Below are positions 1-64,000 of a stretch of 64,000 nt of DNA, piece after piece. Position numbers and translations under genes: made by a program. Within the stretch, counting starts at the first letter, position 1, and each line of letters begins with the position of its first letter. The notes beneath the pieces were generated by a model. The model ran no database searches. It saw only the letters and a list, made by a program, of their open reading frames with translations, and was not told where the DNA came from. The stretch comes from Persicaria tinctoria (lineage: Eukaryota; Streptophyta; Magnoliopsida; Caryophyllales; Polygonaceae), in assembly GCA_037127255.1 (NCBI GenBank), contig JBANSL010000019.1, positions 18,933,001 through 18,997,000 of the forward strand. The letters run 5' to 3'.

Positions 1-681
1 CAAATCAAACCAAATTCCCTCAACTAGTTCAGAAAACAGCATCATTCGATAAAGAACCAAATTATAGCAGAAAACTAGTTCAGCAACTTGAGCAAGACAC
101 TACCGGAACTCAATATTATCAACATGAGACATCAGTTAACGTCGTAAACAAGCAAGCCTGAACTCAAGCAATACCAACCAATAACCCGATCAAGTTCAAC
201 AAGTCACAAATTCAGTACAGATTTCACCCATTTCAGAAAATAAGGACAATTCACCACTTCAACACAAGGGAGAAGAAAGTAAGCAATGCCGAACCAGTTA
301 CTTTTACTTCTACGGGAGTCGAGGTCGAGAGAAGGAGGAATCGCGGCCGATCGGGAGCAGCTGGGCGATGGCGGGAAGGGAACTGGTGAATCTGTACGGC
401 GGAGAGGTGGGCTAGGCTTCCGAGGATGACGAGGCGGTGCGATCGTCGGTGGAGAGGGGGGTATCCCGTATCCGGGTATGAGAAAATTCGGATTACGAAA
501 TTTATGTTTCAATGCGACGATTAGTCTTCAGTCTCGATTTCTAATCTTTGTGGCTCACTCGTTCCCATTTGTTTTCTGGATTTGAATCAGCGTTGGTGAA
601 TCCGATCAACAATTGGGATGACTTCAGTGCTCCTCCTACAGGCGCATGCGGAGGAAATACAAGGCTGACGAGCTCACACGT
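1..681. other. Unassigned left edge
   Basis: No gene can be assigned with confidence. A GC-richer stretch at about 300-480 reads on the minus strand as a proline/serine-rich open frame (204-512) that resembles the leader or first exon of a gene running out of the window to the left. No domain is recognisable, so I do not call it as coding. The last part, up to 681, is plain sequence that received the LINE insertion. Confidence 0.3.
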
Positions 682-698
682 ACATAGCCACCACCTTT

Positions 699-2368
699 TT
701 TTTTTTTTTTTTTTGTTGAAAAGGAAATAATTCGAATCCCAAACTTCAACCGAAGTTTAGGAAAACGAGAGGCCGAAAAATCGGCAGACGGGCTAACCGT
801 CATGATACAATCAAATAAAAGCAAAATACAAAAAAGCCCGAATACAAAGATCATAGCGAAGAAGGCCAGCGGAGAAAAAGACGGGGGACACCGGGTGAAG
901 ACTGCGAATGCCGAGAACATGGGAAAGCCGAAGGGCTGACACGACGACTCGACGCTGGGGAGACAGAGGCAGAAACCCAACAGCGGAAAAGGCGTCGCCT
1001 GGAGAAGTGAGGATAAACAACGTTCCCCCCACCGGGATGAGGGATCTTCGAGAATCACGAACACTTCCACGATCAACTGGAAAAATAGGGCGCCCAAGAC
1101 TGCAACTTCATCCGGAAACTACACGAAGTCAAACCCAAGAAACGACTCCACTCAGCTGGACAAAAACACAAGATCAAAGAAAAACGGGTAAAAAGGATAA
1201 AAACGAGTGAGTCGTTAGAGAGGCATGAGTTAGTTTTTAGGGAATATAAAAAAATATTCTCATTCCTTATTGGTGTTAGGCGGGAGGTTATCCCAAGCAT
1301 GTAAATAGATTTATATATATATATATATATTTTGATTGAAGGTGGCGTGCAAGGCCGAAAAAACGCAACCTTGCACGCCAAGGACCTGCAACAGAGCAAC
1401 GTGAGCAGTCAGAGCCTCCATTAACAAACCACGCAGCCCAGAAACACAGGTCGTACGTCGGTGGTGACTAGGGAGGACGGAGGCGGGGCGGAAGCGGCAC
1501 CGACAGAGAGCACGCTCCGGAGGACGCAACAGAGGAGCCAGATGAGGGGTGAGGCGTTAGAATCACAGCCAGACGACCTGAAGGAAATGCAGATCACAGG
1601 CTGAGATCGACGGGATCAATGGAGATAAAGAGGTAGAGCATGATTAATTGGATCTGCAGGGCGAGGCAATCAGCAACCGAGCCAGATCCAAGCGAGCACC
1701 GTATTAATCGCAAGCCAAAGGTGGAGATCGAAATTGTGAGATGAAAGAGGTTGGAAAGGTCGGGCAAGGGCGAGGCAAACCGGCTGTCAGAAACAGAAGA
1801 GGTTCACCCCGAGGAGAGCAGACAGTGGTGTACAAGCAGAGCAGCCATTGAAGCCCGGTTGCGTAATTGTGTAAGTTTGGGTTCAATAAAGGCTTGATCT
1901 CCATCGAAAGAGAAGAATGGGGCGAGCCCAGGAGGTATCAAGGCAACTTGACCCACGCTTCACAGTCGATAACCCAAAGATGGGAAAAAGTTCGATAGGC
2001 ATCGGCAGAGGCCAAAGAGACCAAGGTGACGAAAAACGTCACCTGCATCACCAAGGCAGTCAACAAAGCAATCAGATTGAACTTTGTAGGGATTCTTGAG
2101 ATTTTGATTTGAGATTTCTAGGGTTCTAGTTTATGGGTGAATTTGGGGCTTTTTTTATTTTTAATAAAACAAGCAAATCAAACAAAGATGAACCAATATG
2201 AAGGTTTTAATGGGTAAAAAATTGCAGCTTGGAGGTGTCAGCTACTCGGAGGTAGCCATAGTGGTTGATTGCAGAAGCATAGAAAAGGACGAAGGTAGTC
2301 AAGCCGCCCTTCATGCCAAGAGTGTGTGAGTTCTAAAAAAGATTTCTTTAATCCCTTGTTGTAAAAAA
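699..2368 (-). mobile_element. Non-LTR retrotransposon (LINE-type) insertion
   Basis: A block of about 1.67 kb starts with a poly(T) run (696-714) and is bracketed by a perfect 17-bp direct repeat, ACATAGCCACCACCTTT, at 682-698 and 2369-2385. A poly(T) start and a long target-site duplication are the mark of target-primed reverse transcription, with the element on the minus strand. No reverse transcriptase frame survives; only short open frames remain, so this is a truncated or internally deleted copy. It contains an (AT)n run near 1312-1331. Confidence 0.75.
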
Positions 2369-2385
2369 ACATAGCCACCACCTTT

Positions 2386-2689
2386 ATAGTCCATTTTACG
2401 CTTTACTTGTCGTAATTGGTGAATAATAGGTAAAATATTCGCAGCATGATTTTTGTAAATAAAATCTTGATATTATAAAATATTATATTAATAAAAGTTA
2501 AGATACAATTAATAAAACTCTTTACCATAAATGTATCTTATAAATTTTCACCAAAAAAAAATGTATCTTATAAATATCTCAAAGAAATGTTTTTTAAAAA
2601 AATCTCAAATAAAAGTATAATACATAAATATAGATATTTAAATCACTTAGTAAAAATAGCAATAATAATAATAATAATAATAATGTCAT
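2386..2689. other. AT-rich spacer
   Basis: AT-rich sequence with a short (AAT)n run near 2660-2685. The piece around 2460-2570 resembles stretches at about 10800-10860 and 27660-27800, so it is probably the worn end of a dispersed repeat. No gene is visible. Confidence 0.4.
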
Positions 2690-3130
2690 TGTAGCTTCGA
2701 GTCGCTGTCTTGGTGTGGTTGCGTTTGGTTTCGAGTTTGGTTGCAGTATCGGGCGTCTTGTATGATCGAGAGGATCGTGGTTGTGTTCGTGGTCTTCGAA
2801 GATCCCTCATTTAGGTGGGGGCAACGTTGGTGGTCCGCACATCCCCAGGATTCGCCCTTTCCGATGGTGGATTACTGTTCTCCGCCTTCTCGGCGTCGAG
2901 ATGCAGTGTGAGTCGTCGCACTCGCCCGTGTTCTCGGCATTCGTAGCTCGTCTTGGATCTTCATCGACTCATCCGCTGGCTGACGTCTTTTATGAGTTGT
3001 TAGGGTTTTTCTTTCTTCTTTGCTGATTTGTGTTGCTTATGGTTGTATGTTGACGGTTAATTCGTCTGCCGATTCGTCGGCCTCTCGAGCTTCAGACTTG
3101 TCTGAGCTCAAATTTTTACCTAATAAAAAA
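2690..3130 (+). mobile_element. LINE 3' end fragment
   Basis: The block ends in TTACCTAATAAAAAA, the same A-tailed terminus seen in two other LINE pieces here (near 5970 and 27255). The body is G/T-rich with no long frame, like the 3' UTR of plant L1-type elements. It is 5'-truncated, and I found no clear target duplication. Confidence 0.5.
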
Positions 3131-3152
3131 ATTTGTGATGTGACATAACTTA

Positions 3153-4467
3153 GGATTTTTTTTTTATTGGGTAATAATTCGAGGACCAGACAAACCTGAC
3201 TTCTCAAGAGGCCGACAACGTTGACAGACGACGAACCGTCAAACATACAACGAAAATAAAACACGATGCAAAAAAAAAGGCAAACAAGCAACCCTAGTCG
3301 AACAAACAAGCCTAACCAAAAAAAGCCGAGGAACCCGTAGACTAAACCGGGAGCCAAGTGTTATCAAACCATGGCACCGCTGGTCAACGGTACACCAGGA
3401 GTTAATGCACATCGTCTCGACCCCAGCCAGACCTGACACCGGACGCCAGAGCCCCAACTCAGACTGGGACCGCCAAGAAACTACCGGAAACGCATCAGAG
3501 AACCAACCTTGTACAAACGCACCAAAAAACTCTTTCAGGATTTTATCAAGACTCTTACAGGATTTTTTCAAACCCTTTTGGGATTTTGTCTAATTCTACT
3601 TTGATTATTAAAAAATAAAAAAGCGGAATTTTTTTCTTGACGTGCAAGGCAAAAATTAAGCCTTACACTCCAAGCTCTTCTGCAAACAATCAATACACTA
3701 ACCACGTCAAAAGAAATGGCGACGATCGGCTCTGGCGAACCACTGGAAGAACAAGGCCCCAAGGAAGCAATCGGCGACGGCGAGGCCAAAGGCCGACAAC
3801 ACCGAACCCAGACGAGAATGGGAGGACAGGAGTGTGAAAGAACTCCCAACCCAACACAATACCACCAATCGAAAGGGACGACCCAACACTCCCACCCCGG
3901 ACCGAAAGAAGACGGAGGAGACTTGGAGGCCAACGGGACAACAAGGATCGACAAAATCGCGTCTAAATAGAAGCAATTGGAGAGAGATTAGGATTCAATT
4001 AGGGAATTTCAGATTTGGGGATTACGGGTTCGATTGATCGAAACGGGGCGAAACTCATCGGAGAAAGACAAGCTAATTCAAGAAGAAGGGTTGATTCAAG
4101 CTCTAACGACAACGCCAACGGAAGAGGGAAGGATAGGCCGACATTCAAAACTCGAAGGCCAGAAAGCGAAGATGCTCCAGCGGTCACCAAAGAGGTACAG
4201 TGGAGGAGCGGTGCACATAACCACCGGTTGAGTGGGGCATGCGATTTGAGAACACATGGCACCAAGAACTCACCGGAAGAGAATGCCAAAGGAAGATTTG
4301 GGCAAAAAATAAGCTGATCTTGACCAACGATAGGCATTCGAGATCCCCGGAGGAGTGGGTTGGGGTTCCTGAAGGAGAGTTGTGGTTCCCGGATGAGGTT
4401 TTGTGGTTCCCAAATGAGGGATGTGGCTCCCGGAATATGTTTTGGGGCTCCCTCAAAAGAGAGCTTT
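3153..4467 (-). mobile_element. LINE-type insertion, minus strand
   Basis: A poly(T) run followed by ATTGGGTAATAATTCG (about 3156-3180) is the reverse complement of the A-tailed terminus seen in neighbouring LINE pieces. The block is bracketed by a 12-bp direct repeat, TGACATAACTTA, at 3141-3152 and 4468-4479. No reverse transcriptase domain is visible. Short tandem GGTTCCCGG-like repeats lie near the right end (about 4360-4450). Confidence 0.65.
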
Positions 4468-4479
4468 TGACATAACTTA

Positions 4480-4727
4480 TGGCGTGCTTATCAAGAGATA
4501 CTAGAAATACTAATATTTTATTCCTCTCTTTCTGCCACACCAGCCTACCATCTCATTCACTTTTCCAACTTTATCAATATCATCCCCACCATCCCCAAAC
4601 CCATCATTTTTTACCTATTCAAATAATTATTTTTTATTATCGATTATATTATTATATTCAATTTTAATTATTAAAATAATATTTTTGCAAACTAAATAAA
4701 GCTAAATATATATAGGATAGGTATTTT
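4480..4727. other. AT-rich spacer
   Basis: Low-complexity AT-rich sequence between a LINE and a TIR element. I see no gene or motif in it. Confidence 0.4.
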
Positions 4728-5854
4728 GTAAACACTGTTTACTGTGTAAGTTGTTAACGAATCTAGACCACTCAATGGGAAGGAATGGAGGGTTGTGATT
4801 AAAACATTTTTGGTAGTTTTTTATTAAAAAAAAATATATGGGACCCACTCTTTTATAACATACTCACTTAATGGGTGTGTGTAATCCAATTTCTCCCATA
4901 TTTTTCTCGGCTTTTGTGAATGTCAATTAGGTGGAGCCCATGTGATTTTTTTTTTCAAAATGAAAATTGTTAGAATTATAGATTTTTTTACATATATAAA
5001 AGTCTATAGTGTATTATAAGCTCTTAATATAATTATTAAAGTATATTTTTAGGAATAATTGTGTATATTTTTTGGGGTAATCCAATATATATGGGTTATT
5101 CGTATGAATAATTATATAATGTGTTATTCGGACGAATACAATAGGTTATTCGGAAGAATGTAATGGGTTATTCGGATGAATATAATGGGTTATTTGGATG
5201 AATATATTTGGTTATTTCAACGAATCTAATGGGTTATTCGAACGAATATATTGAGTTATTTGGACGAATATAATGGTTAGTCGGACGAATAATTTAATTA
5301 TTTGAACGAAAATAATGGGTTATTTGGACGAATAATTTAGTCATTTGAACGAACATAATGGGTTATTTGGATGAATAACTTAGTTATTCGGAGTTATTCG
5401 GGTGAATAATTTAGTTATTCTGACAAATATAATGGGTTATTCGAACAAATAATTTAGTTATTTGTATGAATAATTTAGTTATTCGTGTGAATAAACAAAT
5501 TAGTCATAACAAGACTATTTGTGTAGTCAAAATTATTAAAATATACACCCACCTTTAAAAATGATGTAATTAAAGTTGTACAACAAAAAACTTAAAGTAT
5601 ATGCAAAAATATTTCAGAACAATGTATTGTGTGGTGGGGGCAAGAAAAATTCATTTAGTTTTCCAGCAGAAAAATGTACAAGAGAGAAAGAGTGTGTTTT
5701 ACACGCCTAATCCGAGAGTGGAATAGTGTGGGGTGGGGCCAGCAAGTCTTTTTATTTTTTTAAAAATCTAAAAAACACAATTAATCTACACCTTTAATTC
5801 CATTCAATTTAAAGGTCGGATTCGTTCACAACTTACACCATAAGCATTGTTCAC
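4728..5854. mobile_element. Non-autonomous TIR element
   Basis: The left end (about 4728-4770) and the reverse complement of the right end (about 5810-5854) share an imperfect inverted repeat of about 40 bp, with cores GTGTAAGTTGTTAACGAATC and GTGTAAGTTGTGAACGAATC. There is no coding capacity. The interior holds a degenerate minisatellite (about 5090-5500). The superfamily is uncertain because the right flank was disturbed by a later LINE insertion and the target duplication is not clear. Confidence 0.55.
5090..5500. repeat. ATTCG-type degenerate minisatellite
   Basis: About 18-20 diverged copies of a unit of roughly 20-26 bases with the core GGTTATTCGGACGAATA. Each unit contains the near-palindrome TTCGGACGAA. 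The array lies inside the TIR element at 4728-5854. Confidence 0.75.
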
Positions 5855-5857
5855 ACC

Positions 5858-5973
5858 TTAACCGCTTTGCTAATGGGCGAGAGGTTTTCAATGATCCATG
5901 TCTCCAAGACCTCATCCGACAGGATGTTATCGGGTAGGCTCGTTCCATCCGAAATCTTACCTAATAAAAAAAA
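5858..5973 (+). mobile_element. Very short 5'-truncated LINE copy
   Basis: A 116-bp insertion ends in TTACCTAATAAAAAAAA and is flanked by a perfect 18-bp duplication, ATAAGCATTGTTCACACC, at 5840-5857 and 5974-5991. It landed on the right end of the TIR element, so it is the younger of the two. Confidence 0.85.
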
Positions 5974-5991
5974 ATAAGCATTGTTCACACC

Positions 5992-7167
5992 GGAACCACC
6001 CTCTATATGGATTGACTCTCGTGAAAACTTCAAATTTTGGTAAAAACCGTGAAGACTACTTTATAGCTTGGTTTATTTGAAACTTGTGCTAAAAACCTCA
6101 ATCACACAATGACTTTACAACTCAGTTCAACCTAAAAACCGTGCTAAAAACTCCAGTTTTAAAATAATGCATAACTTTATAGTTCGATTAAGCCTAAAAA
6201 CCATGCTAAAAACTCATATTTTAAAATTACACAGTGACTTTATAACTCGATTTTATTCAGAATCAAGCTAAAATCTGTGACTTTATAGATCGGTTTTATT
6301 CAGAACCGGGCTATAAAGCTAATGAATCGGGCTAAAAATATGGTCCTCGTAGGTTTTTACAATTTTGGTTTTCACCTGAGCGCACCCCTATATATAACCC
6401 GTTTTTTTTTAAAGTCAAACTTCGTTGATTAATTAAAATGACATTACGACAAAGATAACACATAAACTTAAATTACAACTTAACAAACATTTTACGAAAT
6501 GAAACAACAAATAATATATGATGCGAAATGAAATATACTTCAAACATAACACACTCAACACAACACAGTTGAGGGATCGACAATTCTACAAACCATTTCT
6601 ATCACATTTGCAAACGAATCATACCCATCATATTAACAGTTTTCAAATATTAAATAATATTTTATTCTAAAAAATAAAATAAATTCTTACATTATTTATT
6701 CTTACTATTTAAAAATAATTAAAATTATTTTTTTAGATATTATTATACATAGTTGTATTTAAAGAATTTTTTTTTTCAAAATATGTTCAAACATATTCAA
6801 AATTGATGTCTTTATGTAGAGAAAAATAAATCTAGTATAGTGATAAATTTTTTTGTTAACATTTTCAATGTCGAAAATTAGATTTTTGACATTTTAATTT
6901 TATTAGATAGGGCGAATCATGGCCGTCCAAATTGATCCGTATGTCCATCTTCTAGCCCCCAAATAATGAAGCCATGACATGTGGCCTGCACTGAATACTT
7001 GGCTACTGCCCTTGAAAGCCTTGGAAGTTGGAATGCAGCATTTGGTGACCTGAACTTGCAAAGCGACGCCGTTTTAATACCCATTCCGGATTAAAAAAAA
7101 AAGTTGACACAACATTATTGACATTTTATGCAAGAGATGCTTGGACGAATATATACTAGCGATAGTC
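5992..7167. other. Intergenic, degenerate short repeats then AT-rich
   Basis: From about 6040 to 6340 there are diverged tandem units with the core ACTTTATAACTCGATT alternating with AAAACCGTGCTAAAAACT. From 6400 to 6900 the sequence is AT-rich without visible features. At 6900-7090 a more complex, higher-GC stretch could be a gene remnant, but I recognise no frame or domain. Confidence 0.35.
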
Positions 7168-7173
7168 TCGCAA

Positions 7174-7755
7174 TAGGGTGACTATATGCACCCATGGAAG
7201 GTACTATACACTCCATAGGACGTATCTATGATCCGTCCGTTGCAAAATTATTTAAAAATATACTAACGGATTTATGATCCGTCTGTTATAAGAAAAATAT
7301 AAAAATTACATAGAACGGATCCTATATCCGTCCTATGTAAAGTAAATAAAGGGGAAAAATATAAAAATTACATAGAACGGATCCTAAATCCATCTTATGT
7401 AAAGTAAAGGGGGGGGGGGGGAGGATAGAAAAAGCTATTTTACAGCTTTTTCTTTTGTTTTTTTGGGCTAAAGGGCGGATCTCCCATCCGCCCTTGTTTT
7501 TTTTAAGTTGCTGCATGTGCAGCTTTTTGTTTGTTTTTTTATTTGTCTTTTATTTTATTTGGGACGGATCCTAGATACGTCATTTGTAATTTTTTTTTAT
7601 TTTTTACAACAGACGGATCTTAGATCCGTTCGTGTATTTTTTTTTAAACTTGTAATAATTATTGGACATGTGTCGTGTTGTAGATGCAACGGGTCCTAGA
7701 TTCATCAGTTAGAGCACATATAACACATGTCTCTGGTGCATATAGCACTATCCTA
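7174..7755. mobile_element. 582-bp TIR element (hAT-like termini)
   Basis: The left terminus TAGGGTGACTATATGCACC and the inverted right terminus TAGGATAGTGCTATATGCACC pair. A direct repeat TCGCAA flanks the element at 7168-7173 and 7756-7761. The interior has several copies of a near-palindrome ACGGATCCTAGATCCGT in varied form. There is no transposase. The termini resemble hAT elements, but the visible duplication is 6 bp rather than 8, so the superfamily is open. Confidence 0.65.
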
Positions 7756-7761
7756 TCGCAA

Positions 7762-8077
7762 TTGTTTGATACTTGCCCTCTTTTTGTTATTTTATCATAT
7801 TTTTATATTATCGATACTAGATATAATGCTGATAACACGCCCTTATATCTCATAAAGGCTTATATATATTAAGTAGTTTATATATATTAAATATTTATAA
7901 TATATAAAGATTTACATGTAGATTAATAGTAAACATTATATTATATTAAATTCAATGTTTTAAGTTAAGACTAATAATTAATAAATATATTAAAACTAAA
8001 AGAAAGAAATAATGTGATTGGTTGAAAAGTGTGGGAAATGTAGGAAATAAGTGAAGTAGGAGTCATGGGATAGTGGG

Positions 8078-8117
<40 letters not shown>

Positions 8118-8830
8118 CTTCATGCATTCTCATTATAACTTTTTATTTTCAATTTGGGAGGAAGTCCTTGTCCCACGTTGGAAATGAAGGAATACAAGGT
8201 AGACTTCCAAGTCTATAAAAATGGAAGAATAAGGGTGTCTTTGTCCCACATTTCACATTGCATATTAGTTTATGTATTATTGTGAATGTATTATAGTTTA
8301 TGTATTGTCATGAATGTATAATTATGAATTATTCTAAAAATAATATACATAATAATTATAATTTTTTAAAAAATTATTTTTTCAAATAGGTATGGGTCGA
8401 CTTGGTGGTCGAGTTGACCTGTTGGGTCAACGGGTTGGGGGGTCTCGACCCTAACTCGAACCACATACTTGACCTACCCACCAATGTCGACCCATACCTA
8501 GTGGGTCACCTACCCAGCGGCTCACCGACCCGTGGCAACTCGGCGGGTTTGGGTTGACCCGTGACCCATGACCATGTCTAGGTGGAAGAGAGAGGATTAA
8601 GGAGATGCTGACAGATAAGCCTTAAGTATTATAAATTAAGAGTATATCTATACATATATAGATATTACTATGTAGTACTAAACAATTTTAATTCTACCAA
8701 TTATAGTAGAGGACCATAAAATGGACTATGAAAGTGGACTAGAGAATCCTTCGGGCCTATTTTAGGACAATACTGTAGGTTTTTTAAGGTTTAAATTTCT
8801 AGAATACCCAAGGCTTATAGATCAACTTCT
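7762..8830. other. AT-rich repeat-derived region
   Basis: It contains a segment (about 7935-8070) of the same dispersed AT-rich family seen at 10035-10330 and 30545-31745, an (AT)n microsatellite at 8083-8116, and a GGGTCGACC-rich block (about 8385-8585) that looks like a worn TIR element. No gene is visible. Confidence 0.4.
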
Positions 8831-10035
8831 AATTTTTTTTTTTACAGTAGGCAAACATACGGAGCCATTACATTACAGTAACTTAGCTCCTGGATCATCT
8901 TGAAAGATGATTTTACAAAAGTCCCTATGATAGGGGATAGACTGCAAAGTACAGATAATATATTTTCTAGCTATGTAATAAGCTGCCATGTTTGATTCCC
9001 TATAAATATGGCGCACTTCTGCATTCTCAAATTCCGAAAGGAGGGTGGTGATGTCTTCAATATAACTCATAACTTCCCATCTCGGGGGTTGTTGCTTATT
9101 CACTGATTTGACCAGGATTTGGTTGTCGCTCTCTATGATGATCTTCTTGATACCATTGTCTTTGGCTCTTCTTAAGCCTGTTAACATTGCTGAGGCCTCT
9201 GTCTGGATAATCGATCCTGCCATAACACTATGATGAAAAATATCTACAATCTTACCTTCGGAATCCCTGATGATTCCACCAATCTGGCAAATGCCAGATA
9301 GGCTAACAGAACCATCTACATTAAGCTTGTAGATAGTTCTAGGTGGTCTGCTCCATTTAGCAGCAGCTCTCTTCCTTCTGTTATTCTGACGTTTACCCGA
9401 TTTGGGACTGCCAATGGACCAATCCGATATATATTGATTTATTTTTTGAACAAGTAAAGCAACTCCATTCGATTTCCTATTCCTAAAGATTGTATCATTT
9501 CTAGCTTCCCAAATTGTCTGCCAGATCCAAATAAGATCTACAAAATTACTGTTCGCATTATAAATCTCATTCAGATTTTCATGAATAAGGCCAGTATTAT
9601 TGATGCCGTTAAAGAACATACCTTTTTGTTGTTCATATTGGGCTATGACTTCTCTCGTGAATGTGCATCTCGTGAGAAGGTGGGTGGTATCTTCATCTGC
9701 TTGATTACAAAGAGAGCATTGAGAAGGAACTCTATTGACATACCTATTCAGACGGATCGCTGTTGGGAGACCATCTATTTTGATCTTCCATAAGAAATTC
9801 TTGACTCTGGGCGGCAAGTTTAGCTTCCAAATCCACGAATGCGAGGCATGTTCATTCAGTGTGGGAGCCGAGATCTTCCTAGCTGAGTTGGTTGAGAAAA
9901 TTCCTTGTGGATCAGGCTTCCATATCAGCTTGTCCCTGGTGGGGTGTGAGGGGATTTTGATAGTGAGAATGCTATGAGCAATCTCTCGGGGGAACATTTG
10001 AGTAATGAGAACATGGTTCCAAGCATTTTCATTAA
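8831..10035 (-). mobile_element. 5'-truncated LINE
   Basis: The poly(T) run at about 8831-8843 marks the 3' tail of a minus-strand element, and the coding part at 8873-9997 is the C-terminal end of a LINE polyprotein. The right limit, near 10035, is where sequence of the dispersed AT-rich family begins; I infer that the LINE inserted into that repeat. No target duplication was found. Confidence 0.65.
8873..9997 (-). CDS. LINE polyprotein C-terminus: zf-RVT plus RNase H-like
   Basis: The 374-codon frame holds a zinc-binding zf-RVT segment (residues about 40-115, with cysteines in SQCSLCNQ and a following H and C) that follows reverse transcriptase in plant LINEs. A plant-type RNase H-like domain (RVT_3) follows at about 220-350, with acidic residues in NVDGS, TEASAM and IESDNQ. 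RNase H would remove RNA from the cDNA hybrid. The reverse transcriptase and endonuclease parts are missing upstream, so this is a partial frame and its first Met is probably not a real start. The frame itself is unbroken, suggesting a fairly recent insertion. A free-standing RNase H-like gene is a less likely reading, because of the zf-RVT part and the poly(T) beside the stop. Confidence 0.75.
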   Translation of the reverse strand: MFPREIAHSILTIKIPSHPTRDKLIWKPDPQGIFSTNSARKISAPTLNEHASHSWIWKLNLPPRVKNFLWKIKIDGLPTAIRLNRYVNRVPSQCSLCNQADEDTTHLLTRCTFTREVIAQYEQQKGMFFNGINNTGLIHENLNEIYNANSNFVDLIWIWQTIWEARNDTIFRNRKSNGVALLVQKINQYISDWSIGSPKSGKRQNNRRKRAAAKWSRPPRTIYKLNVDGSVSLSGICQIGGIIRDSEGKIVDIFHHSVMAGSIIQTEASAMLTGLRRAKDNGIKKIIIESDNQILVKSVNKQQPPRWEVMSYIEDITTLLSEFENAEVRHIYRESNMAAYYIARKYIICTLQSIPYHRDFCKIIFQDDPGAKLL

Positions 10036-10330
10036 TCCTCTCATTTTAACCAATCAAATTTTTTTCTTCCATTTTTCCATTATTTATTTTCTTTAATTAT
10101 AATTTTTTATTCTCCCCTCAATGTTTTTATTTCTTTAAATCAAACCAATCACATTTTTTCTTTTATTCTTATCATATTTAATAATTATTGGGATTAATTC
10201 AAAACATTGAATTTAATCTAATATAACTACTAGGCTTAACTCAAATTTATTTACTAACTATTGAGTTTAATTCAAAAATTGAATATAACTATTGGTTTTA
10301 TGACACATCACATTTTAAAAAAGTTAAAGT
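10036..10330 (-). repeat. Copy of the dispersed AT-rich repeat
   Basis: Read on the minus strand, this matches the repeat units at 30545-31745, with shared words such as ATGTGATTGG and TTGAATTAA. There is no coding potential. Confidence 0.55.
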
Positions 10331-10334
10331 GATA

Positions 10335-10548
10335 TTACTACTACTACTACTACTACTAAAATGTGATGTGGCATAACCAGCAGCAACAGTAGTAGGAGGA
10401 GTAGCAGTAGCAGTAGGAGCAACAGACTAGCAGTAGCAGCAGCAACATCAGAAGTAGCAGAAGTAGCAGTAGTAGTAGTAAGTAGTAGTAGTAGCAGCAA
10501 CAACAACAACAGTAGTAGTAGAAGTAGTAGTACTACTACTACGTACTA
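10335..10548. repeat. Imperfect trinucleotide microsatellite
   Basis: About 210 bp of ACT/AGT/AGC/ACA triplets runs from (ACT)n through AGC/AGT mixtures to (AGT)n. The long leucine-rich open frame on the minus strand here is only a product of the repeat. Confidence 0.85.
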
Positions 10549-11791
10549 CTGAGTGATTTAAAATATTTATATTCAATGTTTTAAAAAATGCTTGGTGGGT
10601 GGGCAAGGTCAAGCGTCCAAGCGGGGTCTAGACGGATTTCATGGCAGATTTTTGCAGTCTATGCGGATTTTGGTGACCTTGATGGCAAGGCGAGATCAAG
10701 GGTTTAGGCGGGCCTTGAATGGTTTCTAAAACAATGTCTATATTTATGTATTATACTTTAAATGAGATTTAAAAAAATACGAGAGAATTATAATTAAGAT
10801 ACATTTATGGTAAAACTTTTTATTAATATTTTATAATATATTTTTTATATTATTAAGATTTGAGTTTTTAAAAATTGTGTGATGGCACGAGAATTGTATT
10901 AGTTTATTTTAAAATGCAAGTTGTTTTAATTTTTTTTTAGGTATCGGGATATAAAAATTCTTACTTTTTTTTTTACTTTCGATGAAATGATATTGATTAT
11001 TAAATGTTGTAATAGCATGAACGATGGTGGAATTTGGACTCTTGACACTGTCACATAAACAAAAAAAGGTGTGTGTGGCCAGCGAGAGGGGTGGGGGGGG
11101 GGGGGGGGGAGGCTATGAGCCTGGGGAATGAGCTCACGTGCAAGCGTCCGAAAAATAAGAGCTCGTAGTGCATGGATCAAGGCCACGTGCACGCCAGCGT
11201 GTACAATCCAGTCAAATGAGGTCGTTTCATCTGAAGGGAGGACCAAGCGTTGCGTTTTGAAGCTTCCCTGAGTGAAAACAAAAAGTAGCTGGCACGGTGC
11301 TGCCACACGACCCAATGGTTGGTCGCCACATGGCAACAATTGTAAATAGAAAAATGCGCTTTTTTTTGGCTTTTTTTTGTAACTAAAAAAATTATATTCA
11401 AGTGTACATTAATTTTATATACCCTTAAACACTCATTTTGCATATATATATTTTTTAAATTATGCAAATAATACTCATATACTATTATTTTGACAAAATA
11501 AAGAGTTAGTTTTTTCACCCATTTTGCCTATAAATAAGGTGTGATCTCTCTTCCATATCATACATCTATTTCTACTATATTCTCTCCATTTGTGAAGATT
11601 AACTCTTTATTTTGTGCATCCCAACTAGAATATTACTACTCTCCTTAAGCATATTACTCCAATCCATATGGAGTTATTAATCCTCTTGTGCATCCCACCC
11701 TCTTCCCAGTCTTTCCCGCATCCCAATCATGTTTCATCTATCCAATATTTTCCCTTTCCCAACCACTTTCCTTCTTCCCAATATTTTCCTC
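10549..11791. other. Intergenic, mixed low complexity
   Basis: It holds a GC-richer block at about 10590-10730 that looks like a worn TIR element, and a G homopolymer at about 11093-11110. A good TATA-like CCTATAAATA at about 11529 on + is followed by CT-rich sequence. No coding region can be tied to that possible promoter. Confidence 0.35.
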
Positions 11792-11808
11792 TTCGTTCCT
11801 ATCACATC

Positions 11809-13431
11809 CTGAAAAGATAAATATATAGATGGGTGGCAAAAGCCAAAAGTACAAGAACGTAAGACCAAACCACGGGTCTTACGAAAATAAAATGGAACCC
11901 ATAAATTTTCATCCACTAATTTCTACCACTTAATACGAACTCCATAGAAATAAATCTCAAGAAAGCAAACCCCACCAAATTTTCATCATGCACTACCGCC
12001 ATTAATTCTAATACCTCAAAAGTAAAACTCCACAGTAAGACCCCACACGTTTAACCACGTATACACGCTAAATCTGATGACCCAGGAGAAACAAAAGAAA
12101 AGTAGCACACATGGCAGCTTTAATAAAAGAAGCAAAACTAGCAGCTTTTATAAAAGCAATAGGAGGGGCCCACACGAGCTTTGACCAACGTTACCACTAC
12201 CCACACACTAGCAGTGCATCGGAACAACACCTCCCAAGGCCATAGACGCTACCGGAGAAACTCAAACACCAACACCACCGCTGCGAGCTCGCTGCGTGTT
12301 CAGCCCAACCGTTAAGGTACGAGCCCAGCAACAGGGAAGGTGGCAAGAACCCGAGCCACCCACACACCACCAGGGACGGACGACCCGGCAACACCATAGC
12401 GATGACGAGTTGCAACCACAAAAACCCACACACCACACAAACCACCAAGCCTGAGCAGCCACACAAGCGACATGATCCCACCACCACGCACCCAAACCGG
12501 CTCGTGTGTTCAGCCCATTTCAAATAAATGAGAGCCATGTACAGGGAGAGGAGTGGAACCCAATCGAGCAGCCCCTCAAACTCAGGGATCAACCCATTTC
12601 ACCACCAATTAATCCGAGCAACACTGAGACAACCCGACCCTAACCATCCAAATGCACTATTCTAACCCGAGCACAGCCACGAGCAAAAGAGACGACGGGA
12701 AGAGCAAGGCGACCCAGAGGAGCAACACCATCAACTCCTACCCCGCAGGACACCACACCCAAGCTCTCCACCCCGTCCCCAATGAACCCACCAAGCACGA
12801 AAAAAGAATAGCACACCCATACAACTAGATCCGAACAAGGGGAAGCCCACATCCGCGATAGCAACAACAAGCGACCCACAGCCGCAATCTGGCCAGACCA
12901 GGGGGGTCACAACTGCTGCACGAGACCCTACTCCGCTGGTCCACGTCTCCGAACCACCCTCCATGCCACGGTCCACCAGTTCCGCTACCCACGGACCCAC
13001 GAGCACCAATCCAGATCTAGAAGAGAGGGGATGAAGAACCGGAACAAGGGAACCAGATCCGGCCGAGAGAGCCAAGATCTGAACCACCAGCACCCCACGA
13101 ACCAACACGGCGCCACAAAGGTGGTCAGATCCAGCCAAACACCACCCGATCTAACAACCAAGAAACCCACCGCACTGATCCACCCTACACGCCGAAAAAC
13201 CAGAGTTCTCGGTGTAAAAAAACTCTAAAAATTATCAAAACAACCCATAAAAACCATCCAATTAATTGAATTTGTGACCAAACCCATTAAGATGTGAAAA
13301 ACGTGGATGGGATTGAGAGGAATGGCTAAAACGAGATGAGAAAAACCAAGAGAAGAGGAACCTCAAAAGAGAGTTTCTCTCTCTAGTTTTCTCACTCTAA
13401 CACCCAACCTACACGACGTCAGTGATAACAT
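11809..13431 (-). mobile_element. Insertion with 17-bp duplication, probably LINE-derived
   Basis: A block of 1623 bp is flanked by a perfect 17-bp direct repeat, TTCGTTCCTATCACATC, at 11792-11808 and 13432-13448. Only target-primed retroposons commonly leave duplications this long. No long poly(A/T) is present; the left end is A/T-rich, so I read the element as minus strand. The GC-rich interior resembles the 5' region of a plant LINE and has only short overlapping frames, which I do not call. Confidence 0.6.
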
Positions 13432-13448
13432 TTCGTTCCTATCACATC

Positions 13449-13972
13449 TCTTCCACATATCTTTCCTTACTGTATATACTCTACACTCCCACCGTAAATC
13501 ATCGCGCAACTTCCCATCAATCTCTTTATACATAAAAGATACAACGTATACCACACTAAAAACGTTATCTTCTAGCTTTTCTTCATCTTCGAGTTCATCA
13601 CTTGAAGATATCATATTCCCACCTCCCAGAGTTATAGACACTTAAGTAGGTGATAAAATCAACGATATGTCATCCGTCTATGAAGACCTATGAGAGTATC
13701 CAACTCTAGACCTTGACGGGAACGGGCTTACGTAGAAAGGGATCATGAAGGTGGACATGAAAGTTTGTTGAATGACTACTTTACCGAGAACCCGACCTAC
13801 AATGATTCCCTCTTTCGACATCGATTTTGAATGAGACAACATGTATTCCTTCGTAATACACATTCACTATGTAATGCGTTTGAGTACTTTCGCAAATGAC
13901 CAGATGCGACCGGTAGGCCAGCTTTTGTTGATGAGAAATTAAGTATTGCGTGCTCATTGGATGCTTGCTTGA
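13449..13972. other. Unassigned sequence
   Basis: Before the 11809-13431 insertion this was continuous with about 11580-11791. Short frames exist on the minus strand (13363-13641 and 13678-13863) but show no recognisable domain and are not called. Confidence 0.3.
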
Positions 13973-13974
13973 TA

Positions 13975-14220
13975 CTCCTTTCGTCCCACAGTGGTTGTCT
14001 TTTGACTATTTATGCACGCTTTTTAAGAAGCAAAAAACTATATAAAATATCCATTTTTTAGTTAATTTTTTAAAATAATTCTATACTTATTACTTTTATT
14101 AGCAATATGTCTGATATTATTTAAAAATATTTAATAAAATATTGATATTTTATATAGTTTTTAGCTTCTTAAGAAAACGTGCATGAATAGTTAAAGACAA
14201 CCATTGTGGGACGGAGGGAG
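13975..14220. mobile_element. Stowaway-type MITE
   Basis: The termini CTCCTTTCGTCCCACAGTGG and, inverted, CTCCCTCCGTCCCACAATGG match the Stowaway (Tc1/mariner) consensus. About 246 bp, AT-rich, able to fold along its length. A TA precedes the left end; the right-hand TA is lost. Confidence 0.8.
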
Positions 14221-14679
14221 GATGTTGACCATCTCTTTCATAGTTCTTCCTCTATTTGTTACTAGTACCGATGACGAAGGTCCCCATATGATTTTTTTAA
14301 ATATAAAAAAAACAAGACAAAGATTTGGGTGTCACCCACCACCCAATAGCGTCCTTTCGGAAAATGAAAAGGAGCTCCATAGTCTATATCATGTCTGAGT
14401 TGAGCCACCTTGTATGCAACCTGGTTGACCTTGCGAAACACATGAGAACAAGTTACCCCTTCAAATTATTGGAGGCGAAACTGGATGTTCGTAATAATCA
14501 TCTCAATCTCTCAAGAACATTGCCAGACACCGGAGATTACATTGATGACAGTGAAACCGACACCCTCAATCTCAACCCCGTTGAAGGCCTAAGGCTCTAG
14601 CCGCAACAATGCCCGAGTGGAGTGCCATCGGCCATTAGCGAAGAGACGGAGCCGCACTGCGAATAGCCTAAAGATGTAA
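14221..14679 (+). other. Unassigned sequence beside the foldback
   Basis: Overlapping short + strand frames (14204-14398, 14325-14600) have no recognised domain. The stretch could be a gene remnant. Nothing firmer can be said. Confidence 0.25.
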
Positions 14680-14870
14680 TGATGCGGGACCATCCAAGAC
14701 ACCTTCGGACACACCTATACTTGAGGATGGACCTATGATTCGAGCTCACGAGAATGAAGTCATCATCAAGAGGAAGAAGAAGGCTCCACCATGGGAGAAG
14801 GTCCAAAGGTGGAAGTTTGACTTTTTCAGATTCGTTCAGCAGTTTGACAGCTTTTCGACGTCTCAGTAAA

Positions 14871-15134
14871 ATGAGTCGTACAGATTCAATATTAATCGGA
14901 TTGGATCGTGCCATACCTTGTCGGAACGAGGACGAAGAGATCTACAACTTTGCTGTTGAAGATTTTTCCAGATTCGACATGGAGCTTGGCCGAAAATCAC
15001 CATCTTTGCAAGCTGTTACTGTTTTGACGGGAATTATTCTGAGTGTTGGAACAACTTTGTTATTTTTAGTAACTTTCTTTACTTATGTTATTTTAAGTAA
15101 TTTTAGGAGTTATTTTAATTATTCATTTTATTGA
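14871..15134 (+). CDS. Small membrane-type protein, foldback left arm
   Basis: From the Met at 14871 the frame encodes about 87 residues: an acidic N-terminal half (around EDEEIYNFAVEDFSRFDMEL) and one strongly hydrophobic segment of about 30 residues near the C-terminus, consistent with a single membrane anchor. A longer frame starts at 14754. In another frame, an open reading stretch ends at TAA just upstream (about 14868), overlapping the start region. I do not recognise the family. The minus-strand twin in the other arm shows only a few substitutions, most of them conservative. Confidence 0.35.
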   Translation: MSRTDSILIGLDRAIPCRNEDEEIYNFAVEDFSRFDMELGRKSPSLQAVTVLTGIILSVGTTLLFLVTFFTYVILSNFRSYFNYSFY

Positions 15135-15311
15135 TTATTTCTTTAAGAAATCAGCCTCCTTAGGGTTATAAGAGGACGTCTCTTCCATTGTAGAACTCAG
15201 ACGTCTCTTTTATGAAAATTTCAGTTTGTGTGAAACACAATTGAGAGAAAGTCAATCGACTCGAAGCGTGGCTCGTCGATTGCAACTATTGGTATAGTCG
15301 CTGGTTGTGTA

Positions 15312-15588
15312 ACGACTACAAAGCCCGCCTCTACAACCTTACACAACCAAGCGGACAACTTGGAGGCACAGGGAGGGGACTTGTGATTACCTGGATCACC
15401 AAGCTCTCGCGAGGTTGACGAACTCAAAGCAAACCAAGCAAGATCTACAACCAACGACTACAAAGCCCGCCTCTACAACCTTACACAACCAAGCGGACAA
15501 CTTGGAGGCACAAGGAGGGGACTTGTGATTACCTGGATCACCAAGCTCTCGCGAGGTTGACGAACTCAAAGCAAACCAAGCAAGATCT
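15312..15588. repeat. 142-bp tandem duplication in foldback spacer
   Basis: Two direct copies start with ACGACTACAAAGCCCGCC at 15312 and 15454 and differ at very few positions. They fill almost the whole loop of the foldback. Confidence 0.85.
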
Positions 15589-15749
15589 ATACCAATAGTT
15601 GCAATCGACGAGCCACGCTTCGAGTCGATTGACTTTCTCTCAATTGTGTTTCACACAAACTGAAATTTTCATAAAAGAGACGTCTGAGTTCTACAATGGA
15701 AGAGACGTCCTCTTATAACCCTAAGGAGGCTGATTTCTTAAGGAAATAA

Positions 15750-16013
15750 TCAATAAAATGAATAATTAAAATAACTCCTAAAATTACCTAAAATAACATA
15801 AGTAAAGAAAGTTACTAAAAATAACAAAGTTGTTCCAATACTTAGAATAATTCCCGTTAAAACAGTAACAACTTGCAAAGATGGTGATTTTCGGCCAAGC
15901 TCCATGTTGAATCTGGAAAAATCTTCAACAGCAAAGTTGTAGATCTCTTCGTCCACGTTCCGACAAGGTATGGCACGATCCAATCCGATTAATATTGAAT
16001 CCGTACGACTCAT
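15750..16013 (-). CDS. Small membrane-type protein, foldback right arm
   Basis: This is the inverted copy of the 14871-15134 frame. It encodes the same acidic N-terminal half and hydrophobic C-terminal segment with a handful of substitutions (for example NEDEE to NVDEE). A longer frame starts at 16040. The family is not recognised. Confidence 0.35.
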   Translation of the reverse strand: MSRTDSILIGLDRAIPCRNVDEEIYNFAVEDFSRFNMELGRKSPSLQVVTVLTGIILSIGTTLLFLVTFFTYVILGNFRSYFNYSFY

Positions 16014-16463
16014 TTTACTGAGACGTCGAAAAACTGTCAAACTGCTGAACGAATTTGAAAAACGTCAAACTTCTACCTTTGGACCTTCTCCCATGGTGGA
16101 GTCTTCTTCTTCCTCTTGAGGATGACTTCATTCTCGTGAGCTCGAATCACAGGTCCATCCTCAAGTATAGGTGTGTCCGAAGGTGTCTTGAATGGTCCCA
16201 CATCATGTAACTAATCTAGTATGGTTACGAATCACAAAGTTTTTAGTTGCAGGTAGCCTAGATCTATCAAAATTGGTTTTGAAGTGGTTTTTAGCTGGTT
16301 TCTTCCATCTAAGATTTTTCTTTCATCTAGGTGTATGTTGTTGTTTTACTACATCAGTTCCCCACACGATTGTATTTATACTTCCACGAACTTGTGGACT
16401 ATATCGACAAACCTGGTGAGGGAACGGAAGGAGGAGGTAGTTGACTTTATTGATTGCATTATA

Positions 16464-16691
16464 CTCCCTCCGATTTTTAATATAAGACATTGGGAATCTT
16501 TGCACGTAGTTTAAGGAGCTTAAAACTATATAAAATATTAATGTTTTTTATTATTTTTTTACATTATAATACTTATTAATAAGTATTATAATGTAAAAAA
16601 ATAATAAAAAACATTAATATTTTATATAGTTTTAAGCTCCTTAAACTACGTGCAAAGATTCCCAATGCCTTATATTAAAAATTGGAGGGAG
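16464..16691. mobile_element. Stowaway MITE, near-perfect hairpin
   Basis: 228 bp with ends CTCCCTCCGATTTTTAATAT and inverted CTCCCTCCAATTTTTAATAT, flanked by TA on both sides (16462-16463 and 16692-16693). The two halves are almost perfect inverted copies, so the copy looks young. Confidence 0.92.
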
Positions 16692-16693
16692 TA

Positions 16694-17169
16694 CTTTATT
16701 GCATAGAAGCAAATAAGCAATGGAGGAGGGACATCGGATTGACATGACTCTCCATCGTTTATCTCATTCTCTTTCCTTTTATACATTTTCCTTTATTTTT
16801 TCCATCCATGGTTTGACTTTTGTAAACCTCTTAATTATGTTTGATATGAAAGACAATAACTACTAGTACCTATAACATGCCAGTTAAGAACCGTTTCTTT
16901 TTTTATTTAAATATTTTTTTTTTGAGAACTTTTTTATTTAAATGTGTAACATCTTGTAACAAGTCATCAACCGATAATTTATTAATTTTTTTTTACCAAA
17001 TTTCATGAGGGATTTATTTTACAATTATGAAGAGGGTTGTGGAGTAATTTCTTTCTATTTTTGTGCCATTCAGTATCACTTAAAGAAGTATTTCGATGCC
17101 AAGTACAGAAGTACTGGAAATTATTAGACCCAATAAAAAAAAAAGAAATTAAATAAAAAAGAAATTAAA
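16694..17169. other. Upstream region of the E2F gene
   Basis: AT-rich intergenic sequence between the MITE and the E2F leader. No clear TATA box or E2F site could be fixed by eye. Confidence 0.3.
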
Positions 17170-17504
17170 TTAAGCTAGGCATTTCTGAGTGCTTCCCTCC
17201 ATCAATATCCGAACAAAATTCCCTCCTTCCCTCGTCTTCTTCCCCTTCTCTCTCTCTCTCTCTTCCCTTTTTCCCACCACCGCCACCCCGACCACCACGA
17301 CCACCACCGCGCCACCGGATCTTCTCCTCCCCGATCCCCTTCCTCCCTCGCTCCTTATCCTCTCCTCAATTTCCCTCCCACTTTCCACCTTCCAAAAGAC
17401 CAGAAACCCTCTCGATCCCCAAGAAACCCTCACGGATACTTCCATAACACAGCGATCGATCCAATTTCTCCTATCTACAGCCTTTTCCTGTAGCCTATTC
17501 TTCG
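17170..17504 (+). promoter_or_regulatory. E2F 5' leader
   Basis: CT-rich sequence, including a (CT)n run at about 17236-17262 and CCN-rich stretches, directly upstream of the E2F start codon. This composition is typical of plant 5' UTRs. The transcription start is not determinable. Confidence 0.5.
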
Positions 17505-20500
17505 ATGTCGACTTCTGATTCTGCCAATCAGCAATTGGAGCAACAACAGCACCAGCAGCAACCACCACCACCACAGCAGCCGCCTTTGAACCGCCAGCTC
17601 CCTTTCACGTCGATGAAGCCTCCATTTGCACCATCAGTGGATTACCATTGCTTCGCTTCTCCCGCCACTGCTTCCGTAGGCAATCGCCCACCTGAGCCCG
17701 ACGAAGCTATAGTTGTCAAGTCTCCCGTGAGTTTCTCTCGAATTCTTTAAAATTGAAGCCGGTTTGAGGGTTTCTGTTTGCATTTGCATAGTTTTTGTTG
17801 TGTGGTCACCTACTTGCTCGGAATGTCATGCCTAAGGATCTGCTTTTTTGTGTTTGCGATTTCAGTTCGAGGGCTTTATTTAGCTGTTTTAGAGAGGGAG
17901 TAAATATTGATCTGAAATTTAGTCTCATGTTTATGTTTGTTGGCCATTTCTTCGTCAGGTTAGCTGATTTTACCAATGTAGAGGTACTTGGTTAGCTGGT
18001 TCAACAGTTCAACTAATTTCCTTGGTTTGGCTATAAGTTTGTTTAGGGCATCCATATCCCTCAATATCAGCTCCCTTAGCACAAATAAGCACCTTGTCAA
18101 CACCTTGTATCCAATCAACACATTGCGCCAAAAGAACCCTAATTTCCTAGCCGATCTTTTGTTCGTGAATATGATTATATGGGAAATAGGGTTGGTGATG
18201 TTTGATAGAATTGCATCCTATTGATACCATCCTTGAAAAATTCACTCCAAGCTTTGATTCTTGAAATTGATTCCTTGTTGCCCATGTTTGTCTACCATAT
18301 TGCTTTATTGCTCTTCAAGGTGGGTCTATGGCATTAAATTACTTATAATGAGGGTGCCTATATATTTATTTAAATTATAGTTATTACGTTGTTTCTTTAG
18401 TGATTCTGAGAAGCATAACCTTTGTGTTACCTTTCCCTGTTCCACTGTACTGAGAATAGCTACAGAACATTTATGATGGCTGTGGATGGTATACATAGAT
18501 GAATATGGATAAAGTTCTAAACTTTTAACCATTGTGGCAATTTTGCTACTTACATTAACATTATTCCATCTCTATTACAGCTGCTTAAAAGCTCTATGGA
18601 TGACTAAAACTTCAATGCTAAGAGAACCCCTGTCTTGGATTCTCATGGGCTTGGCAAGGTCCTTAATGTTCTGTATATTCAATTTGACATTGCATTATTC
18701 TATCAGCTGCTTGAAAGCCCTAGGGATGACTTAAACTTCCATGCTAACAGAATCCCTGTCTTGGACTCTCATGGGCTTCCGCAAGGTCCTTAATGTTGAT
18801 ATTAGGATTTTTTTTAATAGGGATCAAGGTTTACTCCTTCTATTGTTACCTATAGCCTTCATAACTTCTTTATTTCGAACAAATCCATAAGGCTATAGTG
18901 TCTTATTGTTATTTTTAAGGCACACCATAAATAAATACTTGCATATTTTCTTTTGCACCGATGGACTTTGTGATGGCTATTTCTTTCCTTTAGTGCTCAT
19001 GATCGAAGTTATTTGAAAATACATGTTCCACTAGGAGTTTCTAGCAACTGGTATGTTCAATCCCGGATAACATCTTTGCACTCTTAGATATTAGGATATT
19101 GTTGGCCCTTATTATCATTATATAAAGAAGCAGGCTAGGCTAAGTAGAAACTAGCAGTCCTTTTGATTTGAGCTGTCCAGACAATCGTATAGTGCAGCAT
19201 ATGAACATGTCTTGTATGTTTGAGGAAATTCTATTATTATTTGGCATTGTATTTTACATAGATATATATTATTGGATTGCTGATTCAGATTAGGTACTGC
19301 TCATACTGATCTGTCAATTCTCAGAATCAGCTATTACCATTTAGTGAGAAGGATTGCGGGTTTTCCTTATTGGTTTTTAGTATAATGGTCAATTACTCCC
19401 AAATTTAATACGTTTGTTCAAGACATCTAGATAACAGATCTCCAATTTATTTAGTTTCTCTCTCCACACCTTCATGAAACTATATTGGCCTTTCCATTCA
19501 TGTTCCTTACGCCTTCTACTAACTCTATATTGAAAATGTTCCTATGTTTTGCCAGCCAATGAAGCGAAAGTGTGAAGCACCTGAATATGACGCCGAGTCC
19601 ATGGCATTGACTGCTCATGCAGGACATTCTGAAGTTGTTAACAGTCCTCTCCAAACACCAGTGTCAGGAAAAGCGGGTAAAGGACAACGGGCATCTAGGG
19701 TTGCAAAAGCTAGATCTGTGCCTCAAACTCCAATTTCTAATGTTGGTGAGTATTGTACTCTATTGTATTTATTTTGTTTTGTTTGCAGAGGTGAATGATG
19801 GATTGTTTTGTTTAGCAAAATGGTTCATTTAGGCAGATCTTTCATCTTATAAACATTTCTTGGAAATATGAAAAAGTTTGTTACTTTTCTTTTTGGTAAT
19901 TTTTTGAGCTCTGATAGAAAGTTTCTCTTTGCAGGTTCTCCTGGCAATAATCTTACCCCAGTTGGTCCATGTCGCTATGATAGCTCCCTTAGTAATTGCT
20001 TTCCTTCAATTGTCATCTTACCATACTTTATATTCCACTTCTCTATTTAGAAAATATTAGTCAGAAGGCTCATAGCTTTTCCTTTTCTGGGATGTCGGTT
20101 ACCTTAGGTCTTTTGACAAAGAAGTTCATTAACTTGATAAAGCATGCTGAAGATGGTATGCTTGATTTAAACAGAGCTGCTGATACTTTACAGGTGATTG
20201 GTTCTGCAGTTTAAACTGTAAGATGCATCTTTACTTCGACCTGATCTAATGTGTTTGCCTTTGTGAATTCCAGGTACAGAAGAGGCGGATTTATGACATT
20301 ACAAATGTTCTAGAAGGGATTGGACTGATAGAGAAAAAACTGAAAAATAGGATCCAGTGGAAGTACGTATATATGATTATGAAAAATCAAATGCTACTGA
20401 TGTATCTATTCCTGTAAAACAATTTAATTCACCGGTTACTTGGAAATTTAAACAAAAGTATAAAATATTTATCGCTGATTAATCAGAGGTCTCGATGGAG

Positions 20501-23500
20501 CAAGGCCAGGAGAAGTGGATTGCAGTATTGTTAGCTTACAGGTATGGTATTTTGGAAGGATCTTTACCATTGTATTTATGCATTTGACAGCCAGCTATAT
20601 GCATACTTCTTTTTTTAGTTGTTTCTCATACACAAATATGTAAAATTTTCATGGCAAATGCGTGTATTTCTCCAAGTTATATATTATAAATGTTGTACCT
20701 GCTGTTATACAAGGAATTTAGATATATTTCATTTGGATCAATTACGTCTTGTTATGACATGATTGATCAAGAAAATAATAAAGGTACAATTGTCTCACAC
20801 TCCAACAATCTTTCATGATTAAGATCTAAGTGGCCCGGACAAAGGTTTTGCATATCAGCCGGACTACCCAGGCCCAAAACACCAAAAAACTAGTCTCTAG
20901 TTGGTTTATTGTCAGTCTTAGATGTTTGCTCTGAACTCTTGCAGACAGAAGTTGAGAACATGTCAATGGAAGAACATAGATTGGATGAAGAGATAAGGTG
21001 ACTGACCAATGAGGACAATGATTTTGAAGGCTTCCAGTGCTAATTTATGCATTCTCTAATTTAGATATTGATTTGGTTGTTGCAGAGTCATGCAAGAAAG
21101 ATTAAGGGAATTGAGTGAAGATGAAAACAATCGGAAGTAGGCTTCTGACTTTGTCATCTGACTGAGTATATAGCTACTGTATTATTTCCAGGCTGGTAAC
21201 TTTATTCTTTTATCTTGACATTATTTAGGTGGCTGTTTGTGACAGAAGAAGACATTAAGAGCTTACCGTGTTTTCTGGTTTGTTCTTCTTCAATCAACTG
21301 ATTTTCATGATTCGCTCTGATGCTGATGCCTTTGCTTTCTGTGATAACCTTCACCAAGCATGTTAATTGGCTTATCACAGAATGAAACCTTGATAGCAAT
21401 TAAAGCTCCACATGGGACGACCATGGAGGTTCCAGATCCAGACGAGGCAAGTTGTAACTCAGAATCTACATGCATATTTGATGAACTTGCTATTTTTTAC
21501 TTCTGCGTCTATTTCTCAATTTTCAATTTGTATTTTTTTGATCTGTGTTTAGGCTGGTTATCCCCAACGGAGATACCGGGTCGTCCTTCGAAGTACCATG
21601 GGCCCAATAGATGTCTACCTTGTTAGGTATTTTCTTTGATGTGTTAGCTGATTTAAGTCCTTTGAAGTTCTGCTTGAACAAACAATTATTTTTACAGATG
21701 AGGATTTGACCTTTTGTTAGTAAAGAGGTGCAATGCAGTATTGAGCTAGTTCACGCTATAATTAACATCTGGGTTTGAAGGCAGGGTCTCAGAGGAAATC
21801 TGTATTACTGTAATGTAGAATTAGAACAACTGTTTGAGACAAATCACACAAACAGAGACAATAACACAAATGGAACTAAACCAGAGGGTAAATCCCTCGC
21901 TCAAACACATCTCCACAAGAGAAGAGAACTCTCTATGGGCCGAAGTAGGCTAAACTGTATAATATCAGGGTACCCTAATATGGTGCATAATGCCCTTGTT
22001 TATTGTGAAAACTCCTAAGTTACCTACACTGGCTCTAAATAACCCTTCTTAACCCAACTAATCAGAATCCCTCAACACATGGTAACCCCCCTTTGTGCCA
22101 ATCCTCACCCTCTTCCCTTGTTACACTTAACCAACAATTCCGTGCCCTTACATTCCATCCCAATGGAACAAGCCTTGTTATCTGAACAGTCCACCCTGAT
22201 GGAGCAAGCCTTTCCCTAATGCTTTTGTTGCAGTGCTGATTTTTTTTTTGGAGAGACATTGCTGAAATTTAGATTCCTTACATAATTATGCAGCTTCTAT
22301 CTTGACTCCCAGCTCCTTGAGAACAGCATGGGCACTATCCAACATGCACGTAATTTAATAATCATTCACCATTCCTTGACTCATTTATTTAGGGAATTCC
22401 CAAATTCTTTTGTTGCAAGCTTGCTACTGTTGAAAAGCTTCAATTGAGTGATACAAAGGCCATTTCCATTGCAGCGTCACCAAACCTGTATCCTTGGAAA
22501 ATCTGTGATCAACATGGCTTAAATGCTTAATCAACCATCACTTTCCTAATGTAATACTAATAAGTCCTGATATCAAATGGACTCCACACTGAGCCAAGGA
22601 ATGGCAGTCCATTGTATAAAGGGTAGTTCCTGCTGAACACTTGCCCCCTGACAGACCCTGTGAACACCCATATGATCTCCAGTCCCAAGTATGCCTGCAG
22701 TGAGGGAACAGATTCCACCTCCAGTTTATCTTCTTCAATCAGCTTGGAGGCAATGAAGTTGTGGCTCAGACAACTATCAATCATCAGTCATCATCTAACT
22801 AGTGAACTCTACAAGAGTTGCTCCCGACTCTACAATTTTGAAACTTACCAGCTTTTCACTTGAGACCACTCTCATCTTCATCCAGTTGAGCTTCAATTGT
22901 GCCTTGCTTGTCTCCAGTGACCAATTTCTCCTATTCTTCAGGTTGGACCGTTACTTTGTCTCCTCTGGATTATCCATTTCTCCCCATTCTCCACTTCATA
23001 AATGCAATTGACCTCTTTTGGCACTTCCGTAAACAAGTAAAAGGTTGTTTACACCCATAGCACAACCTCTTCGCCCTCAGATCTCCTTGCTCTGAATTCC
23101 CTTGCCAGCTTGTTGACTCTTTTGTTGTTGTGTGCCGTAGCTGAGTTCTCAAGAAAGACAACCCAGAAGAAGAGAATAACTGGCCCTGCCACCCACTCCA
23201 ACATTATTCCCGTTGGGTTGTCCCGCAAGGCCAGCATCTCCTGCGAGCCTATGGCCCATTTTGCTATCCTGTTACTCCCTGAATCACCTCTGGTGCATAA
23301 AGAGTAGCAGTCCTATGCGGAATAATTCATTGTCCCAACAACTAAACACTCATTGTAAAGGAAACTAAAAAAAAGAGATAAAACAATTTCTGACTTGTTA
23401 TAAACATGGGAAAATTGCATTCAGATTCTTCATGTTATAAAGATCTGCATATTGTTCTTTGAGCAGCCTCAGTTTTTGTCGAACAACCAAGCAGTTAAAG

Positions 23501-24419
23501 AGAGTGGAGATATCTTTTCTGAGCCAACATTTTCGTTTGATCGTTGAATCTCAGAGCTTGTCTGGTGGTTCTGATTCCAACATAATTTATTGCCTTTGTT
23601 TCAGTCAATTTGAAGAGAAGTTTGAGGAGATCAGTGGTGTTGAGGCACCTCTTAATGTCACCGCAAATTCTTTATCTAATGATAACACAACAGCAGTGGT
23701 CACAACAGATAACAGAGAGAGAAAAAATGAAGTGCAAGCACAAGAAGCTGATAGGACATGTTCAGATGCTGCTGCTTCTCAGGACTTTGTGAGTGGCATC
23801 TTGAAGATTGTTCCCGACGTTGATGTAAGTTTAAATTTTTTACTCTTGAATCTTTACTTGATAATAATGGCTCAAGAGTTTTAAATGGGAGGATTAGGGG
23901 TGCTGCTGCTTTTTCAGTTTCGATAGCATGAGTTCATTTGAGGTATAGAGTGCACGAGCATGAAGTTTGCTTATTAAATATCGAAAGTAGCTGTCACTTT
24001 TGTCTTTCAGTTTGCTGGAATTTCTAGTCCACAAGTATTTTTTGTAATTTTGGAAGACCTCTTTGTCATCCTTCTTTTGCAGAGTGAAGCAGATTACTGG
24101 CTGCAATCGGATGCCGACTTCAGCATTACTGACATGTGGAGGACAGAATGTATCCTTCCTAAGTTTCAAAGAGATTTTACAAATCATGTTTATGTGCACC
24201 TCACACCCCATTTCCTCTCAATAAAAATAAAAAATAATTAGAACAACAAAACTCTAAAGAAACAGTGTGATCCTTGACACGAATGTAGCTGGTATTACAT
24301 GGAATGAAATTAGTACAATTGATGAAGGCTATACTGTGGTCGGTGTCAGCTCACCACAACCGCAAACTCCTCCACCTGCTGGAGCAGAAGTGGCACAGCC
24401 TAACACTCAAGGGAGCTGA
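17505..24419 (+). CDS. E2F transcription factor (E2FA/E2FB type), 14 exons
   Basis: It controls the G1/S gene programme in the nucleus with a DP partner and is held by retinoblastoma-related protein. My splice model: 17505-17726, 19556-19745, 19935-19991, 20108-20193, 20274-20362, 20487-20541, 20945-20997, 21086-21136, 21229-21277, 21381-21446, 21553-21626, 23605-23824, 24083-24149, 24289-24419, total 1410 nt (469 aa), the usual length of this class. Gln/Pro-rich N-terminus; winged-helix DNA-binding domain at about 157-215 with [16 protein letters not shown]; coiled-coil and marked-box dimerisation region at about 228-331; Rb-binding motif near 405-427 ([16 protein letters not shown]). The Rb motif and single DNA-binding domain exclude the DEL type. 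Exon 10 ends in a GC donor. Intron 1 holds a 130-bp duplication and intron 11 a retroelement remnant. No disabling change seen. Confidence 0.93.
18560..18800 (+). repeat. Direct duplication in E2F intron 1
   Basis: Two copies of about 110-130 bp, at about 18575-18675 and 18707-18800, share words such as CTCATGGGCTT and AAGGTCCTTAATGTT. They lie wholly within intron 1. Confidence 0.65.
21840..23340 (-). mobile_element. Ty3-type retroelement remnant in E2F intron 11
   Basis: Intron 11 (21627-23604) is enlarged by foreign sequence. On the minus strand, frames near 22560-22784 contain a degraded aspartic-protease motif ([10 protein letters not shown], where DSGASHNF would be expected), and near 23000-23160 there is a Cys-rich gag-like segment ([14 protein letters not shown]). 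The remnant is antisense to E2F. Limits are approximate, and I could not pair LTRs or find a target duplication. Confidence 0.55.
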
Positions 24420-25256
24420 ACTTTGCCAGGTGATGATTTGATTGGGAACATTCCTGATCCGAATCAAGCGACTTTAGCTAGCCTCCATACTTGCCATGGC
24501 CATATCCAGTCCTAGAGGTTGATTAAAGCTCCGAGCTTCACCAGGCATTGCTCCATGATGGCACGTTGGCTCTCGTTGAACTGAAACAGCAATACGAAGG
24601 TGACTGCTTATCCCTTGTACAGTAGAATTGTCTGTATCCATGATAGATAGTATTTGACCTTGTAGTGAATAAGCAGGGTACTCCAGCTAGGTAGCTGTAT
24701 AGACAGTATAGTGTGTTTGGTTTCTGGGTTGCTTGTTTTTAGGCTGACTTATAAAAGATTGCGTAACAAGGGTTCTTATTTTCAGCGATGGATGGTAGAT
24801 TGTAATAATAATGGTGGGTAGTGCAGGAGTTAGATGCATAGTTGGGAATGAACTCTTCAAGGATGAAGGGCTGCAAGTTCTGGAGATGATTGTTTTCCAG
24901 TTTTCTTCTTCTTCTTCTAGGACTGGACCATAACTACTACTTTTACTTTTACATGTTAATGCTCAGTCTTGGTATTATATGGTTTCTTTCTTCGAGTTCA
25001 GTATTAGGTCTTTTTTGGGTAGGATTAGGTCAGTATATGTATCTTCGTCACTGATTGAAATTCAGCACAAAATCTGTTACTCATGTAATCAGTTGAACTT
25101 GAATTTGAATTTCAATTGAATATCAATCAAAGATGGATCAAGGTTTGGAATCCCAAACTAGGATCATATAATATACAGTACAGCATGTCCACAAAAGAAT
25201 CAATTAAAATGGTATTCACAATTATTTGTGAAGCAACGGCATTAATGTCGTCGTGA
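24420..25256. other. Shared 3' region between E2F and CAF1
   Basis: The two genes converge here. The stretch should hold both 3' UTRs and polyadenylation signals. No other gene is visible. Confidence 0.5.
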
Positions 25257-26075
25257 TCAGAACGCCTCTAACCCGTACAATACGCCGGCGTACTTCTCCG
25301 GGCCGTCGTGAAGGAAATAAATCTGCGTAATCCGGTGAAACGCCTGCCACGTAAGCAGGCTATCGGAGCCGGCCTGGTGGCACTTGCCGACCGCCCGGTC
25401 CAGCGACAGCGTCTGGGCGAGGCGGTCGAGGCCGCCGTAGAGGCTGTGGCAGTGCCTCATCAGGTGCTTGACGTCGTAGACGCTGTCGCCGAAGAAGGTC
25501 CTCATCAGGCCCAGAAACTCCGGCAGGCGGCCCGGCAGCCTGCGGCGGGTGAGGATCTTCACCAGGTACCCGAAGTCGTAGGCGCTGTGGAAAGTCACCC
25601 AGCTGACCCCCCGGTTGCAGACCAGCCCGGACGCAACCATGAGCTCGGCGAAGCGGCGCAAGTCGGCGCCTTGGGAGCGGTTGCGGGCGAAGTCGATCCC
25701 CTGGCGGCGGAGCAGAGCGATGGAGTCAGGCGCGTGAGGGTGACGCGCGACGTCGAAGTCCCTGAAGTTGAACTCCCAGATGTAGCGGCAGCCGGTACCG
25801 AGGTCGGGGAGGTTGCCGTGGGAGTCGGAGAGGGTGAGGCCGACCTGGATGAGGCTGAGGACGTCGACGTTGGACTTGAGGATGCGGTAGAGATCGTAGG
25901 GGCGGGTGCGGGCGGCAGGGTCGGCGGACTTGTAGATGACGCCAGGGAACTCGGTGTCCATGGAAATGAAGGGGAAAGAGTGGATGAGGCGGCTGATGAG
26001 GAGGAACTCCGACTCCAAATTGGAGGCCCACACCTCCCGGATCTTGATGGGCTTGGCTTCGGGTTCAGTCCCCAT
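25257..26075 (-). CDS. CCR4-NOT deadenylase subunit CAF1
   Basis: This 272-aa single-exon protein is a 3'-5' exoribonuclease that shortens mRNA poly(A) tails in the cytoplasmic CCR4-NOT complex. The fold is the DEDD nuclease type, and all expected acidic residues are visible: D40 and E42 in MDTEFPG, D167 in [10 protein letters not shown], and D238 in HQAGSDSL with H233. The N-terminus [13 protein letters not shown] is the classic CAF1 opening. Plants have small intronless CAF1 families, many of them stress-induced, and this copy fits that pattern. The coding region is much more GC-rich than its surroundings, which leaves a long stop-free shadow frame on the other strand. The start codon is well placed and the length is normal. 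Confidence 0.95.
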
Positions 26076-26518
26076 GGTTTTGGTGTGGATTCAATTAGTC
26101 AAGACTCAGAGAGCGTGGGGTGATGATGTTTGTTTTGGAGGGGAGACTGACTGGGGAGTGGGGGGTTATATATGAATGAATTGACGAGGGTGAGAGCCGG
26201 CGAGGGTGAGGAGGGGATGGTGCTTGGAAGGAGTGGAACAGATACAACGCGGTTGACCTCACTCCCGGGAGAGACGTAGAAAGAGAGATTGCGTTTCAAC
26301 TATTCAAGTAAGAAAAGGTCCAAGTCCAATCTGGTCCAATCCATTCCGGCTGCTAAATGATTTCAAGTTACACAAGTTTTATAGGATATTTAATAATGAA
26401 ATCACATGGTAGTTGCTTAGTGGTTTAAAACTCCGTTTTGTTGTTATGACCATTAATTATAATTTACAATTACATTCAAATGGACCCTACACCTTCAATA
26501 ACCTTTTCTGTGGATGTG
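26076..26518 (-). promoter_or_regulatory. CAF1 upstream region
   Basis: Immediate upstream region of the minus-strand CAF1 gene. A TATA-like element (TATATATAACC read on minus, about 26165-26175) lies about 95 bp before the start codon. The stretch further upstream is featureless to the eye. Confidence 0.45.
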
Positions 26519-26526
26519 GTTCTGGT

Positions 26527-26888
26527 TAGTGGCGGATCCTGAATTGTTTAGTTGAGGGGCGAAAAATTGATCTCTATTTTTTTTTCCAAAAAGATATCAA
26601 TATTTGAAGTTTTCGGGTTTAATTATAGTATTAAGTTATGAAGTTTAACAAATGATGAGTATGATAAAAGTGTGTTAATTTGGTAAATGATGTGCAAAAT
26701 AATTTATATCGCTTCAGTCTTGCAATGTTTATAACTTTTTACCCAGTTATCATATTTGAGCTTATACTATGTCAAATCGAAGCTATCGACGAGATGAATA
26801 TGTATATTAAATTTCATTTTTGATTTGGGGGGGGGGGGGGGGGGGAGGGGCGACTGCCACCCCCGGTCCTTTAAAGGATCCGCCCCTG
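26527..26888. mobile_element. hAT-type MITE
   Basis: Ends TAGTGGCGGATCCTG and inverted CAGGGGCGGATCCTT, with a perfect 8-bp duplication GTTCTGGT at 26519-26526 and 26889-26896, as expected for hAT. 362 bp, no transposase. It includes a G homopolymer of about 20 at 26826-26846. Confidence 0.9.
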
Positions 26889-26896
26889 GTTCTGGT

Positions 26897-27262
26897 GATC
26901 GGAGTCGGGATAGGTTGGGGTCGTGATAGTGTGCATCGTGGCGTCTCTATTAGTCGGGTTGATTGCTTCCCTGGAGTTTCGTCCTCACTGTCCACGGGAT
27001 CATCGGGTCCTGATGTATCGTTGGCCTACGGTTCTACTTCAGGGTGGGGCTTGACTTTGTTCGTCTTCTTTGTCCACTTCTGGTTTGGTTTAGGTTTTGT
27101 TTGGTCTCGTTTTTTGTAGAGTGCGTTTGTTTGAGTGCGCACCGCTCTCTATTGTTGTATTTTTCACTTTTTAGACGGTTCTTCCGTCTGCTGGTTTGTC
27201 TGGCCTTCGAGTTTCAGATGCATGAACTCGAATTCTTACCTAATAAAAAAGCAAAAAAAAAA
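26897..27262 (+). mobile_element. LINE 3' end, split by the hAT MITE
   Basis: The sequence ends in TTACCTAATAAAAAAGC then poly(A), the terminus shared with the LINE pieces at 2690-3130 and 5858-5973. The hAT copy was inserted into it, so the left part of the LINE probably lies before 26519. Confidence 0.55.
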
Positions 27263-27819
27263 AAATCTTGCTCCAAATGTCACCCATGTGACTAGTTGAA
27301 TTAAACCCATGCGAGCATTACATTCAAAATCTAGTTTATTGTTGTGATGTGAAGAATATTTGTCCACATCGAAAAACATGATAAACAAAACCTTGTATAT
27401 AAGTCGATGAACTACTCCTATTGCCAATTGATTTTAGGATGAAAACCTACTGATACTCGGTTTGATTGTGCATTATGCGCTCAGATGTATAGACCCTAAT
27501 ATGACCCATCAGGATTTTATCATTTACACAGTTATAATTGATTGATCCTATCTATTTTTTTTAAAGTAAAGATTCGAGATCATGGGCGATCCCATCTAAT
27601 TGAATTCACAAAGTTCAATTATTATTATAACTAGTACAATTCCCGCGCCTTGTCACGATTTTTAAAACTAAAATATTAATAATAAAAAATATTATAAAAT
27701 ATTAATAAAAGTTAAGATCAAAATCATAAAAAAATTTCCATAAATGTATCTTATAAATCTCTCATAAAATTATTTTAAAAAAAAATATCATGTAAAGTAT
27801 AATACATAAATATAGATCA
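27263..27819. other. AT-rich spacer
   Basis: No gene. The part after about 27650 resembles the AT-rich stretch at 2460-2570. Confidence 0.35.
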
Positions 27820-28441
27820 ATGTTTTAAGAAGAAATTTGGCTAAATGTCCATTTTTACCTAACTCCCTTTTGCAAAATGGCCACTTAAAATCAGTTTTTG
27901 TTAAACGTCCTATTTTTTTTTGAAAACCCCACAATGCCCCTGCCCTTTTAAAACACGCCTCCATATAAGAACTCCAACTTCTCCGTTTTCTTCCAATTGA
28001 ACACCTTCTCCTTTGCCCGCTCCTCCTCCTTCCCTCCGACTTGTCTCCGCTCCTTCACGCCGGTGGCGCCGGAGATCCAACGACGTTATGGCGAATCCGA
28101 ACCCTCCGAGAAGCATCTGCGAGGACGATGTTGAAAAGGACTCCTCGGTGGTCGTGGGAAGGCCGGAGCGAGCACGCGCCTCCGAGAGGGAAGGCCATGG
28201 CCGCCGAATCTGGAAATCAATAGATCTGGAGTATCGAGAGAAGATGAGCTCGCCTTTTCGACGACAGTAGCCGAGGAGCGGGAAAAGGTTGCGGTAAGAT
28301 TACACAATCGATCTCGATCTAAATCGCTTCCCTGGATCTAAATTGCTTCCCTAGATCTAAATCGAAACCGTCGCTACTCATGTCGATACCTACGAAATTG
28401 TTGCTCTTAAGATCTTGAGTCTAGTCTTGCTTTTGATTTCT

Positions 28442-28683
28442 GATCTTCACACCGAAGCCGACCTCAAGTCTCTCGACAAATTCCTTGCTGGAAAATCGTA
28501 CATCTGCTGGTAAGATTTATTTTCGGAATTTTGGTCTAACTTTTGCGATGCTTGTTCTTTAGTGAGTAGCGAATTTTTGAATTGCTTTAGATCTGTTTTG
28601 GTTGAAATTTCTGATATTTTGGCTTCAGTGATGCATTCGCCAAGGATGAATTGAAGGTTTACTCGGCAGTGTTGGAGAATGGT
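28442..28683 (+). pseudogene. Captured exon fragments of elongation factor 1-beta
   Basis: The first piece (28442-28509) reads DLHTEADLKSLDKFLAGKSY and ends at a GTAAG donor. The second (from 28629, after TTCAG) reads DAFAKDELKVYSAVLEN. Together they match the N-terminal region of plant elongation factor 1-beta/delta, the nucleotide-exchange subunit for eEF1A. The intervening sequence is the original intron, so the capture was from DNA rather than cDNA. The reading stops soon after, so no functional exchange factor is made. Confidence 0.85.
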
Positions 28684-29254
28684 ATTGTCACTATGATCAA
28701 TGATGATGTTGCTACGCTTTTATGTTAAAGTGCTAGTAAACGTATTGGGAAGACATTTGTAAATTGATAATGCTAGAGGTGTCTAGATTTCACATTTATT
28801 TGTTCAAATCAGTGTTCTCAATAGCATTGCCATGTAATTTAGGTTTTGTATCTGCCTGAATTCATGATTCAACATTTGGTGATTTTATGGTCAAATTGCA
28901 TCATTGACTTGCTTCTTAACAATATTGGTGTACTTTTTGGAATTCATAACACTGTTGGTGACACTGGTATCTTCAACTTCTTTCTATGTTTGATTACACT
29001 TTTTTTATGGCGATATTGTGTTTGATTACAATAGATTTTTCATGAAATTATATGTTTTTTTATTTTTATTTTTATCGTATTGTGTTAGATTACACTATTT
29101 TTTTTAATTTTTCATGAAATTACATATGTCACCAAGAGTGTCACCTCTAATAAGGGTGGTGACATTGATAATAGTGGTGACAATGATTCCGTAAAAAAAA
29201 CTCGAACAACAAATTTGTCACCAAAAAAAAGTTGTTATTGTATGTGTCACCACC

Positions 29255-30160
29255 GACAGTGTCATTGCGATAGGAGTGGTGACAGTGATAGGGGTGGTGG
29301 TGACAGTGATAGGGGTGGTGGTGACAACGATAGGGGTGGTGGTAACAACGATAGAGGTGGTGACAACAATAAGGGTGGTGACAGCAATATGGGTGGTGGT
29401 GACAGTGATAGGGGTGGTGGTGACAGTGATAGGGGTGGTGGTGACAACGATAAGAGTGGTGGTGACAACGATAGGAGTGGTGACAGCGATAGGAGTGGTG
29501 GTGACAGCGATAGAGGTAGTGACAACAATAAGGGTGGTGACAGCAATATGAGTGGTGGTGACAGTGATAGGGGTGGTGGTGACAGCGATAGGAGTGGTGG
29601 TGACAGTGATAGGAGTGGTGACAGCGATAAGGCAGTGACAACGGTAGAGGTGGCGACAACAATAAGGGTGGTGACAACGATATGAGTGGTGGTGACAGTG
29701 ATAGGAGTGGTGACAACGATAGGGCGGAGACATCGATAGAGGTGGTGACAACAATAAGGGTGGTGACAACAATATGAGTGGTGGTGACAACGATAGGAGT
29801 GGTGGTGACAACGATAAGAGTGGTGGTGACAGCGATAGGAGTGGTGGTGACAGTGATAGGAGTAGTGGTGACAGCGATATGAGTGGTGACAACGATAGGG
29901 CGGCGACAGCGATAGAGGTGGTGACAACAATAAGGGTGGTGACAACAATATGGGTGGTGGTGACAGTGATAGAGGTGGTGGTGACAGTGATAGAGGTGGT
30001 GGTGACATCGATAGGGGTAGTGGTGACAGCGATAGGAGTGGTGACAGCGATAGGGTGGTAACAGTGATAGAGGTGGTGACCGCAATAAGGGTGGTGACAT
30101 CGATATGAGTGGTGGTGACAACAATATGGGTTGTGGTGACAGCGATAGGGCGGTGACACT
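29255..30160. repeat. GTGACA minisatellite (18/21-bp units)
   Basis: Tandem units of 18 or 21 bp with the core GGTGGTGACAGTGATAGGG. My hand count gives about 40 exact GTGACA words between 29281 and 30160. Because units are multiples of three and lack stops, long frames open on both strands; these are not genes. Further GTGACA/TGTCAC words flank the array inside the same element (for example near 28955, 29127-29185 and 30205-30345). Confidence 0.95.
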
Positions 30161-30544
30161 AATCTCGTAAAAAAAAAAATTTGTCACCCAAAAATTTGTT
30201 TATCATCATACATGTGTCACCAAAGCCATTAACCGGTGTCACCACTTATAAAGGTGGTGACACTAATTTCGTAAAAAAATAATTTAATTTCGTAAAAAAA
30301 AAACGTGTCACCAATTTTTTTTTTGTGTCATCAAAGTTGTGTCACCAATTCATTGACTTTGACCGGTCAATGGTCAAAATAAAAATGGGAAGGAAGGAAG
30401 GGAATGGGAAGGAGGGGCAAAAATGTAATATTAGGAAATTTTGCAAAAGGGAAAATAAAAGTGGACATTTTGCAAAAGGCCTTGTAGAAAATGGACACTT
30501 AGCTAAAAAACCCATGTTTTAATTCACTCATTAACATTATCAAT

Positions 30545-31745
30545 ATCATTGTAACTTTGTTTAAATGTGATGTGTCATGACCAATAGTTATATTCAATGT
30601 TTTGAATTAATCTCAATAGTTAGTAAATAAATTTGAGTTAAGTCCAGTAGTGATATTGGATTGAATTCAATGTTTTGAATTAAGACCAATAGTTAGTCAA
30701 TATGTTAAGAATAAAAGAAAAAATGTGATTGGTTTAAAAAGATAAAGTGAATAATAAAATAATAATAATAATTAAAGGAAATAAATAATGTAAAAAGTGC
30801 AAAAAAAACTTGATTGGTGGAAATGAGGGGTTGGGAGGTCCTGTAGAATTTTTTTTAAAGAAAATAAAGAGAAATTAAAGTAAAAAAATATGAAAGAAGA
30901 ATTAAAGGAAAATTAAAGAGAAAATGAAAAATTATGATTGGTCAAAATGCCTAAAATCCCTCTAAGGTTGACACATCAGCTTTAACTCTTCTAAATTAAG
31001 AGTTTATAGTTAGTCAATATGTTAAGAATAAAAGAAAAAATGTGATTGATTTAAAAAGATAAAGTGAATAATAAAATAATAATAATAATTAAAGGAAATA
31101 AATAATTTAAAAAGTGCAAAAAAAAACTTGATTGGTGGAAATGAGGGGTTGGGAGGTCCTGTAGAATTTTTTTTAAAGAAAATAAAGAGAAATTAAAGTA
31201 AAAAAATATGAAAGAAGAATTAAAGGAAAATTAAAGAGAAAATGAAAAATTATGATTGGTCAAAATGCCTAAAATCCCTCTAAGGTTGACACGTCAGCTT
31301 TAACTCTTCTAAATTAAGAGTTTATATAGAATATAGATAGATATATAGATAGTTAGTAAATAAATTTGAGTCAAGTCCAGTAGTGATATTAGATTGAATT
31401 CAATGTTTTGAATTAAGACCAATAGTTAGTATATATGTTAATAATAAAAGAAAAAACGTGATTGGTTTAAAAAGATAAAGTGAATAATAAAATAATAATA
31501 ATAATTAAAGGAAATAAATAATTTAAAAAGTGCAAAAAAAAAATTTGATTGGTGGAAAGGAGGAGTTAGGAGGTCATGTAGAAAAAAATTAAAGAAAATA
31601 AAGAGAAATTAAAGTAAGAAAATATGAAAGGAGAATTAAAGGAAAATTAAAGAGAAAATGAAAAATTATGATTGGTCAAAATGCCTAAAATTCCTCTAAG
31701 ATTGACACGCCAGCTTTAACTCTTCTAAATTAAGAGTTTATATAG
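30545..31745 (+). repeat. Three tandem copies of a dispersed AT-rich repeat
   Basis: Units of roughly 320-410 bp start with words such as AGACCAATAGTTAGT and end with TCTAAATTAAGAGTTTATA. The second copy lacks the first part of the unit. Related single copies lie at about 7935-8070 and, inverted, 10036-10330. No TIRs or coding sequence are evident; the family is unknown to me. Confidence 0.8.
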
Positions 31746-32230
31746 ATAGATATAGATTATTTTTTAACTTTTTTATACTATGTACTAAAACAAAAATTAA
31801 CAATTTAATAATTCAATTTTTTTTAATTTTACAAAATCATCCCATTGTTCTCTTCCCCTCTTTGGATCTCCCCTCTTTAATCACCACCATCTTTAACCTC
31901 GACCACCATTGCTCCTGATTTCCAACCACCTCCACTAACATCACCAAAATTTCATCATAAATTTAGCGTACCTAGCTTTGATTTTGATTTCCGATTCACC
32001 TAAAATCTCACCTTTGTATAACATCTAACTTGCTTCCAACCTTGGATGCCTTCATGCCCCCATTTCCATTTGCTTCCAGGAACATTTTTATTTGAATATT
32101 TCTCTTTTTCAACTTTTACCCATTTCCCCTTTATAATGCTTCACGAATTTCGCAAAAAAATAAAAATATTTTGAGAATTAAAAAAATCCTTCCTATGTAA
32201 TTTTTTTTTATATATATATATATTTTTTCA
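31746..32230. other. Unassigned AT-rich stretch
   Basis: A CT-rich part at about 31840-32050 could be a gene leader, but no frame supports it. Confidence 0.3.
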
Positions 32231-32231
32231 A

Positions 32232-32306
32232 TGGACGGATCCTAGATCCGTCTGTTGGAGCGCATATGACACATGTCGCCGGTGCATATAGCAACATCCC
32301 ATTCAA
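32232..32306. mobile_element. Truncated copy of the 7174-7755 TIR element
   Basis: The words ACGGATCCTAGATCCGTC and GGTGCATATAGCA match the right end of the element at 7174-7755. Only the last 75 bp or so remain. Confidence 0.65.
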
Positions 32307-32336
32307 ATCAAGGTCAAAGAGTCACAAGTTGACAGC

Positions 32337-32530
32337 AAACAACAACAACAACAACAACAACCCAGTGTATCCCGCTAAAGCGGGGTCTGGGGGGTCAGGA
32401 TGTACGCACTCTTTCCCCGAACCCGTCGAGAGAGTGTTTTCGATAGACCCAAAACGATAGGATGCACGCATTGCAAGAATCCAGGGCCAAAGCACTAAGC
32501 ATCCGGGGCCATTCATGACACCCATGTTTG
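32337..32530 (-). mobile_element. SINE-like sequence
   Basis: On the minus strand the block ends in CCCAGACCCCGCTTTAGCGGG then CACTGGG and (GTT)n. That matches the conserved 3' end of tRNA-derived plant SINEs ending in (TTG)n (Au/TS type). The tRNA-like head is not clear and the 5' limit is approximate. Confidence 0.6.
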
Positions 32531-32599
32531 CGACTCGCGAGAAGGCAGTGCTGAGGTTAGAGAGGTAAAAGCATTATAGTGAAAAAAAGCATTGAGCGT

Positions 32600-33632
32600 A
32601 ATTGTGAAAGGTGATGAATCTTATGAAGAAGGAATGTGGAAATTCAATTTGGAAATACTCAATTTCCCCAGATCATTAGCACCACATTGTCAAAAATTGC
32701 CCACCTTTAGCCTTTTATCAGTCTACTCCTTTTTGAGCTTAAATTAAAGTCCTCTTGATTATTAATGCTTTGTCACATGAATTGTTTTTGCATAACCCTC
32801 CTTTTGTGAGTAGATGTTGCTTTTTATTGCACATGTATGGATTTGTGGCATTAGTACCTTTTTGATGATGGTAATTGATTGCAGGGTTATATAAGAATGA
32901 ATCTATAATGTTGAGAGTTTTGAATTCTTCCCCTGAATGACCATCCAAGTTATTTCTTGGGGACAAGCAAACTTAAGTATGGGGTGATTTGATATCCATG
33001 TTTTATGCCATGTTTTTATGCTTATTTCAGCTCCTATTCTATCGTCATATGTATTCTGGGTTGGGAGTATAGCGAATTAGTGTAGTATATGCTTATTTGC
33101 AAGAAATAGAGGTCTACACAAGTTTTGGTTTAATATTGCAGAATTTGGAGCCAATCCGGGACGAAACCAAAAGAAGAAGACAAGAGCTGAAACTTACTCG
33201 ATTTCGAGGAACTTCCTCGATCTCGACTACAAAGGGGAACAGAAATGGTCAAGGGCAGAAGACGAAGACAACTCGAGCTCGACCTTACTTGATGTCGAGT
33301 AACTTGCTCAACATCAACCAACCCAAAAGCTTGCCCGAGTTCGAGAAGAAGAGAGAAGTCGCCCGAGTGCGAGGAAAAGACGAGATCGAGCAATGTTACT
33401 CGAGGTCGACCAAAACTTTCTTGGGCCGTGAGTCCATTGGGCCAATCCGAGGACGAGTTGATCACTTGGGCACGAAGGAAGGCCGAATCTATCTGATTTC
33501 TATCAAGATCTATCTATGGAGAGAAGGATTTATCTACCACATGAAGGTATTTGGATATTTTAGATATTTCCCTTTTAGATAAATGTTCCTTTTATTTAAG
33601 TTTTATCTTTAGGAATAGATATAAGAGGAAAT
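32600..33632 (+). mobile_element. Fragment of the gag-pro LTR family: internal end plus partial LTR
   Basis: A polypurine-like AAGTATGGGGTGATT (32974-32988) directly precedes TGATATCC, the start of an LTR resembling that of the large element at 34602-53494, but on the + strand. The LTR part (about 32990-33632) shows the same motifs, including TCGA-rich quasi-palindromes, and breaks off where the MULE end begins. It is an older relative into which the MULE inserted. Confidence 0.65.
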
Positions 33633-34601
33633 GGTACTAAATACCACAATTCCAAAAAACTTTGCAAAAATGCCGGCATTTTGGGAAAATTTGCAAAAAT
33701 GCCATATTTCCCTAAAAATTGCAAAAATGTCAAGGTAAAACCCCCCCCAACACCGGCTATCCCATGTTTTATTGGAAAAAAAAAAGAAAAAGAAATTAGA
33801 GGCATAATTGCCTAGTAGGAGAGAGACAGGACAAGAAGGAGAAATATGGGGGGGGGGGGGTTAGTAAATGGAAATCCAATCACACCTCTCTCTCCCGTTT
33901 CAAACCATACCAATAGCAAAGAGAGAGAGAGAGAGAGGGCAGTTTCTTCATCGGCAGTTGCAGAGACGCCGCTTCGAGAGAGGAACAGCAAAGGAGAGAG
34001 AGCGGGCAAGTCCACCGTCGTCGGAAAGTACACAGCAGCCACGACCGCCGACGAAATAGAGAACATGTACGCCCTATCAGTCTTACTCTTCTCCCTTTGG
34101 TGGTACTGTGCGCAGGTGTGGGTCGGGGAAGCAGTGGGTGAAGGGGTTAGGGCAATGGTGGCCTGAATGGTGGGTCTGGGTGGTGGTTTTCGTGTTTGGA
34201 GAATGGTGGGTGGTGGTGGAATGGGTGGTTTTCGGGTATGGAAAGGAGAAATTAGTGGTTAGGGTTTCCACATGGGTGACAGTGGTTTTCGAAATGGGTT
34301 AGGGCAACGGTCGGGGAACTATGGATATGAGCAATTGGTGGTTTGAGGTTCGAATTGGGTGACAGGGGTTTGAAATTGGGTGACAGGGGTTTCCATTTTG
34401 GAGAGAAGGGTTCCGAAATTTGTTGTGGTAGGCGGAAAAGGGGAAATGACGAGATGTGGAAATTGGGATATATGGATGTCGTAGGTGGCCGATTGAAGGA
34501 GGTTTGAGGTATTGGTTATATGCTTCCGATTCATAAGGGGTGACATGGGTTTCACCTTGAGTGACAGGGGTATAGTGACATGAGTTTGTCTGTTAGGTGA
34601 C
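33633..34601 (+). mobile_element. Left end of VANDAL/Kaonashi-like MULE, with VANC-like leader
   Basis: The end carries three spaced TTTGCAAAAATGCC-type words (about 33660-33735) and GGTACTAAATACC. A similar inverted arrangement is seen at the very end of the window (about 63950-64000). A CT/GA-rich leader follows (33900-34065), resembling that at 60560-60730 in the second copy, and then a probable GT donor near 34065. The rest is leader-intron sequence with seven GTGACA words between 34276 and the LTR junction. Confidence 0.6.
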
Positions 34602-36552
34602 TGTTGTAGGAGGAAATCGAGTATGAAATATAACAAAATAAATCAAACCAGATTCTGCCCACGCAAATAATTACAAGACCTCCTTCTGATGTAGCAGCGG
34701 GAAGTCAGGATCGATCCACGAGGAAGCGTGTCAGCGGATCCTAGGCAACAGAGAAATCTCACAGAAGTCGACAACAAGGTCCTAGATGTCGAGTACAACA
34801 ACTCGACAGAAGATCGGACAGTCGAACACAGCACAGCAGCAAGCACAGGTTTAGTCGATCTCGACAAGAGCCTACTCGAGATCGAGTAAGGTCTTCGTCG
34901 ACGTCGGGTTGTCTTGGTCGAGTTCCTGCACACAGAAGCTACAACGACTTGGGTCGAAGATCAGTAACTCGAGATCGAGTAGTGCTAGTCGATCTCGAGG
35001 AAGACAGAAACTAAAACGAAAGAAAATAAAAACAAATGCTTTGGGGTTCGACTTAAACTGTATGAAAAGGATTTCCAAGATTGGGGTTTGCAACAACAAT
35101 AACCAAGCATGCATAAGGCAGAACTAAACAGATAATCATGTGAATCGCATCAAAGGGCCAAGCTTTCGCCTTTTCCAACAATTAGACAACTCTTTCAAGA
35201 AACCCTAATTGTCTCTACTGATTTTATGTTTACAATCCAAGTTGTTAGCATGAACCTCTATTAGATGGGTAATAAACACATAACAAGTAGTAGATGCTCA
35301 AAATAGGATAAAAGTCGGATCTTTACCTCAAACGCGCATGACTATCGTCGGGCTCGCCCCAATCCTAGAAGTGGGTGGACTACTCACGCTTCATTGCAAC
35401 TTCAGACATTGGTTGATGAAAAGAAACTAATTGCATTAAACCAAACTGTAGAAAGTACAAACCGAACAAAGCCAACTTGCTCTCGCTCCTTTGCTCCACT
35501 CGGCCTCCCTTTCTCTCTCTACTACTACTTCTCCTACTGAAATTGAATGACTAGAAATCAGCCCCATGGGCTTTATTTATAGGCTTCTAAACCTTGCTAT
35601 TCAAGGATAGAAATCTCTATCTATATCTAAAACTATATCTAAAAGCTTAATGATAAATAAAAGCAACAACATAATTAAATCTAAAAAAGGGAATTATATC
35701 TAAAGTCTTCAAGTGGATAAATCTCTCTTCTTCATGATAGATCTTGATAAAATCGGATAGAACTCGGCAATCTTCGGCTCCAAGGAATCCCAATCCGAGT
35801 AGGACAACTCACAACGCGTTACGCGGCTTCTGGAAAGTTCCTCGATCTCGAGTAAGTCTCCTCGATCTCGAGTAAGTCTCCTCGATCTCGAGTAGAACTG
35901 ACGTCGACTTGGCTGGCTCGGCGTCTCGGGTTGCTGGTCCTCGACAGGGCTCGGAGATGGCTCCTAGGCTTGGTCGATCTCGAGGACCTTACTCGATCTC
36001 GAGTAAAGGTGGCTCGTCGACTAGTGTGCTCGGCAGTGTCGGGTAGATCTTCTCGACATGCTCGGATATGGGCATGGCTTTGTCGACATCGAGGAAGGTT
36101 CTCGACATCGAGTTGTGGTGTCCACTCGCTAGGTCGGTTAGTCTCTCCTCGGCATCCTCGGACATGCTCTCCTTGACTCCGGGCATGGTCTTCGTGGCTT
36201 TTTCGACATCGAGTAGGAAACTCGATCTCGAGTAAAGGCTTGGAGTCGAGTTCTTCGTCTTCAGCTTCTTGACATGGGCTCCTCGAACAGTGCAGGTGTC
36301 TAGGCATGATTTGTCGAGATCGACTAGGTTTAGTCGACATCGAGTAGACTTGGGCCTCCGTCCTTGCTTCTTGGTTTCCCCCCGAAATGACTCCATATTC
36401 TGCAATATTAAACAGAAACTTATGTAGATCTCCATTTCTGACAAATAAGCATATACTACATAAATTCGACATATTCCCAACCCGAAATATGCAAAATGTA
36501 AATAATATGGAACTAAAATATGCATAAAGACATGGCTACTTTGGAGACATCA
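34602..36552 (-). repeat. 3' LTR of outer element
   Basis: 1951 bp. It differs in length from its partner (1931 bp) exactly by one extra copy of a 20-bp TCGATCTCGAG-containing repeat near 35832-35892. The minus-strand TATA box TATAAATA lies at 35574-35581. The ends read TG...CA on +. Confidence 0.93.
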
Positions 36553-36575
36553 AATCACCCCATACTTAGACTTGC
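36553..36575 (-). other. Polypurine tract of outer element
   Basis: On the minus strand AAGTATGGGGTGATT abuts the 3' LTR start TGATGTCTCC. It would prime plus-strand DNA synthesis. Confidence 0.75.
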
Positions 36576-38667
36576 TTATCCTCAAGCAATAACCAAACAA
36601 TAACCAAGACCTACAACACATCCTTCAAGTCTTCGCCTTTTGTCAAAAGCAACATCTCAAGTAGTAGCAATGTAAGACAAGTGAATTTAATGTCATCACA
36701 CATATATGAGCGATCCATAGGCATAGGCAATATAAATCCAACCTCACAGGAACAATGTGTTTACACTCAGCTCTCAATGCGTTTAGGCTATGAAGATCAA
36801 CTCTCAACTCGATTCCATATACAATCTCATAAACATTGCAATTTAAATATAAATCCACTTCGCAACCAATTATGAGAATGCAACAAGAATTATCAGGAGG
36901 ACTTCGCTCAATAGAAGCCTTCAAAGAAGATTCCATTCGGCGGGGTTGTAATGGGGCTTGGTAAGAAATATAAGGGTATGGAATTATTTGGCCATGTGGT
37001 GCTTAATAAAATTCGGGAATCAAGACTCCTAAATCTTCAACACAACTCAACCAAACCATAACTCTCAATCATAGGCATCAACCAAACTCTCCAATTTATC
37101 TCAATGAAGTATGTAACCTTTCAAACTTCCTCAACCTCTCGAAAGTATGTATCTTGCGAATAATGAAAGAAATAAGATAAATTTGGCTCATGCACTTTGT
37201 TCTCAAACATATATACTTTTTCTCTTCTTTTTTTCGATTTTTTTTAAAACGAAAATAACATAAAATAACACTGGTGCATTTATAGGGTGAGCCAAAAATC
37301 CTTTTACATAATATGCATAGCAAGATAAAAATATAAAACCAACCCATATCTTAATAAATTCAAAAATCCTCCTTTCTTGAAATGAAACACAAGCTCATTC
37401 ATCCACAAACCATTATTTCAACCAACTCTAAGTCTTGATTCCCAAATGGGGGTCAGGCTCAATTTGACTAAGGATAATTTTGTGGAGTTTATAATAAAAG
37501 TCTCAGGCTAATGTTCTGGTTTCAAGGAGGGATAATGCATGGTAGGTAAAGAGAGGATAAAATTGGCTTAAAAGGTGCCTCCATCATTTAATTCTCATTT
37601 ACATAAACATAAAAATGCATTGGCTTTGAATAACTATCACAACATTTAGAGATGCATAGGAAGAGTAAATACACTCAAGAAAGCAGAGGGATTTTTTATG
37701 TTCTCCCTATAAGGCCAAAATTCTCACTGGGACAATTTTTGTTGGATTTTAACCTTTAGCTTAGGATCATATGTGCTCAATTTCATCACAAGTTCACAAT
37801 CCATATAAAAACAATTTTGAGGACTTAGGCTAAACCTTCCAAACATGCCATAGGATTTACATGATCAAGTCAATCATTATTTATCATCATAGGACATCTA
37901 AGTTAGGGTATAAAAACTAAAACAATGCAAAAAATTTAAACATGCAAATTTTTTTTTCTTTTTTCGACATTTTCTATTATTTTATTTTATTTTTATATTT
38001 TTTTTAATGCAACTAAAAACAAGACTAAAATATGACAAAAGACTAAAATGCATAAAATTTTAAACATGAATGCATAACATAAAAATTAAAATTTCACCAT
38101 GTAAAACCAAAAGCAAGACTAAAAATATATAATAATAATGAGCTCTTCCCCCACCCCATACTTAAAATTTACAGTGTCCCCACTGTATAAAATCAAACAA
38201 AAACAAGAGTAAAGGAAGGAACTCACAGGATAACACATCGAGGAGGAAAACAGTTCAGGTCGAGTAAAAAATCTTTGTCGATCTCGAGTAGTGCAACTCG
38301 ATCTCGAGGAGGTTTCTGCGTCCAGTGGCTTCTGAAGTCGAGGAGCTTCTGGTGGCTTAGTCGATATCGAGTTGGCCTACTCGAGATCGACAAGTTTCTG
38401 GGCTCCTCCTCCTTGTTGTTGTTGACTTGGCCTTCGTCGATTCTGACTGTTTTTCAGGGACTTCTTATTCCACTTTTCGCGATCCTTATATGCTTGCCGA
38501 CCTAAAAGTGTTAGATTGCACACAAAAACAAGACTATCCACATAAAGTATTCTAAAAGACATAAAAACCAAAACCAAAAACCAAAAAGTTTAAAAGTTCC
38601 AAAATTCATAAAGTTTATATACATGCTCTAGATTTTAGAGTCGCTAGGCCGACTTCTCCGTTTGCGC
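36576..38667 (-). other. Non-coding internal part of outer element
   Basis: About 2.1 kb of AT-rich sequence lies where an autonomous Ty3 element would have reverse transcriptase and integrase. I see no polymerase or integrase motif in any frame. Confidence 0.7.
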
Positions 38668-40657
38668 TCAAGGACCATTAGTGTGGGGCCCGCTCATGCT
38701 TGGCCCTTCTCCTGGACCATCTAGGTCCTGATTGTAGTATGCGAGCTCAGCTGATAGGTGGTTGCTTGCATAATCTTCCTTCTCTTTCTCCTTCTTTCTT
38801 TCAGCTCTTAGTTTCCGCAGATTCTCTCGCCACGGGGCCTTACCTCCCCTTAAATTATTGATAACTTTCTTTATGGACTGAGGGGGAGTAGAATTCATAC
38901 CTGAACTTACCTTTTCGGACCCAAAACAAAAATCTTTGGGCTTGGGGCTAGTTGATGTCGAGTACTGCTGGTCGACCTCGAGTACAGGGACCCCATACTT
39001 AGGATCTGAGCAAGTCATTGGCTCAGCAGAGGAAGTCGACGTCGACAAAGGCTTGTCGAGATCGAGTAGAAGGGTTGTCGAGATCGAGGATGCTTGGTCG
39101 ATCTCGAGGACAGTGCTGGTGCTTTCCTCCGCTGATTGCTTGGTCCCGTGGTTGCTGATGCTTTTTACCTCCAGCTATGAAATTTCCTCCTTTGCAGGAC
39201 CAAAAGAGAAATCTAAAACCTCGTCGCCTATGGTGAATGTGAGCGATCGATTCTTAACACTAATCTTGGCATCTGCAGTAGCTAAGAATGGTCTACCAAG
39301 AATAATAGGGCTAGTAGGATCTTCAGCACAATCTATAATAAGGAAATCTGCTGGAACAAAGAATTTACCAACCCGGACGGGGACATTCTCAACTATACCT
39401 GTAGGGATGACCACTGTATTGTTTGCCATGTATAGCTTGGCATTCACAGGTTCTATGCATCCTATCTTTACCTTCCGCCAGATTGATAAGGGCATGATGC
39501 GCACACTTGCTCCTAAATCACACAGAGACTCATATTTATATTGTCCAAAACCCCTAGTAACAGAAAACTTACCAGGGTCAGGTCTCTTTTCAGGGAAGTG
39601 GAGTACTTTGCATTCGCCTGCGATCTCTGAGATAGATCGCTTCTTGCTCAGGATTTCCTTCAGAAATTTGACATATCCAGGCATCTCTTGCAGGGCTTCT
39701 GTAAAAGGAATAGAGACATTAAGTTCTTGCAGCATATTAACAAAACGGTTAAACCTACCTGCAGTGGGATCTTTCTGTGCCTTGGAAGGAAAAGGCAGTG
39801 GGTTTTTCTGCTTCGGAGCCAGATCAGACGTCGGAGGTATTGCACAGTCGTCGACCTCGTCTTGTTTTTCCTCGATCTCGACCAGTGGCTCCTTGACATC
39901 GAGTTGGGTTGTCGACCTCGAGTTGCTGGGCTGCGCAGTGGAGTCCGAGCTGGGCTTCTGGGCTTGGTCGAGGAAAGTTTTGTCGAGATCGAGTACGCTC
40001 TCCTCAAGATCGAGTAGATTTTGTTCTGGGTCGAGTTGCTGCTCTGCCTTGTTCTGATGTTTCCCGACCTCTGGCTCGTGTAATTGATGCCCACTTCCGA
40101 GTTTGATAGTTGCGACGTGTCTGGTTTTCCCCTTAGGATTTGGTTCTGTTTGCCCAGGGAGTTGTCCGGATGGTCGTGGGATCTGTGCAGCGATTTGACC
40201 CATCTGGGTCTCTATTCCCCTTTTCCAGATGTCCAGTTCTCCAAATTTTGTAGTGATGTTCTAGAACTGGTTGTTGATTGTGCCCTGATTTCGACGCATC
40301 TCCTCAAGAATGAGCTGCAGATCATCCTTCTTTTGATCCCTTTCTGGATGTCTTGGAGCTCTGTATGGTGGGGGGTTCCTAGGAGGACCTTGGTTCCATT
40401 GTGGTTGATAGAACCTTTGATCTCCCATGTAGCGATTGGGATCCCCAGCGTAGGCTACCTCTTAATATGCCTCTGCCATCCTGACTTGCTCAGTGTGTGG
40501 GCACTCAGTAGTGGTGTGCCGCTGTGATCCGCATTCGATGCAAGGCTGGTTGACAGACAGATATTTGACTTGCTTGAGGAGCTTGCGATTCTGGTCTCTA
40601 TAGAACTGCTCCCTGACATCTGGGTCAATCTCCTTTGCTGGCTCATAGAGTGGCATA
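38668..40657 (-). pseudogene. gag zinc knuckle, retropepsin and C-terminal tail
   Basis: One reading frame continues from the interrupted gag. It holds a CX2CX4HX4C nucleic-acid-binding knuckle (CIEC...H...C, about 40530-40570), a low-complexity linker rich in D/L/E and S/T encoded by TCGA-rich repeats, and a retropepsin-like domain with active site CDLGAS followed by IILGRPFLAT (about 39250-39560). A basic C-terminal tail (RAERKKEKEKE) follows. Stops break the frame at 40462 (TAA), near 40261 (TAG) and at 39175 (TAG). All are compatible with C-to-T changes from CAA/CAG, but that is inference. Confidence 0.8.
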
Positions 40658-40658
40658 G

Positions 40659-42640
40659 TGTAAAGGCTCAGATTTTTAAATTCTAATTTCTTAGAAAAAG
40701 GAAAATCAAAATGAATTTAAAAGCGGAATTTAACGGAAAACTCGCTAACTCGGATTCTAGAACTAATAAAACGGATTTTCGGCAAAAAAAAAAATATAAT
40801 AATAATAATAATAACAATATTAAATAAAATTAAAAACTAAATTGGCATGGGAATATTGATCCTCGGATTATTTGAAACCTTTTAAAATGAGTTCCGGCAT
40901 GATTTTAATGGAATTTTCCGACGGATTTCAATTTCGCTACCTTGATTTGAGAATTTGAAATATGAGCGGGATTTTACCGGATAAATTAATTCGATTTAAA
41001 AGTTCACGTCGAGATAGGGTCGAGGGAGCGAGTTTTTGGGTTTAATTTTGGGAAATTTCAAATTCAATACTTTGCAGATCACTAGAAAAGTTTTCTTCCT
41101 CTCTTACACTTCTGAATCTTAGCAGGAAAAGGAGTCAATAACAACTCCTCCCTTCCTCTTTGGTGTAAGCACTATCACACCCATCATTCTCCCACCCACA
41201 ATTTCTTCACCATTTTAGGAATAAAGTCAAACAATGCCTTGCTGTGGTGCAGCCAGCCCACGCCACTGCACACTCTGCACTCCCTCTTCTTTTGTCTTCC
41301 AGCCTGCATCCCCACCTTTTATTTCAAGCTCTTCAGACCCATTCTCACTTCACACTCAAGCTCTTCCTCCCTTGTTTGTCTCGCCAACAACACCAACCCA
41401 AAAGCACTCCCTCCCCTCTTTTCTCCCATGTCTTCTGCAGTAAAACAAACCAACACCTCCTTGATCCGCCTCTGCTCGCCAGCTCCACTGCTTCCTCACC
41501 GTTCACCGCAACAATGACCACCAGCACCGCTGTCGTCGACGGCCACCCCGACCTCGCACCTTGCCTCCGTTTCTGAGCAGTAGCAGCACCACCCTTGTAC
41601 CACCGTCTCCCTCCATCTCAAAGCACATCGAGGGCCCTGTTTTCCCCTCGAAGATGAACGCCGAGCTTCTAAGCGCTTCCACCACCTTCCGAGTAGAGCA
41701 GCCGCATCTTCCTCACCTCCGACGTCCGAGCCAGGTACCGCTAGGAGCACTACCGTCGAGCCCCTTCTTCTCCTCTTCTCCCCTGTTTCCGGCCCCCGCA
41801 GCGGTAAGCCTCACTCCTTCTCCTTCCGCTCAAAACCAATGTAAAGCTTCGCCTTTTGACTAAGATCTTCACCCAGGACCAAGGACGCATCCCTGAGCCT
41901 CCGATGACCTCAAATTAAAGCTTTCCGAGCGACGTTTCCCGGCGAGTCGACTCCCTCGGTGAGCTCTTCCTTCCTCCTCCTCCTTTTCCTTCCTATTCTT
42001 GTGTGTGTCTGGTAGTCGGTGTCGTTTAGTCATCGTCGTCCTCGGAGTCGGGGTCTGGGTTACCGCCGGCCAGTCTTTCCTCTCCCTCCGTCACTTTTTC
42101 GAGCAGAAGCCTGCTCTTCCTCTAGTCTTTCAATCATGGAGGGAAGAAGAAGACCAGGCGGGCCCTCCCCGAGTCCCCAGTCCACAGGTCTTGGCACGTC
42201 ACCCTGGCCTACTTTTTTTTTTTTTTAATATCTCCAATCCGACTTCTATTGAAATGGGAGAATGGAATGCTTCTTTGGGCCTGATTCTTTGGGCCGATCT
42301 GCTTGTTTTAAAGAGGGATTCTTTGGCTTCACTGAATTATTAATGGTTTAGATTTGAATATTTGACTTACGTTTTGACCCGGCTCTGCCCTGGTACCCCT
42401 TTTGTATTGTACTTTACTTCCGCTTTTGTATGACTATGAGTTTTCTACGCTTAGACTTACGGCAGGTACAAGGGACTTCCCCGGGGATTCCAACGATCCC
42501 TTGAAATTTGGGTCTGAAATCCCACTTGAAAGCGTTAGTTAGGATTTCAAACCTTCAACCTGTACTCGGGGCGCAAGATCCTAACAAGGGGTTTCATCCC
42601 TAGAAACGTAACCCGGGAATCATAATCCCGGGCCGTTACA
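40659..42640 (+). repeat. 5' LTR of inner element
   Basis: 1982 bp. The first 1670 bp are near-identical to the 3' LTR. From about 42329 to 42575 the sequence is unrelated to its partner, and the last 65 bp match again. It ends CCGTTACA. Confidence 0.9.
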
Positions 42641-45600
42641 AAGTTGGTATCAGAGCCGAGGTTTTGCAAACCGAGTATGATAGGTTGAAGTGGTTTTGAA
42701 AATGGCCCAAGGTTTTCAAATGACTTTTCAAAAAGTTTTAGAAAGGGAAAAATGAATTTAATATGGCTAACTCAAATGGATTAAATATGAACTTGACTCA
42801 ATAAATCAGGTAATCCAAGAAAGGGAAACGACAGGGTAGTAAAGGCGCTAGACCATCCCTATTGGATGTAGTTGGGAACGGGTAGGCAAAATACTAGCTT
42901 TCTTTTACAGGCGGGGTTTGAAGACTCCAAGGAGCCCGAGGGTTGGAGTAGCTGGGGTAAGGGGGCCGTGAGGTTATTGCCCCTCCGGTTAGCCGTCCCT
43001 CGAAGGACGACATAGATCGTCTCTGTTATTATATGCGTTATATCCAACTGGGCCTGAGGGCGATCCTCCTCGAAGAAGATCATAATAATTCCATTGATTG
43101 TTTCCATGTTGAGTGTTATTGTGCTTAAGGTAGAAAACTAGTTGGTATGCCTTAACTTGATCATGTAGATGTGTGAACGGGATAGCGGGCGGGAACCCTG
43201 TCCTTATGTAGTCGGAATTCCCGTCTTGTTGAAATAACTCTTCCCTAATTCAAACCCTTTGATGATTCTGACTCCGTCATCCGTCCCAGCAAAACATTTA
43301 TGCATGTTAGCAAGGGTCGAAGAGCATCCGCTCTCCCCGTTTTGAGTCCTGTTTTGTATCCCACCACCAATGCTTTTATCGAGTCTCGTACCTTAGGTTG
43401 GTGTCTTCCACGGGAAAATTTGGGTCGGTCAACTAGCTACTTCCGGGGGTGTGTCGAATATGGGAAATTCATGAGTGTTTTAGGGAGGGTGATCAATGAA
43501 ACAATTTCGAGTTAGAAGTGATTTGTCTTATGGAGTTATCCTTCTCGATTCTTATATTGGTCAACTGTGTCTTCTTACCACGAGAGTCTAAACACAAATT
43601 CTACCCTCTCCTCTTGGAAACAGTGTGAATGTCCTTGTGTCATACCGAGTGAGTCATACTAGTGTCCCAAGGGGAACCGGGGTGATGAGTCAGTGATTTC
43701 CCTTGAGGAATTCTGTTAGGTTATGATAGTAGCCCATCTTGTGATTGCATGACATAATGCATTGATATATTTCAGCATGACTTGTCTGATATCTTGCATG
43801 ATTGCAATTGTGAATGAGTATATGTGCCGTGTGTATGAATTTCTATGATTACTGTCTTCCCATGAATTAGGTTCATGATAGTGTGGTTAACCCTCGTTGT
43901 ATGATCAATATATGAGATGAATTCCTTAGCATGTTAAGTTGATCAAATTGAACATCGTTGACTATATACTTGCTTAATGAGTGTTGGTAGTATCATGTAG
44001 GATATATATCTCCTAATTATAGACCATCGTGCAATTATGTGCCATACTTATCATGCTACATTTACATGGTTGTATTTGATGTGATAGTTGTTATGCCCAA
44101 ATGACTTCACCCTATCCCCTGACATGATTATTCGAGTGCGTCTTATCATGCTTACCTTGAACCTACATTGTTTTGAGCTGCTTATGTGTACACTTAAAAT
44201 GAGTAATGAATCATACATTTAGGATATCCTATAATGCTCGCTATGTCATATATAACTTATGCTGCATATGTCTACTGTCGGTTCGTGCATACACGATCTT
44301 AATATGTCAAGCATGATTAGTGCATGAGATGATAAGTTTTAGCATGTTCTGCGTGCACGTAAAGTTGATTATATGAACATGTTATGAATGCATAAGATGT
44401 TATTCCTTTTAATAGGTACATGCTAGTGTGGAATAATATGATTGAGATATTTTGTAATTGCTACGTGTATGCTTTCCGCACTTGTAACCTCATAGAATAC
44501 CCTAAGGGCATTGTTGTAACTCTCGAGTTCGCGTCTTGTTTTGAGTCTCGTCATCTCTAGTCCTGGTCTATGTCTGAATCTTTAAGGAAGTTGTGTTGTC
44601 TCCCCTTGCCCCCTATCTCCGTGACTTCTAATCCCTCGCGATCCCCTTGATGGACGTCGACATAGAAGAGAAAACGAGCGATCGAATGGCACCAGAGTGG
44701 CCCAACGGAAGTGTGGTGGGCCCATGGCCCATGGACCCTAGGATCGATATCACCAAAGGAAGGACGCCCTTAGAAGATGGTGGTTGCAGACGTGATCCTC
44801 CTAGATGACTCAAGGAATGACGTTCTTCATCCGAATCGTGATCTCTCCTATGCGATCTAGAATCGGTGTCGTGCGATAGGCTTGGAACTAACTAAATTGA
44901 TGTGTGATGACTGATAAGCTGAACTGGCAGTGAATGATTACTTGACTAACTTATGTCTGTGATGATGTGCCTATATGCTTAAGTGTACTGACCTGCTAGT
45001 AAATCGACTATGGGTTATATATGTGGTGGTGTATTCTTCTTGGGAATGAGTCGAGTGTTTTCTTCGGTGAGACAGGTCGGAAAGTAGCAGGTAGATTGAG
45101 GCCTTCAGATTGGGTCAGTGGTTGTGTGAGGTGGGGTGCAGGAAAGATGTGTCAGCAAAAGTAGAGCCGAGTGAGTTGGGATTTGTCTGGAATAGCAGTC
45201 GGCGAGTATAGTTGAGCTTCCAGGTAGGTTTTAGGTGAGGAGTGGAGTTAGTATTGCGAGATTCCGAGGGAAAGGTCTTCGTTAGAGGTAGTGTAGGGTG
45301 ATAGCATGTGCGAGTAGTGTAGTTCTAGAGGTGGATGAGTGAGTTAAGAGTAGATCGGATGGATTCTTGAGAGGAAGTGTTGTGAGACGATTGGTGTGCG
45401 AAGGAAGGTGTCTAGATAGTTAGGAGCGGATCTTGGGCGATGATGAGGATGATTGGTTAGAGAATGTCTAAGAAGTCGTAGAATTTGGAACTAGGTTTTA
45501 TGTGCGATGATTGGGAGCGGTGTTGGGAAAAGGATGAGGTTGAGGAATTGCTAAGGAAGAGTAGTGTGAGGTTGCTTGGGAAATTATCGATCTCGGATAT

Positions 45601-47536
45601 TAGGTTGTCCATATCAGGATTGTACGTGTAATGAGTATTTGAGAATTATTTGGATAGAATTGCTAGTGCTTTGAGAATTCATGAGAGAAGGATTTCTAGA
45701 TGTGTTGTTGGGGGATTTTAGCATAGGGAATGAATCGGGATTTATTAGTAGAGATTATTATGGCTATTGAGGTATTTGAGGATGTGAGATGAGTCTTCGA
45801 GGAAAGGTTGGTAGCTAGGCAAGGATGTCGTTGAGATTTCTAGTAAGATCGTGTCCTTAAGGTTGAGATAGAGAGATTCGGAGCTTGAAATTGGGGATAT
45901 GCCGATACAAGGATCTAGAATAGGTCAACATAAGGAGTCATGAGTGGTTCAAGTTTCGTGAGTTTCGAAATGGGATGAGTAGATAGAACCAATGGTTTGA
46001 CTTTGAGGATAGGCGCTGGTGATGAGGGCCTAGACGATTTGTGGTTGGTAGTAGCACTAGATGGGTTTCTGCGTTAGAGTTGGTCGGGAGTGATAAGTGT
46101 GAGATGATCAGTATGAGTTGGGTTCTTAGAGGTGGATGACTAGTGAGAGAGGTTAGTGATGCGGGAAGAGTGATTAGGTTAGCAAGGTGATTCGAATGTC
46201 TCCTTGAGGGATAATAGTCAGATAGAGTATTGAGAGCCTAGGAAGAGTAAGTGAGATTGTTAAGGAGCAGCTAGATCGATCGTGAAGGCGGTTCAGTTGA
46301 GGACTTGAGATTTCTCTTAGAGGGTAAAGACGGGACTAGTAGGGAACCCCTAGGACGAGGGTGTGCCTTGTAGGGAGCCTTGGTAGTTGCTCGAGATGTT
46401 AAGCTATTCGGAATAAGGAATTGTGTGATTGGGAACTCCGGGATATAGTTTTAGATGGTCGAGTGGAAGGTAGGATTTGATCACTTGGGATGTCGAAGTG
46501 GATTGGTTCTTAGATGGCTTGATGGCATAGGAGTTGGGATGCTTAGTAGTTAGTTTGGGTAATTGGCCTTGTTGCAGATAGTCGTGAGGCTAGAGAATCT
46601 GTATATGAGCGGGATGCAATGGTGTCTAGAACTAGTATTGGATTGAGTTGGTGGACCTAGGTGAGGATGATCTTGATGCGAGAGATAAGGAGTAGTAGTC
46701 ATGTCTTGTTATGATTGAAAGTTGTAGGCAGATTCTCTTGAGGATGTGATCTAGTGTATGCTTTAATTGGGGCTGAGTGTGGTGCGAATTATATGCTTTA
46801 GACGATGATGAATCCTACTATGTACGATGCCATGCTAGATCTGTTATGAGATGTGACTATCCTTGGCATGCATATGATCTATTTATGAATGTGCGATACG
46901 ATTACTATATTATATGATGTCTTGAATTGGAATTGCTAGGATGATAGAATCGAATTGATGAAATTTGATTCTGACTTGGAACCTAGGAAGGAAATATGGG
47001 AATAGCCCTTAGAGGTGGATGATTCCACCACCTGAGATTGAAACTTGCTTGGCTAACATCGAGTTAAGGGATTTTGAATGATGATTAAAAATGACTAAAC
47101 TTGGATTTTGAAAAACCAAACGCGATCAAGAATTTCAATTATTTTGAGACCAATCCTTTTCAAATTGAGGAACCCTTTTGAAACTTTTCCAAACCGAGCT
47201 TGCATTATGACGCCTCACGAAGTGGATACATGCATTTTATAGGGGTCCTTATAGACTGCTTGCTAAGACCTAGTGGAGACGCTGTAATGCTTTCGAGTTA
47301 TGATATAACCGAGAAGTCGGAGTAAGGATGTGGTAAGGGCCCATATCACACTCTCGCTACGACCTATCGTGGATATTATGATCATGACGACGATGCTGTG
47401 AGGATCTCATAGGGGCACTTATGAGGCACTTACATGATCAATGGAATGGTCCTTGGACTCACCTACTTCCAACTTCATCCCCTACCTTGTTTTGGTTTTA
47501 GTCTCGGGGACGAGACTTGTTTTTAGAGGTGGATGA
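42641..47536 (+). other. Non-coding interior of inner element
   Basis: 4896 bp after the primer-binding site. The second half is G/A/T-rich, with many GAGTG/GTTAG-like words. No gag or pol motif is seen on either strand. Confidence 0.7.
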
Positions 47537-50500
47537 TATAAAGGCTCAGATTTTTAAATTTTAATTTCTCAGAAAAAGGAAAATCAAAATGAATTTAAAA
47601 GCGGAATTTAACGGAAAACTCGCTAACTCGGATTCTAGAACTAATAAAACGGATTTTCGGCAAAAAAAAATATAATAATAATAATAATAACAATATTAAA
47701 TAAAATTGAAAACTAAATTGGCATGGGAATATTGATCCTCGGATTATTTGAAACCTTTTAAAATGAGTTCCGGCATGATTTTAATGGAATTTTTCGACGG
47801 ATTTCAATTTCGCTACCTTGATTTGAGAATTTGAAATATGAGCAGGATTTAACCGGATAAATTAATTCGATTTAAAAGTTCACGTCGAGATAGGGTCGAG
47901 GGAGCGAGTTTTTGGGTTTAATTTTGGGAAATTTCAAATTCGATACTTTGCAGATCACTAGAAAAGTTTTCTTCCTCTCTTACACTTCTGAATCTTAGCA
48001 GGAAAAGGAGTCAATAACAGCTCCTCCCTTCCTCTTTGGTGTAAGCACTATCACACCCATCATTCTCCCACCCACAATTTCTTCACCATTTTAGGAATAA
48101 ATTCAAACAATGCCTTGCTGTGGTGCAGCCAGCCCACGCCACTGCACACTCTGCACTCCCTCTTCTTTTGTCTTCCAGCCTGCATCCCCACCTTTTATTT
48201 CAAGCTCTTCAGACCCATTCTCACTTCACCCTCAAGCTCTTCCTCCCTTGTTTGTCTCGCCAACAACACAAACCCAAAAGCACTCCCTTCCCTCTTTTCT
48301 CCCATGTCTTCTGCGGTAAAACAAACCAACACCTCATTGATCCGCCTCTGCTAGCCAGCTCCACTGCTTCCTCACTGTTCACCGCAACAACGACCACCAG
48401 CACCGCTGTCGTCGACGGCCACCCTGATCTCGCACCTTGCCTCCGTTTCTGAGCAGTAGTAGTACCACCCTTGTACCACCGTCTCCCTCCATCTCAGAGC
48501 ACATCGAGGGCCCTGTTTTCCCCTCGAAGATGAACGCCGAGCTTCCGAGCGCTTCCACCACCTTCCGAGTAGAGTAGCCGCAGCTTCCTCACCTCCGACG
48601 TCCGAGCCAGGTACCGCTACGAGCACCACCGCCGAGCCCCTTCTTCTCCTCTTCTCCCCTGTTTCCGGCCCCCGCAGTGGTAAGCCTCACTCCTTCTCCT
48701 TCCGCTCAAAACCAATGTAAAGCTTCGCCTTTTGACCAAGATCTTCACCCAGGACCAAGGACGCATCCCTGAGCCTCCGACAACCTCAAATCAAAGCTTT
48801 CCGAGCGACGTTTCCCGGCGAGTCGACGCCCTCGGTGAGCTGTTCCTTCCTCCTCCTCCTTTTCCTTCCTATTCTTGTGTGTGTCGGGTAGTCGGTATCG
48901 TTTAGTCATCGTCGTCGTCGGAGTCGGGGTCTGGGTTGCCGCCAGCCAGTCTTTCCTTTCCCTCCGTCGCTTTTTCAAGCAGAAGCCTGCTCTTCCTCTA
49001 GTCTTTCAATCAGGGAGGGAAGAAGAAGAACAGGCGGGCCCTCCCCGAGTCCCCTGTCCACATGTCTTGCCACGTCACCCTGGCCTACTTTTTTATTTAT
49101 TTTAATATCTCCAATCCGACTTCTATTGAAATGGGAGAATGGAATGCTTCTTTGGGCCTGATTCTTTGGGCCGATCTGCTTGTTTTAAAGAGGGATTCTT
49201 TGGGCCTGTTTCACCAAAATGAAATCTGTTGAGGGTTTAAGTTAAGAAGGGGCCCGATTTTTAAAGATTATAAAAAGGGGTCAGATTTTATAAAATAAAA
49301 TGGTGGGGTGTGTTTTATAAAACATAATTATTAGGGGTATTTTAAGATAACACTATATATTAAGAGTATTTGAAAATAAATAAATAATGGCCTTGTAAAG
49401 TATGTGGATTTAAAAAGATGTTATCTGATTTAAATCGAAAAAGGAATTTGATGAGCGTTTTCAAGGATCGGAATTTCTAACTAGTTGATTCGGATTTTAA
49501 AGCGGTTTTGGGACTAACTCGGGAATTATATGATTGGTGACTAACTAGCATGATTGATGTGAATGGTTGACTAATAGCATGATTGGTGTGTACTAATGGC
49601 ATGATTGATTGTATAAAGGCATGATGAAGTGTTAGACTTGTGTATCGTTAATTCATGCTTTCGAGATATGATGAACTTGATATACGTGATGTGGGGATTA
49701 TTGTTGCGGATATATTGTGGTGAATACATGAATGTGGATGAATGGAATGATGAGAATGATATGGTCTTGTGGAATGTGGCAATATGATGAATGGTTGAAC
49801 TTGACGGAACGATGATTGCGATGTGCTTGCTATTCTCGTTGAATGATATGCTTGAGTGCTTGGATGATCAGAAGTAGACTTATATATGTGTTCCTATATG
49901 TATCTAGGTGATCTTTAATCTATCGTAATGCTTGCCTTGATGTTCTGCACTGCCAGGTAAGTTCCTAGAGCTTACTCAGATTGATTCCAATTTGCATGTA
50001 ATCATAGGATATACTAGGTGCTTGCATTCATGATCAGCATGCCATGTAGTACCATGCTAGGTTGCATTGACCGTTGAGCATTCTATTTCTTTATGCGCAT
50101 GTAAACAGAACGGCCGTTATCTTTGAAGTAACTAGAGTCATTGCTAGGGTTATAGGACGACCTAGTCTCATCGGGTCCCGTCCTGAGTCAATCGAGTCAT
50201 GAAACTTCCTTATATTATGAGATGCCTGCGGGCTTTATTGTGGAGCGGGTTGGGCATGCGTGCCACCCGATTATAATGGAATGCATTCACGAGCTGGCCA
50301 GTCTCCGCCCTATCGGAAGGGGGTGGAGGTAGGAGAGGGATATACCACTTGGTATTTGGTGCTAAGGCCTTATTATATATACGCACTTGATCTTAGGAGC
50401 ATGTTAGTGTGTTAATATTTCGCCTTGCATCTAGAAGCATCTATATTAGGACTAGCGTATATGGTATGATTACAGTAGGGCGTAATCTTGTGGGTGGGCC

Positions 50501-50638
50501 TCAGTCTGATCCCACGCCCTGTATTTTTTTTTTTAGGTATGTCATATATGTGAATGATGCTGATTTGGCCCCATGATCCTAACGAGGGGTTTCATCCCTC
50601 GAAACGTAACCCGGGAATCATAATCCCGGGCCGTTACA
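47537..50638 (+). repeat. 3' LTR of inner element, 1.1 kb longer than its partner
   Basis: 3102 bp. It matches the 5' LTR up to about 49205 and over the last 65 bp. The 1.37 kb between has no counterpart in the 5' LTR. Confidence 0.88.
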
Positions 50639-50731
50639 CATAGATGGTGCTGGCCTGGCATAGGAGTTCTCCTCATAGTTTGCAGTAGACCCATATTTAT
50701 TGTCATAATTGGTGAGCTTGTCTGGCACACC

Positions 50732-51433
50732 CTAGGCGTCAGTTGGTGGCATCGTCAGATACTCATAGCGAGTATACTGGTTGATTCTGTCCTTAGTGAC
50801 TTGATCAAGAGAGTTGAAGAAGATCTCCTGAATGACGTAGGGTGACTGTCCATGAGTAGGCCAAGATCGCATCAGTTCTTTGTAGCGTTCCCATGCCTTT
50901 GCTAGCGGCTCCCCATGCTTCTGTTTGAAGGCGGTGATCTTCTGGCGGAGGAGTGCTGTCTTGGCGGGTGGGAAGAATTTATTCAGAAGCTCTTGCTCTA
51001 CTTGGGCCCATGTTGTGAGTGATCTTGGTTTCAGCCCTTCAAGCCACTTCAGTGCAGGCCCAGCGAGAGACCAGCGAAAAGCCTTCATCTTGACATATTC
51101 CAGAGTTGTACCTTCAGCAAGAGTACGACACATGTCAGAAAAATTGGTAATATGTTCAAGAGGACACTCATTAAATTTGCCATAAAAAGCATTATTTTTA
51201 AGCTCTATAAGAAATTGAGTGCGAATTTCAAAAGAGTTTTCAGGGATTAGAATCGCCGATTTAGGCACGACGAGAGTTGGATGCATATAATCCTCTGCAA
51301 TAGTTGGATATTGGGCAAGCTCAGCTTCTGCTTGTTCCCTTGCTGCTTTCTCAGCGGCGATAGCAGCATCTTTAGTGGCCAGTTCCCTTGTAAGCCTTGT
51401 AATCAGCTGTTCCTGCGTCTCAGCAGCCGCCAT
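50732..51433 (-). pseudogene. gag (N-terminal part) of outer element
   Basis: A Retrotrans_gag-type capsid protein begins MAAAETQEQL at 51433. The frame stays open upstream into the LTR, but the Met just downstream of the primer-binding site is the likelier start. A coiled-coil opening (alternating A/E/K, residues 1-45) precedes the capsid domain, which contains MKAFRWSLAGPALKWLEGL and WAQVEQELLNKFFP. It ends in a TAG at 50732. Past that stop the same frame runs to the CATAG target site and continues across the inner insertion at 40657. The protein would coat the element's RNA. Confidence 0.85.
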
Positions 51434-51542
51434 GGCTCTTTGTAGTTTAGCTCTAATGTGGTTGACCAGAAAGGCGCATACACCTGTAAAGTAACTCAAA
51501 GAAAACGTGAGATTTTTACTACCTAAGGCGCGAATGATTGCT

Positions 51543-51561
51543 TCCCCGGCAACGGTGCCAA
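51543..51561 (-). other. Primer-binding-like site of outer element
   Basis: On the minus strand, TTGGCACCGTTGCCGGGG lies three bases inside the 5' LTR. This is a common arrangement in plant Ty3-type elements. Confidence 0.75.
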
Positions 51562-51563
51562 TT

Positions 51564-53494
51564 TGTTGTAGGAGGAAATCGAGTATGAAATATAACAAAA
51601 TAAATCAAACCAGATTCTGCCCACGCAAATAATTACAAGACCTCCTCCTGATGTAGCAGTGGGAAGTCAGGATCGATCCACGAGGAAGCGTGTCAGCGGA
51701 TCCTAGGCAGCAGAGAAATGTCACAGAAGTCGACAACAGGGTCCTAGATCTCGAGTACAGCAACTCGACAGAAGATCGGACAGTCGAACACAGCGCAGCA
51801 GCAAGCACAGGTTTAGTCGATCTCGACAAGAGCTTACTCGAGATCGAGTAAGGTCTTCGTCGACTTCAGGTTGTCTTGGTCGAGTTCCTGCACACAGAAG
51901 CTACAGCGACTTGGGTCGAAGATCAGTAACTCGAGATCGAGTAGTGCTAGTCGATCTCGAGGAAGACAGAAACTAAAACGAAAGAAAATAAAAACAAATG
52001 CTTTGTGGTTCGACTTAAACTGTATGAAAAGGATTTCCAAGATTGGGGTTTGCAACAACAATAACCAAGCATGCATAAGGCAGAACTAAACAGATAATCA
52101 TGTGAATCGCATCAAAGGGCCAAACTTTCGCCTTTTCCAACAATTAGACAACTCTTTCAAGAAACCCTAATTGTCTCTACTGATTTTATGTTTACAATCC
52201 AAGTTGTTAGCATGGACCTCCATTAGATGGGTAATAAACACATAACAAGTAGTAGATGCTCAAAACAGGATAAAAGTCGGATCTTTACCTCAAACGCGCA
52301 TGACTATCGTCGGGCTCGCCCCAATCCTAGAAGTGGGTGGACTACTCACGCTTCATTGCAACCTCAGACATTTGTTGATGAAAAGAAACTAATTGCATTA
52401 AACCAAACTGTAGAAAGTACAAACCGAACAAAGCCAACTTGCTCTCGCTCCTTTGCTCCACTCGGCCTCCCTTTCTCTCTCTACTACTACTTCTCCTACT
52501 GAAATTGAATGACTAGAAATCAGCCCCATGGGCTTTATTTATAGGCTTCTAAACCTTGCTATTCAAGGATAGAAATCTCTATCTATATCTAAAACTATAT
52601 CTAAAAGCTTAATGATAAATAAAAGCAACAACATAATTAAATCTAAAAAAGGGAATTATATCTAAAGTCTTCAAGTGGATAAATCTCTCTTCTTCATGAT
52701 AGATCTTGATAAAATCGGATAGAACTCGGCAATCTTCGGCTCCAAGGAATCCCAATCCGAGCAGGACAGCTCACAACGCGTTACGCGGCTTCTGGAAAGT
52801 TCCTCGATCTCGAGTAAGTCTCCTCGATCTCGAGTAGAACTGATGTCGACTTGGCTGGCTCGGCGTCTCGGGTTGCTGGTCCTCGACAGGGCTCGGAGAT
52901 GGCTCCTAGGCTTGGTCGATCTCGAGGACCTTACTCGATCTCGAGCAAAGGTGGCTCGTCGACTAGTGTGCTCGGCAGTGTCGGGTAGATCTTCTCGACA
53001 TGCTCGGATATGGGCATGGCTTTGTCGACATCGAGGAAGGTTCTCGACATCGAGTTGTGGTGTCCGCTCTCTAGGTCGGGTAGTCTCTCCTCGGCATCCT
53101 CGGACATGCTCTCCTCGACTCCGGGCATGGTCTTCGTGGCTTTGTCGACATCGAGAAGGAAACTCGATCTCGAGTAAAGTCTTGGAGTCGAGTTCTTCGT
53201 CTTCAGCTTCTCGACATGGGCTCCTCGATCAGTGCAGGTGTCTAGGCATGATTTGTCGAGATTGACTAGGTTTAGTCGACATCGAATAGACTTGGGCCTC
53301 CATCCTTGCTTCTTGGTTTTCTCCCGAAATGACTCCATATTCTGCAATATTAAACAGAAACTTATGTAGATCTCCATTTCTGACAAATAAGCATATACTA
53401 CATAAATTCGACATATTCCCAACCCGAAATATGCAAAATGTAAAGAATATGGAACTAAAATATGCATAAAGACATGGCTACTTTGGAGACATTA
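51564..53494 (-). repeat. 5' LTR of outer element
   Basis: 1931 bp. The minus-strand TATA box TATAAATA at 52536-52543 is the likely promoter. The terminal dinucleotide on + reads TA where the other LTR has CA. Confidence 0.93.
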
Positions 53495-53562
53495 GTGACA
53501 GAGGGAGATGAATATAATTTGTAAACTGACTTTGTTCGTCTGATCGAAATTGCAGGAAACAA

Positions 53563-56500
53563 ATGGCGAGGACGAAGAATCTGAGGTCGAAGAAGCGGGA
53601 GCCCGAATACCTAGTCCCGGAAGAGAGGCACTTCCGGGCCCGGGTGAACCAGGGCTCAAGACTGTCGATGCTCAACAACATCGATGACTATGCCGACGCA
53701 GGTGACTGGCAGAAACTCCTTGACTCGCAGCTGGGTGGGGTTGTGCAGTTGGCACACCGCGTCAAATTTTCTTCACAAATGGTGCATTATGCACTACAAC
53801 GCCAGCTTGAGACCGATAAGGAGTGGGAGACCTGGTACAAGATAAAAAGGAAGCTCCAGAGGTTCTCCCTCAAGGAGTTTGCTTTAGTTACTGGGCTGCG
53901 GTGCAGCCAACCAAGAGTGAGGGAGATGGAGGACGACGAGAAAGCTATCAAGGACTTCTTTGGAAACGAGAGGATGACGGTGGGTGACCTGGAGAGCGAA
54001 CTGAAGAACTCATTGTTGGTGGTGCGGAGCCCGCGAAGACGACTCAAGCTAGTGCTTCTCTACATTGTGGAAGGCGTGTTGCTAGGGGAGGAACAAAAGA
54101 AGGGGTTGCGGAGCTGGATCGTCAGGTTGGTGGAGAATGTGGATCGGTTTTTGGCATTCCCATGGGGGCGGGTCATTTATGCTGCAACACACGTCTCGCT
54201 GGACGGCACCGTAAAGCACCGGGAGGCTAAGTTGAAGGCAGAAGATTGCAAGAAGTGCAATGGTTATGGGCTGATGGGTTATCCGCTATCCTTTCAGGTA
54301 ACCTTCTCGACCATACCCATGATCATTTTGTAATTTATATGCTGAAAATGTAATAATTTGAGTGGGGATGCGGTGCAGATTTGGTTGTTGGAATCCATGC
54401 CAAAATCGGGGGTCCGGTTTGCGTCGAAGGTGTCGACCACGACTTTCCCTCGTTGCCTGAGAAGGACCCTCAAAGACGAGAACCTAGCTTATGCTGATAT
54501 ATCCAACCGCACTGAAGCAGAGGGAGAGGCGGCCATTGAGATTGACGATAACCTAATACTCATACTGGAGGAGGCTGAGCTGGAGTTGATGGATGGATGT
54601 GTCTACGAGGATGAGAAGTCCGACCCCCTATTCGACAGCGTATTGGCACCCTTCCTGAGCCATTTCGAAGCCCCTGGTGGGAGCTCCTCAAAGACGAGAA
54701 GAGGAGGCAATGAGAAGGACGGCTGGGTGGAAGACAATGCCAAGACTCTGGAAGCAGTTATGGACAAGCTTGAGACAATGTCAACAGGGATGGAGAAGAT
54801 AGATGAACATGTACGCAATTAATTCCCATATATTCGTTTTGTGGAGAGTCTGAAGAACTGTGGTGACAAGGGTAAATGGACTCCTGACACGTGAAATTGG
54901 ACAGGTGACACGTAATGTAGATATTGAACGAATCTGCTATGAAATTGAGGGGGGCCTAGTCTGATATGTGTTTGTTTTGAAGTGAATTAGGTGACCTTAG
55001 TCTGATATGAAGTATGAATTTGCATTTGTTGGGTATTGATTACTCATCACAGGTGTCACGTAATAAAATGCTTGTGTTGAGTTTTGTCACCTTATGGTGA
55101 TATGAAGTACGAATTTGTTGACCTGCAGCTGAAATTGTTGGAGGTGGCTGTGACTGAGCTGCGAGATGGTAAAGGTAAGGGGACGGCCGGGCAAGAAACA
55201 ACCCATAAAGAACAAGCCGCCGATGAGAAGGAACGGGATGAGTTTGTTGAAAGCTATGAGAATATAAGTCTGTTTTTGCGTGACTTGCGTTTCGATGTTG
55301 AGTCGTGATTGAAATCGGGGATCCAATATCAAACGTTAATTTGGTTTTTTCAGGTCGAACTTGATGATTTGATTAAGTCAATTGCGCCCGAAGGCGGTGA
55401 GACGACCCTTGGTGGACAAGGTGGTAAGGTAAGTTGTGGGTAAACATCACAAGAATTTATCGATCCAGCGTGACAGGAAGAATGTAGCTGTGTGACATGA
55501 TTTGTTATGTTAAGTGACACTGGAAAGTTAGAGGCCTAATTGAATGTTGATTTCAATTGCAGTTTGGAGCTGTTGTTGAGAAGGGAACTGAAGTGGATGA
55601 TGGCGGGGATAAGCACGCTGAAGTTCAAACTGTAAAGGCAAGGGATGGGGGGCCAGGAGAGAGCAAGGAGGTAGGTGATGATGTCGGGGACAAGCAAGAT
55701 GAAGTTGAATGTGTCAAGGCAGGGGATGTGTGGGGGGGGGGGGGGGGGGAGAAAAGACCAAGGAGGTAAGGTTTATTTATCAAATAAAGGTGACAAGGAA
55801 AATTTTCTCTGTGACATGAACGTTTATGACAAGTGAAACGAAAATTTTTCAGACCAAGGCAGGGGACAAGCAAGCTGATGACGGGGACAAGCTAGCTGAA
55901 GGTGAATCCCTCAAGGCAGGGGATGGGGTGGCAGGAGAGAGCAAGGATGTAAGTTTTTTCTATCAGTTAATGGTGACAGGGACAATGTAGTTGTACGACA
56001 TGAGTGTATCTGTTATGTGACAAGGGATAGTGTCAACCTTAGCTGAAGTTTGATATCTTTGCATTTGGGAGAGGCTGGTGTCAAGGGGTCTGGTCCTGAT
56101 GACGGGGGAAAGAAAATTGAAGGTGATGATAGGGCGAAGCCTCGGGTAGCACAGGTGTATGCATCTAAGGGGGTGAAGAAGATGAGGAAGGGTGAGAGGA
56201 GTTGGCTCCCCCGTCCAAGAAACCGCGAACCCAGAAGGTAGCCAGTGTTCCTGCTGATGCCGTTGAGCTAGGAATTGTGTTCGCGACGGACAAGGACGTC
56301 ATGACAAGTTGGCTCGCAAGGTACGTAACTTATGTGTCTTACTCTCGAATAGACGACGAAGGTAGATAGTTGAACGTCCACTATACCTAACAGAAACTTA
56401 CCGTGCAGTGGGGACGTGGAGGTGCGCAAGTCACCTTGCGGTGTGGATGTGACGAAGGAGTTACTCAACTGCCTGAAGAAACCCCAAGCTTGGTTTGGCA

Positions 56501-57294
56501 CAGTGGTATGAACACGTGTCACCTATCAAATTTTACGTGTCAGGATTTTGGATTGTAATTGTGGTTCACTTTATGCAGGAGATGGATGAGTGTTGCTACC
56601 TTCTGCGCAAAGCGGTTGCAGACAGGGCGGCTGACATTGGCAGTCGAGCCTTCGTTGTGGATACGTGCTTGACGGGAATTTATCTACCACGGGAATGGAA
56701 GGAGTACAGCGCCAGCCCCGAAGCGTACGAGCCTAGTGATGCATTGCTGGCGTACTTAGATGGCCGGTCCCCGAAGCCGTTGGGAAGACCATGGTCAGGT
56801 ACGGACCTCATCCTCCTCCCCTTGAACGTGAGGAACAAACATTGGGTTGCGCTTGCAATCGATCTGAAGGTGTGGGAGGTCAGGGTGTATGACTGCGACG
56901 TCCACATCGTGACAGAACGCCAGCTTCATCCCCTCTTAATGCCGGTGACAAGCCTCATCCCTGTCGTCATGCGGGCACACCCCGATCTGAAGGTGAAGTA
57001 TGCGGATAAGGTCCCCACGCCGTTTGCCATTCGTCGGGACAGGAGCCTTCCAGAGAACAAGCTAAGGTAAGTTGGTTCACATGGTTCAATTTCGTTTCAT
57101 TGGATGTGGAATCGGTGTCCGCGTTCTGACCGATTGTTCCCTATTGCAATGGTGGTTGTGGCCCGTACACCATTAGATTCATGCAGCTCCTGCTGGAGAC
57201 CGCCCCGACCTTCGATGGATTGGACGACACGTACATTGAGGCATACCGCCAGATGCTAGCTGTTGGGGTATTCCATGGTCGACTCGGATGCTAG
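53563..57294 (+). pseudogene. VANC-like protein: DUF1985 plus Ulp1 cysteine protease
   Basis: A multi-exon gene of a Mutator-like element. Exon 2 opens after ATTGCAG (53555) with the start codon at 53563 and runs to 54297. Exon 3 is 54379-54810, ending in a coiled-coil stretch. Several short acidic, repetitive exons follow (about 55129-56240; limits uncertain), then 56579-57066 and 57150-57294. DUF1985 is recognised by RFSLKEFALVTGLRC and LVLLYIVEGVLLG. The C-terminal Ulp1 (C48) domain shows the catalytic His in NKHWVALAID, Asp in VYDCD, and Cys in GGCGPY of the last exon. Such proteins are known from VANDAL/Kaonashi MULEs; related VANC proteins counter silencing of their own element. The leader intron carries an 18.9 kb insertion and the last intron ends in AA instead of AG, so a normal product is doubtful. 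Confidence 0.75.
54811..56050 (+). repeat. GTGACA-rich introns of the VANC-like gene
   Basis: GTGACA or TGTCAC occurs at 54863, 54905, 55054, 55085, 55470, 55492, 55514, 55790, 55811, 55973 and 56017, almost all in presumed introns. Several are arranged as a triad: GTGACAGG, then GTGACATGA, then GTGACA. Confidence 0.8.
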
Positions 57295-57513
57295 ACTTTG
57301 GAGTGTCTCATGAATTTTTGTTGTGAACACTTGATTCCAATCAGAACACCCTCCTGTAATAGTTGAAGTAGAACATTTGGATATTTTGCGAAACTTGGTA
57401 GTTGTCGATTGTGAACATTTGGATATTTTAGGTATGCGGACATGTATTTTGTTAAACTTGGCAGTGTAGGTATATGTATCGATCCAATTTGGTGACAAGG
57501 TATATGTTGTTAC

Positions 57514-60235
57514 TGTTGGACAAAAATGCGCAAATAATCGTACAACACATTTTATTTGGTTTTTAATATTTGAGTTCGACCCCTTTTGGTTATCCTCTTG
57601 ATTCCAAGTCGTATCGATACCAAGATTTTGTTGGTTTTGGTGATTTGGGCTGCACCCGAATTTCAGCGGGTTGCCTACGTATCTCTTGGAAGAGAATCAA
57701 GCCTCACGTAGTTCCTAGTGTTTGAGTTTGTGTGTTTTAACATCTTAAAGATTTTCATGCATCATTGGATCGTATTAGGACCCACCTTCTCGGAAGGGTA
57801 GCCCTAACATAAATCACACTATCATATGCATGAGATTTTCTCATGTATCACCCGAATAAATTGAGCAAACCTTCTCGGAAGGGTTTCCCAACTCAACGGC
57901 TATCACTTACACGGAAAATCATGTGTATTTAATTTGACGTTAATTTTAACCTCATTTTCAATTTTAAAGTGAATTTAGAGGTTAACGACTGTACCCGACA
58001 TATTTTGAGATTTAATATCGGGTTACCTACGTAGCCGTTTTACGGCGTCAAGTCTTTACGTAGTTCTTTTCTTTTGAAACCGTTTGATTTAATTTGTAAC
58101 CGGTGACTGAATTCGGCGTATTTAGAATTTTATACCGAATTTTCTACGTAACTCGTAAAAGAGTATCAAGTCTATACGTAGTTCTGAATAGAAACCAAGC
58201 TTGATTTGGTTTTAAAAGTGTGATCGTTTGAAGATCGGGATTGAACTCGACGAGCTCATAGCTTTATGTCAAGCTTCCTACATACCCATTTGAACGGGAT
58301 CAAATCTTATGTAGTTCTTTTCGGCGAAATATGAGCGTTTGGGAAAATCTAATGTAAGGTTTTGGCTTTGAATTTATTAAAAGCTAAATTTTCCGACCCA
58401 CTAAACTTTAATTGTGCCAACTTTAATAAATTTGTGCCAACTTTAATTTTCATATTTTAGTGGGCAAATTGTGCAATTAAGGACATTTTTTTTTATCAAG
58501 CCAAAAACCAATGCCGTATGCATATTTGCATGTGTCATACATGTGCATATGATTTGAAAACAAGTTCCTGCAAATTCAAATTAGATGTTTTATGGGCTTA
58601 AGCCCAAATTCCAGCTCATGAATTCAACACTTTAATGAGGCCAAGCCCACATTTTGCTAGTTCAACCCATAACTCGGTATGCCTGATTTTAATTTCAATT
58701 TGATTTTAATTTCAATTTCAACCCTTTTTTCTATCGGCAAATCAATTCTACGGTATTGATTTTTTTTTAACCCTAACAATTCCCCCACCAGCTGGTACAC
58801 TCTTATCAGAGAGAACCTCGCCGCTTAGCCCTTGACCCGAGTCAGGAACAGCGACCGCTAATCGGGGATTGAAGACGCCCTCCTCTGCCGGCTTTGGCGG
58901 CGCTCCCAGTCCATCCCGGCGCGATTAAGGCAGGACCGGCCGCAGCGGAGCATAGCAGCGCCCTTGCTGGGCACCATTCTCGGACCTAGCAGCGGACGGG
59001 CGGGGCTGTAGGAAGGAAAACCCGTCGATTCAGGCAAGGCCTAAGGACCGAGAACCGACGGAGTGCCTTTGAAACCCGACTCAAGGGGAGATGAAAGAGT
59101 TCTGACAATTGAAGATTTAGACTCCGTATGTCAGATGAGTTTATAAATCTGATTTTTTTTCTCTTCTTTCTCCTTCTTCCCCTCTTGTTCTTCTTCTTTA
59201 ATTTTCTTTTACTTTTCGGAACCAATTTGGCCGTCGTTTTGAATAACAGCCCTGCCGATTAGTTTGGATGTAAATAGCTTATTTCAGCCTTAGGTGACTC
59301 AACTGAAATCTGTTGGTTTGATTTTCCTTCTTGCAATGGATGAAAATCTTTGTTGTAATTTATATGAGCCTTTCTCAAATAAAGTTGAAATAGGCAGCAT
59401 AAATTTAAGTTGGTTTCTGTCTGGACTTTGATCCTTTTTTTTTTTTTTTCGTGAAACCCCTTATTTTGTTTGGAATTTGGAGAAACTGTCATCCTTGACC
59501 AGTCACCATGGCCCTCAATTTGGACTCCTTGGGCAGCATATCGACCCTGTAGATCAACCCCGTAGGATTGGATGTAGCGGTGAAACTCTCAATTTCAAAC
59601 CGACTACGAATTTTGGCGCTAGGTGAAACTGTCAATTTCGAACCTACAACGCCCCATCGATCTTCATTATATCTACCTGCCAGAAATAAAAACGCTGGGA
59701 ACAGATGAGATTTGGGTTTCTACCTTCTTCTAGGAAGTTGAGGGGTAAAAATTCTCTCTGTTGTTTTTTCCTATCTCTTTTTGCACTCTGAACGATCTTT
59801 CTTTGTATTTCTGTATTTCTGAAAGCAGTCAGATTAACAAGTAACAACCAACCGATGGGTTGATTCCCCTTTTCTATTTATAGGGGAATGAATAACAGTT
59901 TCCTTTTCATTTGTAAATAACTGCCCACTTTGGCTTATTTTCTCAAAACGTGGGCAATGGGGAATGTAACTGCATAACTTCTTTTTGACACAGTTATTAT
60001 GAAAATAATGGACCCCTTAAATAAAATAAATGAGTCATGTCCACACTCACTTTGGGCCTCAAATAATCAGCTTTCATTCATGGCCCAATTTTTTGCATTC
60101 CCTATCCTTTATTTGATTTTGAACATTAACTTCATGAATTAATCATAACCATAACTTATAATTAATTCCATAAAATTTTATACTTGATCACGAATTTTCC
60201 TTTGACCAAATATGCTGAAAATTTACCCTCAAACA
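57514..60235. mobile_element. Solo LTR
   Basis: 2722 bp running from TGTTGGAC to CTCAAACA (TG...CA), with the 5-bp duplication GTTAC at 57509-57513 and 60236-60240. No internal primer-binding site or coding region was seen, so it is read as a solo LTR left by LTR-LTR recombination. It contains phrases such as GGTTGCCTACGTA that recur within it. A TATA-like CTATTTATAGGGG lies near 59873. Confidence 0.75.
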
Positions 60236-61243
60236 GTTACATGACACGAGGATTAAAAGGGGTGACATGGGTCATTTAGACTATACGTAGGAATTTGAGA
60301 GAGTGAATAGTGACACGAAAAAATCTGTGAGGTGACACGTGCATGCAAAGACGTGACCCGATACTGAGACAAAACGACAATAGAAAAGGAATCTTTCAGG
60401 GTAGCAGTTGTTTGCACAGTTACTTTGACCTACTTTAAAAAATAGAAAAAAAGAAAAATCAAATATTCTCTCTCTCGAAAATAAAAGGTAAAGAAAAGAA
60501 AAGAAAAAGTAACTTTCGCCAACTTGCATTCATTGCAGTTGGGGAATAAAACTACCACCACAAGGGAAAGAGAGAGAGAGAGAGTGAATATTAATAGAGG
60601 GCAAGAAGGGAGGCGGTTGTGAATTGAAGGGAAAGAGGAGAGCAGCAGTTCGGCCGCTGTTAACATACGACATAGGACAAGGGAGGAAGACGCCGGAGAA
60701 GCCCGTACCGGAGAGGAAGGCGCCGGAAAACAGGTACAACTCAATTGATTCTTGAAATCCGTCTCCCTTCTCTGCTACTCTGAATCTTCACTTAATTTGC
60801 AATCTTCCCCACTTAATTTGCAATCTTCCATTATTTCGTTCAAATGCATGCAATTTGGGAATGGAGAAAATTCGGAAATTGGGGATTTGGGTTAACGGTG
60901 ATGTGGGGAATTGAGGAATACGGGGAAATAGAGATCTGGGGTAAAAGGGGTATGAGGATCTGAGGAATTGACAGAGAAGAGCGAGGGAGATTAAAGATGA
61001 GCGTGGGAGGGTTGCGGGTCCTTTAACCCAGAATGTGAGAGTGGAGAATAACCCCTGTCATAAACGGGTACTGTAGGAGTATTGGGAGAAGGCAACTGAC
61101 ATTCATGACATGGCTTATTCTGTTGGGTGACAAGGGTTACCCCCTAAGGTGACATGGGCACTTTCTCGTGAAACACTCGCAGACAGATTTACTAAGTAGG
61201 GGGTGAATTTGTCTGGATATTGATTATGTTCATGTCCACCTAA
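60236..61243 (+). other. Second VANC-like leader and first intron
   Basis: A GA-rich leader (60560-60730) with a GT donor after AACAG (about 60732) and an intron ending ATTGCAG (61250) repeat the layout of the first copy. GTGACA or close variants occur near 60262, 60310, 60331, 61105, 61127 and 61149. Confidence 0.6.
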
Positions 61244-61256
61244 TTGCAGGAAAGAC

Positions 61257-61490
61257 ATGGTTCGGTCCCAGAATTTGAGGAGGAAGGGTGTCCGGCCACC
61301 AAAGAAGGTGGAGCCACGACTCGCAGTGCCGGAGGAGAAGTATTTCCGGGGACGGGTCAACCATGGTTCGAGAGTGTCGCTGCTCGTGAACTTGGACGAC
61401 TGGGTCGACCCCGTCGATTGGGAGAAGCTGTTGCGATGCCAATTTGGGGGTATTGTGCAATTGGCAAACCGGGTTCAATTCTCGTCGCAA
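61257..61490 (+). pseudogene. Truncated head of a second VANC-like gene
   Basis: About 78 residues align with the start of the protein at 53563 (shared: VPEE, YFRGRVN, GSR, GGIVQLA, RVQFSSQ). The match breaks near 61490, exactly where transposase sequence on the other strand begins. It is a deletion junction, not a gene end. Confidence 0.75.
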
Positions 61491-63508
61491 CTACTTGAAT
61501 CTTTGGGATGCGTCCAGCTCTAACCTAGTATGTGTCACGGGGTTAGTCTGCTACAACATGTGCAAGTATGGAATAATATCTCGGTAGCTGTCTTCGTCGG
61601 TCCCATGCTTCACCTCCCTCGCTGCCAGTCGTGCCCTTCGTGCCTTCCAGTAGCTACACGATACTCCATACTCGGAATTCGTCATTTTCTGCACTTGCTC
61701 GGGAACGAGGTCCTTTTGAGTCCCGGTGAACCTGCATATAAGGGTGTCATGGTGAGTTACATTATGTGACATGTGGAATAATGTTGTGTGACATAAATAG
61801 TTGTTCGCAACTAAAGTAAGTATTACTTACTTGGTCACGAGGTTGTGTCCAATCATGTTCGACGTAGCATGTCGGCTATGGTTGTGCATCATGCTCAAGT
61901 CACATGTATGCTCCTGGACATACTGTTGGATGGACCACATAGTCGTGTGCCGGTAAGTTGACGCCCTTAACATCCACGTGCACTTGTTGTCCACACAACC
62001 AACTAAATACGTCGATTTACACGACATCTTCACTACAAACTCGAAGCACTTCTCCACTGCATTCCACTTAAGGCGACTCTGCACTTCAGCCTTCGAGGCG
62101 AACAATTGTCCCTCCGAAAGTTTTGTCAGGTTGCGTCGTGGATCCTGGGTCCGAGGCGTTGCTCTGTCCACCATAGCTTCAACGTTCTCCATCGTAGGTG
62201 GGGATGTGTTGGACCTAGGAACCCAATCTTCAAGTTCCCTCATCACCTCATCCTCAACTTCGTCCCTCTCCGTCGACACCCTCATACCCGGGTCTTCCTC
62301 AAAATCCTGCCAGTCAAAATCATCCCAAACTTCTTCCCTCTTCACTCCGGCATCGAAGTCCTCATCCTCCTCCTAACTGCTTATGTATATGACATCCAAC
62401 CCCTTATACATGTCACCTTGACATTTTACCGTGTCATCGGAAGAGGAGTCCATGTCACCCAAGTGGATAACATCTAGACCCTCACACCTGTCACCCTCAT
62501 GAATGTATCTGTCACCAGTTCCAAACCCCATGTCAGTTGCGTGCTCCTGGCTCTTCCCTATCACCCCACCCAACTGGATCAATTCCGGACCTTTACCCTT
62601 GTCACCTACACTCATAAGCTTGTCACTAGTTCCAAACCCCCAGTCAGTACCGTCCTCCTGTCTCTTCCCTATCACCTCACCCAAGTGGATCAACTCCGGA
62701 CATTTACCCTTGTCACCTTCACACATAAGCCTTTCACCAGTTCCAAAACCCATGTCAGTACGGTGATCATGGCTCTTCCCTATCACTTCACCCAAGGGGA
62801 TCAACTCCGGACCTTCAACCTTGTCACCTCCACACATATGCTTGTCACCAGATCCAAACCCCCTGTTACTTGCGTGCTCCTGGCTCTTCCTTATCACCTC
62901 ACCCAAGAGGATCACCTCCGGACCCTTACCTTTGTCACCTGCACATATATCCTTGTCACTCCTTCGAAACCCCGTGTCAACCTTGTTTTTCACCCTTATA
63001 TCGTTGCTCTTTCCTTTTGACTCGCTAACCCCTCCTCCACCATATAACCGAACATCTACAAACATAGGGTTTGGTTGTGCCTTACCTTCTTCCTCTAGGT
63101 CGTCCACCTTTTGGGAGTTACGAGGCCCACTCAAGCATTCTTCCCCGACGCCGGGTTGTGGTACTTGAAGGCTCTCTTTCACCACTGGACCAACATATAT
63201 TGCCATGGGCCATGGATGTTCCCCAGACTTCGAGTTCAGAAACTTAAAAGCCTCAAGGTCGTCATCATCACCTATCGTTATTGGATGACCCGCTTCTTCC
63301 GCCTTTGGCATATAAGACAACCGCCAATCTTTTTATGAACAATCATGGCCGACCTTGAGCCTCATCAGTTGATTCAGAGAGGCGAAGTTGATGCCCTCTT
63401 CAATGATCACATTCTTCCGCTTGGTTTCACCAGAATACACCCACCCGACACCATCGAACAAACAACGACCGTTGAAGATGAGAGTGACACATACTTTGGC
63501 GTTTTCCC
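61490..63508 (-). pseudogene. MuDR-type transposase, N-terminal part only
   Basis: The exon 63508-61831 and, after a 99-bp intron, 61731 to about 61490 encode the front half of a MULE transposase. An N-terminal domain (VTLIFNGRCL... RLSYMP) is followed by an acidic linker, five repeats of about 37 residues, the MuDR DNA-binding zinc region (FASKAEVQSRLKW... CTWMLRAS) and the start of the transposase core (YGVSCSYWKARRARL). Stops occur near 63325, at 62373 and near 61548. The frame ends around DASQRF, before the DDE catalytic domain, which is deleted. It cannot be active. It is convergent with the VANC-like gene. Confidence 0.82.
62395..62990 (-). repeat. 111-bp coding tandem repeat in transposase linker
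   Basis: About five units of 37 codons with the core GDKGKGPELIHLGEVIGKSQ. Most units carry two GTGACA words (minus strand), as GGTGACAAG coding G-D-K. Confidence 0.85.
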
Positions 63509-63920
63509 CTGCAAATGAAAAGTCGGATCAGCACCATTGTTAATGAGTATCTACTATTCGCGAAACATGAGGAGAAATAGGAGAGAAGCCTACTTATTGC
63601 ACCTGAGAATTAGGGTTTCTCATAAACCTCGGTGACACGGAAGTTAACTAACACTGACACGAACAAAGAATGCGCCTGACACGTGCTCTGCAACTGGACC
63701 TTGATGCCGATGGATTGTTCTCCAATGGTGGCCTTCTTCTCTAGCTCTCTTATCCATGGGAGGAAGAAACTGATGTCCTCTTTCCTCCTCTCCTATTATA
63801 CTTTGCAAATGGAGGGAAACCCCTTTCCCATAGGCAATCATTAGCCTCATCTCTCTCCTCTTTTTGGCGCTAAAATTTCCCACCAAAACTCATGTCCTCT
63901 CTCTCTCTCTCTCTCTCTCC
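63509..63920 (-). promoter_or_regulatory. Transposase leader region
   Basis: Upstream of the acceptor at 63509-63511 lies a presumed leader intron with GTGACA-like words (63626, 63654, 63678), then GA-rich leader sequence and a (CT)n run at 63898-63917. It mirrors the VANC-like leader at the other end of the element. Confidence 0.45.
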
Positions 63921-64000
63921 CCCTCCTTGTGAGAACCTGCAACCGACATTGCCCTTCCCTATTTTTTTTTTGCACTAATACCACCCATGTTATTTTTGCA
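63921..64000. mobile_element. Probable right end of the MULE, cut by the window
   Basis: On the minus strand the sequence starts TGCAAAAATAACATGG and GGTATTAGTGCAAAA, similar to the TTTGCAAAAATGCC words at the left end (33633-33740). The true terminus and 9-bp duplication, if any, lie beyond the window. Confidence 0.4.

Follow-up and report, generated by a model that had tools for sequence, protein, structure and literature searches.

Sequence-specific anti-silencing by VANC proteins has, in the literature found, been described in Arabidopsis, where binding to a short word and demethylation were demonstrated for VANC21 of VANDAL21/Hiun and VANC6 of VANDAL6 (passages of PMC5735166). In open-licence papers, no description of the word GTGACA or of such anti-silencing beyond Arabidopsis was found. 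The window analysed here, which means the whole stretch of 64,000 nucleotides from Persicaria tinctoria (GCA_037127255.1, contig JBANSL010000019.1, positions 18,933,001–18,997,000, forward strand), contains one member of a highly abundant VANC-type Mutator-like family; a first look at the 1.68-Gb assembly gave thousands of DUF1985 candidates (4775). The GTGACA arrays of this element are likely to represent a VANC-type sequence-specific anti-silencing system, the word being predicted to be read by the DUF1985 protein. The features of the window are as follows.

27829–30513, no strand: second element with terminal repeats and 54 words; 9-bp target duplication ATGTTTTAA at 27820–27828 and 30514–30522
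33625–64000, no strand: VANC-type Mutator-like element, recognised by its domains and by the left border at 33625, which is common to other copies
34276–34601, plus: leader-intron cluster, unbroken in other copies; here six GTGACA are exact and the LTR insertion divides a seventh
34602–53494, no strand: nested LTR retrotransposon, outside the system; target duplication GTGAC at 34597–34601 and 53495–53499
53563–54297, plus: exon 1 of the first DUF1985 gene, a VANC21 homologue (Pfam 2.3e-26; PDB 9lnj)
54811–56579, plus: part of the first gene rich in introns; its 12 words fall mainly into phased clusters
56477–57067, plus: region of the first gene that encodes the Ulp1 domain (Peptidase_C48, Pfam 9.5e-12)
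60262–61154, plus: second leader, five words
61257–61520, plus: second DUF1985 gene, represented by exon 1 alone in the window copy; 45/74 codons as in exon 1 of the first gene
61766–61793, plus: word pair 22 bp apart in a transposase intron (words at 61766 and 61788)
61827–63332, minus: N-terminal part of a MuDR-type transposase (DBD_Tnp_Mut 1.6e-7 at 61827–62372)

The gene described in the original prediction as VANC-like was assigned to DUF1985 by Pfam, and its only PDB match at E ≤ 1 was Arabidopsis VANC21 (9lnj/9lnk), with an E-value of 1.2e-4 for the spliced protein and 6.3e-5 for a six-sequence profile. A search of the protein database with the spliced 470-amino-acid protein scored 7996 candidates, none at E ≤ 0.001. 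The exon/intron model of this gene was made by hand; an AlphaFold model of exon 1 alone was set aside (mean pLDDT 36.8). Exon 1 of the second DUF1985 gene gave no Pfam match by itself. The two exons 1 differ from each other with a dS of 1.36 and a dN/dS of 0.21, and the two leader introns align with a local score of 32 (shuffle maximum 22), which is reduced to 21 when the word is masked. The Ulp1 domain and the DNA-binding domain of the transposase, of which the window holds only the N-terminal part, lie on opposite strands. The right end of the main element is located at or past the end of the 64-kb window; an end-to-end alignment for terminal repeats of this element gave a score of 28, inside the shuffle range. 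The window copy itself is probably non-functional, because its leader is interrupted by the 18.9-kb insertion and the frame of the first gene appears to shift near 56.19–56.21 kb; activity of this copy is without support.

On both strands of the window, 107 GTGACA were counted against 26.7 ± 5.4 expected from 100 dinucleotide shuffles. By compartment (observed/shuffle mean), the counts were 8/10.2 in 1–27830, 54/2.3 in 27831–30530, 1/0.6 in 30531–33627, 7/0.32 in the 400 bp of the joined pre-insertion leader, 1/6.5 in the nested LTR retrotransposon (34602–53494), 15/2.7 in 53495–57340, 1/0.9 in 57341–60200, and 21/2.7 in 60201–64000. The distribution outlined in the original prediction was recovered throughout. 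Its seven leader copies correspond to six exact ones at 34276–34580 and a seventh restored on setting aside the LTR insertion, its at least eleven copies in later introns to 12 in 1052 bp of first-gene introns (exons 2/2680 bp, p 1.3e-5), and its roughly three over the E2F/CAF1 region to 3 between 17 and 27 kb. The second leader, the transposase intron, and the coding repeats, where it had also placed copies, hold 5, 2, and 11. The latter 11 are situated in a 111-bp coding repeat of the transposase (62411–62954) and may exist for the peptide. Among 1924 hexamers, GTGACA ranked third by z (31 copies, where scaling from the remainder of the window predicts 1.6), and only the simple repeat AGAGAG, in its two phases, scored higher. 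The region 57341–60200 and the transposase repeats were excluded from this ranking as well as from the close-pair counts and the intron/exon counts of the first gene. For the compartment counts and the ranking, the leader was joined with the 5-bp target duplication present twice; it was present once for the intron/exon and close-pair counts, the leader-intron comparison, and the copy alignments. Where it is present twice, one 22-bp pair reads as 27.

The words are arranged on one strand and mostly 21–22 bp apart, corresponding to two helical turns, which is new here. All 20 close pairs in the element parts scanned were in the same orientation (0 opposite), and nine of them were spaced at 21–22 bp, compared to a maximum of 6 in 20,000 simulations; this was the highest number for any of the 1924 hexamers. 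In the whole assembly, GTGACA-N8-GTGACA occurred 3090 times, the pattern read backwards 71 times.

Thirteen relatives were picked by protein similarity and not by the word. They contained 195 GTGACA in 42.9 kb against 27 for the reversed word, while ten control regions of 1.5 kb each, randomly placed, had 0.27 per kb. A lack of enrichment in relatives, which it had named as evidence against itself, was not seen, since each of the 13 carried 12–18 words in 3.3 kb. Among their close pairs, 77 of 146 were spaced at 21–22 bp, and none was on opposite strands. The copies retain GTGACA in the leader under strong constraint and in the introns under weaker, modest constraint. In the leader, the words mismatched in 0.5% of bases (3/564), other leader bases in 5.0% (264/5240), and coding exon 1 in 6.5%; only 1 of 421 shifts was equally low. 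In a separate leader alignment of eight rows, two (L019 and L020) are partly misaligned. For the introns, the corresponding values were 47/690 in words and 1725/15568 in other bases (25/1373 shifts equally low), and a separate shift test among copies gave 27/876. Eight loci (L014–L021) had been fetched by the leader-type spacer; seven contain the first gene, the exception being L015. Exon 1 of the L021 copy is free of stop codons. A further set of 20 loci on contig C1 was selected by word arrays and is biased towards the word. Units bearing the word were gained or lost among copies, with extra 21-bp units in L019 and missing words in L017, L018, and L020.

The second element carries its 54 copies, which the original prediction had not listed, at 28.7–30.3 kb and showed no blastn similarity to the main element in the parts compared. 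A captured fragment in it, which we took to be EF1-beta-like, found no support among PDB sequences or in Pfam, and this reading was dropped. In the minisatellite, the adjoining GTG columns vary no more than the word itself. A second array family bearing Ulp1 is represented by three copies (L011, L025, and L052); the profile of the first family detected no DUF1985 exon in them. At one diverged locus, L053, a DUF1985 gene with 39% identity is accompanied by few GTGACA and by TGACAGGATA-like sites that keep the phase of the GTGACA arrays. A blind 5-mer scan, run after these sites had been noticed, gave 8 phased pairs for TGTCA, and in 200 shuffles no 5-mer exceeded 2; no 6-mer stood above the shuffles (2 versus 2). 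The word of L053 starts with TGACAGG; TGACA is the core common to the words of both families.

This common core raises the question of a host factor. TALE (KNOX/BELL) homeodomain proteins bind TGACAG-type sites, and arrays of such sites could drive the element in meristems: leader introns are plausible enhancers, and the start of the L053 word fits. However, the base following GTGACA in the main element is nearly even (G8, T9, A7, and C9 of 33), unlike TGACAG. A single host factor should also give a single flank, yet the fixed flank differs by family (GTGACA versus TGACAGGATA), and the words extend into later introns and a second element; we consider this explanation unlikely. Binding by the element's own transposase to internal or subterminal repeats, as for TnpA in Spm, appears very unlikely. 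Words do occur within and near the transposase gene, and passages of PMC10398659 link TnpA and MURA to demethylation of their own elements, but the first word (34276) is set back 651 bp from the left border (33625), introns throughout the element are filled with words, and those of the second element (first 28686, last 30340) lie outside its terminal repeats.

That the clusters are neutral tandem repeats without a reader, shared by descent, is highly improbable. Some units are indeed recent tandem copies (the spacers at 34359/34380 are identical at 11/15 bases), L019 holds extra units, and intron modules were duplicated, with a 25-bp word-bearing stretch common to a leader and an intron. The spacer identity in the other seven 21–22-bp pairs outside the coding repeats is, however, only 31/110, mismatch in leader words is ten times below that of other leader bases, and GTGACA recurs in the second element, which has no blastn similarity to the parts compared.

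GTGACA is thus probably the address for this family's escape from silencing, because evenly spaced non-coding clusters adjoin genes related to a mark-stripping, word-reading protein. Constraint, phasing, and the diverged locus point to the DUF1985 protein as the putative reader. The element encodes a pair of DUF1985 proteins, of which the first has an Ulp1 protease domain, together with a mudrA-type transposase on the opposite strand. By analogy with VANC21 and VANC6, the DUF1985 protein would bind the arrays, probably with several molecules along one face of the helix, and may remove silencing marks from array-bearing elements, even from those sharing little else. Judging from one locus, word and protein would diverge together between families, with the two-turn phase retained. 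Tentatively, several VANC-type families may coexist in one genome, each reading its own TGACA-centred word at two turns, and unlike elements may have acquired a GTGACA array as a pass; since the words would lie at two helical turns in each family, word and protein would change together while the geometry stays fixed. A candidate second system that has a new word with a preferred spacing, as well as a diverged sister word, makes word–protein co-evolution a question decidable by alignments and binding assays, and GTGACA could serve as a further short address through which chosen plant DNA might be demethylated.

Binding and demethylation were demonstrated for VANC21 and VANC6, whereas the present system is known from its sequence; in the passages of PMC5735166 concerned, both share with it a DUF1985 protein encoded in a Mutator-like element, a short one-strand word repeated in introns and other non-coding DNA, and units gained and lost in tandem. 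An unrelated element bearing the word is found in both cases, AT9TSD1 for VANDAL and the second element here. The word itself differs: in the element parts scanned, YAGTATTAY and AGTTGTCC occurred 0 times and AGTTGTAC twice, and these established VANC words, missing or no commoner than background, were rejected as the element's word. A 21–22-bp phase is preferred here, while neither "spacing" nor "interval" is used in the main text of PMC5735166. With Spm TnpA and MuDR MURA, the system shares an element protein linked, here by prediction, to methylation loss on its own elements; passages of PMC10398659 place the MURA effect at the terminal inverted repeats, whereas the words here avoid the termini. 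As in KAONASHI (KIU) MULEs, an Ulp1-domain gene is oriented opposite to mudrA, according to passages of PMC13317346 and PMC2528002. These passages give no word or phase for KIU, whereas the Persicaria element has both and, unlike KIU, combines two DUF1985 genes in one element.

The Mutator-like element and its neighbour lie in a window with plant-type gene content (G000:C19:18933001-18997000), in an assembly of 1.68 Gb, and comprise the following features.

Position 33625 (approximately) to the window end or beyond: Mutator-like element, with a left border common to its other copies
34602-53494: LTR retrotransposon of 18.9 kb, nested inside the leader of the Mutator-like element
53563-54297, plus strand: exon 1 of the first gene, DUF1985 (Pfam, E 2.3e-26)
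56477-57067, plus strand: Ulp1 domain of the first gene (Pfam, E 9.5e-12)
61257-61520, plus strand: second DUF1985 gene, truncated after exon 1
Minus strand: N-terminal part of a MuDR-type transposase (Pfam, E 1.6e-7)
27829-30513: second element, with terminal repeats; target duplication of 9 bp (ATGTTTTAA at 27820 and 30514)

This copy of the Mutator-like element appears to be defective. Its leader precedes the first gene on the plus strand. Exon 1 of the second gene, which had no Pfam match when searched alone, is identical to the first gene in 45 of 74 codons (dS 1.36, dN/dS 0.21 over these codons), and judged by sequence the two genes are old relatives. The LTRs of the nested retrotransposon have 39 differences in 1931 aligned bases (2.0%), and the 18.9-kb insertion is absent at that leader position from the other aligned element copies. 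Since its target duplication is GTGAC, the retrotransposon inserted into a copy of GTGACA. An additional direct-repeat pair lies within it, at about 40.6-42.3 and 47.5-49.2 kb.

The window contains 107 copies of GTGACA, compared with 26.7 in shuffles. The original prediction had placed clusters of this word in the leaders, introns and transposase coding repeats, with a near-chance frequency in the E2F/CAF1 region. Counts per compartment bear this out: all three, and likewise the second element, are well above background, and host-side DNA, the nested retrotransposon and the spacer at 57.3-60.2 kb are at or below it. With a hand-made gene model, the first gene has 12 words in 1052 bp of intron versus two in 2680 bp of exon. 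The sole hexamers outscoring GTGACA within the Mutator-like element were two phases of AGAGAG. The GGGGACAAG-type repeats in the exons of the first gene (55598-55954) encode the peptide GDK, as do the GTGACAAG repeats in the transposase (62411-62959); the word and the peptide repeat may be linked.

In the main element, words up to 70 bp apart form 20 same-strand pairs and no opposite-strand pair. Nine of the pairs are spaced by 21 or 22 bp, a number reached by none of 20000 random placements with cluster sizes kept (six at most) and equaled by no other of 1924 hexamers. A 5-of-6 match was found 21 or 22 bp downstream of 14 of 31 exact words (control offset pairs: mean 0.8, maximum 4). Several of the clusters are triplets. 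At 55833, the third word of a triplet has the degenerate form GTGAAA, and GTGACA is present at the same site in two other loci (L017 and L019).

With exon 1 as query, 5837 first-look candidates were obtained from the genome, and all 150 that were scored match (81-100% identity among those listed). The DUF1985 Pfam family gave 4775, of which all 150 scored passed the cut-off; the same search found none across 14 control genomes. Comparison of both lists by eye revealed at least 18 hit pairs 4.6-5.2 kb apart, corresponding to the two-gene layout. Thirteen copies were sampled at about every twelfth rank of the exon 1 matches, blind to GTGACA. The enrichment expected in relatives was present in every one (12-18 words per copy, 6-7 of them in each leader), adding up to 195 words versus 27 of the reversed word in 42.9 kb. 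Control DNA (ten 1.5-kb regions, 500 kb away from ten of the 13 loci) contained four in 15 kb. Among close same-strand pairs, 77 of 146 are spaced by 21-22 bp, and no opposite-strand pairs occur. The L019 leader contains extra tandem 21-bp units. In a further locus, L024, the arrays alternate in strand (15 same-strand versus 29 opposite-strand close pairs).

The word is also constrained. In an alignment of these 13 copies and the window, leader mismatches to the majority amount to 3 of 564 bases within GTGACA versus 264 of 5240 other bases; when the word positions are shifted circularly, one of 421 shifts gives a value this low. Exon 1 has 673 mismatches in 10287 bases. The contrast is weaker in the introns (47/690 versus 1725/15568; 25 of 1373 shifts as low). 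An earlier set of eight copies, biased because seven had been picked by their word arrays, gave 16/335 versus 271/3078 in the leader and 26/491 versus 526/5919 in the introns (27 of 876 shifts as low). The leader introns of the two DUF1985 genes in the window align with a score of 32 (shuffle maximum 22), which falls to 21, not above shuffles, after masking of the word in one intron.

The second element showed no blastn match to the main element at E ≤ 0.1 in a comparison excluding 57341-60200 and 62401-63329. The raw local alignment score of the two left ends is 46, and the termini may be distantly akin. Of its 54 words, 40 lie in a 0.9-kb minisatellite of 21/18-bp units and 14 elsewhere, on both strands. 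When the minisatellite was aligned via a different string, avoiding selection for GTGACA, the six word columns were 93-100% uniform, as were the three preceding columns. A resemblance to elongation factor 1-beta at 28380-28720 was unsupported by PDB sequences and Pfam. Two of eight loci extracted from a whole-assembly word search (L002 and L003) belong to this family. A third carrier type (L011, L025 and L052) combines GTGACA repeats of other unit lengths with a Ulp1-like C-terminus, to which the Pfam search assigned no family and which gave 1489 first-look candidates in the genome. Seven matches to this C-terminus lie at intervals of about 27 kb in G000:C7:10816999-10980083, a possible tandem amplification. 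The 21-22 bp phase is mostly not kept in these other carriers.

Two low-ranking matches from the DUF1985 Pfam search were followed further. The gene of L054 is similar to the second gene, shares 56% identity with the first, and is accompanied by a GTGACA triplet at 2052/2074/2096. The DUF1985 gene of L053 is diverged, 38.7% identical to the first, and GTGACA occurs at three places within 4 kb. Its sites (2474-2857) read TATCCTGTCA or similar, on the other strand TGACAGGATA, with TGTCA at 2474/2496/2517, 2641/2662/2683/2705 and 2789/2811/2832/2853. In a scan 3' of the exon, performed after the sites had been seen, TGTCA ranked top among 5-mers repeated at 21-22 bp (eight pairs; at most two in 200 shuffles); with 6-mers, none exceeded shuffles. 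This one locus has the TGACA core and the phase in common with the first family and differs from it in the fixed flank and in strand relative to the gene.

The protein of the first gene is related to VANC21. According to the parts of PMC5735166 consulted, VANC21 and VANC6 bind short words that are densely spaced in the non-coding DNA of their elements and bring about loss of methylation there. The DUF1985 protein is predicted to recognise the GTGACA arrays along a single face of the helix, by which the elements carrying them would be freed. A system of this general kind is already known from VANDAL/VANC, but GTGACA is unlike the known words. No description of it as a VANC target came up in searches of open-licence papers, among which the VANC21 work indicated by PDB entries 9lnj/9lnk did not appear. 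The portions of the VANC literature consulted contained no counterpart of the preferred 21-22 bp spacing, no case of one word shared by several types of element alongside a diverged sister word, and no VANC-type system outside Arabidopsis. For GTGACA on elements other than the main one, the same portions of PMC5735166 (Hosaka et al.) offer a similar case in Arabidopsis: AT9TSD1, which is unrelated to VANDAL, contains the word of VANC6, and its methylation is lost with that protein.
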